A stretch of 64,000 nt of DNA, from positions 2,260,998-2,324,997 of the forward strand of contig CP124529.1 of NCBI GenBank assembly GCA_029953615.1. The letters run 5' to 3'. The translations under genes were made by a program, and so were the position numbers. The DNA comes from Pseudomonas putida (GTDB lineage: Bacteria > Pseudomonadota > Gammaproteobacteria > Pseudomonadales > Pseudomonadaceae). Position 1 is the first letter of the stretch. Each line of letters begins with the position of its first letter. The notes below the pieces were generated by a model that saw only the letters and a program-made list of their open reading frames with translations, had not been told where the DNA came from and did no database searches. Positions 1 through 64,000 of the stretch are shown here, one piece after another.

Positions 1-458
1 AGGCGGAAGAACTTGTGCTGGGCATCGGCCGCCACCGCACCGGAGGCACCAAAGCCATAGAACTCCACGCGCTGCGCCTGGGCCATGGCGGTTACCGCCT
101 GCTGCAGCGCCTGTGGGTCGAGGTGCTCGCGCACTTCCATCAGGGTGTGCAGGGTGGTGTCGAAGATCTTCAGGCTGTAGTCGGCGACCGAATCGTCTTC
201 ATGGATGGCGAACTGACCGAAACTGGCCCCCGCGGCCAGGCTCTGCGCCAGCTTCAGCTTCAAATCCTGAAAGCCCGAGCAACCGATCGCGCGACAGAAC
301 CGCACGATGGTCGGTTCGCTGATACCCACACTGTGCGCCAGGTCGGCCATTGAACTGTGCATGACGGCAGCCGGGTCGAGTAGCACGTGGTCGGCTACCT
401 TGAGTTCCGATTTGCGCAGCAGGTGGCGCGATTGGGCGATATGTTGCAACAGATTCAC
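1..458 (-). CDS. HexR-like RpiR-family transcriptional regulator (5' part; runs off the left edge)
   Basis: The visible 152 residues are the N-terminal RpiR helix-turn-helix domain and the start of the sugar-phosphate-binding SIS domain. The recognition part reads SVGISEPTIVRFCRAIG near residues 46-62, and FYGFGASG near residue 136 is the beginning of the SIS fold. GTG at 458 is chosen because it opens straight into the conserved domain. The gene is divergent from zwf, the arrangement known for HexR, which represses glucose and Entner-Doudoroff genes and is released by KDPG. A palindrome in the shared promoter supports local control. P. putida has more than one HexR-type protein, so I give no gene symbol; the family assignment is firm, the effector is inference. 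Confidence 0.88.
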   Translation of the reverse strand, partial: MNLLQHIAQSRHLLRKSELKVADHVLLDPAAVMHSSMADLAHSVGISEPTIVRFCRAIGCSGFQDLKLKLAQSLAAGASFGQFAIHEDDSVADYSLKIFDTTLHTLMEVREHLDPQALQQAVTAMAQAQRVEFYGFGASGAVAADAQHKFFR

Positions 459-502
459 GGGCTGGACTCGGTTATGATCGGCTGGCCGGGTTGTAGCTTT
501 CT

Positions 503-517
503 TGTAGTTATACTACA
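503..517. promoter_or_regulatory. HexR/RpiR-type operator palindrome
   Basis: TGTAGT-TAT-ACTACA is a perfect 6-bp-arm palindrome in the divergent promoter between the HexR-like gene and zwf. It resembles the TGTA...TACA pattern known for HexR operators. A related half (TTGTAG) lies at 491-496. Binding is inferred. Confidence 0.6.
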
Positions 518-561
518 TGGACGCCAACCCGCCCAGTTAAACGAACGTGGAGAGTGGTGGT

Positions 562-2004
562 TTGACTATTCCTTGCGACATTCTGGTCTTCGGTGGCACC
601 GGCGATCTGGCCCTGCACAAATTGCTTCCGGCGCTCTACCACCTGTTTCGCGAGGCCCGTCTAGACCCTGCCGTGCGGATCATCGCGCTGGCGCGCCGCA
701 CCTTGCCACGTAACGACTATCTCAAGCTCGCCGAACGCCACTGCCGGGCCCAGATCGCCCGCAACGACTTCGACGAAGAGGTCTGGCAGCGGTTTTCCGC
801 GCGGGTCGACTATTTTGCCATGGATGCTTCGCAAAGCGCCGACTTCGGCCGCCTGTCGCGCTACCTGGGCGAGCCCGGCGGCTTGACCCGCATCTTCTAC
901 CTGGCTACCGCCCCCAACCTGTTCGTGCCGATTGCCAGGCACCTGCATAACGCCGGGCTGGCCGACGCCGAAGCGCGCATCGTGCTGGAAAAGCCGATCG
1001 GTCACTCGCTGGAATCGGCTACCGCCATCAACGAAGCGATTGGTGCAGTGCTGGAGGAAAACCAGGTATTCCGCATCGACCACTACCTGGGCAAGGAAAC
1101 CGTGCAGAACCTGATGGCCCTGCGCTTTGCCAACGCCCTGCTGGAGCCGGTGTGGCGCAACAACCAGGTCGACCACGTGCAGATCAGCGTTTGCGAGACC
1201 CTGGGGGTAGAGAACCGCGGCGGCTACTACGACCGCGCCGGGGCGACCCGCGACATGCTGCAGAACCACCTGTTACAACTGCTATGCCTGGTGACCATGG
1301 AGCCCCCCGCGCAGTTCGAGGCCGAAGCGGTGCGCGACGAGAAAGTGAAAATCCTGCGGGCCCTCAAGCCCATCACTGGTCAGGACGTTCAGGACAAGAC
1401 CGTACGCGGCCAATATGGCGCCGGGCACATCGGCGGCCAGGAAGTGCCGGCCTATTACTTCGAAAAGGACGTCGACAACGACAGCGACACCGAAACCTTC
1501 ATCGCCATCGAGGCGCACATCGACAATTGGCGCTGGGCCGGCGTGCCCTTCTACCTGCGCACCGGCAAGCGCATGGCACGGCGCTCATCGCAGATCGTCA
1601 TCCAGTTCAAGCCAGTGCCCCACGAGCTGTTCAAGGGTGGACAGGTCAACCAGTTGCTGATCCAGCTGCAACCGGACGAACGCATCAGCCTGCGCATGAT
1701 GACCAAGAGTCCGGGCAAAGGCATGCGCCTGGAACCGGTCGACCTGGACCTGAACCTGGCCCAGGTGTTCAGCCAGACCCGCCGCTGGGAGGCCTACGAG
1801 CGGCTGCTGCTGGATGTGCTGGAGGGCGACTCGACGCTGTTCATGCGCCGCGATGAAGTGGAAGCGGCCTGGGCCTGGATCGACCCGATCATCAAGGGCT
1901 GTGAAGAGCACTTCCAGGCGCCGCGACCGTACCCGGCAGGCAGCAACGGGCCGGAGCAAGCCAACAGCCTGCTCGCCAGGCATGGCAGGCACTGGCATAG
2001 CTGA
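562..2004 (+). CDS. zwf: Glucose-6-phosphate 1-dehydrogenase
   Basis: The enzyme oxidises glucose 6-phosphate to 6-phosphogluconolactone with NAD(P)+, feeding the Entner-Doudoroff and pentose phosphate routes in the cytoplasm. The N-terminal nucleotide fold shows FGGTGDLA near residue 10, and the active-site signature RIDHYLGK lies near residue 171. Length is 480 aa, normal for the family. TTG at 562 is preferred to the upstream GTG at 547: GGAG at 549-552 sits nine bases before the TTG, and the protein then begins MTIPCDILVFGG. There is no pgl or eda next door, so this is probably the extra zwf paralogue found away from the edd-glk cluster in P. putida. Likely control is by the divergent HexR-like protein. 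Confidence 0.96.
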   Translation: MTIPCDILVFGGTGDLALHKLLPALYHLFREARLDPAVRIIALARRTLPRNDYLKLAERHCRAQIARNDFDEEVWQRFSARVDYFAMDASQSADFGRLSRYLGEPGGLTRIFYLATAPNLFVPIARHLHNAGLADAEARIVLEKPIGHSLESATAINEAIGAVLEENQVFRIDHYLGKETVQNLMALRFANALLEPVWRNNQVDHVQISVCETLGVENRGGYYDRAGATRDMLQNHLLQLLCLVTMEPPAQFEAEAVRDEKVKILRALKPITGQDVQDKTVRGQYGAGHIGGQEVPAYYFEKDVDNDSDTETFIAIEAHIDNWRWAGVPFYLRTGKRMARRSSQIVIQFKPVPHELFKGGQVNQLLIQLQPDERISLRMMTKSPGKGMRLEPVDLDLNLAQVFSQTRRWEAYERLLLDVLEGDSTLFMRRDEVEAAWAWIDPIIKGCEEHFQAPRPYPAGSNGPEQANSLLARHGRHWHS

Positions 2005-2040
2005 AGCACTGCCCTGCTCCTGTGGCAGGTGAAAGGGCAG

Positions 2041-2070
2041 AAAGTAGCCCCTGCGCGCTGGCGCTACTTT
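2041..2070 (+). terminator. Hairpin after zwf
   Basis: AAAGTAGC and GCTACTTT form perfect 8-bp arms around a GC-rich centre, 37 bases after the zwf stop. There is no long T tract beyond the three T of the arm, so it may be an attenuator or RNA-stabilising hairpin rather than a strong terminator. Confidence 0.4.
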
Positions 2071-2091
2071 CAACCGAGACAGGAGCAGACA

Positions 2092-2406
2092 ATGGCTATT
2101 ATCGCCAACCTCGTTGCAATTAATGACATCGCCAACGGCGAGCAGGTTTTCAGGGTTCACGGCACCGTTACGGTCGGCTGCCCGGCCATCGAACCGGTGC
2201 TGGTCGAACCAAAGGGGCGCCACAAGGGCGGCTGGGAAGTGCTGGAGCTTCAGCTGCAGGATAGCGGCGCAATCACCCCGCAAGTGGTGACGGAAAAAAC
2301 CGTGGTGTTCGAACGTGCAGGCGGCACTGGCTGGAACACCGTGGAGATCATCCATGCCGGCGGTTCGCAGCGCTGCGAAATTCGCACTATCGAGGCAATT
2401 GACTGA
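2092..2406 (+). CDS. Small conserved hypothetical protein (104 aa)
   Basis: I do not recognise a named family. The protein starts MAIIANLVAINDIANGEQ after a good ribosome binding site (AGGAGC at 2081-2086), so I choose ATG 2092 over the in-frame upstream extension. It is soluble-looking, with no signal peptide or membrane segment, rich in Val, Ile and Glu, and composed of alternating short hydrophobic strands consistent with a small beta-rich domain. It sits between zwf and uvrD on the same strand, 87 bases after zwf. Codon use looks like its neighbours, which supports a real gene. Confidence 0.7.
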   Translation: MAIIANLVAINDIANGEQVFRVHGTVTVGCPAIEPVLVEPKGRHKGGWEVLELQLQDSGAITPQVVTEKTVVFERAGGTGWNTVEIIHAGGSQRCEIRTIEAID

Positions 2407-2478
2407 ACCGCTGCCCACCAGGTCGCCCGAGCGGCGACCTGGCACCTGCCATTGGCTCGATGAACGGGCATGTGACAG

Positions 2479-2494
2479 GTGAATATTCATACAG
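2479..2494. promoter_or_regulatory. Possible degenerate LexA box upstream of uvrD
   Basis: GTG-N10-CAG with the AT-rich core AATATTCATA lies 43 bases before uvrD. The LexA consensus is CTG-N10-CAG, so the first base is wrong. uvrD is SOS-controlled in many bacteria, which is the only reason to keep this weak site. Confidence 0.3.
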
Positions 2495-2536
2495 TAGAGG
2501 TTTGCCCCATTTCCTGCCGCGCCCTAGAATGGCCCG

Positions 2537-4726
2537 ATGCACACAGACGACCTCTCCCTCCTGCTGAATTCCCTCAACGATGCCCAACGCCAGGCCGTAG
2601 CGGCCACGCTCGGGCGTCAACTGGTGCTTGCTGGCGCCGGTTCCGGTAAAACACGCGTGCTGGTGCACCGCATTGCCTGGCTGATCCAGGTAGAGCAGGC
2701 ATCGCCGCACTCGATCCTGTCGGTGACCTTCACCAACAAGGCCGCGGCAGAAATGCGCCAGCGGATCGAGCAGCTGCTGGGCATCAACCCGGCGGGCATG
2801 TGGGTAGGCACCTTCCACGGCCTGGCCCATCGCCTGCTGCGGGCCCACTGGCAGGAAGCACGGCTGGTGCAGAACTTCCAGATTCTCGACAGCGACGACC
2901 AGCAGCGCCTGATCAAGCGGGTGATGCGCGAGCTGGGCCTGGACGAGCAGAAATGGCCTGCACGCCAGGCCCAGTGGTTCATCAACGGGCAGAAGGACGA
3001 AGGCCTGCGCCCGCAGCATATCCAGGCAGGCGGCGACCTGTTCCTGGCGACCATGCGCGAGGTCTATACCGCGTACGAACAGGCCTGCGAGCGTGCCGGG
3101 GTCATCGACTTTTCCGAGCTGCTGCTGCGTGCCCTGGACCTGTGGCGCGACCACCCCGGCCTGCTGGAACACTACCAGCGGCGCTTCCAGCATGTACTGG
3201 TAGACGAGTTCCAGGACACCAACGCCGTGCAGTACGCCTGGCTGCGCCTGTTGGCGCGCGGCGGCGCCAGCCTGATGGCGGTGGGCGATGACGACCAGTC
3301 GATCTACGGCTGGCGCGGCGCCAAGATCGAGAACATTCACCAGTACACCGCCGACTTCCCCGACGCCGAAATGATTCGCCTGGAGCAGAACTACCGCTCT
3401 ACCGGCGGCATCCTCAAGGCGGCCAACGCGCTGATCGCCAACAACAGCGGGCGCCTGGGCAAGGAGCTGTGGACCGACCTGGGCGAAGGCGAACCGCTGA
3501 CCCTGTACGCGGCCTACAACGAGCACGACGAAGCGCGCTACGTGGTGGAAACCATCGAGAGCCTGGTCAAGAAGGGCAATGCGCGTAGCGAAATCGCCAT
3601 CCTGTACCGTTCCAACGCCCAGTCGCGGGTGCTGGAAGAAGCCTTGCTGCGTGAGCGCATCCCCTACCGTATCTACGGTGGCCAGCGCTTCTTCGAACGC
3701 GCCGAAATCAAGAACGCCATGGCTTACCTGCGGCTGATCGAAGGCCGTGGCAACGATGCCGCCCTGGAGCGCGTGATCAACGTGCCACCGCGGGGCATTG
3801 GCGAAAAAACCGTCGAAGCCATAAGAGAGCATGCCCGCCACAGCCAGCTGTCGATGTGGGAGGCCATGTGCCAGCTGCTTGCTGCCAAAGCCCTGAAAGG
3901 CCGCGCCGCCAGTGCCCTTGGTGCGTTCATCGAGCTGATCGAGGGGTTGGCAGCCAAGGTCGTGGACATGCCACTGCATACCATGACCCAGACCACCATC
4001 GAGCAGTCTGGGCTGATCATCTATCACCAGGAAGAAAAGGGTGAAAAAGGCCAGGCACGGGTAGAAAACCTTGAGGAACTGGTCAGCGCAGCGCGCAACT
4101 TCGAGTCCACCGACGAAGACGCCGACCTCTCGCCACTCTCGGCGTTCCTCGGCCACGCCTCGCTCGAGGCAGGCGATACCCAGGCCGACGAGCATGAAGA
4201 CAGCATCCAGCTGATGACCTTGCACAGCGCCAAGGGCCTGGAGTTCCCGTATGTGTTCCTGGTGGGCATGGAAGAAGGCCTGTTCCCGCACAAGATGAGC
4301 CTGGAAGAGCCTGGCCGCCTGGAGGAGGAACGCCGCCTGGCCTATGTGGGCATCACCCGCGCCATGCGCCAGCTGGTCATGACCTACGCCGAAACGCGTC
4401 GTCTGTATGGCAGCGAGACCTACAACAAGGTGTCACGTTTCGTACGCGAAATTCCGGCGGGCCTGGTTCAGGAAGTGCGCCTGTCCAACAGCGTCAGCCG
4501 CCCGTTCGGCGGGACCAAGGCAGCCACCAACAGCAGCAACCTGTTCGCCAATGCCAGCATTCCGCAGACCGCGTTCAACCTCGGCCAGCGGGTGCAGCAT
4601 GCGGTGTTCGGCGAGGGTGTGATCCTCAATTTCGAAGGCTCCGGCGCCCAGGCGCGGGTGCAGGTGAATTTTGCCGAAGGCAGCAAGTGGCTGATGCTGG
4701 GGTATGCCAAGCTCGAGGCGATCTAA
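2537..4726 (+). CDS. uvrD: DNA helicase II (UvrD)
   Basis: This SF1A 3'-5' helicase unwinds DNA in nucleotide excision and mismatch repair and strips RecA filaments. Seen in the sequence are Walker A GAGSGKTR near residue 33, DEFQDTN (motif II) near 223, GDDDQSIYGWRGA (motif III) near 253, QNYRST, SAKGLEFPYVFLVG (motif V) and YVGITRAMR (motif VI). Length is 729 aa, close to the E. coli enzyme (720), and the C-terminal tail ends in the usual small domain. ATG 2537 opens MHTDDLSLLLNSLNDAQR as in pseudomonad orthologues. It appears to have its own promoter in the 130-base gap before it. A REP pair follows the stop. Confidence 0.97.
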   Translation: MHTDDLSLLLNSLNDAQRQAVAATLGRQLVLAGAGSGKTRVLVHRIAWLIQVEQASPHSILSVTFTNKAAAEMRQRIEQLLGINPAGMWVGTFHGLAHRLLRAHWQEARLVQNFQILDSDDQQRLIKRVMRELGLDEQKWPARQAQWFINGQKDEGLRPQHIQAGGDLFLATMREVYTAYEQACERAGVIDFSELLLRALDLWRDHPGLLEHYQRRFQHVLVDEFQDTNAVQYAWLRLLARGGASLMAVGDDDQSIYGWRGAKIENIHQYTADFPDAEMIRLEQNYRSTGGILKAANALIANNSGRLGKELWTDLGEGEPLTLYAAYNEHDEARYVVETIESLVKKGNARSEIAILYRSNAQSRVLEEALLRERIPYRIYGGQRFFERAEIKNAMAYLRLIEGRGNDAALERVINVPPRGIGEKTVEAIREHARHSQLSMWEAMCQLLAAKALKGRAASALGAFIELIEGLAAKVVDMPLHTMTQTTIEQSGLIIYHQEEKGEKGQARVENLEELVSAARNFESTDEDADLSPLSAFLGHASLEAGDTQADEHEDSIQLMTLHSAKGLEFPYVFLVGMEEGLFPHKMSLEEPGRLEEERRLAYVGITRAMRQLVMTYAETRRLYGSETYNKVSRFVREIPAGLVQEVRLSNSVSRPFGGTKAATNSSNLFANASIPQTAFNLGQRVQHAVFGEGVILNFEGSGAQARVQVNFAEGSKWLMLGYAKLEAI

Positions 4727-4740
4727 AAGCCTGCGCAATA

Positions 4741-4830
4741 CCTGTGGGAGCGGGCATGCCCGCGAAACCGGCAACTCGGTGGATGGCACCGGCTTCGCCG
4801 GTGTTCGCGGGCACGCCCGCTCCCACAGGG
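4741..4830. repeat. Inverted REP pair (BIME) after uvrD
   Basis: CCTGTGGGAGCGGGC with its GCCCGC partner at the left end and GCCCGCTCCCACAGG at the right end face each other around a GGCACCGGC centre. This is the 3'-flanking REP type common in P. putida-group genomes. Similar pairs occur at 6401, 16433, 48578 and 62204. Confidence 0.85.
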
Positions 4831-4971
4831 ACCGCGGCAGTATCCAGAGGGCCAGTCCTGCTCGCTTGGAAACATTCAGGCAAAAGCTAGAAACATTATG
4901 TCGCTGGTCATGTGCCCGGGAACCTGTGCACCATGACGCGCGTGCAATCCACAACAGGGGATATCCCATTT

Positions 4972-5826
4972 ATGCAACGTTTTCTTAGCATCGCTCTGGC
5001 GCTCTGCGTCGGCCTGACGCTGAGCCTGGATGCCAACGCCAAGCGTTTTGGCGGCGGCAAGAGCTCGGGCTCCGCGCCTATTCACCAGACCCGCCAGGCC
5101 ACGCCAACCGCGCCCGCCGCCGCGCCGACCGCACCTGGCCGTGCCGCTCCGGCCGCCAGCGGTGCTTCGCGCTGGCTGGGCCCTCTGGCTGGCCTCGCTG
5201 CCGGTGGCCTGCTGGCGTCCATGTTCATGGGCGACGGTTTCGAAGGCTTCCAGATCATGGACTTCCTGATCGTGGCGCTCATCGCCTTCCTGGTGTTCCG
5301 CTTCATCGCCGCGCGCCGTCGCCAGCAGCAGCCGCAAATGGCCATGCCAGGTCATGCGCCGATGCAGCGTGAAGCTCACGGCCAGCCTGCCCAGCCGTCG
5401 ATCTTCGGTGGTTCGGCTGCACCTGCCGCCGCGGCCGCACCGGTGATCAACGCCCCGGCCTGGTTCAACGAGCAGAACTTCCTGGCTGCTGCCCGTAACC
5501 ACTTCCAGGCGCTGCAGCAGCACTGGGACGCCAACGAGATGGACAAGATCGCCGAGTTCGTCACCCCGCAGATGCTCGAGTTCCTCAAGCGCGAGCGCGC
5601 CGAACTGGGTGATGGCTTCCAGTCCACCTACATCGACAACCTCGAAGTGCAACTGGACGGTGTCGACGACCGCGCCGACCGCACCGACGCCACCCTGACC
5701 TTCCGTGGCGTGTCGAAGAACTCGCGTTTCGACCAGGGCGAAGTGTTCAGCGAAAGCTGGCACATGGTTCGCGCCCAAGGCGAAAACCAGCCTTGGCTGG
5801 TAGCCGGTATCCGTCAAAACGGCTAA
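4972..5826 (+). CDS. Tim44-like domain membrane/exported protein
   Basis: The 284-aa protein starts MQRFLSIALALCVGLTLSLDANA, a clear signal peptide. It is followed by a low-complexity Pro/Ala linker, a second hydrophobic segment (FLIVALIAFLVFRFIAARRR, about residues 94-113) and a C-terminal Tim44-like domain from about residue 165. ATG 4972 is chosen because AGGGG precedes it by eight bases and the signal peptide begins there. Tim44-like bacterial proteins are poorly characterised; the mitochondrial relative links the translocase to Hsp70, which should not be transferred here. A strong terminator follows, so it is likely monocistronic. Confidence 0.82.
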   Translation: MQRFLSIALALCVGLTLSLDANAKRFGGGKSSGSAPIHQTRQATPTAPAAAPTAPGRAAPAASGASRWLGPLAGLAAGGLLASMFMGDGFEGFQIMDFLIVALIAFLVFRFIAARRRQQQPQMAMPGHAPMQREAHGQPAQPSIFGGSAAPAAAAAPVINAPAWFNEQNFLAAARNHFQALQQHWDANEMDKIAEFVTPQMLEFLKRERAELGDGFQSTYIDNLEVQLDGVDDRADRTDATLTFRGVSKNSRFDQGEVFSESWHMVRAQGENQPWLVAGIRQNG

Positions 5827-5844
5827 CCGCTGCGTGCTGCACAA

Positions 5845-5871
5845 AAAACCCCGGGCCTGTCCCGGGGTTTT
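5845..5871 (+). terminator. Rho-independent terminator
   Basis: AAAACCCCGGG and CCCGGGGTTTT pair perfectly around a CCTGT loop 18 bases after the Tim44-domain gene, followed by a T-rich tract. Confidence 0.92.
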
Positions 5872-5939
5872 GCTTTTGCCAGAGTGGCCTACTAGGGTAT
5901 AACGCGCAGCGTTGTCATCTAGGTCAGAGGAAGCGAACC

Positions 5940-6347
5940 GTGGAAGAAGTGATCGAACAACTCCGTGAAGCCAACGAGCCAGTGCCGGTGCCCCTTGAGC
6001 TTCCCGACGAGGACCTGCTGGTCGAGATCGAAGAAGAGCTGTTCATCAACATTCCGTTCGTGTTCAAAGAGTTCCTGCTAACCGTCAGTGACGTGGTATA
6101 TGGCTCACTGGAGCCGGTAACCGTTACCGACCCACAGTCGCATACCTACCTGCCCGAGGTCGCCGCCAACGCCTGGGATGCCGGCGTGCCGCGTGACCTG
6201 ATTCCGCTGTGCCAGGACGGCGACAACTACTACTGCGTCGAAGAAGACGGCACCGTGGTGCTGTGGGATGCCGAAGAGGAAATCGTCGTCGAGGAAAGCT
6301 GGGAATCGGTGTGGCACTGGGCGCGGGATGTCTGGCTGGAGAGCTGA
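5940..6347 (+). CDS. SMI1/KNR4 (SUKH) family protein
   Basis: The 135-aa acidic protein has the SMI1/KNR4 layout: an N-terminal Leu/Pro/Glu-rich stretch, then the core FVFKEFLLTVSDVVYGSLEP, then DLIPLCQDGDNYYCVEEDGTV (shown here in pieces) and a C-terminal helix with ESWESVWHW. GTG 5940 is preferred because AGAGGAAG lies just upstream and the conserved domain starts soon after; the longer in-frame reading would run back into the preceding terminator. Many SUKH proteins are immunity proteins of toxin systems, but no toxin gene is adjacent, so this is more likely the stand-alone housekeeping-like copy seen in pseudomonads. Function is unknown. Confidence 0.82.
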   Translation: MEEVIEQLREANEPVPVPLELPDEDLLVEIEEELFINIPFVFKEFLLTVSDVVYGSLEPVTVTDPQSHTYLPEVAANAWDAGVPRDLIPLCQDGDNYYCVEEDGTVVLWDAEEEIVVEESWESVWHWARDVWLES

Positions 6348-6400
6348 TTCCAACTTCTGATTTGATGCTGTACTGCACAAAGGTCAGCATCCATGCAGTA

Positions 6401-6488
6401 CCTGTAGGAGCGGGCGCGCCCGCGAAGAACCCAGCGCGGTGACTGGCACCGGCTGCGCCGGTGTTCGCGGGCATGCCCGCTCCCACAG
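6401..6488. repeat. Inverted REP pair (BIME)
   Basis: CCTGTAGGAGCGGGCGCGCC opens the pair and GCCCGCTCCCACAG closes it, with the GGCACCGGC centre shared with the other copies. It abuts the stop codon of the antiporter gene, lying in the convergent gap. Confidence 0.85.
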
Positions 6489-8249
6489 TCAGTGCGTATT
6501 CTCGCGGCTGTTCTCCAGCGTCTCCAGCAAGGCAATCTGCATACGCGTATGCACGCGGATAAACCAGCGCCACAGCAGGGCCACCACCACCGCAGCCACC
6601 ACGGCAATCACCAGCAGCAACTCGCTGGTCGGCAGAATGCTTGCCGACAGTGCCGACAACAGCAGGAAAATCACCAGCAGCGACAATAACGGGATCACCT
6701 CAGCCACCACACGGCGCACACGCTGGGTATGCCGCCCGGCCATTTCGGGCTTGACGCCCATCTCCGCCAGCAGCATCGACAGCGCCTTGAGCTTGCGATA
6801 GGCAGCAATCAGGAATGGCAGCGACAGCAATAACGCTACGCCCCAAATCAGCGCTTTCTGCTGGCTGGCATCGCTGACCCACTCGCTGAGCCAGTTGCCA
6901 ATGCGCCCGGCGAAGTAGCCACCACTGAAGAAGATGGCGATCACCAGCGCCAGGTTCACCCCCACCTGCAACAGGATGCGCCGGATCATCGCCGCCAACA
7001 TGGCGCTCTCGCCCTGCGGCTGGATGCTGCGCAACCATTCGCCATACAACGACAGCACCCGCGCCAGGCGGCTGGGCACCACCTTGCCCAGCTTGAGCGA
7101 CAGCGGGTCGGCGGCACGGATCAGGTAGGGTGTTAGCAGCGTGGTGATTGCCGATACCGCCACAGCCACCGGATAGAGGAAGTCGCTGGTCACCTGCAGG
7201 GTCATGCCCAGCGCGGCGATGATGAAGGAAAACTCGCCAATCTGTGAAAGCCCCATGCCCACCCGCAACGATGTGCGCCCGTCATTGCCGGCAATGAACG
7301 CGCCCATGCCGCACGACAGCATCTTGCCAAGCACCACAGCCAGGGTGATGACCACGATGGGCCAGGCGTAGTCGATCAGCACCTGGGGATCGATCATCAG
7401 CCCGATGGCGACGAAGAAAATCGCACTGAACAGGTCGCGTACCGGTTCGATCAGGCTTTCGATTTTCAGCAACTGGCGCGATTCGGCCATGATCGCACCA
7501 ATCAGGAAGGCACCAAGCACCATGCTGTATTCCAGCTTCACCACCAACAGGCAGAAGCCGAAGCACAGGCCCAGTACGGTAATTAGCAACATCTCGTTGC
7601 TTTCGAATTTAGCCACGTAGGCCAACAGCCGCGGCACCAGCAGAATGCCGATCACCAGCGCGACGATCATGAACAGCGACAGCTTGCCAACAGTGGAGAA
7701 CACCTCGCCCGAGCTGACTGTGCCGCTGACGGCGATGCCCGACAGCAGGGCGATGATGCCTATGCCGAGGATGTCCTCGACGATCAGCACGCCGAAGATC
7801 AGCTGGGCGAAACGCTCGTTCTTCATCTTCAGGTCGTTGAGCGCCTTGACGATGATCGTGGTCGAGGAAATTGCCAGGATGGCACCGAGGAACAGCGAAT
7901 CCATGGTGTTCCAGCCGAACCAGCGGCCGATCTCGAAGCCGATCCAGATCATCAGCACGATTTCCAGGAACGCCGCGATGAATGCCGTGGCGCCTACCCT
8001 GAATAGCTTGCGCAGGCTGAATTCGAGCCCCAGGCAGAACATGAGGAAAATAACCCCCAGCTCGGCGAGGGTCTTGATGGTGTCTTCGTCGTGGATCAGG
8101 CCGAACGGTGGGGTGTGCGGGCCGATGATGAAACCGGCGACGATGTAGCCCAGCACCACGGGTTGCTTGAGCCGGTGAAAGAGAACGGTGACCACGCCAG
8201 CAACCAGCATGATGACTGCCAGATCCTGGATGAAGCTGATGGCATGCAT
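6489..8249 (-). CDS. KefB-type monovalent cation:proton antiporter (CPA2 family)
   Basis: A 586-aa inner-membrane protein of many hydrophobic helices with the CPA2 signature region VLGYIVAGFIIGPHTPP near the N-terminus, and FLMFCLGLEFSLRKL after it. These carriers exchange K+ or Na+ for protons. I see no C-terminal TrkA-N/RCK nucleotide-binding domain; the protein ends with further hydrophobic helices and a short tail, so regulation by glutathione adducts as in E. coli KefB/KefC cannot be assumed. ATG 8249 (MHAISFIQDLAV) is chosen because AAGGAG lies about nine bases upstream; longer in-frame readings lack such a site. It stands alone, convergent with the SUKH gene. Confidence 0.88.
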   Translation of the reverse strand: MHAISFIQDLAVIMLVAGVVTVLFHRLKQPVVLGYIVAGFIIGPHTPPFGLIHDEDTIKTLAELGVIFLMFCLGLEFSLRKLFRVGATAFIAAFLEIVLMIWIGFEIGRWFGWNTMDSLFLGAILAISSTTIIVKALNDLKMKNERFAQLIFGVLIVEDILGIGIIALLSGIAVSGTVSSGEVFSTVGKLSLFMIVALVIGILLVPRLLAYVAKFESNEMLLITVLGLCFGFCLLVVKLEYSMVLGAFLIGAIMAESRQLLKIESLIEPVRDLFSAIFFVAIGLMIDPQVLIDYAWPIVVITLAVVLGKMLSCGMGAFIAGNDGRTSLRVGMGLSQIGEFSFIIAALGMTLQVTSDFLYPVAVAVSAITTLLTPYLIRAADPLSLKLGKVVPSRLARVLSLYGEWLRSIQPQGESAMLAAMIRRILLQVGVNLALVIAIFFSGGYFAGRIGNWLSEWVSDASQQKALIWGVALLLSLPFLIAAYRKLKALSMLLAEMGVKPEMAGRHTQRVRRVVAEVIPLLSLLVIFLLLSALSASILPTSELLLVIAVVAAVVVALLWRWFIRVHTRMQIALLETLENSRENTH

Positions 8250-8532
8250 GGCGTGATACTCCTTTTCTCGTCCGGTGCTGGATGCCTGGGCAGACCGCTC
8301 CTCTGCCAAGGCAACCCTGAGCGAGCAGCAAGTACATACTGTTTTGAATGCTGGAAAAGCCCATGTTGCATGGGTGCAGTCAGGTTAACATCGCGCCCCG
8401 CCGTAAAAAGACGATGCAATATGCAGAAACAGATCGGCTGGAAAAGCGTCGCTGATGGCATGATCGGCGTGACGATGGAGCGTCAGCCAACGTCCCGTAC
8501 CAAGAAGGCAAATTCAGAAGAGGGGAACACAA

Positions 8533-9078
8533 GTGTCTGCAGATAACGCCCCCCACTCGCCCGATTCAGCGCAACCTCACCGTGAGCACACTATGGAACC
8601 TGGAAACGCCCAGCTGAGCATGACCGTCCTGATGACCCCGGACATGGCCAACTTTTCTGGCAACGTACATGGCGGCACCCTGCTCAAGTATCTCGACGAA
8701 GTGGCCTATGCCTGTGCCAGCCGCTATGCCGGCAGCTATGTGGTCACCCTGTCGGTCGATCAGGTGATCTTCCGCGAGCCTGTGCACGTGGGTGAACTGG
8801 TGACCTTCCTGGCGTCGGTCAACTACACCGGCAACACCTCGATGGAGGTGGGCATCAAGGTGGTGACCGAGAACATCCGCGAGCGCTCGGTACGCCATTC
8901 CAACAGCTGCTTCTTCACCATGGTCGCGGTCGACGACAACCGTCGCCCGGTGCCGGTGCCGCCACGCCAGCCGCAAAGCAGCGAAGAAAAGCGCCGCTTC
9001 CTGCAGGGCCAGCAGCGCCGGCAGATCCGCCAGGAACTGGAAAAGCGCTACCAGGACCTGAAAACCGACGCCATTTAA
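8533..9078 (+). CDS. Acyl-CoA thioesterase (hotdog fold, YciA/ACOT type)
   Basis: The protein hydrolyses acyl-CoA thioesters in the cytoplasm. The hotdog signature [19 protein letters not shown] is present, followed by [17 protein letters not shown] and a basic C-terminal helix rich in Arg and Gln. Two starts are possible: GTG 8533, with AGGGG six bases before it (181 aa), and ATG 8593 (161 aa), which begins nearer the conserved domain ([10 protein letters not shown]). I report the longer form because of its ribosome binding site; the extra 20 residues look unstructured. Its last bases overlap the stop codon of convergent pdxY by four bases. Confidence 0.88.
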
Positions 9079-9947
9079 AGCGCCAGCAACTGTGCCTCGA
9101 AGCGCACCCGTGGGTGCGCGATGCGGTCCTGGGCCCGCACCAGTTGCAACTCGTAGCTGGCGCAGGCCTGGGTTTCCAGCAGCACTTCGTGCACAGCCGC
9201 AGCGGTGAATTCGAACGCCTGCACCCAGCTGTCGCCCATCAGCACGCGGGCCAGGAACAGGCCCGAGGTCAGATCACCCACCCCCACCGGCTGCCGCGGG
9301 AACGCCAGCAACGGGCGGCGCAGGTGCCAGCTGTGCTCGGCTGTCACCAGCAGCATCTCGAACTGCTCCTCGGCACGCCCGGGGTAGGCCAGGTGCTTGA
9401 CCAGCACCACCTGCGGCCCGCGCTGCAGCAGGCTGCGCGCCATGTTCACACAGTCCTCCAACGACTGCGCCCGGCGCCCACAGAAGCTGTCCAGCTCCAG
9501 CTGGTTGGGGCACAGGATGTCGGCCCTTGCGGCCGCCTCGTCGAGCAGGAACTCACTGACTTCCTCTGGCACGATGCAGCCCTTTTCCGGGTGACCCATG
9601 ACCGGGTCGCACAGGTACAAAGCCTTTGGGTTCACCGCCTTGATCCGCTCGACGCCGGCCAGAATCGCCCGCCCTTGTGCGGCACTGCCCAGGTAACCGG
9701 ACAGCACCGCATCGCAGTGGCCCAGCTCGCCGATGTTGGAAATGCCTTCCACCAACGCAGGAATTTGCGCCGGGGCAAGCACTTCACCCGCCCACTGGCC
9801 ATACTGTGTGTGATTGGAGAACTGCACGGTATTGAGCGGCCACACATTGACCCCGATACGCTGCATGGGAAACACCGCGGCGCTGTTGCCGGCGTGGCCG
9901 AACACCACATGGGACTGGATGGCGAGCAGGTGCGGGGTACGTTTCAT
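9075..9947 (-). CDS. pdxY: Pyridoxal kinase PdxY
   Basis: A ribokinase-family enzyme that phosphorylates pyridoxal in vitamin B6 salvage. The 290-aa length is exactly typical. It starts [20 protein letters not shown], with the [10 protein letters not shown] stretch characteristic of PdxY, and has [10 protein letters not shown] in mid-protein and the C-terminal ATP/Mg signature [15 protein letters not shown] 9947 is chosen because the reading frame upstream, which stays open to 10442, has no domain homology and runs across the divergent DUF3301 gene. Convergent with the thioesterase gene. Confidence 0.95.
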
Positions 9948-10067
9948 GCGGGAGGTTTCCAAAGCTGTTTCAGGGATTGTGCGCAGCGCAGTATGAACTC
10001 GATTGCCACCTGTACGACAGGCCAGGGACGCAGTTAAGCTGGATCGACCTGTTTGGAGCATATGCAA

Positions 10068-10460
10068 ATGTTGACCCTGGAAAACCTCTTCGTCCTGATG
10101 CTGGTCGCCACGGCAGGCGCCTGGTTGTGGCACAACCACGGGTTGCGCGAAAAAGCCCTGGAACGGGTCAAACAGCATTGCACCAAGCTCGACCTCGAAC
10201 TGCTCGACGATGCGGTCGCACTCAAGCGCATTGCCTTTGTCCGTGACGCCAACGGCCGCAAGCGCCTGGCGCGCATCTATGCCTTCGAGTTCACCGTCAC
10301 GGGCGAACAGCGCCACCCCGGTACCGTAACCCAGTTCGGCGCCCACAGCGTGCAGATCGAACTGGCGCCCTACCCGTTCGAGATCAAGACCCCACCGCGC
10401 GCCGACAATGTCATCGAGATGCAGCAGTGGCGCCAGGAGCACAACCGCTGGCGCAACTGA
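10068..10460 (+). CDS. DUF3301 family membrane-anchored protein
   Basis: A 130-aa protein with a single N-terminal hydrophobic segment ([19 protein letters not shown]) and a soluble basic domain after it, matching DUF3301. ATG 10068 is chosen over ATG 10062 because GGAG at 10055-10058 stands nine bases before it. Function is unknown. The gene is divergent from pdxY, and its 3' end overlaps the convergent COG0523 gene by 50 bases, which is unusual. Confidence 0.8.
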
Positions 10461-11433
10461 TCAACTGACGCGTGCATTCGCTCAACCCGGCCTGCAACGC
10501 AAGTTGCGATTGCGGCTGGTCGAAAATCAGCTCGATACGCGTATCCCTGCGCCAATCGCTGGGTTGCCAGGCGGGTATATCCCCATTCAGGCCATTGAAT
10601 GATTGCCAGCCCTCCACACTGTGGATAACCCCCTTGGCGCGCCGCCACGGCCAAGCCCGCAAGAATGCCTGCAGCCGCTGTGGATAAAATTGCTGGCCAG
10701 GGTGCCAGCGCCAGCCAATGCTCCAACCTCCTTCTCCCTGCTGGGCAAGACAGATCGGTTGGCGAGGATCCGTCCATAGCGCTGCGGATGGATTTCCAGG
10801 ATTGTCGACAATCATGTTATCCACAAGCGAGCTATCGACAATGCCCTTGGGTGCAACCGGAAGATCCGACAAGGGCAACTTTCCTTGGATGGTCCAGAAT
10901 AATTTCTTCCCATAAAACTTTTTATTTATCAATAGCTTGGAATAATCATCAACAGCCTCTGATTTGTTGAGGACAACGCTTTCAGACGCATCGAACGCCT
11001 GCTGTTGAGCCTCCGGGAGCCGCTCGTTCCGCACCATCGACTGCGCATCCACAACCACCAATAATGGCTGTATTGTCAGCACTCCACCCCAAGGGGCCTG
11101 CTGTAACTGCGCAAGCAACTGCAAAGGATGGCCCAGCCCGGACGGCTCGATGAATAACCGGTCAGGCCGGGATTTGCGCAGCAGCCGGGCCAGGCCCACC
11201 TGGAACGGCATGCCATTGACGCAGCACAGGCAGCCACCCGCGACCTCGCCGATGGCGATGCCGTCTTCGTCACGGCTGAGCAAGGCAGCATCCAGGCCTA
11301 CCAGGCCGAATTCATTGATCAACACAGCCCAGCGCTCACTGGCAGGGCGCTGGGCCAGCAGAATACGGATCAGGGTGGTCTTGCCGGCCCCCAGCGGGCC
11401 GGCAATCACATGGGTGGGAATGTTCTGCAGCAT
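10411..11433 (-). CDS. COG0523 (CobW/G3E) GTPase, second zinc-locus paralogue
   Basis: A 340-aa G3E-family P-loop GTPase thought to act as a metal chaperone or insertase. Walker A is GPLGAGKTT near residue 12, the metal-binding CxCC motif is GGCLCCVNG near residue 68, and [10 protein letters not shown] is the base-recognition NKxD-like segment. The C-terminal CobW_C domain has [14 protein letters not shown]. It is the third gene of the zigA-DUF1826 operon, 40 bases after DUF1826, so zinc-starvation control is likely. The last 17 residues run into the convergent DUF3301 gene and look unrelated to the family, so the true end may differ. Three perfect DnaA boxes lie inside the coding region. Confidence 0.88.
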
Positions 11434-12505
11434 GGGGCAGCTTCGGGCAAGGGTGATGCCTCACTATGCGCCGTCAAGCCAGCCAGTCAAGGCTGAGCAG
11501 CAGGCGCCCCCGCTTCTCCGAGGGGGAGCGATGCACCAGGCCCGCGCCTTCGTTGCCCTGCCACCTCTCACCTTTGAGCACTGCCACATCGCCAGCTTGC
11601 AGGTGCTGGATGTTATCCACAGATGGTATCGCTGTGTGTAAGTGACCACGAGGGCTCGCGTCCTCCTTCAGCCACTCGCTACCTGGGCCAGCGTAGGTGG
11701 TGAGCAGCCGCAGCGGAACGTTATCCACATGAAAACGCGGACACATGGGGCCTGTCAGTACCCGCAGGCGCAAACCGACCCGCTGCGCACCCACCAGGCA
11801 GGTATAAGCCGCTACCAGCCAGGCCACATCCGCCACGAATGCCTCATAGCCATGCAAGTCCGCCGCTTCGGGCAACAGTTCGGTCAATACCGGCATGTGC
11901 TGTTCGTCCACATCGATGACGCGCTGATCTGCCAAGGGCTGGCCAAGGCTGACAACCAGCGCGGCAAAATCCTCCAGTTGCGGCGGCAAACGTCGGTGCC
12001 ATACCGCCAGGTTCACGCCCTCCTGCAGCACATCGGTCAGCACCTGCGGTGTTTCGCCAAACACCTGGAAAATATCCACAGGCTTGCGTGCCGGGTTCAT
12101 GCTGCGGCCTCCTCACTCCATGGACCGAATGGGTCGGGCAGGCGCAACCAGCCCATGTGCCCCAAATCCATTTCCTGGTCGGTCAGCAGGCATGCGTCGA
12201 GTGCTGTGGATAATTTTCCGAAGTCGATATTCTGCCCTATGAACACCAGTTCCTGGCGGCAGTCACCACACTCGGCAACCCAGTTCTTCAAGATCGCGGC
12301 AGTGTTATCCACATCCTGTGGCCACTGCTCGCGTGGCACGAACCGCCACCAGCGGCCCGCAAGGCCGTGACGCATCATACCGCCTGCCTGCGACCAACTC
12401 CCGGCTTCCTGGTACTTGCTGGCCAACCAGAAAAAGCCTTTCGAACGCAGCAGTCGCCCATTGCTCCAAGGCGTGTGGATAAAGTCGAAAAAGCGCTGTG
12501 GATGA
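10620..12505. other. Cluster of eight perfect DnaA boxes in the zinc operon
   Basis: The 9-mer TTATCCACA (or its complement) occurs at 10620, 10679, 10817, 11613, 11721, 12205, 12305 and 12474. Single-mismatch forms lie at 12072 and 12497. About 0.5 copies would be expected by chance in the whole 64 kb at even base use. All but those in short gaps lie inside coding sequence. Binding by DnaA is inferred from the consensus only. Confidence 0.65.
11474..12100 (-). CDS. DUF1826 domain protein (zinc-regulon associated)
   Basis: A 208-aa protein of the DUF1826 family, which is known mainly from its place in Zur regulons beside COG0523 GTPases. Biochemical function is unknown. A central stretch, [23 protein letters not shown] (shown in part: [14 protein letters not shown]), with nearby His residues and [18 protein letters not shown], resembles a cupin or oxygenase-like fold with potential metal ligands; this is impression, not alignment. 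Its ATG overlaps the zigA stop by four bases (ATGA at 12097-12100), so translation is coupled. Two DnaA boxes lie inside it. Confidence 0.85.
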
Positions 12506-13305
12506 AATGGTCGCCGGGCCTGCCAGGTGGTGGCGGCAATGCCGTACTCCTCGGTTTCCGGCACGTGCTCGCCACGCAACTCCTGCAGCCAGCCAGGGGC
12601 CTGGGCAGCCTGGTCGAAGTCGAAAAGGCCGGTATCGAGGATGCGTTCCAGTGGTACCTGGCCCATGACCATGGGCACGATCTGCGCCCGGGCATTGAGG
12701 CTGCGCAGAATGGCCATGAGCTCCTCGCGCTCGTGCTGACTGATCAGATCGATCTTGCTCAGCAACAGCACATCGGCGAACTCGACCTGTTCGATCAGCA
12801 AGTCACTGATCGAGCGCTCGTCCTCTTCACCCAAGGTTTCGCCACGGCTGGCCAGGCTGTCGGCCGCTTGGTAATCACGCATGAAGTTCAGGCCATCGAC
12901 CACGGTGACCATGGTGTCCAGCCGCGCCATGTCAGAGAGGCTACGGCCCTGTTCGTCGCGGAAGGTAAAGGTCTCGGCTACCGGTAGCGGTTCCGAGATC
13001 CCAGTGGATTCGATGAGCAAGTAGTCGAACCGACCTTCTTCGGCCAGCCGTGCCACTTCCTCGAGCAGGTCTTCACGCAGCGTGCAGCATATGCAGCCAT
13101 TGCTCATCTCCACCAACTTCTCCTCGGCGCGGTTGAGGCTGACGTTGCGCTGCACTTCACTGGCGTCGATGTTGATTTCACTCATGTCGTTGACGATGAC
13201 CGCGACCCGCAGATTGTCGCGGTTACGCAGCACATGGTTGAGCAAGGTGCTCTTGCCGGCGCCAAGGAAGCCGGACAGCACGGTGACAGGGAGACGGTTG
13301 GACAT
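12097..13305 (-). CDS. zigA: Zinc-starvation G3E GTPase ZigA (COG0523)
   Basis: A 402-aa GTPase proposed to deliver zinc to essential proteins when zinc is scarce. Walker A is [10 protein letters not shown] near residue 10, Walker B-like ESTGISEP near residue 98, and the metal motif is [11 protein letters not shown] near residue 69. The C-terminal CobW_C domain carries [13 protein letters not shown]. Length fits the ZigA/YciC subgroup. It is the first gene of a three-gene operon and is divergent from folE2, with a Zur-box-like palindrome in the gap. That pairing of a zinc chaperone with the zinc-independent GTP cyclohydrolase is a classical Zur regulon signature. Confidence 0.93.
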
Positions 13306-13349
13306 GGCGAAACCTCTTCAGGCGAGCGCATTCGAATCGATGCATTGCA

Positions 13350-13370
13350 CAATGTTATAAAGTAACAATA
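13350..13370. promoter_or_regulatory. Zur box between zigA and folE2
   Basis: AATGTTATA-A-AGTAACAAT is a near-perfect inverted repeat matching the gammaproteobacterial Zur operator pattern TGTTATA...TATAACA. It sits in the 122-base divergent gap, 45 bases from zigA and 58 from folE2, and could repress both. Confidence 0.78.
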
Positions 13371-13427
13371 CAATTTCGCCAAGCCGTTATCGACGGACGC
13401 GTGCTCCCCTTCTGTTTGGAATGCCAA

Positions 13428-14333
13428 ATGACCCAGCTCAAGCTCCCCGACATCGCCGCACAACGCCAGGAATACCCGTTGCCCTTGAACTGGGTAGGTA
13501 TGTGCGGAATCGCCCAACCGGTGCAGTTTGAAGGGCGCACAGCGGCCGCCAATGTCGATGCCGGCGTTAACCTGGTAGATGGCAATTCACGCGGTATCCA
13601 CATGTCGAGGCTTTATCTCGCCTTGGAGTCGTTGCAACACCAGCCCCTGACGCCGCTTGCCCTCCGCCAGTTGCTGGCTGATTTCCTCAACAGCCATGAT
13701 GGTCTTTCTTCCGCAGCCTATGTGCGTCTGCGCTTCGATCATCTGCTGAAAAGGCCCGCCTTGATCAGCCCGCTGGAAGGTTGGAAAAGCTATGCCGTCA
13801 CAGTCGATGCAAAGATCGAAAATGAAATGTTCCACGTGGAACTATCCGTTTCCATACCTTACTCCTCGACCTGCCCATGCTCGGCTGCACTTTCACGGCA
13901 GCTGATTCAACAGCAGTTCCAGTCGCATTTCAGCGCTGAGCAGGTTGATAAGTCTGCAGTGCTGCGGTGGCTTGGCAGCGCCGAAGGCATCGTAGCGACG
14001 CCCCATAGCCAACGTAGTAGCGCGCAAATCCGGGTGAGGCTGCACAGCAATCAGCAGGTACTGCCAATCACCGAGCTGATCGACCGCATGGAAGCCAGCC
14101 TGGGGACAGCGGTACAGACCGCGGTAAAGCGCGCAGATGAACAGGCCTTTGCCTTGGCCAACGGCCAGAATTTGATGTTTTGCGAAGACGCCGCTCGACG
14201 CCTGCATAGGGCACTGCGGCAAATAGAATGGAGCACGGCCTTCAAGCTGCGCGTGGAGCATGCAGAAAGCCTGCACGCCCACGACGCTGTCGCGACCAGC
14301 CAGTGGCAATGGGATGTCAGCTGCGCGGCTTGA
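13428..14333 (+). CDS. folE2: GTP cyclohydrolase I type 2 (FolE2)
   Basis: The enzyme makes 7,8-dihydroneopterin triphosphate from GTP, the first step of folate synthesis, and replaces zinc-dependent FolE when zinc is low because it accepts other divalent metals. The 301-aa protein contains VGMCGIAQPV and the conserved SSTCPCSAALSR region, whose Cys is the catalytic/metal ligand, near residue 150. ATG 13428 follows TTTGGAA and starts MTQLKLPDIAAQRQEYPL as in the family. It faces zigA across a Zur box. A parS-like site lies inside the gene. The 3' end overlaps the convergent DUF3617 gene by 17 bases. Confidence 0.95.
   Translation: MTQLKLPDIAAQRQEYPLPLNWVGMCGIAQPVQFEGRTAAANVDAGVNLVDGNSRGIHMSRLYLALESLQHQPLTPLALRQLLADFLNSHDGLSSAAYVRLRFDHLLKRPALISPLEGWKSYAVTVDAKIENEMFHVELSVSIPYSSTCPCSAALSRQLIQQQFQSHFSAEQVDKSAVLRWLGSAEGIVATPHSQRSSAQIRVRLHSNQQVLPITELIDRMEASLGTAVQTAVKRADEQAFALANGQNLMFCEDAARRLHRALRQIEWSTAFKLRVEHAESLHAHDAVATSQWQWDVSCAA
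13828..13843. other. parS centromere-like site inside folE2
   Basis: A perfect 14-bp palindrome GTTCCACGTGGAAC preceded by T matches 15 of 16 positions of the bacterial chromosomal parS consensus. It encodes FHVE in FolE2. ParB encoded at 57529-58401 is the expected ligand. It is the only good match I found in the window. Confidence 0.85.
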
Positions 14334-14844
14334 CCGACCCGCAGTCATTACCCAACCACACGGCACGGGTGTTCATGCTGCCCTGTTGCTGAATACCCGA
14401 GGCGTTGAACGTGCCATTGACCTGTGTGGTGAATTCCCGGTCACTGAGGAAAGTCGCTTGGCCACTGCCCTGTGCTTTGGGGCAGCTGAATTGGAACTTC
14501 CACACATTTCCGGTGCGGTCGGTGATCTTCTGGGTACAACCTGACTTCGGGTCCTGTAGCGGGATATCGTTGGTTGCCACCTGCTCTGGCGTCAGGCACG
14601 AACGCACCCCCTTACCACCAACAGTAACCCCTTGTTTGGCCAGCACCCCTTCCATCATCGCGCGCTGCTCCGGCGGCAGGTTTTTCAACTGGCCGAGCAT
14701 GAACTCCATGTCGGGTAACGGCTTGCCATCGACCTGCATGTTGCTGGTGGTCAGCTCCCACAAGCCAGGCTGCAACATCTGAGCATGCACCAGCGGGCTG
14801 CTCACACCTAGGGCCAACGCCAACAGTGGCAGACGAATCTTCAT
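14317..14844 (-). CDS. DUF3617 family periplasmic protein
   Basis: A 175-aa protein with a clean signal peptide (MKIRLPLLALALGVSSPLVHA, cleavage after AHA-like VHA) and a DUF3617 domain beginning QMLQPGLWELTTSNMQVDG. Conserved Cys residues (RSCLTPEQ, SGCTQKI, FSCPKAQG, NDCGSV) suggest disulfides in the periplasm. Function is unknown. It is convergent with folE2 and divergent from cls. Confidence 0.85.
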   Translation of the reverse strand: MKIRLPLLALALGVSSPLVHAQMLQPGLWELTTSNMQVDGKPLPDMEFMLGQLKNLPPEQRAMMEGVLAKQGVTVGGKGVRSCLTPEQVATNDIPLQDPKSGCTQKITDRTGNVWKFQFSCPKAQGSGQATFLSDREFTTQVNGTFNASGIQQQGSMNTRAVWLGNDCGSVKPRS

Positions 14845-14976
14845 GGACGAACGCTCCTGGAAAAAAGCCGGCCAAGCGGGCCGGGCTGAGCCTTAGACGC
14901 CAAATCCACCTGCAGGTTGCAAGGCGGACCGGGAACGTGTTCTGTTACTCAAGTGTACTTGGCCAGCAGGATGCAT

Positions 14977-16416
14977 ATGGACTACCACAGCCCCTACTTC
15001 TTCGGTTATCTACTCGGCCTGGTTCATCTGCTGGGTATCGTCGCCGCACTGCACGCACTGTTCACCGTGCGCACTGCCCAAGGCGCAATCGCCTGGGCCA
15101 TGCCGTTGTTCTTCATCCCTTACCTCACCCTGATCCCTTACCTGGTCTTCGGTGCGCGCTCGTTCTATGCCTACATCAAGGCCCGGCGCCAGGCCAACCA
15201 GGAAATGCACGTGGCCATGGCCAGCCTTAACTGGCGGCCTTGGGTAGAGGAAGCCCTTACTGCTCGCGAATCGGAAAGCTATGCGGCCTTGCGCGCCATG
15301 CCCAAGCTCGGGCGCATGCCCTGCCTGGCCAACAACCAGGTGAAGCTACTGATCGATGGAAAGGCGACATTCGATGCCATCTTCGCTGCCATCGAAAAAG
15401 CTCGCGACGTGGTGCTGGTGCAGTTCTTCATCATCCATGACGACTGCCTCGGCAAGGCGCTGCAGCAACTGCTGCTGCGCAAGGCCGCCGAGGGGGTGCA
15501 GGTATTCGTGCTGTACGACCGCGTCGGCAGCCATGCCTTGCCGGCCAACTACAGCCAGCGCCTGCGAGACGGTGGTGTACAGATCCATGCCTTCGCTACC
15601 CGTCGTGGCTGGTTCAATCGCTTCCAGGTGAACTTCCGCAACCATCGCAAGATCGTGGTAGTGGACGGCCTGCTCGGTTTCATCGGTGGGCACAATGTGG
15701 GCGATGAATACCTCGGTGACCACCCGCAGCTCTCACCTTGGCGCGACACCCATGTGCAAATCAGCGGGCCGGTGCTGGCCTGCCTGCAAGAGTCGTTCGC
15801 CGAGGACTGGTACTGGGCCACGCGCCAGCTACCGCCGCTGATCCTGCCAGACGCATACCCGGATAATGGCGTGCTGTGCCAAGCCTTGGCCAGCGGCCCG
15901 GCCGACCCACAGGAAACTTGCTCATTGTTCTTCCTTGAGGCGATCCATTCAGCCACCCGGCGCATCTGGATCACCAGCCCGTATTTCATCCCCGACGAGG
16001 CGGTGTTCGCCGCGTTGCGTCTGGCGGTGCTGCGCGGGGTCGATGTGCGCGTGCTGATCCCGTCACGCCCAGACCATCGCATCGTCTATGCCGCCTCCAG
16101 CCTGTTCGCCTTCGAAGCAGTCCGTGCAGGTGTACGCATGTTCCGCTACCAACCGGGCTTCCTGCATCAGAAGGTGGTGCTGGTGGATGACGAAATCAGC
16201 GCGATCGGCAGTGCCAACCTGGACAACCGCTCGTTCCGTCTGAACTTCGAAATCACCCTGCTGACGGTAGACCGCAGCTTCGCCGATCAGGTCGAGAGCA
16301 TGCTGATCAATGACTTTGAACAGGCGCGAGAAATTACTGCTGAGGACAGCCGCGATACCCATCGGCTGCAGCAACTGGGGATGCGGATTGCGCGGCTGAT
16401 TTCGCCGATCCTGTAA
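14977..16416 (+). CDS. cls: Cardiolipin synthase (ClsA type)
   Basis: A membrane phospholipase-D-superfamily enzyme that joins two phosphatidylglycerols into cardiolipin. It has two N-terminal membrane helices ([18 protein letters not shown] and the following [19 protein letters not shown]) and two HKD motifs: [19 protein letters not shown] and [22 protein letters not shown] 14977 is chosen over ATG 14971 because AGCAGG then stands six bases away and the product is 479 aa, the usual length. A REP pair follows the gene. Confidence 0.96.
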
Positions 16417-16432
16417 AGCTGAATGCGGTCAC

Positions 16433-16518
16433 TGTGGGAGCGGGCGTGCCCGCGAAACAGGCGGCGCAGTAGATGGCACCGGCTTTGCCGGTGTTCGCGG
16501 GCTCGCCCGCTCCCACAG
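16433..16518. repeat. Inverted REP pair (BIME) between cls and cfa
   Basis: CTGTGGGAGCGGGCGTGCCC begins the pair and GCCCGCTCCCACAG ends it, with the GGCACCGGC centre as in the other copies. It lies in the convergent gap. Confidence 0.85.
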
Positions 16519-16557
16519 AAACTGCGCCAGACAGAATCTCCCACAGCGGTTGCGTTA

Positions 16558-17742
16558 TTAGCGATACAGGTCTTCACGCGTCCAAGGCAGGTCATGATGC
16601 CCATCGGCGTAAGGCTTCACGGCGAGTATCTGGTGCAGGTTGATCCATCCCTTCTGGAAGGCATAGGCACACCCGGCGAGGTACAGGCGCCAGATGCGCA
16701 AGGTCTTCTCGGGCACCAGATCCGCCGCCTTGTGCAACTGGTTCTCCAGGTTCTCGCTCCAGTGGTGCAAGGTCTTCGCATAGTGCAAACGCAGGCTTTC
16801 CACATCTACCACTTCCAGCCCCGCTTCACAGATGCTGGCGCTGATCATCGAAAGGTGCGGTAACTCGCCATGGGGGAACACGTAGCGGTCGATGAACTCG
16901 CCAGCGCCACGTCCGACCGGGCGGCCATCGACATGCTTGGCGGTGATGCCGTGGTTCATCACCAGGCCACCTTCCCTCACGGCACCGAACAGCTTCCGGC
17001 AGTACAGCGCCAGGTTGGCATGCCCGACATGTTCGAACATGCCAACGCTGACAACCTTGTCGAAACGGCCATCCTGAGGCAGGTCGCGGTAGTCGAGAAT
17101 CTTCAGGTCGACCCTGTCGGCCAGCCCCTCAGCCTTCACCCGCTCGCGGCCAAGCTTTAGCTGCTCTTTGCTCAGAGTGATACCAAACACCTTGGCGCCA
17201 TATTCGCGAGCAGCGAAACGCGCCAGCCCACCCCAGCCGCAGCCAACGTCGAGCAAGTAGTCACCGGCGTCCAGGCGGAGCTTGCGGCACAGATGATCGA
17301 ACTTGTCCTGCTGGGCCTGATCCAGCGTGTTGTCCGGCTCGCGGAAGTAGGCGCACGAATAGGCCATGTCCTGATCCAGCCATAGCTGGTAGAACGCGTT
17401 GGATACATCGTAATGATAGGAAATGGCTTCGGCGTCGGTGCTCTTGTCATGGGCCAGCCGCTGCGGTGGGGTGTCATTCTCATCGGTCAGTAGCGCTTCG
17501 CTCAGCTCATCGCATACCCGGATGGCTTCACCGATATCGCCTTCCAGCTCCAGCTTGCCTTCGACGAACGCCGTGCCCAGCTGGTCCATGCTCGGGTGGC
17601 TCAACTGGCTGATCAGCTGTGGTTCCTTGACCAGGATGGTGACCTGCGGGCTAGGCCCCAGATCGAACTGGTTACCGTCCCACAGTTTCAGCCGCAGCGG
17701 CAGATGCAGGCTCTGCAGTGCCGGTGGAAGTTGCGCAAGCAT
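16558..17742 (-). CDS. cfa: Cyclopropane-fatty-acyl-phospholipid synthase
   Basis: The enzyme transfers a methylene group from S-adenosylmethionine to unsaturated acyl chains of membrane phospholipids, typically in stationary phase. The SAM-binding motif LLDVGCGWGGLARFA is near residue 170, and SVGMFEHVG follows. EFIDRYVFPHGELPHLS matches the C-terminal conserved block. Length (394 aa) is normal. Upstream at 17743-17949 is the divergent promoter region shared with lpd, which holds one perfect DnaA box at 17863. P. putida carries two cfa genes; this copy's expression pattern cannot be judged from sequence. Confidence 0.94.
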   Translation of the reverse strand: MLAQLPPALQSLHLPLRLKLWDGNQFDLGPSPQVTILVKEPQLISQLSHPSMDQLGTAFVEGKLELEGDIGEAIRVCDELSEALLTDENDTPPQRLAHDKSTDAEAISYHYDVSNAFYQLWLDQDMAYSCAYFREPDNTLDQAQQDKFDHLCRKLRLDAGDYLLDVGCGWGGLARFAAREYGAKVFGITLSKEQLKLGRERVKAEGLADRVDLKILDYRDLPQDGRFDKVVSVGMFEHVGHANLALYCRKLFGAVREGGLVMNHGITAKHVDGRPVGRGAGEFIDRYVFPHGELPHLSMISASICEAGLEVVDVESLRLHYAKTLHHWSENLENQLHKAADLVPEKTLRIWRLYLAGCAYAFQKGWINLHQILAVKPYADGHHDLPWTREDLYR

Positions 17743-17949
17743 GAACGACCCTCCTGTCCGTATTTGGCCACGACGCCTGATATTTCGAACGTCGCCGGAT
17801 TAGAGTAGTTCATTCGTGGGATGTTTCCTCTAAACGAGACCATGGTCTAGAACCAACTGATCTTATCCACACAGCAGATTGTATACAATTTTTGCTTCTC
17901 AGCTTAACCTTGTGCCCCTCTCGCGCTTCTTCATCCTGGAGTTGAACCC

Positions 17950-19350
<1,401 letters not shown>

Positions 19351-19359
19351 TGCTAGATC

Positions 19360-19452
19360 GCCGGGGCTGCTTTGCAGCCCATCGCGACACAAGGCCGCTC
19401 CTACAGGGAATTGCGTTCTCCTGTAAGAGTGGCCTTGTGTCGCGACGGGGCT
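19360..19452. repeat. REP-like inverted repeat of a second type, truncated at the island edge
   Basis: GCTGCTTTGCAGCCCATCGC followed by CGACACAAGGCCGCTCCTAC forms the left unit. The inverted unit (TGTAAGAGTGGCCTTGTGTC then GCGACGGGGCT) stops where its matching GCAAAGCAGCCCC arm should follow. Island sequence begins within four bases. Confidence 0.6.
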
Positions 19453-19455
19453 CAA

Positions 19456-19594
19456 ATGGATTTAGAGACTTAAAACTGTCGCAACGGGGCCAAGATTTTT
19501 GTGGCTTGCAGCTTCGTTTGGAGGAAACGCAAAACTGTCGCGGTAGCAAAAATGCCTACGTGAACAGATGCGCTAGAGAATTAAATCTGTCGCA
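19456..19594. repeat. Left-end array of three direct repeats
   Basis: Copies lie at 19463-19483, 19531-19541 (only AAAACTGTCGC conserved) and 19574-19594. The first and third share 19 of 21 bases (TAGAGA-n-TTAAA-n-CTGTCGCA). The third shares 19 of 21 with the inverted copy near glmS. A tight 7-bp hairpin (AGCCCTA-AACG-TAGGGCT) follows at 19631-19648. Apart from these repeats I see no gene in 19351-19674. Confidence 0.65.
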
Positions 19595-19674
19595 GCCATA
19601 TACGACGCTGCTTTCAGGAAAACTCAACGGAGCCCTAAACGTAGGGCTTCGTCGGGATACCTACACTAAGTAGT

Positions 19675-20448
19675 CTATAAGCCGTTACTGCTGGCCAGAA
19701 TATGCGAATGCATACCGCCATCGACCGCCACATTGGTACCGCGCATCCAGCGTGATCCGTCGCTGAGCAGAAAGGCCACTACCGGCGCAATATCGGAAGC
19801 GTGGCCGGGTCGATCCATGGTTTTCATGTCTTCTTCGGCACGGGCACCGAGGGTTTCGATGAAGTCCTTGAGGATCGGTGTGTCTACCGGGCCTGGGCTG
19901 ACGGCATTCATGCGAATGCCGCGATCGCGCCAGGTCCAGCGATGCTGCAAGGTCCAGGCGATCAGCGCTTCCTTGGAGAAAAAATAGCTGCGCGCGCCGA
20001 CGATCTCATGGCGAGCACAGAACGCCGCTGCGCCAGAGAAACTCAGATGTTCACTGTCTTTGATCGCAGCGATTGACTGTGGCCAGCCCACACCCGCGAG
20101 CGAGGCCAAGTTGACGATGGAGGCGTTGTCGGCGAGGCGCGGCAACATCCCTAGCGTAAGGTACTTGAGACCGACCAGATTGACCTTGAGCACCAGCTCG
20201 GCATTTTGCGTCGGTGCCAAGCCAGCGATATTGGCCAGGCCGTCAATGCCATCGGGCAGCTGCCCGAGCAATGAGTCGATCGAGGCCTGGGACGACAAGT
20301 CGGCCTGGATGAAGCGGTCGACCTCGACTGTGGGGCGGTTGATGTCAACGCCGATCACGTGGGCACCCTGGGCGCGCGCAAGCCGGGCGGTTTCTTCACC
20401 GATGCCTGAGGACACACCTGTGATGACCAGCACTTTACCGTTCAGCAT
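19675..20448 (-). CDS. SDR-family aryl-alcohol (coniferyl-alcohol-like) dehydrogenase
   Basis: A 257-aa short-chain dehydrogenase with the cofactor motif ITGVSSGIG near residue 9, an Asp at the end of the second strand (VIGVDIN) that favours NAD+, and the catalytic SYFFSKEAL (Tyr-x3-Lys) near residue 155. It resembles CalA-type coniferyl alcohol dehydrogenases in its overall pattern, including the C-terminal WMRGTNVAVDGGM. ATG 20448 follows GGGAGAACG. It is the third gene of the pobA-aldehyde dehydrogenase operon, 19 bases after the second gene. By context it may interconvert (4-hydroxy)benzyl alcohol and aldehyde. Substrate is inference. Confidence 0.8.
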   Translation of the reverse strand: MLNGKVLVITGVSSGIGEETARLARAQGAHVIGVDINRPTVEVDRFIQADLSSQASIDSLLGQLPDGIDGLANIAGLAPTQNAELVLKVNLVGLKYLTLGMLPRLADNASIVNLASLAGVGWPQSIAAIKDSEHLSFSGAAAFCARHEIVGARSYFFSKEALIAWTLQHRWTWRDRGIRMNAVSPGPVDTPILKDFIETLGARAEEDMKTMDRPGHASDIAPVVAFLLSDGSRWMRGTNVAVDGGMHSHILASSNGL

Positions 20449-20467
20449 GATCGTTCTCCCGTTGGCC

Positions 20468-21943
20468 TCAGAATGGATAGCGTCGCGGGCTGGCTTGCAC
20501 GCTGATCCAATGATCGGTAGTGAACTCCTCGATGGCCCAGTCGCCATTGAAACGACCAAGCCCAGAGTTCTTTTCGCCACCAAATGGTGCATGCGCCTCG
20601 TCATTCACCGGGATATCGTTGACGTGAGTCATCCCGGCCTTGACCTTGCGGGCGAAGCGCACAGCACGTTCCAGATCGCCACTGAACACAGCGCTGGACA
20701 GGCCAAATTCGCTGTCGTTGGCCAGCTCGAGGGCGTGGGCTTCATCACGTGCGCGCTGAATTCCAACCAGAGGGCCAAAGATCTCCTCGCGGGCGATCTC
20801 CATATCCTTGGTGACATCCGCAAACACATGCGGCGCCAGCAATTGCCCTTGTACCTCGCCTTCGACTACGGTCCGGGCACCCTCCTGCTTGGCTCGCGCA
20901 ATCTTTTCCACCAGACCTTGCAATTGCTTGGCATTGATAATCGGCCCGATCACTGTGTCAGCCTCGTGTGGGTTGCCGACTTTCAACGCTTTTACTTTCT
21001 TGGCATAACCCGCGACAAATTCATCGTAGATCGCGTCTTCAACGATGATCCGGTTGATCGCCATGCAGATCTGACCCTGATGAAGGAACTTGCCCATCAC
21101 CGCCGCGCCTACCGCTTGTTCGAGGTCAGCATCGGCCAGGACCACGAAGGGGCTGTTGCCACCCAGTTCTAGCGCCACATGCTTGAGGTGCTGCCCGCCC
21201 GATGCCAGGCGGCCGATGTTCAGCCCGACTGGGGTCGAGCCTGTGAAGGAGATGAACTTGGGCACCTCATGCTCGACGAACGCATTGCCGATTTTCGCCC
21301 CGGCGCCGACCACGACGCTGATCAGCCCCGCCGGCAGCCCGGCTGCCTCGTACAGACTGGCCAGGAGCAGACCGCCGGTGACCGGCGTGTCGCTGGCAGG
21401 CTTGATCACTACAGCGTTACCCAAGGCCAAGGCAGGCGCAACGGAGCGCTGCGACAAGTGCAGAGGGAAGTTCCATGGGCTGATCACGCCAACAACCCCG
21501 AGCGCCTCACGGTATACGCGGTTTTCCTTGCCAGGCACATTGGACGGCAACAGGCGGCCGTGAACCCGGGCCGGGAACGAGGCCGACTCCAGGGTAATGC
21601 TGCGCGCCGCGCCCCATTCGATTTGCGCTTTGATGCGGGTACTGCCCGACTCGCGAATGATCCAGTCGATGATCGCTTCGCGGTGCTCGTCGAATAACTG
21701 CACCACGCGATGCATCACCGCTGCCCGCTCGGCAGGGCCGGTGGCGGCCCACTGCACCTGCGCTTGCGCGGCCTTGCGATAGGCTTCATCAAGGTCGTCG
21801 CGATCAGCCTGGACAATTTGCGCCAACTCGCTGCCATCGAACGGGTTGGTCACCTGCAGCACACTGCCGTCACGGCCGTCGCGCCATTGACCTGCAATGA
21901 ACTGTTGGGAGAAGACTGGGAATTGCGTGGCAAGGTGAGTCAT
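20468..21943 (-). CDS. Benzaldehyde dehydrogenase-type aldehyde dehydrogenase
   Basis: A 491-aa NAD(P)+-dependent aldehyde dehydrogenase. The glutamate motif is [11 protein letters not shown], and the catalytic Cys is in [13 protein letters not shown]. The C-terminal [20 protein letters not shown] closely resembles the tail of XylC-type benzaldehyde dehydrogenases. It follows pobA on the same strand, 64 bases away, and precedes the SDR gene. Oxidation of (4-hydroxy)benzaldehyde to (4-hydroxy)benzoate would link benzoylformate decarboxylase to PobA. The close relatives vanillin and 4-hydroxybenzaldehyde dehydrogenases are the main alternatives and would still fit. Confidence 0.87.
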
Positions 21944-22007
21944 GAGTTACCTCTTTATTGGAGTAGCGCTCATCGTTCGATGAGTCGTTGATCACAGCGC
22001 AGGGGGT

Positions 22008-23225
<1,218 letters not shown>

Positions 23226-23324
23226 TTACGATTTGTCGTTCTGTATTTTTCGCAGATAAAGGTTCTATAAAAAGGCAATTTCTGCTTTATTTTTAGGACT
23301 TTTCGAGGATCGGCAGGTATCCGT

Positions 23325-24194
23325 ATGGCGACTGTGAATGGCATCCCGGTGTTCAAGCTCTACGGCGAGACGTCCTGGCCGACGCCGGACCTGATCCACT
23401 GCGAGTCGATACCTGAGCGCAGCCGTTTGCATGATTGGGAAATTAAGACCCACCGCCACGGTGACCTTGCTCAGTTGCTCTACGTACAGGCCGGACAGGC
23501 CCGGGTCTTGGTCGAAGGTGTCGAGCAACAAGTGAGCGGCGGTGCCCTGCAGATTGTTCCGGTGATGAGCATTCATGGTTTTCGCTTCTCCGAGGACATT
23601 CAGGGCTACGTGATAAGCCTGGCCAAGCCGGTACTCGACCGCTTTGCGCCGTTGCTTGAAGGCAAGCCGATGGCTGAAGCACACTGCTACTGGGCCGGCG
23701 ATGACCGTGATTACCTTGAACAGTTGCTCGCCCAGCTGACCGAGGAATACGCCTCCCGCCGGCCGGAGCGCGACCTGATGTTGCAGTCGCTGCTGTGCGC
23801 CCTGCTGGTATGGATCTCGCGGCGTTCTCGCGAACGTGCACAGCACATCGCCAAACCCCGAGAGCGCGGCATGCAGCACCTCGATCACCTCGCGCAGCTG
23901 ATTGAAAAGCACTTCCGGGAACACCAACAGATCGAGCACTACGCCCAGCAGATCGGCGTCAGCACTGCCCACCTCAATGCGCTGTGCCGGCAGCTTGCCG
24001 GGCAGTCTGCGCTGCAACTGGTCAACCAACGGGTGATCCTCGAGGCCAAGCGCAACCTGGTCTACACCTCCATGACCATCGGACAGGTAGCCGACAGCCT
24101 GGGCTTTGCCGAGCAGGCTTATTTCTCGCGCTACTTCAAGCGGGCCACCGGGCTGACGCCCAAGGAGTTCCGCCTGCAACGCAGCGAGGTTTAG
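23325..24194 (+). CDS. pobC: AraC-family activator of pobA (PobC/PobR type)
   Basis: A 289-aa regulator with an N-terminal cupin sensing domain (THRHGDLAQLLYVQAG) and a C-terminal AraC DNA-binding pair, including IGVSTAHLNALCRQLAG and VADSLGFAEQAYFSRYFKR. Pseudomonads use an AraC-type protein, called PobC or PobR, to switch on pobA in response to 4-hydroxybenzoate, unlike the IclR-type PobR of Acinetobacter. It is divergent from pobA with 132 bases between them. Its stop overlaps the convergent reductase gene by four bases. Confidence 0.9.
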   Translation: MATVNGIPVFKLYGETSWPTPDLIHCESIPERSRLHDWEIKTHRHGDLAQLLYVQAGQARVLVEGVEQQVSGGALQIVPVMSIHGFRFSEDIQGYVISLAKPVLDRFAPLLEGKPMAEAHCYWAGDDRDYLEQLLAQLTEEYASRRPERDLMLQSLLCALLVWISRRSRERAQHIAKPRERGMQHLDHLAQLIEKHFREHQQIEHYAQQIGVSTAHLNALCRQLAGQSALQLVNQRVILEAKRNLVYTSMTIGQVADSLGFAEQAYFSRYFKRATGLTPKEFRLQRSEV

Positions 24195-25099
24195 CCCTCG
24201 CTGACCTTGACCAGGTTGTACAGCGCCTGCAGCACTGGCGTCGCCACGCCCAAGCGCTTGCCCTGCGCGACGACTGCTCCATTGATGAAATCAATCTCGG
24301 TTTTTCGCCCGGCTTCCAGGTCCTGCAGCATCGACGGCTTGTGCTGCTGGTGATTGCGCAAGGCGTAGTCGACGGCAGCGTTGACTCGCGCGCCATCTAC
24401 CGCGATGCCATTCGCCTGGGCAACGGCCACTGTTTCCGCAAGGATGCTGTCCAATACCTGGCGCCCCTGCTCGGAGCTGCCAACCGCACCGACCGTCTGT
24501 CGAGTAACGGCACACACCGAGTTGAGTGCTGCGTTGAAGGCAACCTTTTCCCAGATCGCTACCTGTACCTGCGGATCGGCCTCACAGGCCAATCCAGCCT
24601 GGCTGAATACAGCGGCAACCTCTTGAACCACCGGACTGTCTTCGCCGCTATAGGACCAGAGGTTGACGTGGCCTTCGCCATGGCTATGCACCACGCCTGG
24701 CGCCACTAGGTCGGCAGGAAAGTTGGTCATGCCGACGATCACGCGTTCAGCAGGCACCACCTCGGCAATCAGTTCGGCGTTGCCCAGGCCATTCTGTAAC
24801 GACAGCGCCCAGGTGTCGGACCCGACCAGATGACGCACTGAGTCGATCGCCGCTGCGGTGTGAAAACCTTTGGTGAAGATCACCAGCAAATCAACGTGGC
24901 CAGAAAATTGCGCTGCCCGTCCAATCGGGACCTGCACGGTTGCCTGCACATCGGGGGTTTCCAGGCGCAGACCCTGCCGGCTGATGATCTCGATGGCGTG
25001 GTCGGAGGCTTCGACAAACGAAACATCTTGCCCTGCCAATGCCAGACGGGCGCCAAACAGACCGCCCATGGCTCCCGCACCAACAATCGCAATCTTCAT
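24191..25099 (-). CDS. Ketopantoate-reductase-family dehydrogenase, candidate (R)-mandelate dehydrogenase
   Basis: A 302-aa protein with the N-terminal NAD(P) fold (IVGAGAMGGLFGARLA), the domain-linking segment WEKVAFNAALNSVCAVT with the catalytic Lys, and KPSMLQDLEAGRKTEID in the helical C-terminal domain. These are hallmarks of ketopantoate reductase (PanE). A biosynthetic role is unlikely within a catabolic island. Enterococcal D-mandelate dehydrogenases belong to this same family, so oxidation of (R)-mandelate to benzoylformate is a plausible role. This would pair with the divergent nitrilase gene 229 bases away and complement the (S)-specific FMN enzyme encoded at 42194. The family is certain; the substrate is inference. 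Confidence 0.75.
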   Translation of the reverse strand: MKIAIVGAGAMGGLFGARLALAGQDVSFVEASDHAIEIISRQGLRLETPDVQATVQVPIGRAAQFSGHVDLLVIFTKGFHTAAAIDSVRHLVGSDTWALSLQNGLGNAELIAEVVPAERVIVGMTNFPADLVAPGVVHSHGEGHVNLWSYSGEDSPVVQEVAAVFSQAGLACEADPQVQVAIWEKVAFNAALNSVCAVTRQTVGAVGSSEQGRQVLDSILAETVAVAQANGIAVDGARVNAAVDYALRNHQQHKPSMLQDLEAGRKTEIDFINGAVVAQGKRLGVATPVLQALYNLVKVSEG

Positions 25100-25328
25100 C
25101 GCTGTTCTCCGAGTGGTAAAGACACACTGTAAGAACTCGTCGGATATCTCACAAATAGATGGTTGATAGGAAAACCATAGACCGCACTTATTTAACCTTG
25201 AACATTACGCCTTCCCAGGGCAGCGCCCTGGATTTGCTACGCCTAGGCAACTTTGGCGGTACGCAGGGTAAAAAGCGCCGCAGGCCAGCTCCATAGAATG
25301 AGGCTGCACATGCCCCAAGGAGCCTGCG

Positions 25329-26395
<1,067 letters not shown>

Positions 26396-26475
26396 GGCGG
26401 CACCCCACATAAGAATCGACCCGCCAGCGCCCCCTTTGCTCACTGCCAATAATAAATTTCTGGAGCAATCACATC

Positions 26476-27369
26476 ATGCAAGCCCGCAAAGACAAGACCG
26501 TCTTCACAACCTTGTGTGCAGCCCTCACAGCGTTGGCTCTGGCCAACAGCAACGTCGTCGACGCCGCCGTGCTATCAACCGATCCCGGCGACTATGTCGC
26601 CTTGCCACCGGGCACCGAGTTGGGTCTGCTGTATTACCAGCACACCGAACGCAACCGTATCAAGCTCGATGGCCGCACCGTGACCAAGGACTTTGGCCTG
26701 GACAGCGACATCGGCATCGCTCGCTTCGTGCACTGGACCACCTTGGGCGGTTTCACCGTCACGCCACAAGTCATCCTGCCCTTCGGCCATCTCGACCTGA
26801 GCGGCAGCAAGGACTATAGCGTCAGCGGCGCCGCAGACCCTATGGTCGGAAGTGCACTGTGGCTGGTAAACGACCCCAAGCAAGAGCGCTATCTCGCCAT
26901 CGCCGGCTATGTCGGCATGCCACTGGGCAGCTATGACCAAGACGCTCCGGTCAACCTCGGTGAGAACCGCTGGAAAGGCATGCTGCACCTGGCCTATGTG
27001 CAGGCGCTGTTGCCTAACACGCTGTATGCAGAGATAACGCTGGAACACGACACCTTCGGCGATAACGATGACTTCTTCGGCCAGACGCTACGCCAGGACG
27101 ATGTGTTCGAAGTGCAAACGCACCTGCGCTATGTCTTCAACCAGACGAATCAGTTCGCTGTCAGCTGGTTTCACACCACAGGTGGCGAAACCCATGTCGG
27201 TGGCGTGGCCCAGAACGACACGACCGGCACCCAGCGCTATCTGCTGACGTGGCAGCATTTCCTGCAACCGACCCTGCAGGTACAGACCCAATTCGGCCAG
27301 GACCTTGATGTCGTCAACGGCGCTCAGGAGAAATTCCGGGTGAACGTCCGCATCGCACACGCCTTCTGA
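26476..27369 (+). CDS. Phenol-degradation MetA-type outer-membrane protein
   Basis: A 297-aa exported protein with a signal peptide (TLCAALTALALANSNVVDA) and alternating beta strands ending RVNVRIAHAF, an outer-membrane barrel with a C-terminal Phe. It fits the 'MetA pathway of phenol degradation' family that recurs in aromatic catabolic operons and probably forms a substrate channel. It follows the nitrilase by 80 bases and precedes an MFS carrier by 26 bases, so the three likely form an operon for nitrile or hydroxy-acid uptake and hydrolysis. The substrate is unknown. Confidence 0.78.
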   Translation: MQARKDKTVFTTLCAALTALALANSNVVDAAVLSTDPGDYVALPPGTELGLLYYQHTERNRIKLDGRTVTKDFGLDSDIGIARFVHWTTLGGFTVTPQVILPFGHLDLSGSKDYSVSGAADPMVGSALWLVNDPKQERYLAIAGYVGMPLGSYDQDAPVNLGENRWKGMLHLAYVQALLPNTLYAEITLEHDTFGDNDDFFGQTLRQDDVFEVQTHLRYVFNQTNQFAVSWFHTTGGETHVGGVAQNDTTGTQRYLLTWQHFLQPTLQVQTQFGQDLDVVNGAQEKFRVNVRIAHAF

Positions 27370-27395
27370 CGCCCACTCCTTTCTGAGCACTAACC

Positions 27396-28622
27396 ATGAA
27401 AAAACTCTCTTACGAGTGGAAGCTGGTACTCCTGCTGGCTGTCCTGTTCGGGATCGTCGGCCTTGACCGGTTTGTCGTTCTCTATCTGTTCCCAGTGATC
27501 ATCCCTGAGCTTGGCCTCAACAATATGCAGGCCGGCGCCATAGCTTCCGTGCTGGCGTTAACCTGGGCGATCTCGACCTGGGTACTGGGCAGCATGTCCG
27601 ACAAGTACGGGCGCAAGCGGGTGCTGATCTATTCGACGCTGTTTTTCTCGCTGATGACCTGGATGACAGCTATCGCCAAGAGTTTCACCAGCATGCTGGT
27701 GATCCGAGGGCTGCTGGGCATAGGCGAAGGTGGCGTATTCAGCACCAGCGTCGCAGCCATTGCCAGCGCCTCCTCGCCCGATAAAAAAGGCCTCAACCTG
27801 GGGATCCACCAGGCCTTCTTCCCGCTGCTGGGGATCGGGCTGGGGCCGATCATCGCCACTCAGCTCAATAACTACATGCCCTGGGAGATGGTCTTTATCG
27901 TGGTGGGCGTGCCCGGCGTGCTGCTAGCCTGGTGTTTGGCCAGGTTCATGCGTGAGCCCGCACGGGAGGCGCCAAGTGCCCACGGCGCCTCAAGCGATGG
28001 CGCCTTCGCGGCGCTGCGTTACCGTAACATCTGGGTCGCCACCATGGTCAGTTGCTGCTTCCAGACGGGCCTGTTCGTTTTCTCGACCTTCGTTGCGCTG
28101 TACCTGACCCAGGTCGTAGGCCTGGAACTGAGTACGGTTGGCCTGATCGTTTCCGGCTGGGGCTTCGGCGGTTTCTTCGGCATGATTATTATGCCGGCGC
28201 TGTCTGACCGTGTTGGCCGGCGCCCGATCATGATTGTCTGCGCGGCGGCCTACAGCGCGCTGATGCTGGTATTTGCGCTGTACCCACTGCCCCCGGCCGG
28301 TATGTTCGCGCTGTTGTTCATTGCAGGTGTATTCGGCTTCGGCATTGCGCCGATATTTCTGGCGATCATCCCCGCAGAAACCGTACCCGCGCGCATGACC
28401 GGTAGCGCCGTGGGCATTCCGACCTGCATCGGCGAGATGCTCGGTGGCGTTCTCATGCCTATCGTCGCGGGAGGGCTAGCTGATGCATTTGGCCTGCAGT
28501 ATCCGATGATGATTGTCGGCGTGGCCTTCGCCACCATCGCTATCGTCTCGTTCGCCTTCATCGAAACGGCGCCACGCGCCTTAGCCAGCGCAGCATCCCC
28601 TGAGCGTGCCGCCACCCTGTAG
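27396..28622 (+). CDS. MFS transporter in the nitrilase operon
   Basis: A 408-aa inner-membrane carrier with twelve likely helices. The MFS loop 2-3 signature is GSMSDKYGRKRVL, and its repeat in the second half is ALSDRVGRRPIMI. It belongs with the metabolite:H+ symporter type but lacks the DGYD motif of the aromatic acid AAHS carriers, having GLDRFVVLYLFP at that place. It lies 26 bases after the porin-like gene. Import of an arylhydroxynitrile, its acid, or a related compound is inferred from context only. Confidence 0.83.
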   Translation: MKKLSYEWKLVLLLAVLFGIVGLDRFVVLYLFPVIIPELGLNNMQAGAIASVLALTWAISTWVLGSMSDKYGRKRVLIYSTLFFSLMTWMTAIAKSFTSMLVIRGLLGIGEGGVFSTSVAAIASASSPDKKGLNLGIHQAFFPLLGIGLGPIIATQLNNYMPWEMVFIVVGVPGVLLAWCLARFMREPAREAPSAHGASSDGAFAALRYRNIWVATMVSCCFQTGLFVFSTFVALYLTQVVGLELSTVGLIVSGWGFGGFFGMIIMPALSDRVGRRPIMIVCAAAYSALMLVFALYPLPPAGMFALLFIAGVFGFGIAPIFLAIIPAETVPARMTGSAVGIPTCIGEMLGGVLMPIVAGGLADAFGLQYPMMIVGVAFATIAIVSFAFIETAPRALASAASPERAATL

Positions 28623-28678
28623 TGATGGCCTGGCCCCGCTCGCTTGGCATTGGCCACAGCGCGGGGCCTGCAGGATGT

Positions 28679-29653
28679 TTACTTCGTGGGCAGCGAGACC
28701 GCGCGATATTCGCGGGGAGACATACCCAGGTGACGTTTGAACACCCGACTGAAATGCGCATTGCTGGAGAAGCCCCAGCTATAGGCGATGTCGCTGATGC
28801 TGCGGTCACGCAGGCAAGGGTTGGCCAGCGCCATCCGACACAACTCCAGACGCTTGCCCCAGATGTACTCGCTCGCCGAGACCGGTTGCCCGGAAAATAC
28901 CCGGTGCACAGAGCTGACGGACATCTTCAGCTGTTCGGCGATCCACTCGACACTCAGCAGTGGCTCGGTCAGATGAGCATCGATCAGGCTCTTGATGCGC
29001 TCAAGGTGAAACTGGACGAGACGGGTGCAAGCCGAGTCGGCCTCATCCTTGGCCAACGACTGCACACCCAGCGAGAGCATCTCCAGCAGCGGTCTGGCAA
29101 AGGCGTCTTCACCCACTTCGGTGGCATGCTTCTGTTCTTCGAACAGCGTCAGCATGAGGCCGCCAATGATCCGGCCAATCGCATTGGCCGTTGTCAGCGG
29201 CTTCGACACTGCACGCTCTGCAGCCGGGTTGTAGAGGTGCATGGTCTCTTGAGGTATGCGCAGCGAGCACATGCGAAAAGCGCGAGGCAGCACGACCTTG
29301 TACGGCCGGCGGGTATCATAAAGGACGATCTCGCCAGCACCTACAGTGCAGCGCCGGTCATCCTGGGTGAGCTCGCACATGCCATGGGTAATCAGGCTCA
29401 GGATGAAATAATGCGGGTCGCCGCCACCGCTGACCCGACGCTCGACGCTGTGCGCACTTGCCTGAAGATCGATCAGATCGAGGCAGCCTAGACGACTGTG
29501 CTTGAGATGCGCCTCAAAACCAACAGGCGCATCGTTACTGGAGAGTCCGCCCAGCTGACAATCAAGTTTGGCGAAGAATCGGCTGCTGATATCGTCCCAG
29601 AAACCGCCGAGCTCTGACGCCGGAACGCAGGCAGTTGAGATGGAAGTCGTCAT
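28679..29653 (-). CDS. AraC-family regulator (FeaR/NitR-like)
   Basis: A 324-aa regulator. The N-terminal two-thirds (for example GFEAHLKHSRLGCLDLIDLQ) is the AraC_binding_2 type sensing domain found in FeaR, the regulator of aromatic amine use, and in NitR of rhodococcal nitrilase. The C-terminal helix-turn-helix pair includes IAEQLKMSVSSVHRVFSGQP and YSWGFSSNAHFSRVFKRHLG. It lies between the convergent nitrilase-MFS operon and the downstream oprD-type gene on the same strand. Control of the nitrilase operon is the obvious guess. The gap 29654-29927 behind it holds no gene I can support. Confidence 0.85.
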   Translation of the reverse strand: MTTSISTACVPASELGGFWDDISSRFFAKLDCQLGGLSSNDAPVGFEAHLKHSRLGCLDLIDLQASAHSVERRVSGGGDPHYFILSLITHGMCELTQDDRRCTVGAGEIVLYDTRRPYKVVLPRAFRMCSLRIPQETMHLYNPAAERAVSKPLTTANAIGRIIGGLMLTLFEEQKHATEVGEDAFARPLLEMLSLGVQSLAKDEADSACTRLVQFHLERIKSLIDAHLTEPLLSVEWIAEQLKMSVSSVHRVFSGQPVSASEYIWGKRLELCRMALANPCLRDRSISDIAYSWGFSSNAHFSRVFKRHLGMSPREYRAVSLPTK

Positions 29654-29927
29654 CGCGGTTACCTGGAAGATGGCATAACGTAAACCTGCAAATAATGTTC
29701 CGCTGAAAACGGTTGGTAGCGCAGCCCGAAGCGCACGGTTGCCTCAGGCAACAATTATGCGACGCTCAGTTAAACAGCGGGGTCTTGCAGCTGGCTGTAC
29801 TCAACGCATGTCCCTGCAGCCCGGTTCGCATGGGTGATAGGCCGCACATTCTCGGTGCATGCGCTGATACCGAAATCCCGAGATGTGTGCTTTGGTAAAC
29901 CGATACCGTTGCCCACCGTCGGCCCAG

Positions 29928-31206
29928 TCAGAAGTTCCAGGTGTAGGTCGTGATAAGACGATTTTCGGCGTAATCGGCACCCGACGCCCTGCCGCTGCCG
30001 TAGCGCGTCTTCACGTCAATGTTGCGCCATTCAAAGCCCAACCCCCTGAGTGCACCGCTTTGCACCACATAGCTGAAGACGAAGTTGCGCTCGCTTTCAG
30101 CATTCTTGTCCAGGTCGTTATTGCCACGATCAATGCCACTGCCACGCAGGTAGCGTGTCATGAACCTGAGGCCAGGTACTCCAAGCGCTACGAAATCGTA
30201 ATCGTAGCGCAGCTGCCAGGACGTCTCGTTGGCCTTGAAGAAGCCAACAGTCGACCAGTTGACCAGGTAAGGTTGCGGTGCATAGCCGTTGAACAACGGG
30301 AAGGCGCTGTCGCCCAGCATGCGCTGATAGCCAACACCCAAGCCATGCCCACCGGTCTTGAGGGTGGTCATGGCTCCGTAGCTCTTGTTATCGATCTCAC
30401 CGTACAGCGCCTGGCCGTCCTCGCGATTCTGGTAGTAACGCAGCTCGGTCAGCAGGGTGTAGTCCGCCCGAGAGCGCCCAGCGGTTGGAGAGGCCTAGAT
30501 AATTCTGCTGGTAGATGTCCTCAAGCTGACCGTAAAAGTAGGTTGCGGACAGGTTAGGGGTGAACTGATAAGTAGCGCCGGCAAAGTTCAGACCGTCGCT
30601 TGGGCGCCGGATGTTAGCCCCATTCATGAGGTAGATCTTTTCCCGGTTCGAGGACTCGCGAGTCGCGATCTCGTTGATCCGCCCCGCGGTTAGCGCAAGG
30701 TTGGACCACTCTTTGGACTCGACCATGACACCCTGGTACGTAGTCACCAGTTGCCGCGAATCGTCGATGTAGGCTACTGGCAAACGTGGACGCAACTCGC
30801 CGACGCGCAGCTCGGTCTGCGAGTATTTGACCTTGCCAGTAACTCCAGTGCGCCCATAGTCGCGCACCTGTTCACCCTTGCTGGCATCGTACGGGATCAC
30901 ACTGTCTGGACCGCGGCCTCCGCCGCCATCAAGGCGATAGGCCCACTGTGTACTGGTCTCTACACCGAACTGCAGAGGGCCTTCGGTATATCCGGAAGCA
31001 AAGCGCAGGTCGAAGCCCTGCGTCCAGCTGCCGACACGTGACTTGGCGGCATCATGCTGCTTGAAATCCCTGTCGATATAAGCATTACGCAGCCCGAGCG
31101 CCACGGTACTGTCTTCGACAAAGTCTGCGTTGGCTGCAAACGATTGGGCAAAGCAGGCACAACCTATCAGCCACACACGGCGGCTGCACATTAGAGACGA
31201 ACGCAT
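29928..31206 (-). pseudogene. OprD-family porin, single +1 frameshift as given
   Basis: OprD-type porins are substrate-specific outer-membrane channels for aromatic acids and other small anions. The signal peptide (RVWLIGCACFAQSFAANA) leads into the family's opening, DFVEDSTVALGLRNAYIDRDF. The C-terminus, RLITTYTWNF, ends in the barrel-sorting Phe. Near 30464-30470 one extra base (GGCGGA for GGCGA on the coding strand) breaks the frame. Removing it yields 425 aa, the normal size. It follows the AAHS transporter gene on the same strand, matching the usual porin-transporter pairing, and probably imports mandelate-type or benzoate-type acids. Confidence 0.85.
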
Positions 31207-31334
31207 ACCCGATACCTTTTTATTATTTTGTGAACGGCACGATCCACCCGCCGCTCATGGCTGAACGGCGGGAATTCCTGACATGGCAAGGTGGGCGCGA
31301 ACTCGCCCTGGATGTACTAGGCGCCGCGCTCAGC

Positions 31335-32675
31335 TCAAGGCCGCGCGTCCACCGCCGGCATGGTGGCGGCTGGTACTGCGATGCGGCGCTGGCGGATCAT
31401 CGCGATGGCGAAGATGGCTATCACGCCTGGTACCGCACAGAGGATGAAGTTGAGCTGAAGCGGCAGGTTCATACTCAGCATCAGCCCGCCCAGCGTTGGG
31501 CCGGCGACGCCACCGAAGCGGCCGATTGCCGAGCACCAGCTGACGCCCGTGGAGCGGATCTCGCTCGGATACTGCTGGGCTGCGAAGGCATGAATGACCG
31601 CAAGTGTACCTATGGTTGTAGCCCCCGCGACCAGCAGCATGATGTTGAGTAGCACCGGGCCTGGCTTGAGACCCAGAGTGCACAAGGACACCACGGCAAG
31701 CAGGAAGAACAGTATCAATGTCGGCTTGCAGCCCCAGCGGTCAGCCAGCCAGCCGCCGCCCAGCGCGCCAGCCGTAGCGCCGATGTTGAGAGTAACGAGG
31801 AACATCAGACTCGAACCCAGCTCGAAGCCACCGGCGACCATGATCTTCGGCAGCCAAGTATTGAGTCCGTAGACCATCAGCATGCACATGCCAAAGCCCA
31901 GCCACAGGAACACCGTGCCAACCCCACGGCCCTCGGCGAACAGCCGCGAGAGCGGTGCTGCAGATGAGGTGCGCAGCGGTGCGGCAAAACTGACGGTACT
32001 GGTATCTACCTGCGGATCGATTCGCTTGAGCAGGGCACTCGCCGCGGCATGGTCTTTCTCCAACAGATAGTGCAGTGACTCGGGCAGTTGGCGCGCCAGC
32101 CAAGGCAGAAGCAGCAACGGTACGCCCCCGATGATGAAGGTCGCCTCCCAGCCAAAACGCGGGATGATCAGCATCGCCACCAGCGCCGAAACCATCGCGC
32201 CAATCGAGTAGAAGCTAAGCATGATGGTGGTGAGCGAGCTGCGTCGCGAGGTCGGCGCCAAGTCGTTCATCAATGCCACGATGTTGGGAATTGCGCCGCC
32301 CAGACCGACGCCAGTGATGAACCGCAACAAGGCAAAGCTAGGTGCATCCCAGGTAAAGGCAGTCCCCAGGGCGCAGAGACTGGCAAGGGCAATGGAGCCG
32401 ATGATCACCTTGCGGCGCCCGAGTCGATCAGCCTGCGGCCCGACCACCACCGCACCGAACATCATTCCGAACAACGCCGCACTGCCCATCCAGCCGGCCA
32501 CTACGGGGGTCAACGCCCACTCTTCCATCAGCCGCGGTACCACCGAGCCATAGATGACCAGGTCATAGCCATCGAACAGCATGATGAACGAGCACCAGAA
32601 CAGCAGCGTGTAATGGAGCTTGCCGAGGGGCGCGTCCCCCGCAATGTGCAGCGCAGGTTTATGAGTCATCGTCAT
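31335..32675 (-). CDS. Aromatic acid:H+ symporter (AAHS family MFS, PcaK/BenK-like)
   Basis: A 446-aa twelve-helix carrier. The first helix carries FDGYDLVIYGSVVP, the DGxD-type motif diagnostic of AAHS carriers such as PcaK for 4-hydroxybenzoate. The MFS signature GPQADRLGRRKVI and the central GGWLADRWGCKPTLI repeat follow. It lies 54 bases after mdlC and 128 before the oprD-type porin on the same strand, so the three form a likely operon. A mandelate, hydroxymandelate or benzoylformate carrier would fit, but 4-hydroxybenzoate remains possible. Confidence 0.9.
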   Translation of the reverse strand: MTMTHKPALHIAGDAPLGKLHYTLLFWCSFIMLFDGYDLVIYGSVVPRLMEEWALTPVVAGWMGSAALFGMMFGAVVVGPQADRLGRRKVIIGSIALASLCALGTAFTWDAPSFALLRFITGVGLGGAIPNIVALMNDLAPTSRRSSLTTIMLSFYSIGAMVSALVAMLIIPRFGWEATFIIGGVPLLLLPWLARQLPESLHYLLEKDHAAASALLKRIDPQVDTSTVSFAAPLRTSSAAPLSRLFAEGRGVGTVFLWLGFGMCMLMVYGLNTWLPKIMVAGGFELGSSLMFLVTLNIGATAGALGGGWLADRWGCKPTLILFFLLAVVSLCTLGLKPGPVLLNIMLLVAGATTIGTLAVIHAFAAQQYPSEIRSTGVSWCSAIGRFGGVAGPTLGGLMLSMNLPLQLNFILCAVPGVIAIFAIAMIRQRRIAVPAATMPAVDARP

Positions 32676-32729
32676 GTCTTCTTGTTTTTATGTCAGTAGG
32701 TTGAAGGGCCATGATGGCCCCGCAGCACG

Positions 32730-34369
<1,640 letters not shown>

Positions 34370-34392
34370 TCAAATCGATCAAATAAATGTTT

Positions 34393-34405
34393 TACAGATG
34401 CTGTA
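34393..34405. promoter_or_regulatory. LysR-type operator candidate
   Basis: TACAG-ATG-CTGTA is a perfect 5-bp-arm palindrome in the AT-rich divergent gap between mdlC and the LysR gene. It is 72 bases from mdlC, where a LysR recognition site would be expected. Confidence 0.45.
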
Positions 34406-34511
34406 TAAATCTGATCTATTTTATAGCGCTTGAATCCGTTGCCGGGCTCTAGCCACGCTGCCAGCGGTGCAGAAGCGTATCTCGATATACAAAAACAACA
34501 GGCGTGCGGTC

Positions 34512-35432
34512 ATGGCCAGCTTCGATCTGAATCTCATCACCACCTTCATCACCCTCTATGAGACCCAAAGCGTGACGGCCACTGCGCAACGTTTGTTCGT
34601 TACTCAGCCATCCGTCAGCTATGCCCTGGCAAAACTCAGGGAGCAATTCGATGACGCGTTGTTCGTGCGTAATCGCCAAGGCATGCAACCGACACGGCTG
34701 GCCACACAACTTTATGGAGGTTTCAAGGAAGCCTCGCGCTGCATCGACTCGGCGGTAGGCGAAGCGCGCAAGTTCGAACCCGGCCATTCGCGGCGGCAGT
34801 TCCGTCTGGCGCTGTCGGACCTGGGCGAAATGGCCTTGTTGCCTCGGTTGATGGAACACCTCGGCACCCTGGCACCGAACATCGAGCTGGAAGTGGTCCC
34901 GCTGGAAATCGACCAGGTCGGCACGTGGCTGAACGATGGCCACATCGACGCAGCCATCTGCAGCAGGAAGCTCAACGAAACCGGGATGGTCTCGCGGGTA
35001 CTGATGAAAGAGCGCTATGTATTGCTGCTCGATGCGGCCCATCCACGTATCGGTGAAGCCATCAACATGCAGCAGTTTCTCGCTGAGCCGCACGTGCTGG
35101 TGACGCGTACCTCTGGCCATGGCATGGCTGAAGATGCGCTGCAGCTACTCGGCGTCGAGCGCTGGATCAAGCTGCGTCTGCCGCATTTTTCGGTCCTGCC
35201 CAGACTGATTCCAGGCACCGATCTGCTGGGTATCCTGCCCCACCAGATCGCCCAAAGCTTTTGCGAGATGCCATTGCCGAGGAAGCTCAAGACGCTCGAG
35301 CTGCCCTTCGATGTCCCGGCCTTCGACGTGACCCTGTACTGGCATTCGCGCAGCGCCCAGTCCACCGCACTGACTTGGTTTGTCCGCCAGGTACAGATGG
35401 CACTGGGTAGCGACGCGGGGGCGGCTCAGTGA
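34512..35432 (+). CDS. LysR-family regulator divergent from mdlC
   Basis: A 306-aa LysR-type regulator. The N-terminal helix-turn-helix reads FITLYETQSVTATAQRLFVT then QPSVSYALAKLREQF, and a periplasmic-binding-like effector domain follows. ATG 34512 (MASFDLNLITTF) is chosen because it lies at the domain's usual start; an in-frame upstream reading adds basic residues without likeness. The gene is divergent from mdlC, so mandelate or benzoylformate is a likely inducer. Its last seven bases overlap the small cio gene on the other strand. Confidence 0.88.
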   Translation: MASFDLNLITTFITLYETQSVTATAQRLFVTQPSVSYALAKLREQFDDALFVRNRQGMQPTRLATQLYGGFKEASRCIDSAVGEARKFEPGHSRRQFRLALSDLGEMALLPRLMEHLGTLAPNIELEVVPLEIDQVGTWLNDGHIDAAICSRKLNETGMVSRVLMKERYVLLLDAAHPRIGEAINMQQFLAEPHVLVTRTSGHGMAEDALQLLGVERWIKLRLPHFSVLPRLIPGTDLLGILPHQIAQSFCEMPLPRKLKTLELPFDVPAFDVTLYWHSRSAQSTALTWFVRQVQMALGSDAGAAQ

Positions 35433-35566
35433 TGCATGCCGGCCAACGACATCGCCACCCTCACCGCCATGGCCACGGCGCCCAGGGCGACCACGCTGGC
35501 GGCCCAGATACCGGCCATCCACAGCAGCTTTCGGCCAAAGTGATTGGAAGAGACTGCTTTGCTCAT
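35426..35566 (-). CDS. Small CydX/DUF2474-like subunit of the cyanide-insensitive oxidase
   Basis: A 46-aa protein with one membrane helix (LLWMAGIWAASVVALGAVAM). Its ATG overlaps the cioB stop by one base (TGATG at 35564-35568), so it is translationally coupled. Small single-helix proteins of this kind sit at the end of bd-type oxidase operons and help stabilise the oxidase. It is too short for routine gene finding. I rely on position and the helix; likeness to DUF2474 is from memory. Confidence 0.75.
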   Translation of the reverse strand: MSKAVSSNHFGRKLLWMAGIWAASVVALGAVAMAVRVAMSLAGMHH

Positions 35567-36573
35567 CAGTGATATCCCTCGCCGACTTTGACCTTGCCGC
35601 GGAAAACGTAATACGACCAGGCTGAATAACCCAGAATGAACGGAATGATGAACAGCGCGCCGACCAAGGCGAAGCCCAGGCTCTGCGGCGGGCCGGCCGC
35701 CTCCCAGATAGTCAGGCTCGGTGGCAGCACATAGGGCCAGATGCTGATCAGCAGCCCCGTGTAGCCGAGAAAGACCAGCACCAGCGACCAGATGAACGGG
35801 CCAGCATGAGGCACACCGCGCAGCGACCGCAGGATCGCCCAGGTAGCCAGCATGACCAGCAGCGGCACCGGCAGGAAGAACCAGAAGTTTGGCAGGCTGA
35901 ACCAGCGCTCGAAGATCGCCGGATGGGTCATCGGCGTCCAGATGCTCACTACCAGCATGGTCACCACTGTCGCCAGGGTGATCGGCGTTGCAGCGCGAAT
36001 GATGCTCGCCTGCAGCGGCCCCTCAGTCTTGTACACCAGCCATGTCGCGCCGAGCAGCGCGTAGGCCACCACCACACCCAGGCCACAGAATACGTTGAAC
36101 AGCGTCAGCCAGCTCAAGACGTCGTTGGTGGCTACGCCGTCGACGATCTGATGGCCTTCGATGAACGCCCCCAGGATCACTCCCTGGAAGAACGCTGCGG
36201 CGAATGAGCCAGACATGAATGCTCGGTCCCAGAACGGCTTGTGCGCCTCGTCTGCCTTGAAACGAAACTCGAACGATACGCCTCGCCAGATCAGCCCGGC
36301 CAGCAAGCCCAGCGCTGGCAGGTACAGCGCGCTCAGCAGAATCGCATAGACCTTCGGAAAGGCCGCCATCAGCCCGGCGCCCCCCAGCACCAGCCAGGTT
36401 TCGTTGCCATCCCATACCGGCGCCACGGTGTTGACCATGGTGTCGCGGTGTTCGCGATCACGGATGAAAGGAAAGAGAATGCCGATTCCCAGGTCGAAGC
36501 CGTCTGTGATGACATACATCATCACCCCGAAGCCGATGATCAGGAACCAGATCAGCGGAAGATCTATACCCAT
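35566..36573 (-). CDS. cioB: Cyanide-insensitive quinol oxidase subunit II
   Basis: Subunit II of the bd-family quinol oxidase that lets pseudomonads respire in the presence of cyanide. The 335-aa protein has about eight membrane helices. It begins MGIDLPLIWFLIIGFGVMMY and includes the family motif GFDLGIGILFPF and WDGNETWLVLGGAGLMAAFP. ATG 36573 is chosen because GGGAGACG lies about eight bases before it. It is 17 bases after cioA and overlaps the small subunit gene. In this island it could protect respiration from HCN released by hydroxynitriles. Confidence 0.94.
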   Translation of the reverse strand: MGIDLPLIWFLIIGFGVMMYVITDGFDLGIGILFPFIRDREHRDTMVNTVAPVWDGNETWLVLGGAGLMAAFPKVYAILLSALYLPALGLLAGLIWRGVSFEFRFKADEAHKPFWDRAFMSGSFAAAFFQGVILGAFIEGHQIVDGVATNDVLSWLTLFNVFCGLGVVVAYALLGATWLVYKTEGPLQASIIRAATPITLATVVTMLVVSIWTPMTHPAIFERWFSLPNFWFFLPVPLLVMLATWAILRSLRGVPHAGPFIWSLVLVFLGYTGLLISIWPYVLPPSLTIWEAAGPPQSLGFALVGALFIIPFILGYSAWSYYVFRGKVKVGEGYH

Positions 36574-36590
36574 GACAACGTCTCCCGTAG

Positions 36591-38011
36591 TCAATGTGTG
36601 GAGTTGGATGCGCCGGACAGTGACTCGTCCACCGCAGACAGCGGGCGAGCCGGGCGCTGGTTGTCAGCGATGTCCGCAGGGTGCGGTTCATCCGCCTGCG
36701 GCCCCTTTCGCACCAGGCGCAACATGTAGGTAATACCAGTGCCGAAGATGCCCAGGTACATCACCACCAGCACCACCAGGCCGACAGTGAGGGTCATGGC
36801 CGAATGCTCGGAGACCGCGTCCTTGGTGCGCATCAGCCCATACACGACCCACGGCTGACGGCCGATCTCGGTGACGTACCAACCTGCCAGCAATGCGATC
36901 AGCCCTGACGGCCCCATGCACAGGGCAAAGCGTGCCAGCATCGGCGACTGGTACAACCGCCCACGCCAGCGCATCCAGGCGCCCCACCCGCCAAGCAGAA
37001 CCATCAGCAGGCCAAGCCCGACCATCACCCGGAAGCTCCAGAACAGCACGGTGGCGTTGGGGCGGTCCTCGCGCGGGAAGTCCTTCAGGCCAGCGATCTG
37101 CCCATCCAGCGAGTGGGTCAGGATCAAGCTCGCCAGGCGCGGAATCTCGACCTTGAACCGGGTGGTTTCCGCATCCATGTCGGGCAGCCCGAACAGGATC
37201 AACGGCACGCCCTCGCCCGGAACATTGGCCCAATGGCCTTCCACCGCAGCGATCTTCGCCGGCTGGTACTTGAGGGTGTTCAGGCCATGCATGTCACCGA
37301 TCAGTACCTGCAGAGGGGCTGTGAACAGCAGCATCCACAGCGCCATGGAGAACATGCGCTTGACTGCCGGCGTGTTGTTGCCCTTGAGCAGGTGCCACGC
37401 GCCCGAAGCGCCGACGAACAACGCCGTGGACAGCATGGCCGCAGTGACCATGTGCGCCAGGCGGTAGGGGAAGGACGGGTTGAAAATGATCGCGAACCAG
37501 TCCACCGGGATTACCACACCGTTGACCACCTCATGCCCCTGGGGGGTCTGCATCCAGCTGTTGGATGCGAGGATCCAGGTGGCAGAGATCATCGTGCCGA
37601 CGGCAACCATCAGCGTGGCGAAGAAATGCAGCCCGCGCCCGACCTTGTGCCAGCCAAACAGCATCACACCGAGGAAGCCTGCCTCGAGGAAGAATGCCGT
37701 GAGCACCTCGTAGGTAAGCAGTGGCCCGGTAATACTGCCGGCGAATTGCGAATAGAAGCTCCAGTTGGTGCCAAACTGATAAGCCATTACCAGCCCGGAC
37801 ACCACGCCCATGGCGAAGTTGACCGCAAAGATTTTCGACCAGAAGTGGTACAGGTCGAGGTAGGCGCTGTCTTTCTTCCATAGCCACAAGCCTTCCAGCA
37901 TTGCCAGAAATGCGGCCAGGCCGATGGTGATCGCCGGGAAGACGATGTGGAATGTCACGGTGAAACCGAACTCTGTAAGCGGGCCAGTTCAAGCGCTGTC
38001 AGGCCAGACAT
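36591..38011 (-). pseudogene. cioA: Cyanide-insensitive quinol oxidase subunit I, 2-base insertion as given
   Basis: Subunit I carries the haems and the quinol site. The protein should start MSGLTALELARLQ at ATG 38011 and continue FGFTVTFHIVFPAITIG, with a haem-ligand His. Two extra bases at about 37971-37974 (coding-strand CAGAGTTC for CAGTTC) shift the frame after LQ. Removing them gives 472 aa, normal for CioA. Later motifs are intact, including QFGTNWSFYSQFAGSITGPL and the short quinol loop typical of the CIO rather than the E. coli CydA type. A GTG at 37958 could start a protein lacking only 18 residues. It precedes cioB by 17 bases. Confidence 0.9.
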
Positions 38012-38013
38012 GG

Positions 38014-38493
38014 CTATACCTCATTACGTTGGGAAAGGCGCTCGAGCAGTGTCCGCGGGCGCGCGTTGTGAATGGCGCCAGCAGCTTGCTGCCAGCGCAC
38101 GACAGGGCTTGCAGGCGGTATGAGAACGCTGCTGAAACCACACTGCAGGAGCATGGCGAACTGGTCAGGTAGCAACGGCCCGGCGGCACGCAGGTCCCCG
38201 TCAAAGCCGTAGCGTTCACGCAGCAGGCGCGCTAGTGTGAAGCCGCGGCCATCCCGCGACTTGGCGAACTCCACCACGATCAGGGTGAGCTGGCCGAGTA
38301 TTGCCTGCACTTGGTCGAGCGTTTGCTCACCCGTCAGCCACAGGCCTCGGGCCGGGGTACCAAAGTGCATGTGGTAGGCATCCCATTGCTGCGGGTGGAC
38401 CACGGTGCTTGGCGAATAGGACAGCGTTTCGTCGCGATCCAGGTAGTGCCAGGTGTCGCTCTGCGGCAGGCCATGGCGATCAATGAGTATCAC
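38014..38493 (-). CDS. DUF934 protein, sulfite-reductase partner
   Basis: A 159-aa soluble protein of the DUF934 family, normally found next to CysI-type sulfite reductases and sometimes called a CysI-associated oxidoreductase subunit. Recognisable segments are LTLIVVEFAKSRDGRGFTLA and LRERYGFDGDLRAAGPLLPDQ (in part), with a hydrophobic C-terminal third. GTG 38493 is chosen because AAGGAGG stands seven bases before it; the start overlaps the cysI stop by 14 bases. The coding end lies two bases from the cioA start, so cysI, DUF934, cioA, cioB and the small subunit are probably one transcript. Confidence 0.86.
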   Translation of the reverse strand: MILIDRHGLPQSDTWHYLDRDETLSYSPSTVVHPQQWDAYHMHFGTPARGLWLTGEQTLDQVQAILGQLTLIVVEFAKSRDGRGFTLARLLRERYGFDGDLRAAGPLLPDQFAMLLQCGFSSVLIPPASPVVRWQQAAGAIHNARPRTLLERLSQRNEV

Positions 38494-40492
38494 GCAGCAC
38501 CTCCTTGAAAGGCTCGATACCGACACGCCGATAGGTGTCGAGGAAGCGCTCGTGCGGCTCACGCAGATTCAGATAGATGTCGATGATCGCTTCGATCACT
38601 TCAGGGACCTGCTCGTAGGGCACGGAGCGGCCCAAAATGGTCCCCACTGCCGCATCTTCCTCGGCGCTGCCGCCCAGGGTGATCTGGTAGTTTTCGTGGC
38701 CTGACTTATCCAGCCCGAGGATGCCGATATGCGCGACATGGTGGTGGGCGCAGGCATTGATGCAGCCAGACACATTCAGCTTCAGCTCGCCGATCTCTCG
38801 CTGCCGAGGCCCATCGAAACGCGCGGCGATGCGCTGGGCAACCGGCACCGAACGGGCAGTCGCCAGGCTGCAGTAGTCCATGCCCGGGCAGGCAATCGAG
38901 TCAGACAGCAAGCCGACATTGGCGGTGGCCAGGCCCATGGCGCACAGCGCCTGCCATACGGTGTAGAGGTCGCGCTGACGGACGTGAGGCAGTACCAGGT
39001 TCTGCTCGTGGGAAATACGCACTTCATTCAGCGAGTACCCTTCGGCAAGGTCGGCCAGCTGGAGCATCTCCTGCGTACTGATATCGCCGGGAATACCGCC
39101 TGGCGGCTTCAGCGAAACCACCGCACTGATGTATCCGCGACGTTTGTGCGGGTGGGTGTTGCTGCTCACCCAGGCGGCGAACGCCGGGTCTTCCGCGCGT
39201 CTCTCGATAAAGTCCTCGCACAGGCCCGGTAGCGTCTCGAAGGCCGGCTGCACGAAGCGTGCGGTGATCGCCTTGACGATCTCAGGCTCGAGATATTGTC
39301 GGTCGCTGGGCAGGCGCGCGAACTCGTCTTCGATCATCTCGATGAAACGGCCAGGCTTGAGCTCTCGCACCAGGATCTTGATGCGCGCCTTATACAGGTT
39401 GTCACGTCGTCCGAGCGCGTTGTAAACACGCAGAATGGCCTCGACATAACGCAGTAGTTCACGCTCAGGCAGCCACTCGCGTACGAGCGTACCGACGATC
39501 GGCGTACGCCCCAGTCCGCCGCCGGCGTAAATCTGGAAGCCGACCTGCCCCTGCTCGTTTCGACGCGCCAGAATACCGATGTCATGGAAGCGCACAGCCG
39601 CACGGTCATGCGGGCTACCGGTCATGGCGATCTTGAATTTGCGCGGCAGGTAGGTGAACTCGGGATGATCGGTCGACCACTGCCGCAGGATCTCGGCATG
39701 CACCCGCGGGTCGACCAGTTCATCGGCGGCGGCGCCAGCGAAATGGTCGGTGGTGACGTTACGGATGCAGTTGCCGCTGGTCTGAATGCAGTGCAGATCG
39801 GCATCGGCCAGCACCGATAGGATTTCGGCGGTATCTGCCAGCTTGGGCCAGTTGAACTGAATGTTCTGCCGCGTGGTGAGGTGACCATAGCCCTTGTCGT
39901 AGGTGTCCGCGACATAGGCCAGCTGACGCAGTTGCACCGCACTCAAGGTGCCATACGGAATAGCCACGCGGAGCATATAGCCATGCAGTTGCAGATACAG
40001 GCCGTTCATCAGTCGATAGACCTTGAACGCCTCTTCATCGAGCTCACCGCTGAGTCGACGTTCTACCTGCTGGCCAAACTGGCGCGCGCGATCCTTGAGA
40101 AACTCGCGTTCATCAGGGTCGTATTGATAAACCCCAGCTCTGCTGGCAGCCATGGGCACTACCGGTCGCTGGCTGGGTGACTCGGCCACAGTGCGCTCGG
40201 CGTGCGCCTGCTTACCCAGGTCGGTACGCACGGACGGACCGCGTGCCCGCAGCCGCTCGCGCAGGCTATGTGGTTCAGGGACACCTTCAACCAGCGACGC
40301 CGGGCACTGCAGTGGCCCAACCACCAGGTTGTCGCGAACCGCTGTCTCGGCAGCGCTCTGCGCAGCCGGCAACTGCTCGGCGCTGAAAACCGCAGCCTGC
40401 TCCAGGCATTCGACCCAACCATACACTTCATCCAGCCAGACCACGGCACCATCGCCAAGGCGATTGGCACAGATCAGATGGCAGTCACTCAT
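38480..40492 (-). CDS. DUF2849-CysI fusion: sulfite/nitrite reductase haemoprotein
   Basis: A 670-aa protein. Residues 1 to about 95 look like DUF2849 (ANRLGDGAVVWLDEVYGWVE then SLRERLRARGPSV), a small domain usually encoded as a separate gene beside cysI. From about residue 115 (AGVYQYDPDEREFLKDRA) it is a sirohaem-4Fe-4S reductase. It has LTTRQNIQFNWPKL, TSGNCIRNVTTDHFAGAAAD and the iron-sulfur cysteines in ACPGMDYCSLA and VSGCINACAHHH. Six-electron reduction of sulfite or nitrite is the family reaction. Clustering with cioAB and a MocR regulator suggests a role in cyanide conditions rather than routine cysteine synthesis. Similar cysI-cio clusters are, from memory, known in cyanide-tolerant Pseudomonas. 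Confidence 0.9.
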   Translation of the reverse strand: MSDCHLICANRLGDGAVVWLDEVYGWVECLEQAAVFSAEQLPAAQSAAETAVRDNLVVGPLQCPASLVEGVPEPHSLRERLRARGPSVRTDLGKQAHAERTVAESPSQRPVVPMAASRAGVYQYDPDEREFLKDRARQFGQQVERRLSGELDEEAFKVYRLMNGLYLQLHGYMLRVAIPYGTLSAVQLRQLAYVADTYDKGYGHLTTRQNIQFNWPKLADTAEILSVLADADLHCIQTSGNCIRNVTTDHFAGAAADELVDPRVHAEILRQWSTDHPEFTYLPRKFKIAMTGSPHDRAAVRFHDIGILARRNEQGQVGFQIYAGGGLGRTPIVGTLVREWLPERELLRYVEAILRVYNALGRRDNLYKARIKILVRELKPGRFIEMIEDEFARLPSDRQYLEPEIVKAITARFVQPAFETLPGLCEDFIERRAEDPAFAAWVSSNTHPHKRRGYISAVVSLKPPGGIPGDISTQEMLQLADLAEGYSLNEVRISHEQNLVLPHVRQRDLYTVWQALCAMGLATANVGLLSDSIACPGMDYCSLATARSVPVAQRIAARFDGPRQREIGELKLNVSGCINACAHHHVAHIGILGLDKSGHENYQITLGGSAEEDAAVGTILGRSVPYEQVPEVIEAIIDIYLNLREPHERFLDTYRRVGIEPFKEVLRDTH

Positions 40493-40569
40493 GAAACATC
40501 TCCATGACTGGCACCCCGTAAGCGCTTATGGTTGCAACCTGCCGCGCTGAGCGAGTGCCCGAGAATTAA

Positions 40570-40634
40570 CCATACGCTTTTACATTGTATGGAATAATGA
40601 TAATCTGTATGACATTTTATTCTTGAGCGTATGG
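40570..40634. promoter_or_regulatory. MocR-type operator: repeated GTATG units
   Basis: GTATG occurs in direct orientation at 40587, 40607 and 40629, spaced 20 and 22 bases. An inverted copy, CCATAC at 40570, forms CCATAC-N11-GTATGG with the first. They fill the divergent gap between the cysI fusion and the MocR gene. GntR/MocR regulators commonly bind such direct repeats about two helical turns apart. Confidence 0.55.
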
Positions 40635-40656
40635 GTTTACAACCGTAGGAATCGTT

Positions 40657-42063
40657 ATGCCCCTAAGTGACGAGTCATCTGCACCACCCGTTATCGCTTG
40701 GACCAGGCCTTTTGTGCCGGGCGGAGGCGCTAAATACATACAAATTCTCGAAATGCTGGAAAAATCCATACAGTCTGGTTCACTCCAGCAAGGAGATCAG
40801 CTACCGCCGCAACGCATCCTCGCGGCTCACCTTGGCGTAGATCTCACGACTATCACTCGCGCCTACACCGAGGCACGTAACCGTGGACTGATCGCGTCCT
40901 ACAGTGGGCGGGGCTCTTTCGTTATGGGCGCCAGCGAAACTGATATGGCGCAGAGCGTCGACCTGGCGATGAACATTCCTCCGCAGCCCGCCGATGGCTC
41001 GATGGCCCAGCAGGCCAGCAGCGCGATGGCCGAGTTGTTATCTCGCGACAGCATCGAGGCGCTCTCGGCCTACCAGCAGCAGCCGGTACCCCTCGCTTTG
41101 TTAAAGGCAGCACAAGGCTGGCTGCGCCCAGCTCTGGGCGAAATTGACTGTGGCGGGCTGGTGGTTTGTTCGGGGTCCCAAGTGGCGATCTTCGCTATCC
41201 TCAGTGCGCAGACGCGCCCGGGAGACGTCGTCTTGTGCGACGCGCTTACCTACCCGGGGCTGATCCTCGCTGCCGAACAATTGAAACTGCGGCTGTGGCC
41301 TGTGCCTAGTTGCGCGCAGGGCATGCAACCCGACGCCCTGGCTCAAGCCTGTGAGGAAAGCGGCGCACGTCTGCTGTACCTGAATCCGACATTCCATAAC
41401 CCGACGGCACATACCATGCCCCTGGCACGGCGCCGAGAAATCGCCGAAATCATCCTGCGCTGCAGCATCACGCTGATCGAGGACGATCCTTACCGCTATC
41501 TCCTCGACGATGCGCCGCCGCCCATAGCCACCCTCACCGGAAGGCGCAACACCTACTACCTTGCGTCCCTGTCCAAGTGCCTGTGGCCAAGCCTGCGCAC
41601 CTCATTCGTACTCCCCCCGCACGGCGATGACGGCCAGAGCCTGCAACTCAGCCTGCGTGCGACCAGCATGGGTTGCTCGGCATTGCTGCTGGCCTTGGTC
41701 GAGCAATGGATCAGCAGCGGAGCCGCTGCGAGCTTGATGCAGGAAATCAAACGCGAAATTCGCGCCCGCCAACAATTGGCCGGCAAACTGCTGTCGCACC
41801 CGTTCCAGTCGCATCCGACCGGGCTGCATCTGTGGCTGCAGTTGCCTTCGCACTGGAATCAGGAGCTGTTCACTCATGCCCTGCGCGATCAAGGCGTGCA
41901 GGTAGCCAGCGGGCATTCGTTCGCGGTTGCGACACCTGCACCGGACTGCCTGAGAATCTCTCTGGGCGGCGCCAGCAATCAAGCCGAATTGAGCCACGCC
42001 TTGCGCAAGATCGAGACCCTCCTCAACCAGGACCGCCGGCGTGACTCGCGCACGTTCGTTTGA
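40657..42063 (+). CDS. GntR/MocR-family regulator (PLP aminotransferase-like)
   Basis: A 468-aa regulator with an N-terminal GntR winged helix (GDQLPPQRILAAHLGVDLTT then ITRAYTEARNRGLI) joined to a fold-type I aminotransferase domain. The PLP-binding Lys is in YLASLSKCLWPSLRTSF, and the aminotransferase segments YLNPTFHNPTAHTM and IEDDPYRYLL are present. It faces the cysI-cio operon across a promoter with GTATG repeats, so control of that operon is likely. No mocR-type autogenous partner gene is near. The PLP ligand sensed is unknown. Confidence 0.92.
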   Translation: MPLSDESSAPPVIAWTRPFVPGGGAKYIQILEMLEKSIQSGSLQQGDQLPPQRILAAHLGVDLTTITRAYTEARNRGLIASYSGRGSFVMGASETDMAQSVDLAMNIPPQPADGSMAQQASSAMAELLSRDSIEALSAYQQQPVPLALLKAAQGWLRPALGEIDCGGLVVCSGSQVAIFAILSAQTRPGDVVLCDALTYPGLILAAEQLKLRLWPVPSCAQGMQPDALAQACEESGARLLYLNPTFHNPTAHTMPLARRREIAEIILRCSITLIEDDPYRYLLDDAPPPIATLTGRRNTYYLASLSKCLWPSLRTSFVLPPHGDDGQSLQLSLRATSMGCSALLLALVEQWISSGAAASLMQEIKREIRARQQLAGKLLSHPFQSHPTGLHLWLQLPSHWNQELFTHALRDQGVQVASGHSFAVATPAPDCLRISLGGASNQAELSHALRKIETLLNQDRRRDSRTFV

Positions 42064-42193
42064 GCAATTGCGCAAAAACCCTGCACACCATAGACAGCGT
42101 TTATAGCCAGCGCGGCGAGTATCGATTTGCTATGGTTCTGGTCGTCCTCTAGGTTGTCTCACGGTTATTACCTTGCCGTACCATGAGGACGCT

Positions 42194-43321
42194 ATGAGCC
42201 CAGCTTTCAACGTCGTCGGCTACCGACAACTTGCCCGACAGCGTTTACCCAGAATGGTATTTGACTACCTTGAAGGTGGCGCTGACGACGAAAGATGTTT
42301 GCAGCGCAACCTCGACGCGTTTGACAAGTTGGAGCTACTACCTCGGCGGCTGGTCAATGTGGCCGAGCGGGATCTAGGCAGTCAGGTGCTCGGCAGGCAT
42401 CAGCCACTGCCGTTGATGATTGCTCCGACTGGGCTCAATGGTGCGTTCTGGCCAGGGGGCGATCTGGAAGTCGCACGCGCAGCGAAGAAGGCCGGAATTC
42501 CTTTTATTCTCTCTACTGCCTCTAACACATCGATCGAAGAAGTTGCCGAAAAGGTCGGCGGCGATCTGTGGTTTCAGCTGTACGTAGTGCACCCTACACT
42601 GGCGGACCAACTGGTCGATCGAGCTCTGGCCGCAGGCTATCGAACCTTGGTCCTGACCACTGACGTAGCGGTAAACGGCAAGCGCGAGCGAGATTTGCGC
42701 AGCGGTTTCGGCCTGCCATTCAAATACACGCCCAGAGTGATGTTAGATGGATTGCTTCACCCGCGTTGGTCGCTTCGGCTGCTCACGGCAGGCATGCCCC
42801 AGATGGCCAATTTTGCCAGCAAGGAAGCCTACGACACTGAGCTGCAAGCAGCGCTTCTTTCGCGCAAAATGGATGCTAGTTTTGACTGGGAAGCATTAAA
42901 GAGGCTACGTGCCCGCTGGCCCCATCGGCTTCTGGTCAAAGGTGTGCTTCATCCTGAGGATGCCTCGCACTGCATAGCACTGGGCGCAGATGGCGTCATC
43001 CTGTCGAATCACGGTGGCCGGCAACTTGATTCAAGCTGTTCGCCACTGACAACGCTTCAGCAGGTTGCACAGGCCCACCCCGGAAAGGTGCTGATAGATA
43101 GCGGATTCCGACGCGGCTCCGATGTAGTAAAGGCGCTTGCGCTGGGTGCTAGCAGCGTATTGATAGGGCGCCCGGTGCTCTATGGCCTTGCCGCAGCGGG
43201 TGAAAGGGGTGTGAGCGAGGTGTTGGACATTTTCAGAGATGAAATAAGCCGAACCCTGGCCAATATGGGCTGCGCGTCAGTTCAGGGGCTGACGTCGGAT
43301 TATATAATCCGTGTGTCGTGA
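42194..43321 (+). CDS. mdlB: (S)-Mandelate dehydrogenase
   Basis: A 375-aa FMN alpha-hydroxyacid dehydrogenase converting (S)-mandelate to benzoylformate and passing electrons to the quinone pool. It matches MdlB of P. putida over its whole length as I recall it: RLPRMVFDYLEGGADDE, IAPTGLNGAFWPGGDLEVAR, DLWFQLYVVHPTLADQL, VLTTDVAVNGKRERDL, DGLLHPRWSL, and ILSNHGGRQLDSS with the catalytic His. The membrane-insertion segment (MLDGLLHPRWSLRLLTAGMPQ region) is retained, unlike glycolate oxidases. ATG 42194 follows GAGGAC. It is separated from mdlC by the cio block. L-lactate dehydrogenase is the alternative, but the TGLNG and HPRWS segments favour mandelate. Confidence 0.88.
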   Translation: MSPAFNVVGYRQLARQRLPRMVFDYLEGGADDERCLQRNLDAFDKLELLPRRLVNVAERDLGSQVLGRHQPLPLMIAPTGLNGAFWPGGDLEVARAAKKAGIPFILSTASNTSIEEVAEKVGGDLWFQLYVVHPTLADQLVDRALAAGYRTLVLTTDVAVNGKRERDLRSGFGLPFKYTPRVMLDGLLHPRWSLRLLTAGMPQMANFASKEAYDTELQAALLSRKMDASFDWEALKRLRARWPHRLLVKGVLHPEDASHCIALGADGVILSNHGGRQLDSSCSPLTTLQQVAQAHPGKVLIDSGFRRGSDVVKALALGASSVLIGRPVLYGLAAAGERGVSEVLDIFRDEISRTLANMGCASVQGLTSDYIIRVS

Positions 43322-43425
43322 CAGGCAGCATGTCTGGCCCACTAGCCCCCTGACTTCGACACAGTGGATAGCAAAAACCGCTATAGACCACCTCCACCTG
43401 TCCCAGTGACGGTAGGCAGTAGCCC

Positions 43426-44370
43426 CTATTCGCAGCGATTCAAGGAAGCATCAGGAAGCCCGAGAGCTCTGTACGCCTCAGTGATCAGGCCAACCAGCAA
43501 CTGGAGTGCCGGGTCTCGGGCACTGTCCATACGCCACCCGAGCTCAACTGAGTAACGAGGCAGCTCAACAGGGCAGGGACATAAAGAAAGACCCGTGGTG
43601 TCTGCCAGAGCACGTGCAGCATGTGTTGGCAGTGTCGCGACGGAGTCACTGCCTTTGAGCAAAAACGGCAATGCCGCGAAATGAGTCGTCGCCGCTTCAA
43701 CTTTTCTTACAGCCGAACTCGCGGCAAGTACCTCATCCACAATCCCGACGTAACCACCAGAAGAAACCAGTAGATGCCCTCGCCTTAGGTACTCGTCCCG
43801 GGACAAAGTAATCATCTCCTTGCCCTCAGGAAGCGCAATCAAGCAGCTGTAGTCCCCGGTCGTGAGAACTCTTCGTCCGATCGCTCGTGAAGGGACCGAT
43901 CCCGCAGTCAAAGACACGTCGATCTTACGAGCCATAAGCGCCTCGCTCGCGATCATGCTATGGGTTTGCTTGAAAATTAAACGAAGCCCGGGAGCCCTCT
44001 CGGACACCATATTGATCAATGCCCTACCAATGGCAATCTCATAGTCATCCGACAACCCCAGTGTGAGCGTTCTGCCAGCAAACGCCTGGACCTCTTTGGA
44101 ACACAGCAGGAGAGTCTGGCGGCATTTTTCGAGAGCTGCGCTAATGACAGGTCTCAACTCCTCACTCTTCGCCGTTGGCTTCAACCCACGACCTGTGCGC
44201 TCGAACAGGTGGTCCCCGTACACTCTCCGTAACCTAGCAAGGGAGGCACTCACCGCTGATTGAGTTATTCCTAATCGGACGGCGGCGCGCCCTGCGCCCC
44301 CTTCTTCGTATAGCGCCTCGAAGACCTTGAGCAAGTTGAGGTCCAGCTCCACGATATCATTTTTAGTCAT
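43426..44370 (-). CDS. LysR-family regulator divergent from the second nitrilase
   Basis: A 314-aa LysR-type protein. The helix-turn-helix reads AAVRLGITQSAVSASLARLR near residue 30, and the effector domain contains LTLGLSDDYEIAIGRALINM and the dimer segment PRYSVELGWRMDSARDPA. The NodD/PcpR-like start, VELDLNLLKVFEALYEEGGAG, is typical of LysR regulators of aromatic genes. Only 84 bases separate its ATG from the nitrilase ATG, so the two genes share one compact promoter. Nitrile-responsive control of the nitrilase is the natural guess. Base composition is less GC-rich than in the pob and cio parts of the island. Confidence 0.87.
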   Translation of the reverse strand: MTKNDIVELDLNLLKVFEALYEEGGAGRAAVRLGITQSAVSASLARLRRVYGDHLFERTGRGLKPTAKSEELRPVISAALEKCRQTLLLCSKEVQAFAGRTLTLGLSDDYEIAIGRALINMVSERAPGLRLIFKQTHSMIASEALMARKIDVSLTAGSVPSRAIGRRVLTTGDYSCLIALPEGKEMITLSRDEYLRRGHLLVSSGGYVGIVDEVLAASSAVRKVEAATTHFAALPFLLKGSDSVATLPTHAARALADTTGLSLCPCPVELPRYSVELGWRMDSARDPALQLLVGLITEAYRALGLPDASLNRCE

Positions 44371-44454
44371 ATCAGATGCTTTCTTTGAGCTGTTGATTGA
44401 TAGCTAACCAGAAGAGGACTATGCCCATTCACACCTTCTCTTGCGAGGAAAACC

Positions 44455-45378
44455 ATGGCAACCACAACTGTTGCGGCACTTCAAATCGGCTCACACCCTG
44501 AGGGCAAAGCCAAGACACTGGAATCGATTCTTGCCTATGAGAGTGAAATTGCGGCAGCCGGTGCAGAGCTCGTGGTAATGCCGGAAGCGGTCTTGGGGGG
44601 CTACCCGAAGGGCGAAATATTCGGTACTCGTTTGGGCTACCGCTTACCCGAAGGTCGACAGGCATTCCAGACCTATTTCGAAAACTCTATCGAGGTCCCA
44701 GGCCCTGAAACTATCGAACTGGAAGGACTAGCTCAACGTACCGGAGCTCATATCGTAATCGGCGTCATCGAGCGTTCTGGAAACACCCTCTACTGCAGTG
44801 CACTTTTTTTCTCGCCTGATCATGGCCTGATCGCTAAGCATCGCAAATTGATGCCAACTGGTACCGAACGGTTGATCTGGGGGCAAGGAGACGGTTCGAC
44901 ATTACCAGTTGTCGAGTCCAAAGCAGGGAAACTGGGTACGGCCATCTGCTGGGAAAATCACATGCCGCTGCTCCGTACGGCCATGTACGCAAAAGGAGTC
45001 GAGGTGTGGTGTGCTCCCACCGTCGACGAGCGCGACGTCTGGCTCTCGTCCATGCGCCACATTGCCCATGAGGGCCGAATGTTTGTTGTGAGTGCATGTC
45101 AGGTACAGCCATCGCCAGCCACGCTTGGCATCGATGTCCCAAGCTGGGATTCCGACCGACCATTGATCAGTGGTAATAGCGTCATTATTGGCCCGCTGGG
45201 TGATGTTCTTGCCGGTCCCCTTAAAAATCAGGAAGGACTGCTCACCGCGAATATTGACCTTGGTGAACTGGTTCGTGCTCGTTATGACTTTGACGTAGTC
45301 GGTCATTACTATCGCCCCGATGTGTTTTCACTCTCGGTGGACGAGCGACCAAAACTGAGCGTCGACTTCAAAAAATGA
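44455..45378 (+). CDS. Nitrilase (second, intact; shorter subgroup)
   Basis: A 307-aa carbon-nitrogen hydrolase with the full triad: Glu44 in [14 protein letters not shown], Lys131 in [13 protein letters not shown] and Cys165 in [12 protein letters not shown]. The CWEN form, and [20 protein letters not shown] after it, indicate a true nitrilase rather than an amidase. It is about 30 residues shorter than nitrilase 1 and differs from it enough to be a separate subgroup. ATG 44455 follows GAGGAAAA. It lies next to mdlB and a divergent LysR gene at the glmS end of the island. Substrates could be aromatic hydroxynitriles, beta-cyanoalanine-like or aliphatic nitriles; sequence alone does not decide. 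Confidence 0.9.
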
Positions 45379-45778
45379 ACCCTTTGAAATAGGCTCGCGT
45401 CCATGGAGCTACACCTGGTTTCCTGAATCTCCAAGCCATTGTGAAGCTTGAAAGGGCCTAGGAAATCAGGGGCGATTCAGTAGTTGCAAGGGAATCAAAG
45501 CAATATCGGCCAGATACAAACTCTGTCCCTGAGTACGCTAACAGTTTTTTGGTTTAAACACATTCCGAAAAGGGTAATCAGTATGCAAATGCACCAGCTT
45601 ATTAAAGCCGTAACAGCCATGCCAACCCATAATACTGGCAAGCAGCTTTATTTGCCTGTTGCTCCAACTTTAGTAACGGAGATCCGCAGACCTAAGAATA
45701 TCTAAATCCGAGTGGCGGCCGGTCCCCGGGTGCAGGAAGGGTGACAGAGTCGAGAGCCAGGCGAAGGGCCGGGAGCAT

Positions 45779-45816
45779 CGCAGGAGGCGATGAGATGGAC
45801 CTCATCGGCTCCTGCG
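45779..45816. repeat. 38-base hairpin at the right island end
   Basis: CGCAGGAG-G-CGATGAG pairs with CTCATCG-G-CTCCTGCG around ATGGAC: 15 of 16 arm positions pair, with one G-G mismatch. It overlaps the first four bases of the right inverted repeat. No T tract follows on either strand, so it does not look like a glmS terminator. Confidence 0.75.
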
Positions 45817-45840
45817 AAAGCTTTAATTCTCTAAAACCAT
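45813..45840 (-). repeat. Right terminal inverted repeat of the island
   Basis: Read on the minus strand this begins ATGGTTTTAGAGAATTAAAG and ends CTTTCGCA. It matches the left end at 24 of 28 positions. It stops 22 bases before the glmS stop codon (45865-45863). Confidence 0.65.
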
Positions 45841-45862
45841 CAAAACGTCCCCGGCTTCCTGC

Positions 45863-47698
45863 TTACTCGACCGTAACCGACTTGGCCAGGTTACGCGGCT
45901 GGTCGACGTCGGTGCCCTTGAGCACGGCCACGTAGTACGACAGCAGCTGCAGCGGGATGGTGTACAGGATCGGTGCCAGGGCGTCAGCAATGTGTGGCAC
46001 CTTGATCACATGGGTACCTTCTCCATTGGTCATGCCGGCCTGCTCGTCGGCGAACACCACCAGCTCGCCACCGCGGGCACGCACTTCCTGCAGGTTGGAC
46101 TTCAGCTTCTCCAGCAGTTCGTTGTTTGGCGCAACGGTAACCACCGGCATGTCGTTGTCCACCAGCGCCAGCGGACCGTGCTTCAGCTCGCCTGCCGGGT
46201 AGGCTTCGGCGTGGATGTAGGAGATTTCCTTGAGCTTGAGTGCACCTTCCATCGCCACCGGGTACTGCGCACCACGGCCGAGGAACAAGGTGTGGTGCTT
46301 GTCGGCGAACAGCTCGGCGATTTTCTCGACGGTGGCGTCCATGGCCAGGGCTTCGCCCAGACGGGCAGGCAGGCGGCGCAGCTCTTCAACCAGCTCGGCT
46401 TCGACGCCAGCTTCCAGGGTACCGCGTACCTGGCCCAGGGCCAGGGTCAGCAGCATCAGCGATACCAGCTGGGTGGTGAAGGCTTTGGTCGAGGCCACAC
46501 CGATTTCCGGGCCGGCCAGGGTCAGCAGGGTCAGGTCCGACTCACGTACCAGCGAGCTGATACCAACGTTGCAAATCGCCAGGCTGCCTAGGAAACCCAG
46601 TTCCTTGGCGTTGCGCAGCGCGGCCAGGGTGTCGGCGGTTTCGCCAGACTGCGAGATGGAGACGAACAGGGTGTCCGGCTGCACCACCACTTTGCGATAA
46701 CGGAACTCGCTGGCCACTTCCACCTGGCACGGGATGCCGGCCAGGCTTTCCAGCCAGTAACGGGCGACCATGCCGGCGTGGTAGCTGGTACCGCAGGCGA
46801 CGATCTGCACGTTGCGCACCTTGGCGAACAGTTCGGCAGCCTTCGGGCCGAAGGCCTGGACCATCACGTTGTCCTTGCCCAGGCGGCCTTCCAGGGTGCG
46901 CTGCACCACGCTTGGCTGCTCGTGGATTTCCTTGAGCATGAAGTGGCGGTAGGTACCCTTGTCGGCGGCTTCGGCGCCTTCGTGGTACTGCACGGTTTCA
47001 CGCTGGACCTTATGGCCGTCCTGGTCCCAGATGGAGACCTGGTCACGGCGGATTTCGGCGATGTCGCCTTCTTCCAGGTACATGAAGCGGTCGGTGACCT
47101 GGCGCAGGGCCAGCTGGTCGGACGCCAGGAAGTTCTCGCCCAGGCCCAGGCCGATGACCAGTGGGCTGCCACTGCGTGCAGCTACCAGGCGATCAGGCTG
47201 CTGGGTGCTGATCAGCGCCAGGCCGTAAGCGCCATGCAGGCGCTTTACCGCAGCCTTCAGGGCGTCGGTCAGGTCCGGAACGCTTTTCAGGGTGTGGTGG
47301 ATCAGGTGGACGATGACTTCGGTATCGGTTTGCGAAGTGAAGACAAAGCCAAGGCCCTTCAGCTCTTCGCGCAGTTCCTCGTGGTTCTCGATGATGCCGT
47401 TGTGCACCACGGCCACTTCATTGCCCGAGAAGTGCGGGTGGGCGTTGCCTTCGGTCGGCGCACCGTGGGTGGCCCAGCGGGTGTGGGCGATGCCCAGTTG
47501 GCCAGCCAGCGGCTCGGCGGCAACAGCGGCTTCCAGCTCGCTGACCTTGCCGATACGGCGGCGGCGCTGCAGTTCACTGTTCTGGGTGAGGACGGCCAGG
47601 CCGGCGCTGTCGTACCCGCGGTACTCAAGACGCTTGAGGCCTTCGATCAGGATGGCTGTAATGTTGCGCTCGGCGACGGCACCAACGATTCCACACAT
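45863..47698 (-). CDS. glmS: Glutamine-fructose-6-phosphate aminotransferase (GlmS)
   Basis: The enzyme makes glucosamine 6-phosphate from fructose 6-phosphate and glutamine, the entry to peptidoglycan and LPS amino sugars. The 611-aa protein has the N-terminal nucleophile Cys2 ([12 protein letters not shown]), the glutaminase motif [11 protein letters not shown], two SIS domains ([19 protein letters not shown]) and the C-terminal [15 protein letters not shown], which is the conserved sequence that Tn7-family elements recognise. It is three bases after glmR on the same strand. The first bases past its stop carry the right inverted repeat of the island, as expected for an attTn7 insertion. No ribozyme-type leader is seen. 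Confidence 0.98.
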
Positions 47699-47701
47699 GG
47701 T

Positions 47702-48478
47702 TTATTGCTCCTGGCTGATCGCGGCGCAGATCAGGTTGATGCCGCGGGCTTGAATTTGTTCGCGTGCCGCTGCGGGCAGGCGTTCGTCAGTAATAAGGGT
47801 GTGCACGCTGCCCCAGGGCAGCTCGAGGTTGGGGATCTTGCGGCCTACTTTGTCCGACTCGACCATCACAATCACTTCACGGGCGACTTCGGCCATGACC
47901 CGGCTCAGCCCGAGAAGTTCGTTGAAGGTGGTGGTACCGCGGCCGAGGTCGATGCCGTCGGCGCCGATGAACAACTGGTCGAAATCGTACGAGCGCAACA
48001 CCTGCTCGGCCACCTGGCCCTGGAACGACTCGGAATGCGGGTCCCAGGTGCCACCGGTCATCAGCAGCACCGGCTCGTGTTCGAGGTCGCAGATGGCGCG
48101 GGCGACGTTCATCGAATTGGTCATCACCACCAGACCAGGCTGGCGCCCCAGTTCGGGGATCATGGCTGCCGTGGTGCTGCCGCTGTCGATGATGATGCGC
48201 GCATGTTCGCGGATACGCGCAACGGCGGCGCGGGCGATGGCCTTTTTATAGGAAGACACCGGCTGGGCAGGTTCACCGAGCAACTCTTGCGGCACCGGGA
48301 CCGCGCCGCCGTAGCGCCGTAGCAACAGGCCATTGGTTTCCAGGGCAGCAAGGTCCTTGCGAATGGTGACTTCCGAGGTTGCGAAACGCTTGGCCAACGC
48401 ATCCACACTCACCTCGCCCTGCTCGCTGAGCAACGCCAGGATGTTGTGCCGCCGCTGCGGGGTGTTTCGTTTCGACAT
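47702..48478 (-). CDS. glmR: DeoR/GlpR-family regulator GlmR
   Basis: A 258-aa DeoR-type repressor with N-terminal helix-turn-helix VSVDALAKRFATSEVTIRKD near residue 23 and a C-terminal sugar-phosphate sensing domain (IIIDSGSTTAAMIPEL and FIGADGIDLGRGTTTFNE). It lies immediately upstream of glmS with three bases between, an arrangement conserved in pseudomonads where the gene is named glmR and tunes amino-sugar supply. Its own promoter region (48479-48775) holds a perfect DnaA box at 48547, a REP pair and the glmU terminator. Confidence 0.9.
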   Translation of the reverse strand: MSKRNTPQRRHNILALLSEQGEVSVDALAKRFATSEVTIRKDLAALETNGLLLRRYGGAVPVPQELLGEPAQPVSSYKKAIARAAVARIREHARIIIDSGSTTAAMIPELGRQPGLVVMTNSMNVARAICDLEHEPVLLMTGGTWDPHSESFQGQVAEQVLRSYDFDQLFIGADGIDLGRGTTTFNELLGLSRVMAEVAREVIVMVESDKVGRKIPNLELPWGSVHTLITDERLPAAAREQIQARGINLICAAISQEQ

Positions 48479-48577
48479 GAGCGCTTAAGTTTCGTTTCGA
48501 AAGATAATGATCGCAATCAAAACCTAAGATGAGCGATTCGTCAAGTTGTGGATAAATCTATGGAACAACCTGGCCCT

Positions 48578-48663
48578 TGTGGGAGCGGGCGCGCCCGCGA
48601 AAAATCCAACGCGGTGAATGGCACCGGCTGCGCCGGTGTTCGCGGGCGTGCCCGCTCCCTCAG
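48578..48663. repeat. Inverted REP pair (BIME) between glmR and glmU
   Basis: TGTGGGAGCGGGCGCGCCCG opens the element and GCCCGCTCCCTCAG closes it with one base changed from the usual CCCACAG. It carries the GGCACCGGC centre found in the other copies. Confidence 0.85.
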
Positions 48664-48722
48664 AGGAATCGCCGCAATAGAAATTGGAGATTAGTACCGC
48701 GGGTATTTGTCCAGCCAACAAA

Positions 48723-48752
48723 AAAGCCGACTTATTCACATAAGCCGGCTTT
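48723..48752 (-). terminator. Rho-independent terminator after glmU
   Basis: AAAGCCGACTTAT pairs with ATAAGCCGGCTTT (one mismatch) around TCAC. On the minus strand the stem is followed by a run of T, 24 bases past the glmU stop. Confidence 0.9.
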
Positions 48753-48775
48753 CGATCGAAACAGCTGTGTATAAC

Positions 48776-50143
48776 TCAGTCTTTCTTGATTTTCTCCGGC
48801 CGCTTCCAGCCCGAGATGTTGCGCTGGCGTGCACGGGCCACCGCCAGGTCGCCAGCCTCGACGGTCTGGGTGATGGTCGAACCCGCTGCAGTGGTCGCGC
48901 CAGCCTTGATTTCCACAGGCGCCACCAGCGAATTGTTCGAGCCGATGAATACGTCCTCGCCCATCACGGTCTTGAACTTGTTGGCACCATCGTAGTTGCA
49001 GGTGATGGTGCCAGCGCCGATATTGGTGCGCGCACCGATTTCGGCATCGCCCAGGTAAGTCAGGTGACCGGCCTTGGCGCCTTCCCCGAGGTGGGCGTTT
49101 TTCAGTTCGACGAAGTTACCCACATGGGCCTTGGCATCCAGCACGCTGCCCGGGCGCAGGCGGGCGAATGGGCCGGCATCGCTGCCCTCGCCCATCACCG
49201 CGCCTTCCAGATGGCTGTTGGCCTTAACCACTGCCCCTTTGCGCAGGGTGGTATTCTTGATCACGCAGTTAGGGCCGATCTGCACATCGTCCTCGATGAC
49301 CACCTTGCCTTCGAGAATCACGTTGATGTCGATCAGCACGTCACGCCCAACGGTCACTTCACCGCGTACATCGAAACGCGCCGGGTCGCGCAGGGTCACG
49401 CCCTGGGCCATCAGGCGACGGCCTTCGCGCAGCTGGTAATGGCGCTCCAGCTCTGACAGCTGACGGCGGTCGTTGGCGCCTTGCACTTCCATCGGGTCGT
49501 GTGGCTGTTCGGTAGCCACAACCAGGCCATCGGCCACGGCCATGGCGATGACGTCGGTCAGGTAATACTCGCCCTGGGCGTTGTTGTTGGACAGGCGGCC
49601 CATCCAGTCGGCCAGGCGCGCGGCAGGCAGAGCCAGAATACCGGTGTTGCCTTCCTTGATCGCTTTCTGCGTATCGTTGGCGTCCTTGTGCTCAACGATA
49701 GCGGTAACCTTGCCCTGCTCGTCACGCACGATGCGGCCATAGCCGGTCGGGTCGTCGAGGGTCACCGTAAGTAGCCCGAGCTGCTGCTCGTTGGCCTTGG
49801 CCAGCAAGCGCTGCAGGGTCTCTACTTCGATCAACGGCACGTCGCCGTACAGCACCAGCACGGTGTCGGCGGTCAGCGCCGGCAACGCCTGGGCAACTGC
49901 ATGGCCGGTACCCAGCTGCTTGTCCTGCATGACGAAGTTCAGGTCGTCAGCGGCAAGGCGCTCGCGAACCAGCTCGGCACCATGGCCAATGACCACGTGA
50001 ATACCTTGCGGCTGCAACTGGCGCGCGCTGTGGATAACATGGCCGAGCATGGAGTTGCCGGCTACCGGGTGCAGCACCTTGGGCAACGCCGAGCGCATGC
50101 GGGTGCCTTGGCCGGCGGCGAGAATAACGATATCGAGTGACAT
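48776..50143 (-). CDS. glmU: Bifunctional GlmU (GlcN-1-P acetyltransferase / GlcNAc-1-P uridyltransferase)
   Basis: It carries out the last two steps to UDP-GlcNAc. The N-terminal pyrophosphorylase domain shows [20 protein letters not shown], and the C-terminal left-handed beta-helix shows hexapeptide repeats (for example [20 protein letters not shown]). [14 protein letters not shown] and [13 protein letters not shown] are typical acetyltransferase active-site segments. Length 455 aa is standard. It is downstream of atpC but separated from it by a strong terminator, so it has its own transcription. A perfect DnaA box lies inside the gene at 50029. Confidence 0.97.
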
Positions 50144-50194
50144 TACTGGCTACCAATCCTGGGCGGTCAGTGAAATGACCGGTTTCATAGGTTA

Positions 50195-50227
50195 CAAAAA
50201 AAGAAAAAGGGTAGCCGATGGCTACCC
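50195..50227 (-). terminator. Rho-independent terminator of the atp operon
   Basis: GGGTAGCC-GAT-GGCTACCC is a perfect 8-bp stem. On the minus strand it is followed by TTTTTCTTTTTTT, 31 bases after the atpC stop. Confidence 0.95.
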
Positions 50228-50257
50228 TTGTTCTCAATCTACATGAAGCCTGCGGAA

Positions 50258-50683
50258 TTAACCGCCGAACTTCTTGCGGATCTGCTGGACGGTACGCAGC
50301 TGTGCTGCGGCCTCGGCCAGACGTGCGGATGCGGCACTGTAGTCGAAATCCGCGCCTTTCTCATGCAGGGCCTTCTCAGCTGCCTTGACGGCATCCTGAG
50401 CGGAGGCTTCGTCCAGGTCGGCTGCACGCTGCACGGTGTCGGCGAGTACCTTGACCATGTTCGGCTGCACTTCCAGGAAGCCACCGGAGATGTAGAACAC
50501 CTCGCGCTCGCCACCCTGCTTGGTCAGCGTGATCGGACCAGGCTTGAGATTGGTGATCAGCGGCGCGTGGCCCGGAGCGATACCAAGATCACCCAGGTTA
50601 CCGTGCGCAACTACCATCTCGACCAGGCCGGAGAAAATCTCTCCTTCCGCGCTGACGATATCGCAATGGACTGTCATAGCCAT
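50258..50683 (-). CDS. atpC: ATP synthase F1 subunit epsilon
   Basis: A central-stalk subunit that couples rotation and inhibits ATP hydrolysis. The 141-aa protein starts [19 protein letters not shown], has [15 protein letters not shown] in the beta-sandwich and ends with the helical hairpin ([17 protein letters not shown]). It is the last gene of the atp operon, 44 bases after atpD and ahead of a strong terminator. ATG 50677 two codons in is an alternative start. Confidence 0.96.
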
Positions 50684-50727
50684 CTGCTTGCCTCAACCTG
50701 ATTAGCGCCCCTTTCGGGGCGCCGGGA

Positions 50728-52131
<1,404 letters not shown>

Positions 52132-52992
52132 TTAAACCGCGGCAGCGCCGCCGACGATTTCCGAGATCTCCTGGGTGATCGCAGCCTGACGCGCCTTGTT
52201 GTAGATCAGCTGGAGCTCTTTGATCAAATCACCGGCGTTGTCTGTGGCGTTCTTCATGGCGATCATCCGGGCCGCTTGCTCAGCAGCGTTGTTCTCGACC
52301 ACCGCCTGGTACACCTGCGACTCCACGTAACGCACCATCAAGCCGTCCAGCAGCTCTTTTGCGTCGGGTTCGTACAGGTAATCCCAGTGATGCTTGAGAT
52401 CCTGATCCGGGGTTGCCACCAACGGTACCAATTGCTCGACCGTCGGTTTTTGGGTCATGGTGTTGATGAACTTGTTCGAAACCACCGAGAGGTGATCGAT
52501 ACGGCCGTCCAGGTAGGCGTCCAGCATCACTTTGACGGAGCCGATCAGATCGTTGATCGATGGCTCTTCGCCCAGGTGGCTGATCGCGGCTACGACGTTG
52601 CCGCCAAAGTTGCGGAAGAATGCCGCACCCTTGCTGCCGATCACGCACAGGTCGATTTCCACGCCCTGTTCGCGGTTTGCGTTCATGTCCTTGACCAGGG
52701 CCTTCAACAGGTTGGTGTTCAAGCCACCGCACAGACCACGGTCACTGCTCACCACGATGTAACCGGCGCGCTTTACAGGGCGCTCGATCATGAACGGGTG
52801 GCGGTATTCCGGGTTGGCGTTGGCCAGATGACCGATCACCTGGCGGATACGCTCCGCGTAAGGACGGCTAGCTGCCATGCGCATTTGTGCCTTGCGCATC
52901 TTGCTGACCGCCACTTTCTCCATGGCGCTGGTAATTTTTTGCGTGCTTTTGATGCTCGCAATCTTACTGCGAATCTCTTTTGCGCCTGCCAT
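52132..52992 (-). CDS. atpG: ATP synthase F1 subunit gamma
   Basis: The rotating central shaft of F1. The 286-aa protein starts [20 protein letters not shown] then [12 protein letters not shown], and ends with the C-terminal coiled-coil helix ([20 protein letters not shown] then [11 protein letters not shown]). Both are family hallmarks. It is 48 bases after atpA and 27 before atpD on the same strand. Confidence 0.98.
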
Positions 52993-53040
52993 GTATCACC
53001 TATCAGGTTAGCAAGCGGGGGCCGCGGCCCCCGCTGCGGC

Positions 53041-54585
53041 TTACCAGGTCTGGGTGGCCTTGAACTTCTCGATACCGGCTTTCATGCCAGCGTCGATTTC
53101 GTCGTTGAAGTCACCCTTCACGTTGATCTTGGCCATCAGTTCGGCGTGATCACGGTTGAAGTAGGCGATCAGCGCTTGCTCGAAGCTGCCGACCTTGGAG
53201 ACTTCCACGTCAGTCAGGAAACCACGCTCAGCGGCGTACAGCGACAGGGCCATGTCCGCGATGGACATTGGCGCGTACTGCTTCTGCTTCATCAGCTCGG
53301 TTACGCGCTGACCATGCTCCAGCTGCTTGCGGGTCGCTTCGTCCAGATCGGAAGCGAACTGGGCGAATGCAGCCAGTTCACGGTACTGAGCCAGTGCGGT
53401 ACGGATACCACCAGACAGTTTCTTGATGATCTTGGTCTGAGCGGCACCACCTACGCGGGATACCGAAACACCGGCGTTCACTGCAGGGCGGATGCCCGAG
53501 TTGAACATGGCCGATTCCAGGAAGATCTGACCGTCGGTGATGGAAATCACGTTGGTCGGAACGAACGCGGAAACGTCGCCAGCCTGGGTTTCGATGATCG
53601 GCAGGGCGGTCAGGGAACCGGTCTTGCCAGTGACTGCGCCGTTGGTGAACTTCTCGACGTACTCTTCCGAAACGCGCGATGCACGCTCCAGCAGACGGGA
53701 GTGGAGATAGAACACGTCGCCTGGGTACGCTTCGCGTCCTGGTGGACGGCGCAGCAGCAGGGAGATCTGGCGGTAGGCAACGGCCTGCTTGGACAGGTCA
53801 TCGTAAACGATCAGGGCGTCTTCACCGCGGTCACGGAAGTATTCGCCCATGGTGCAGCCGGCGTATGGCGCCAGGAACTGCAGTGCGGCGGATTCCGAAG
53901 CACTGGCAACGACCACGATGGTGTTGGCCAGGGCGCCGGTTTCTTCCAGCTTGCGAACGATGTTGGCAACGGTGGAACGCTTTTGGCCGACTGCAACATA
54001 AACACAGAAAATACCGGAGTCTTTCTGGTTGATGATGGCGTCGATGGCCATGGCGGTCTTACCGATCTGACGGTCACCGATGATCAGCTCGCGCTGGCCA
54101 CGGCCGACAGGGATCATGGCGTCGACGGATTTGTAGCCAGTCTGTACAGGCTGATCTACCGATTTACGCCAGATAACGCCCGGAGCGACCTTTTCGACCG
54201 CGTCGGTTTCGGTGGTGGTCAGAGGACCTTTGCCATCGATCGGGTTACCCAGAGCGTCGACGACGCGGCCCAGCAGGCCTTTGCCCACCGGAACTTCCAG
54301 GATGCGACCGGTGCACTTGGCGCTCATGCCTTCGGCGAGGGTGTCATAGGCACCCAGGATCACTGCACCTACGGAGTCTTGCTCCAGGTTCAGGGCCATG
54401 CCGAAGACGCTGCCAGGGAACTCGATCATTTCGCCGTACATGACGTCGGCCAGACCGTGGATCCGCACGATACCGTCGGATACCGAAACAACGGTACCTT
54501 CGTTACGGGCTTGGGAGCTCACATCGAGGTTGTCGATGCGGCCCTTGATGATTTCACTAATTTCGGAAGGATTGAGTTGCTGCAT
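53041..54585 (-). CDS. atpA: ATP synthase F1 subunit alpha
   Basis: The regulatory nucleotide-binding subunit. The 514-aa protein has P-loop [15 protein letters not shown] near residue 170, the alpha/beta signature [17 protein letters not shown], and begins [20 protein letters not shown]. It is intact and correctly placed between atpH and atpG. Confidence 0.99.
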
Positions 54586-54606
54586 TGCTCTGCTGCCCCT
54601 TCAAAC

Positions 54607-55143
54607 TCAAGATTTCAATGCTTCGGCCAGTTTCGCGATCTTGCCGCGAACAGAGCCATCGATTACCAGGTCACCGGCGCGGATGACGACGCCGCCAATC
54701 AGGCTGGCATCCTCCGACGCGTGCAGGCGCACTTCCTGGCCTAACCGTGCACTGAGAACCTTGGCGAGTTTGTCTTGCTGTTCTTGGTTCAACGCGAAGG
54801 CACTGGTGACTTCCACGTCCACGGATTTCTCTTGCTCGGCCTTGTACAGGTCGAACAGGGCGGCAATCTCCGGCAGAAGCAGGAGACGGTCGTTTTCCGC
54901 GGCAACATGAATGAAATTCCGTGCCTGTGCATTGAACTTGTCACCGCACACGTCAATGAACGTGGCGGCCTTTTCTGCGCTCGTCAGTCGCGGGGCCTTG
55001 AGCAGGCGCTGCATGGTGTCGTCTTGCGACACCGCAGCAGCCAGGCCGAGCATGGCTGACCAATTGGCCAGTTGCTGATGGGCCTGGGCATGCTCAAAGG
55101 CAGCCTTAGCGTAAGGTCGGGCCAACGTGGTCAGTTCTGCCAT
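54607..55143 (-). CDS. atpH: ATP synthase F1 subunit delta
   Basis: Part of the peripheral stalk that holds F1 to subunit b. The 178-aa protein starts [20 protein letters not shown] and carries the OSCP/delta signature [20 protein letters not shown] near its C-terminus. It is 12 bases after atpF and 21 before atpA. Confidence 0.97.
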
Positions 55144-55155
55144 GATCGCCCTCGC

Positions 55156-55627
55156 TTAAATTTCAGCGGCCAGTTTGTTAACCAGCTCCGCATGCGCGTT
55201 TTGATCGATTGTGGCGCCAAGGATCTTTTCAGCACCGCCAACGGCCAGGGCACCCACTTGGGCACGCAGGGCGTCTTTAGCGCTGTTCAGTTCCTGTTCG
55301 ATCTCGGCCAGAGCCTGAGCCTTCACACGGTCAGCTTCGACGCGGGCCTGATCACGGGCTTCCTCGACAAGCTGAGCAGCGCGCTTCTTGCTTTGCTCAA
55401 TGATTTCGGCTGCCTGTGCTTTAGCTTCACGCAGTTGCTGACCCACTTTCTCTTGGGCCAGCTCCAGGTACGCGAGCTGCGCGGTTGGCAGCGTCCAAGC
55501 CGTCGGCAATCTTCTTTTGACGCTCTTGCAGAGCAGTGATGACCGGAGGCCATACGTACTTCATGCAGAAGAGTACAAAAATCAGAAAAGCAACGGATTG
55601 GCCAATCAGGGTTGCATTAATGTTCAC
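55156..55627 (-). pseudogene. atpF: ATP synthase F0 subunit b, +1 frameshift as given (likely sequence error)
   Basis: The membrane-anchored peripheral stalk. GTG 55627 starts [20 protein letters not shown], the single membrane helix, then [20 protein letters not shown]. At coding-strand GCGTACCTGG (55470 is the extra base; GCGACCTGG expected) the frame breaks after NRAAR and resumes as [20 protein letters not shown]. Removing one base gives exactly 156 aa, the Pseudomonas length. All neighbours in this operon are intact and the subunit is needed for oxidative phosphorylation, so a consensus error is far more likely than a true mutation. Confidence 0.95.
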
Positions 55628-55684
55628 GCCAACACCTCGCTCGGTCTTAATTCATCACAGCCATCAACTCGTGGGTACGAGTGA

Positions 55685-55957
<273 letters not shown>

Positions 55958-56086
55958 TTACGTCGTATTGGTTAGGTTTTTAGTTTGAAGCGGTAAAACA
56001 AATCGTTTGGTACAGCATGCCCTTGCGGACTTTTTAAGCCCTCCCCCCAAACGAGCGGGGAAGGCTATCAGACACGCCAGGCGGTC

Positions 56087-57380
<1,294 letters not shown>

Positions 57381-57458
57381 CACAACTGCTCCTCGGAAGT
57401 CGACCAACAAGTCAGCTATGACTTGGCATAATTTGTGCCGACAAAATGCGCGCAGAGT

Positions 57459-57480
57459 ATAGGGGTGGATTAACCCCTAT
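57459..57480. terminator. Hairpin between parB and the atp operon
   Basis: ATAGGGGT-GGATTA-ACCCCTAT is a perfect 8-bp stem 49 bases past the parB stop. It has no T tract, so it may pause or protect rather than terminate. Confidence 0.45.
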
Positions 57481-57528
57481 TCAACTCTTCGTAGTGATTT
57501 CCGACTGCACGCTACAACAGGAATTGTT

Positions 57529-58401
57529 TCAGCGGATGTGAGCAAGCACACCTTGCAACTCGTCAAGCGAGTTGTAGCGAATAACCAACTGGCCTTTGCC
57601 CTTGTTGCCATGACGGATCTGCACGGCCGAGCCCAGGCGCTCTGCAAGCCGCTGTTCAAGGCGTGCGATATCCGGATCAGGTTTGCTCGGTTCGACCGGA
57701 TCAGGTTTGTCGCTGAGCCATTGACGGACCAGTGCCTCGGTTTGGCGCACGGTGAGCCCACGTGCGACAACATGACGCGCCCCCTCTTCCTGACGGTGTT
57801 CTTCCAGGCCGAGCAATGCACGGGCGTGGCCCATCTCCAGGTCGCCATGGGCGAGCATGGTCTTGATCGCATCCGGCAGGGTGATCAGGCGCAGCAGGTT
57901 GGCCACGGTTACCCGCGACTTGCCCACGGCATCAGCCACCTGCTGCTGGGTGAGCTCGAACTCCTGCTGCAGGCGCTGCAGGGCCAGGGCTTCTTCCAGC
58001 GGGTTGAGGTCTTCACGCTGGATGTTCTCGATCAGCGCCATGGCGATGGCGGCTTCGTCGGGCACTTCACGGACCATGGCCGGAATCTTGTCCAGGCCAG
58101 CCTGCTGGGTGGCGCGCCAGCGGCGCTCACCGGCGATGATCTCGTAGCGGTTGCCATCGATCGGGCGCACCACGATCGGCTGCATCACGCCATGGTTGCG
58201 AATCGAGTGCGCTAGCTCTTCCAGCGCCTGCGGGTCCATGTCCCGGCGTGGCTGGTACTTGCCACGCTGGATCAACTCGACCGGCAGGTGTTGCAGTTCT
58301 TTCTGGTCGATCTTCACAGCCTGCTCTTCGAGCGCGCTGACGGAAGGACCACTGAGCAGTGCATCCAACCCACGTCCGAGACCCCGTTTCTTGACGGCCA
58401 T
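57529..58401 (-). CDS. parB: Chromosome partitioning protein ParB
   Basis: A CTP-dependent clamp that loads at parS sites and spreads, organising the origin region for segregation. The 290-aa protein has the N-terminal GERRWRATQ motif within IIAGERRWRATQQAG, the helix-turn-helix LTQQQVADAVGKSRVTVANL near residue 145, and a C-terminal dimer domain. It is 9 bases after parA. The parS-like site at 13828 lies 44 kb away in this window. Confidence 0.97.
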   Translation of the reverse strand: MAVKKRGLGRGLDALLSGPSVSALEEQAVKIDQKELQHLPVELIQRGKYQPRRDMDPQALEELAHSIRNHGVMQPIVVRPIDGNRYEIIAGERRWRATQQAGLDKIPAMVREVPDEAAIAMALIENIQREDLNPLEEALALQRLQQEFELTQQQVADAVGKSRVTVANLLRLITLPDAIKTMLAHGDLEMGHARALLGLEEHRQEEGARHVVARGLTVRQTEALVRQWLSDKPDPVEPSKPDPDIARLEQRLAERLGSAVQIRHGNKGKGQLVIRYNSLDELQGVLAHIR

Positions 58402-58410
58402 ACGGATTCC

Positions 58411-59202
58411 TTAAGTTGTTTGTGCAGTGCGTGACTGACGGCGTTGACGGCGTACCAGTTCACCGGCCAGGGCCAGATAAGCGAGTGCGCCGCGCGATTG
58501 CTTGTCGTAGGCCAGGGCCGGCATGCCGAAGCTCGGTGCCTCGGCCAGGCGAATGTTGCGAGGAATGACCGTGTCGTACAGCTGCGGGCCAAAGTGCTCC
58601 TTCAGCTGCGCAGAGACGTCGTTGTTCAGGCTCAGGCGCGGATCGTACATGGTCCGCAGCAAGCCCTCGATCTTCAGTTCGGGGTTCAGCCGGGCGGCGA
58701 TGCGCTTGATGTTATCCACAAGGTCGCTGAGACCTTCCAGGGCGTAGTACTCGCACTGCATCGGGATGATCACGCCATCGGAGGCGACCAGGGCGTTCAG
58801 GGTGAGCATCGACAGCGACGGCGGGCAGTCGATGAGGATGTAGTCGTAGTTCTCGCGGATCGGCGCCAGGGCGTTGCGCAGGCGGCTCTCCTTGACCTGC
58901 ATTTCCAGCAGCACCACTTCGGCGGCGGTCAGGTCACGGTTGGCCGGCAGCAACTGGAAACCACCGTGTTCGGAGTAATGCATGGCCTGGGCCAGGTCGC
59001 ATTCCCCGATCAGCAGGTCGTAGACCGAGTGCTCGAGCTCGTGCTTGTCCACACCGCTGCCCATGGTGGCGTTGCCCTGCGGATCGAGGTCGATCAGCAG
59101 CACGCGACGCTTGGTCGCGGCCAGCGAGGCGGCGAGATTGATACAGGTGGTTGTCTTGCCCACACCACCTTTCTGGTTCGCGATTGCGAATACCTTAGCC
59201 AT
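58411..59202 (-). CDS. parA: Chromosome partitioning ATPase ParA (Soj)
   Basis: The DNA-binding ATPase that moves ParB-parS complexes. The 263-aa protein starts MAKVFAIANQKGGVGKTTTC with the deviant Walker A KGGVGKTT near residue 11, and has DYILIDCPPSLSMLT. The C-terminus RRQRRQSRTAQTT is basic. It is in the usual order rsmG-parA-parB. A perfect DnaA box lies inside it at 58712. Confidence 0.97.
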   Translation of the reverse strand: MAKVFAIANQKGGVGKTTTCINLAASLAATKRRVLLIDLDPQGNATMGSGVDKHELEHSVYDLLIGECDLAQAMHYSEHGGFQLLPANRDLTAAEVVLLEMQVKESRLRNALAPIRENYDYILIDCPPSLSMLTLNALVASDGVIIPMQCEYYALEGLSDLVDNIKRIAARLNPELKIEGLLRTMYDPRLSLNNDVSAQLKEHFGPQLYDTVIPRNIRLAEAPSFGMPALAYDKQSRGALAYLALAGELVRRQRRQSRTAQTT

Positions 59203-59220
59203 TGTTGCGTGTGTTCCCAG

Positions 59221-59871
59221 TCATGCCTTGCGGCGCAGTATCAGCAGATGGCGCTGGCCCTGGCAACCTGGAACGGTCAGGGCCTGCTCGCTTTCCACTG
59301 TGAAGTCTGCGGGCAATGCTACCAGTTCATCGGCAGGATGCAGCCCCTTCATTGCAAGCCATTGCGTCCCGGTGTCGCCCAGGTGGCGGGTCCAGTTGGT
59401 GAAGTTCTCCATGCTGCTGAAGGCGCGAGAGATGATTCCGCTGAACGGTTGTGCCGGCTGGAAGGCCTCGACCCGGCTGTGGATAACCGTGAGGTTGTCC
59501 AGTTTGAGCTCCATTTTCACCTGGGTCAGAAAGCGGGTCTTCTTGCCATTGGCGTCCAGCACCGTCACGCGCTTGTGCGGATGCAGGATAGCCAACGGAA
59601 TACCGGGCATGCCACCGCCACTGCCGACATCCAGCCAGTTGTCACGCTCGCTGTGGATAAACGGCATGACACTGAGGCTGTCGAGCAGGTGGCGCGACAC
59701 CATCTCGTCCGGGTCGCGCACGGCAGTGAGGTTGTAGGCTTTGTTCCATTTGATCAACAGGGCCAGGTAGCCGAGCAGCTTTTCGTGATGCTCGGGGGTC
59801 AGCTCGACCCCGAGCTGGCGCGCACCTGTGGACAACTCTTCGGCGTGTTGCGGGGTGACCAGGGAACTCAA
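59221..59871 (-). CDS. rsmG: 16S rRNA (guanine-527-N7)-methyltransferase RsmG
   Basis: The enzyme methylates G527 of 16S rRNA using SAM. The 216-aa protein has the SAM motif [17 protein letters not shown] near residue 80 and [14 protein letters not shown] after it. The ATG overlaps the mnmG stop by four bases (59868-59871). Two perfect DnaA boxes lie inside the gene at 59478 and 59652. Confidence 0.97.
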
Positions 59872-61763
59872 GCGCTTTGCTCCAATTCGCGGCCAGCGCC
59901 GCGTTTTTTCAAGTGAATCAGCAACAGGGAAATCGCCGCCGGGGTCACGCCCGGAATGCGCGAAGCCTGGCCCAGGGTTTCCGGGCGGGTCTGGCCCAGC
60001 TTGCCCTGGATTTCCTTGGACAGGCCCGAAATCGTCGAGTAATCGATATCCACAGGCAGGCGGGTGTCTTCGCTGGCACGCAGGCGGGCGATTTCATCCT
60101 GTTGGCGGTCGATGTAACCGGCGTACTTGGTGCGGATTTCGACCTGCTCAGCGACCTGTGGATCGATCGCTTCGCCGCCGGTGGCCTCGATCAGCCCGGC
60201 GTAGTCGATTTCCGGACGCGCCAGCAGGTTCAGCAAACTGTACTCGTGGCTGAGCGGGGTGCCGAACTTATCCACAATGGCTTGGCCTTGCTCGGTATTC
60301 GGGCGCACCCAGGTCGACTTCAGGCGCTGCTCCTCGCGCTCGATGCCGTCGCGCTTGGCGCAGAAGGCGGCCCAGCGCTGGTCGTCGATCAAGCCGAGTT
60401 CGCGGCCCTTTTCGGTCAGGCGCAGGTCGGCGTTGTCTTCGCGCAGGATCAGGCGGTACTCGGCACGCGAAGTGAACATGCGGTACGGCTCCTGGGTACC
60501 CAGGGTAATCAGGTCGTCGACCAGTACACCGATGTACGCCTCGTCGCGGCGCGGGCACCAGCTGTCACGGCCCTGCGCTCGCAGAGCCGCGTTGGTCCCG
60601 GCCAGCAAACCCTGGGCGCCGGCTTCTTCATAACCGGTGGTGCCGTTGATCTGGCCGGCGAAGAACAGGCCACCGATGACTTTGGTCTCGAGGCTGTACT
60701 TGAGGTCGCGCGGGTCGAAGTAGTCGTATTCGATGGCATAGCCCGGGCGCACGATGTGGGCGTTTTCCATGCCGCGGATCGAACGCACCAGCTCCAGCTG
60801 CACGTCGAACGGCAGCGAAGTGGAAATACCGTTGGGGTAGAGCTCATGGGTGGTCAGGCCTTCCGGCTCGATGAACACCTGGTGGCTTTCCTTGTCGGCA
60901 AAGCGGTGGATCTTGTCTTCGATCGACGGGCAGTAGCGCGGGCCGACACCTTCGATCACGCCCGAGTACATCGGCGAACGATCGAGGTTCGAGGCAATGA
61001 TTTCGTGGGTGCGCGCATTGGTATGGGTAATCCAGCAGCTCACCTGGCGCGGGTGCATCTGGGCATTGCCCATGAACGACATGACCGGGATCGGCGTATC
61101 ACCCGGCTGCTCGGTCATTACCGAGAAGTCCACCGAACGGCCGTCGATGCGTGGCGGAGTACCGGTTTTCAGGCGACCGACGCGCAGCGGCAGTTCACGC
61201 ATACGGTGGGCCAGGGCGATCGAAGGCGGATCACCAGCGCGACCACCGGAATGGTTTTGCAGACCAATGTGGATAAGCCCGCCGAGGAAGGTACCGGTGG
61301 TCAGTACCACCGATTCGGCGAAGAACCGCAGGCCCATCTGGGTCACTACGCCTTTGACCTGGTCCTGCTCGACGATCAGGTCATCGCACGACTGCTGGAA
61401 TATCCACAGGTTTGGCTGGTTTTCCAGGATTTCACGCACCACGGCCTTGTAGATGGCGCGGTCGGCCTGTGCTCGGGTAGCGCGTACGGCCGGGCCCTTG
61501 CGGTTGTTCAAAACGCGGAACTGGATGCCGCTCTTGTCGGTGGCCAGCGCCATGGCGCCGCCGAGGGCATCGATCTCTTTGACCAGATGGCTTTTGCCAA
61601 TACCGCCGATTGCGGGGTTGCAGCTCATGTGACCGAGGGTTTCCACGTTATGGGTCAGCAGCAGGGTTTTCACACCCATGCGTGCAGACGCAAGCGCAGC
61701 CTCGGTACCGGCATGGCCGCCGCCGATGACGATCACTTCAAAACGGGAAGGGAAATCCACCAC
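59868..61763 (-). CDS. mnmG: tRNA uridine-5-carboxymethylaminomethyl modification enzyme MnmG (GidA)
   Basis: With MnmE it makes cmnm5U at the wobble position of tRNA, using FAD. The N-terminal FAD fold is [19 protein letters not shown], and the family patterns [15 protein letters not shown] and [12 protein letters not shown] follow. GTG 61763 is chosen because it yields 631 aa starting [12 protein letters not shown], the pseudomonad form, with GAGG just upstream; the upstream in-frame extension has no likeness. Two perfect DnaA boxes lie within it at 60268 and 61268. Upstream is the DnaA-box-rich gap. Confidence 0.97.
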
Positions 61764-61861
61764 GCACCTCGTGCCTGTTTTTGCGAATAGAGAAGGTAAG
61801 CGGACAAGTATAGGGACTTCACCCCCTTTAAAGAAACCGTCTGAGCAAAATTTGACCAATC

Positions 61862-62136
61862 TGTGGATGAGTGGCAGACAACAGAAATCAAAGAAGAGAA
61901 ATTTATAAAAGCTTTGTTTTTATGTTTATTCTTATGCACAGCCCTATCTGTGGATAAGGTTGTGAAGGCCTTTATCCACGCTGTATAGGGCAAGATTAAA
62001 CCCTGTGGCTGGAGTGCCATGAGGGCTATGGATAACGTGATTTAGCCTGTGGATTAAATAGCAGTTTACCCACAGGCGGTTTTTTCCTCAGAAAAAGAGC
62101 CTGCTTATCAACGGAGCTGAAGGCGGGTTTTCCACA
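61862..62136. other. DnaA-box-rich AT-rich gap upstream of mnmG (oriC-like region)
   Basis: The 617-base gap 61764-62380 has one perfect DnaA box (61949) and near matches at 61862, 61932, 61972, 62027, 62048, 62066, 62105 and 62128. An AT-rich stretch lies at 61895-61930. An origin-like region beside gidA is known in several bacteria, and pseudomonads have been reported to hold more than one ARS-like site near the origin. The main oriC is normally between rpmH and dnaA, beyond the right edge. Confidence 0.6.
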
Positions 62137-62203
62137 GGGCTCCCGAGCACGGATTCGAGCCTGTGAATGGAAAGAACATGGAGGTAGGCCTGGATGCGGA
62201 CAA

Positions 62204-62297
62204 GGTGGGAGCGGGCCAAGCCCGCGAAAGCGTCGTTACAGCCACAGCGATTCAGGGCTTGTAAGGGCCTCTTCGCGGGCACGCCCGCTCCCACAGG
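62204..62297. repeat. Inverted REP pair (BIME) between mnmE and mnmG
   Basis: GGTGGGAGCGGGCCAAGCCC opens the pair and CTCTTCGCGGGCACGCCCGC followed by TCCCACAGG closes it. The centre differs from the other pairs (no GGCACCGGC). Confidence 0.8.
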
Positions 62298-62330
62298 TAC
62301 CCGGTTATCTCCTGTAACGAATTACAGGCA

Positions 62331-62358
62331 AAAAAAAGCCGCTCCCGAAGGAGCGGCT
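62331..62358 (-). terminator. Rho-independent terminator after mnmE
   Basis: AGCCGCTCC-CGAA-GGAGCGGCT is a perfect 9-bp stem followed on the minus strand by seven or more T, 22 bases past the mnmE stop. Confidence 0.95.
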
Positions 62359-62380
62359 CTTGGCCTTGCCTGGCTGTGGA

Positions 62381-63751
62381 TTACTTGCCGATGCAGAAGC
62401 TGGAGAAGATCCTGCCCAACAGGTCGTCCGAGCTGAATGCCCCGGTAATCTCCCCCAAGGCCTGCTGCGCTTGGCGCAGGTCTTCCGCCAACAGCTCACC
62501 TGCGCCAGCCTGGGTCAGTTGTGCACGGCCGTGTTCCAGGTGCTCGCTGGCTTGGCGCAGGGCCTCCAGGTGGCGCCGGCGGGCGCTGAAACCACTCTCG
62601 GCAGTCTGTTCATAACCCATGCAGGCCTTCAGGTGGTCGCGCAGCAACTGCAGCCCTGCGTCATCCCCTTTGGCGCTGAGGGTGATCGTTACATGGCCGT
62701 CATCGCACTGTTCGAGCGCGACCCGCTCACCACTCAGGTCGGCCTTGTTGCGAATCAGCGTGACCTTGGCCGGATCAGGCCGCTGGTAGAGAAACTCTGG
62801 CCACAGGGCGAACGGGTCGCTGGCCTCGGGCGCGGTGGAGTCCACCACCAGCAACACCCGGTCAGCCTCGCCAATGGCCTTCAGTGCGCGTTCCACGCCG
62901 ATCTTTTCCACGTGGTCATCGGTGTCGCGCAAACCGGCGGTATCGACCACATGCAGCGGCATGCCGTCGATGTGGATATGTTCGCGCAGGATGTCCCGCG
63001 TGGTGCCGGCGATATCGGTGACGATCGCCGCTTCACGCCCGGCCAGCTGGTTCAACAGGCTCGACTTGCCGGCATTCGGCCGACCGGCGATGACCACGGT
63101 CATGCCGTCACGCAGCAAGGCGCCCTGCCCGGCTTCACGCTGAACGGTGGATAACTCGCCGCGCACCGCATCGAGCATTGCCAGCACGTGGCCATCGGCG
63201 AGGAAGTCGATCTCTTCCTCGGGGAAGTCGATCGCCGCCTCGACGTAGATACGCAGGGCGATCAACGCCTCGGTCAGGCTGTGTACACGCTTGGAGAACT
63301 CCCCCTGCAGCGAGCGCAGGGCATTGCGCGCGGCCTGGCTGGAACTGGCCTCGATCAGGTCGGCAATGGCTTCGGCCTGGGCCAGGTCGAGCTTGTCATT
63401 GAGGAACGCGCGCTCGCTGAACTCGCCCGGGCGAGCCAGCCTGCAACCCACTTGTACACAACGCTGCAGCAGCATATCCAGCACCACCGGGCCACCGTGG
63501 CCTTGCAGCTCGAGCACATCCTCGCCAGTGAACGAATTCGGGCCGGGGAAGAACAGCGCGATCCCTTCGTCCAGCACCAGCCCTTCCTCGTCGCGGAACG
63601 GGCCGTAATGGGCATGGCGCGGGGTAAGCGTACGGCCGGTGATCAGCTGGCCGGCCTTGGCAGCCAGAGGGCCGGACAACCTGACAATCCCCACACCGCC
63701 ACGGCCTTGGGCGGTGGCGATGGCGGCGATGGTTTCACGCACAGTGTTCAT
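62381..63751 (-). CDS. mnmE: tRNA modification GTPase MnmE (TrmE)
   Basis: It works with MnmG in wobble-uridine modification. The 456-aa protein has an N-terminal folate-binding domain ([20 protein letters not shown]), a G domain with P-loop [16 protein letters not shown] near residue 225 and DIAGTTRD, and the C-terminal FCIGK with the invariant Cys. It is followed by a strong terminator and preceded by yidC on the same strand. Confidence 0.98.
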
Positions 63752-63786
63752 GCTCGAAAGCCTCTACGACAAAAACGACAGATAGC

Positions 63787-63813
63787 AAAAACGCCCCACT
63801 AGGGGGCGTTTTT
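63787..63813. terminator. Bidirectional-type terminator between yidC and mnmE
   Basis: AAAAACGCCCC pairs perfectly with GGGGCGTTTTT around ACTAG. It has A and T tracts on both sides and lies 26 bases after the yidC stop. Confidence 0.93.
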
Positions 63814-63838
63814 ATTCACAGGCTAGCGCAGTAGCCTG

Positions 63839-64000
63839 TCAAGCAGCAGCTTTTTTGCTGGCTGCTTCGATGCTACGGGTGATGTACCACTGCTGTGCGA
63901 TCGACAGGCAGTTGTTCACAACCCAGTACAGCACCAGACCCGCCGGGAACCACAGGAAGAAGAAGGTGAAGATGATCGGCATCATTTTCATCACCTTGGC
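63839..64000 (-). CDS. yidC: Membrane protein insertase YidC (C-terminal part; runs off the right edge)
   Basis: The last 53 residues are visible. They begin [20 protein letters not shown], followed by [20 protein letters not shown] and the short basic tail ending KKAAA. These are the last membrane helices of YidC, which inserts proteins such as AtpE and AtpB into the inner membrane. Its place before mnmE matches the conserved rpmH-rnpA-yidC-mnmE order. Confidence 0.96.

Follow-up and report, generated by a model that had tools for sequence, protein, structure and literature searches.

What would a bacterium gain from keeping nitrilases, mandelate-degrading enzymes and a cyanide-insensitive oxidase side by side? 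A 64,000-nucleotide stretch of Pseudomonas putida DNA (the window) raises this question, and every gene family named in the original prediction of a pathway from aromatic hydroxynitriles to protocatechuate was found where it had been placed. An imperfect 22-nt inverted repeat (left arm 19574–19595, +; right arm 45812–45833, −, ~30 bp beyond the glmS stop) forms putative boundaries of an island that ends at glmS. The island is probably a composite catabolic region, and its genes seem equipped to convert aromatic plant compounds that give off cyanide into common nutrients. We likewise judge it likely that a core set of genes takes aromatic hydroxynitriles to benzoate or protocatechuate, with neighboring cyanide genes plausibly handling the HCN.

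We infer the substrates, flow, regulation and purpose of the cyanide genes as follows. The core would comprise nit1 with a porin and an MFS transporter, mdlC with another MFS transporter and OprD, a ketopantoate reductase-family enzyme (KPR), (S)-mandelate dehydrogenase (SMDH), an aldehyde dehydrogenase and two regulators. It would take in aromatic α-hydroxynitriles, in nature probably derived from plant cyanogenic glucosides. Nit1 would hydrolyze the cyanohydrin to mandelate, KPR and SMDH would oxidize (R)- and (S)-mandelate, respectively, to benzoylformate, MdlC would convert this to benzaldehyde, and the aldehyde dehydrogenase would yield benzoate; 4-hydroxy substrates (4-hydroxymandelonitrile, 4-hydroxymandelate) would reach protocatechuate via PobA in this strain. 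The adjoining cyanide-linked cassette (MocR, CysI, DUF934, CioAB) and a NIT4-type nitrilase would take care of the HCN set free from hydroxynitriles. The mandelate pathway itself is already known; new here would be its upstream extension to hydroxynitriles, perhaps to hydroxynitrile glucosides.

The proposed entry enzyme is encoded by the arylacetonitrilase gene nit1 (25329–26395, +), which has two breaks and no intact reading frame in the window. Its intact CSV86 orthologue matches NitA of PDB 6zby at 429 bits, and we take this NitA to be the arylacetonitrilase of P. fluorescens EBC191. The Lys and Cys motifs of the CN_hydrolase triad (Glu-Lys-Cys) are present in nit1 of this strain, CSV86, T1-3-2, DM22 and G217; the Glu region shows up when the CSV86 protein is aligned with 6zby and, in the window, as a piece only. 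Nit1 is a homolog of NitA with conserved Lys, Cys and Trp motifs, but Trp adjoins the catalytic Cys in this strain, CSV86, T1-3-2 and DM22, whereas Ala stands there in the EBC191 enzyme (PMC6930498). In other nitrilases, according to the accessible text of that paper, Trp at this position is associated with (R)-mandelic acid as product and with small amounts of amide.

Two mandelate genes are assigned by their closest matches. The benzoylformate decarboxylase gene mdlC (32730–34321, −) is broken twice, and its longest open piece scores 476.7 bits against NF005485, under the cut-off of 493; the intact CSV86 copy scores 812. SMDH (42173–43321, +) has (S)-mandelate dehydrogenase 6bfg as its best PDB match (497 bits) and shares 81% identity with the SMDH that adjoins the cluster in CSV86. 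At E 1e-110, SMDH was found in neither G003 nor G117, though both carry KPR, mdlC and PobA. KPR (24191–25099, −; PF02558/PF08546) is a candidate (R)-mandelate dehydrogenase, and its PDB matches single out no mandelate enzyme. Across the 11 mdlC loci examined, KPR occurs without mandelate racemase in seven, racemase without KPR in three, neither in one and both in none; a KPR standing in the racemase's place would fit an (R)-mandelate dehydrogenase. The window holds no match to the G217 racemase.

The mandelate pathway of P. putida consists of a racemase (mdlA), SMDH (mdlB), mdlC and mdlD, and forms resembling it were found in G217, G208 and G252. The island shares with it a neighborhood of SMDH, MdlC and an aldehyde dehydrogenase, but differs in adding a nitrilase module, in having KPR at the position of the racemase, in its type of aldehyde dehydrogenase (29% to that of G217) and in bearing PobA, an AraC regulator and an aryl-alcohol dehydrogenase.

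These additions bear on the 4-hydroxy branch. The aldehyde dehydrogenase (20468–21943, −) resembles 4-hydroxybenzaldehyde dehydrogenase: its best PDB matches are 8zcx ("aldehyde dehydrogenase," 832 bits) and 9jw2 (4-hydroxybenzaldehyde dehydrogenase, 831 bits), compared with 653 bits for benzaldehyde dehydrogenase 3r64, and no NCBIfam family reached its cut-off among the 25 listed. Next to it lie an SDR of the aryl-alcohol (coniferyl-alcohol) dehydrogenase subfamily (19675–20448, −; NF009092, 308.9 bits, cut-off 242), with a single weak PDB relative, 1fjh, and the 4-hydroxybenzoate 3-monooxygenase PobA (22008–23207, −; TIGR02360, 699.1 bits, cut-off 538.7; PDB 1pbb, 704 bits), which has a second genomic copy (at G000:C1:4893561, 74%). 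An AraC-type regulator, PobR-like by position (23325–24194, +; PF12833, PF02311), is divergent from pobA and is kept next to PobA in G003 and G117. With PobA, this regulator and the aryl-alcohol dehydrogenase in one block, 4-hydroxy substrates would flow to protocatechuate. This route, as originally predicted, is backed by the 4-hydroxybenzaldehyde-type dehydrogenase, by PobA scoring above its cut-off and by finding no BenA over cut-off in G003 and G117, two relatives carrying the pob-mdl block. In the other four Pseudomonas nit1-mdl clusters, the loci fetched contain no PobA.

Transport and control are represented by an outer-membrane protein of the Phenol_MetA_deg family (26476–27369, +; PF13557), MFS transporter 1 (27396–28622, +; PF07690), an OprD-family porin whose frame is broken once (29928–31206, −; PF03573) and MFS transporter 2 (MFS2), which is aromatic acid:H+ symporter-like (31335–32675, −; TIGR00895, 342.9 bits, below the cut-off of 418.55). 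The AraC-family regulator reg1 (28679–29653, −; PF12833/PF14525) has a relative in 73 of the 80 named nit1 loci, and the LysR regulator reg2 (34467–35432, +; PF00126/PF03466) is divergent from mdlC; the two may respond to different signals.

Gene families, their linkage and the recurrence of the cluster can be read directly from the sequence. Among 298 Pseudomonas genomes, nit1 occurs in eight, mdlC in 13 and both in three (P 0.003), and each of those three has a nit1 copy and an mdlC copy within 15 kb. Together with linked sets elsewhere, this establishes the nitrilase and mandelate genes as a real neighborhood. The search for co-occurrence suggested with the original prediction thus bore out a recurring nit1-mandelate core, in which an arylacetonitrilase gene sits with genes of mandelate catabolism in five Pseudomonas genomes: this strain, CSV86, T1-3-2 (G051), DM22 and G217. 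In CSV86 this core recurs with almost identical gene order, and the more distant G217 has a linked set with racemase instead of KPR. The five clusters cannot all be counted as independent cases, since one arrangement is common to T1-3-2 and DM22 and a second to this strain and CSV86. In P. frederiksbergensis DM22, genes for an OprB porin and for a GH3 β-glucosidase, an enzyme that would remove the sugar from plant glucosides of this kind, lie immediately ahead of nit1 and share its strand, which points toward cyanogenic glucosides; a glucoside origin of the substrate thus gains support from DM22, but the β-glucosidase was found in only one cluster of the five.

Few plant defenses are as well known as cyanogenic glucosides. 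In the open-access texts searched, we found no description of a bacterial gene set for feeding on the aromatic ones. A wider reading, which we hold tentatively and would put at somewhat under even chances, is that some Pseudomonas hold a dedicated catabolic system for plant aromatic cyanogenic glucosides (prunasin, amygdalin, dhurrin, taxiphyllin). Such a system would combine a porin, a β-glucosidase, an (R)-forming arylacetonitrilase, (R)- and (S)-mandelate dehydrogenases, benzoylformate decarboxylase and an aldehyde dehydrogenase, leading to benzoate or, with PobA, to protocatechuate; a cyanide-proof oxidase would be added in some lineages, and a plant cyanide defense would become carbon and nitrogen. 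If true, the cluster would explain the natural role of arylacetonitrilases of nit1's sub-branch, predict an (R)-mandelate dehydrogenase within the ketopantoate reductase family and make it easy to test whether a cyanide-insensitive oxidase enables bacteria to feed on compounds that release cyanide. The core genes are present in CSV86 and DM22, so the proposal is directly testable there.

The cyanide-linked (cio) block encodes the bd-type oxidase subunits CioB (35566–36594, −; PF02322) and CioA (36591–37973, −; PF01654; second genomic copy at G000:C1:1408932, 70%), a DUF934 protein (38014–38562, −; PF06073), a DUF2849-CysI fusion resembling sulfite/nitrite reductases (38480–40492, −; PF11011 + PF03460 + PF01077) and a MocR-type GntR regulator (40657–42063, +; PF00392 + PF00155). 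SMDH sits beyond this block, on its far side. The regulator is divergent from cysI and cioAB, in the position of mocR of P. pseudoalcaligenes/oleovorans CECT5344, and this arrangement matches the cyanide-resistance cassette of that strain. A NIT4-type nitrilase also lies close by, as in the cioA3B3-nit4 cluster of CECT5344 described in the accessible parts of PMC8567248, PMC5333837 and PMC11049912. The island differs from that cluster in that its nitrilase, nit2, lies outside the cio transcription unit with its own divergent LysR, in that no metF, cysM, dapA or maeB was seen in its block, and in the fusion of CysI to DUF2849. Nor did the annotation of the window bring to notice a set like the nit1C cyanide-assimilation cluster, with nitC within nitA–nitH.

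nit2 (44455–45378, +), 2.4 kb past mocR and divergent from its LysR regulator (43426–44370, −), has NIT4 (6i00) as by far its closest solved nitrilase, at 316 bits compared with 137 for the second-best match. By this closeness, measured to NIT4, it resembles the NIT4/PinA β-cyanoalanine nitrilases (P. fluorescens PinA; accessible text of PMC7503981), and its substrate is probably β-cyanoalanine. Both predicted nitrilases are there, but they are of different kinds, nit1 an arylacetonitrilase and nit2 NIT4-like. Considered as a mandelonitrile enzyme, as originally supposed, nit2 found no support: it is NIT4-like, occurs in 162 of the 298 genomes and has a LysR relative beside it at 22 of 30 loci examined.

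How firmly the cyanide genes belong to the pathway is the point on which the strongest alternative turns. By that account, to which we give serious weight at a little below even odds, three unrelated accessory blocks accumulated downstream of glmS, at a hot spot for insertions: mandelate/4-hydroxybenzoate degradation with the nitrilase module, the cyanide-resistance cassette and the NIT4-type nitrilase; the mandelate part would work, with the cyanide genes unconnected. glmS does end the island, G338 has another nit1 group just past glmS, and elsewhere nit2 and a LysR commonly form a unit. The cio block has been described in print as a cyanide-induced cassette, a separate cluster in CECT5344 (PMC8567248, PMC5333837, in their accessible text), and in G265 and G289 it is free of mandelate genes in the 20 kb fetched. 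Next to the cluster in CSV86 (20 kb read), DM22 (32.8 kb) and G217 (32 kb), no cio block turned up. Yet T1-3-2 also has a cio block, diverged (CioA 67%), about 7.6 kb from mdlC, and in the window the block is flanked on both sides by mandelate genes because SMDH lies beyond it. The originally predicted role of the oxidase as a built-in companion thus has partial support: the block lies near mandelate genes here, in T1-3-2 and in G117, but G117 has it beside mdl-pob without nit1. Cyanide tolerance as a built-in part of the pathway is plausible.

A pathway decaying in this strain, its frame breaks and C run real and its function dead here, is unlikely. nit1 is broken at a 47-C run (25535–25581, +), the only run of at least 14 C or G in the 5.76-Mb genome, and again near 25965; oprD spans two frames relative to G003 OprD, and mdlC three, at 92%–99% amino acid identity to G003 and G117. 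These five breaks within 9 kb exceed the 0.95 that the sampled rate predicts (P about 0.003) and, if real, would keep the pathway from running in this strain. The assembly, however, is indel-prone, with frequent frame breaks: of 99 orthologues sampled elsewhere in ten 20-kb stretches, 12 are broken, one of them in a gene >99% identical to a relative's copy. The aldehyde dehydrogenase, MFS2, CioA, CioB, CysI, MocR, reg2 and SMDH each read in a single frame against relatives' copies. Because dN/dS relative to CSV86 is 0.04–0.20 in the seven pieces of nit1, oprD and mdlC with a value, the breaks are recent or sequence errors; P. bharatica CSV86 has all three genes intact, each in a single frame.

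That Nit1 instead acts, as its relatives apparently do, on arylacetonitriles derived from aldoximes (for example, phenylacetonitrile or indoleacetonitrile), beside mandelate genes that are chance neighbors, is more improbable still: arylacetonitrilases do take several nitrile kinds (accessible text of PMC6930498) and, outside the five mandelate clusters, an aldoxime dehydratase accompanies the nit1 relative at 58 of 87 loci, but it is missing from the stretches read of all five, DM22 has nit1, an MFS gene and then SMDH in order on one strand, and the linkage to mdlC holds even in G217, where Nit1 is just 57%–59% identical. With nitrilase–aldoxime dehydratase–AraC gene groups the island shares a nit1 relative adjoining an AraC regulator, but it has mandelate genes and no aldoxime dehydratase. 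Outside Pseudomonas, one metagenome-assembled locus (L140) carries nit1, AraC, a racemase and an amidase, and another (L156) nit1, AraC, the same SDR type (69%) and PobA (60%).

The gene set originally predicted for this 26-kb island is present, and the interpretation offered for it holds in part. The best reading, which we consider probable, is a route from an aromatic hydroxynitrile to mandelate and onward. The host genome is a single contig of 5.76 Mb, in which the island lies between a pyridine-nucleotide oxidoreductase gene (17950-19350) and a minus-strand gene with glmS domains (45863-47698). It opens on the minus strand with genes for an aryl-alcohol dehydrogenase (SDR), an aldehyde dehydrogenase (ALDH) resembling 4-hydroxybenzaldehyde dehydrogenases and PobA (19675-23207), with a divergent AraC gene (23325-24194, plus), followed by KPR (24191-25099, minus), a ketopantoate-reductase family protein and candidate (R)-mandelate dehydrogenase. 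Next come the nitrilase gene nit1, a porin gene and transporter gene MFS1 (25329-28622, plus) with the AraC gene reg1 (28679-29653, minus), and then the benzoylformate decarboxylase gene mdlC, transporter gene MFS2 and oprD (34321-29928, minus) with the divergent LysR gene reg2 (34467-35432, plus). The remainder comprises CysI, DUF934, CioA and CioB (40492-35566, minus) with divergent MocR (40657-42063, plus), the (S)-mandelate dehydrogenase gene SMDH (42173-43321, plus), and a second nitrilase gene, nit2 (44455-45378, plus), divergent from a LysR gene (43426-44370, minus).

SMDH has (S)-mandelate dehydrogenase 6bfg as its top PDB match, the copy of MdlC in P. bharatica CSV86 scores above the benzoylformate decarboxylase cut-off and matches PDB 6qsi at 908 bits, PobA exceeds its family cut-off, and the SDR is a member of the coniferyl-alcohol dehydrogenase subfamily. 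Judged by its CSV86 orthologue, which matches NitA 6zby at 429 bits, Nit1 is an arylacetonitrilase by homology. PDB matches fail to separate mandelate from ketopantoate enzymes for KPR. The ALDH scores 831 bits against 4-hydroxybenzaldehyde dehydrogenases, 832 against an unlabelled aldehyde dehydrogenase and 653 against a benzaldehyde dehydrogenase; since similar ALDHs occur in CSV86 (94%) and P. frederiksbergensis DM22 (80%) with no pobA near them in the loci read, this likeness alone is no proof of a 4-hydroxy substrate.

The core of the island recurs in other Pseudomonas, as the original prediction had proposed to check: nit1 is linked to mandelate genes in CSV86, DM22, Pseudomonas sp. T1-3-2 and a further genome, G217, as well. 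Among 298 Pseudomonas genomes, nit1 was found in 8 (longest open piece as query, 1e-35), mdlC in 13 (1e-90) and SMDH in 5 (1e-110); nit1 and mdlC occur together in three, our genome, T1-3-2 and G217 (P 0.003), and lie within 15 kb of each other in all three, G217 having a second mdlC far off. With the CSV86 nit1 protein as query, 10 of 398 genomes match at 1e-100, and our own is missed, probably because its nit1 frame is broken. Two arrangements can be told apart, one common to our genome and CSV86, the other to T1-3-2 and DM22. The CSV86 order (slashes separate gene groups) is SMDH / ALDH, KPR / nit1, porin, MFS1 / reg1 / OprD, MFS2, mdlC / reg2, mostly at 82-87% nucleotide identity to the window (SMDH 75%). 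That of T1-3-2 is amidase, OprB porin, reg2 / mdlC, MFS2, ALDH, OprD, KPR / reg1 / nit1, MFS1, transposase, SMDH, and that of DM22, on a whole contig of 32,795 bases, is amidase, reg2 / mdlC, MFS2, ALDH, OprD, KPR / reg1 / OprB, GH3 beta-glucosidase, nit1, MFS1, SMDH. G217 carries an aldehyde dehydrogenase gene and an amidase gene; mdlC, SMDH and a racemase gene; OprD, MFS2, reg2, nit1, reg1 and a porin gene, followed by genes for benzoate dioxygenase and another amidase.

Several genes of the island are interrupted in our assembly. A 47-C run at 25535-25581, which may be either an assembly artefact or real and is the only run of at least 14 C or G genome-wide, breaks nit1, which has a second break near 25965; oprD has one further break and mdlC two. 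Single frames are found for all three in CSV86, for oprD and mdlC in genome G003 and for mdlC in genome G117. Against CSV86, dN/dS is 0.039, 0.051 and 0.195 for the three nit1 pieces, 0.057 and 0.046 for two mdlC pieces and 0.056 and 0.057 for the two oprD pieces, compared with 0.066 for KPR and 0.04 for ALDH; the N-terminal mdlC piece, identical at 114 of 117 residues, was left out of these values. Elsewhere in the genome, 12 of 99 orthologues of genome G057 from ten 20-kb samples are frame-broken, about one gene in eight (153 G057 frames entered, 99 passing 70% identity and 80% coverage), so gene-absence calls in this assembly are unreliable. We regard sequence errors as the likelier cause of the breaks in nit1, oprD and mdlC, although real decay in this strain may instead be responsible, as five breaks within 9 kb exceed the rate seen in the genome sample. 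CSV86 and T1-3-2 likewise have genes in two frames, MFS1 in the former and, in the latter, MFS1, MFS2 and portions of the cio block.

How mandelate is oxidized can be approached through the company that mdlC keeps. We compared 11 of 16 known mdlC loci (our own, G003, G117, T1-3-2, CSV86, DM22, G061, two in G217, G208 and G252, leaving out G015, G073, G157, G265 and G272): seven have KPR without a racemase, three a racemase without KPR and one neither (Fisher P 0.024, relatedness ignored). The pattern would look like this if a direct (R)-mandelate dehydrogenase had replaced the racemase. Earlier work on arylacetonitrilases associates a large residue adjoining the catalytic Cys with formation of (R)-mandelic acid and little amide (PMC6930498). 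This residue is Trp in our Nit1 and those of CSV86, T1-3-2 and DM22, which agrees with a supply of (R)-mandelate, and Ala in G217, which has amidases plus a racemase. The G217 amidase genes (L080:6497-8020 and L081:7385-8914) lie on either side of its nitrilase-mandelate genes, and could encode mandelamide hydrolases if the Ala-type nitrilase forms mandelamide. A strict link between residue and amidase is weakened by T1-3-2 and DM22, both of Trp type and also with an amidase nearby.

G003 and G117 share SDR, ALDH, PobA / AraC / KPR, MFS2, mdlC / reg2 with our island at 86-94% identity; of the two, only G003 has OprD within the KPR-MFS2-mdlC block, and G117 has two CoA-transferase genes after reg2. 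Neither nit1 nor SMDH was found in either genome at the search thresholds used, no BenA exceeded the curated cut-off (G117 being a draft of ~60 contigs), and the single PobA of each is the block copy. Most simply, then, their decarboxylase product goes through 4-hydroxybenzoate. Of the linked enzymes there, KPR is the most likely to oxidize mandelate, because the SDR is the sole other non-aldehyde dehydrogenase in the block. Elsewhere, our genome encodes BenA and another PobA, which could allow use of unsubstituted mandelate as well; CSV86 BenA is in three pieces and under the cut-off.

The second nitrilase, originally predicted to act on mandelonitrile as well, drops out of the route on its likeness to NIT4, wide distribution and gene context. 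Nit2 scores 316 bits with NIT4, the next best PDB entry reaching 137, and occurs in 162 of 298 Pseudomonas genomes (E <=1e-60); its family is very common, with 7949 of 7999 scored candidates matching at E 1e-60. PinA of P. fluorescens is described as a NIT4 homologue acting on beta-cyanoalanine (PMC7503981); we infer that Nit2 is orthologous to it.

That the pathway has cyanide tolerance built in is no more than plausible. The cio block (MocR / CysI, DUF934, CioA, CioB) also occurs in G117, where it adjoins the mdl-pob genes without nit1, and in G265 and G289, with no mandelate genes within the 20 kb fetched. In T1-3-2, a diverged version (CysI 57/49%, CioA 67%) ends 7.6 kb before mdlC. The predicted companion oxidase thus lies near mandelate genes in our genome, G117 and T1-3-2, but no cio block stands beside the cluster in CSV86 (20-kb locus), DM22 (its contig) or G217 (32 kb). 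This association with mandelate genes in two forms, one in our genome and G117 and the other in T1-3-2, is suggestive but falls short of proof. A bd-type oxidase of some kind is available to all nine genomes searched regardless, as each encodes CioA of the 68-72% type. Strain CECT5344 has a published cyanide-induced cio cluster with divergent mocR, CysI3, CioAB and Nit4 (PMC8567248, PMC5333837, PMC11049912), for which MocR was proposed as repressor by its authors (PMC8567248, PMC5333837). CysI of the island (38480-40492) has DUF2849 fused at its N-terminus. While some CysI is present in 296 of 298 Pseudomonas genomes, full-length DUF2849-CysI at >80% identity is confined to our genome, G117, G265 and G289, and among the matches listed only these and G179 (59%) align from the query start; the DUF2849 fusion may therefore be a marker of this cio cassette.

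Outside the five mandelate-linked clusters, an aldoxime dehydratase gene (PF13816) accompanies 58 of 87 nit1-relative loci (9 of 10 from the Pseudomonas genome set, 49 of 77 from named genomes, where locus lengths are unequal and 14 of 77 are shorter than 15 kb), versus none of the five inside (P 0.006, relatedness ignored). This difference suggests that the nit1 sub-branch has shifted from nitriles derived from aldoximes to hydroxynitriles. T1-3-2 has a second nit1 relative, with a dehydratase (L093). That the hydroxynitriles come from cyanogenic glucosides is a bold but grounded extension, which we put forward tentatively. In DM22 (L196:5904-9646), OprB and GH3 beta-glucosidase genes sit immediately ahead of those for the nitrilase, MFS and SMDH, all on one strand, possibly a complete operon for cyanogenic glucosides; none of the other stretches contains a match to the GH3 gene at E 1e-15. 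The presence of benzoate (ben) genes within the DM22 nitrilase cluster was considered and rejected, since the sequence at that position encodes OprB and GH3.

The named genomes yielded 474 stretches encoding a nit1 relative, and the 80 best were retained; of the 77 retained loci outside the mandelate-linked clusters, two, both metagenome-assembled, deserve mention. One (L140:5590-11114), from outside Pseudomonas, groups a nit1 relative with adjacent genes for AraC, a mandelate racemase (59%) and an amidase, and may represent the nitrilase-mandelate link beyond Pseudomonas. The other, from Burkholderiales (L156:9791-17877), has a nit1 relative, AraC and the same type of aryl-alcohol dehydrogenase/SDR (69%), with PobA (60%) 4 kb further on, that is, a nitrilase adjoining the 4-hydroxybenzoate branch. 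No published description of the gene set was found in the open-access literature, subscription journals lying mostly outside that search, and a word search of the main text of CSV86 papers gave no nitrilase, mandel-, nitrile, cyanide, phenylglyoxylate or benzoylformate.

A 22-nt inverted repeat (91%) stands at both ends of the island (19574-19595 and 45812-45833), its right arm ~30 bp beyond the glmS stop, close to the insertion site of Tn7-type elements. No transposase was seen among the annotated genes of the island, the GC profile of the window has no sharp island edge and only a dip at 42-46 kb, and tRNAs in the window were uninformative. In genome G338 (L216:1339-7734), another group of nitrilase, aldoxime dehydratase and porin genes lies directly downstream of glmS, and it looks as if this place were a hot spot for nitrile islands.
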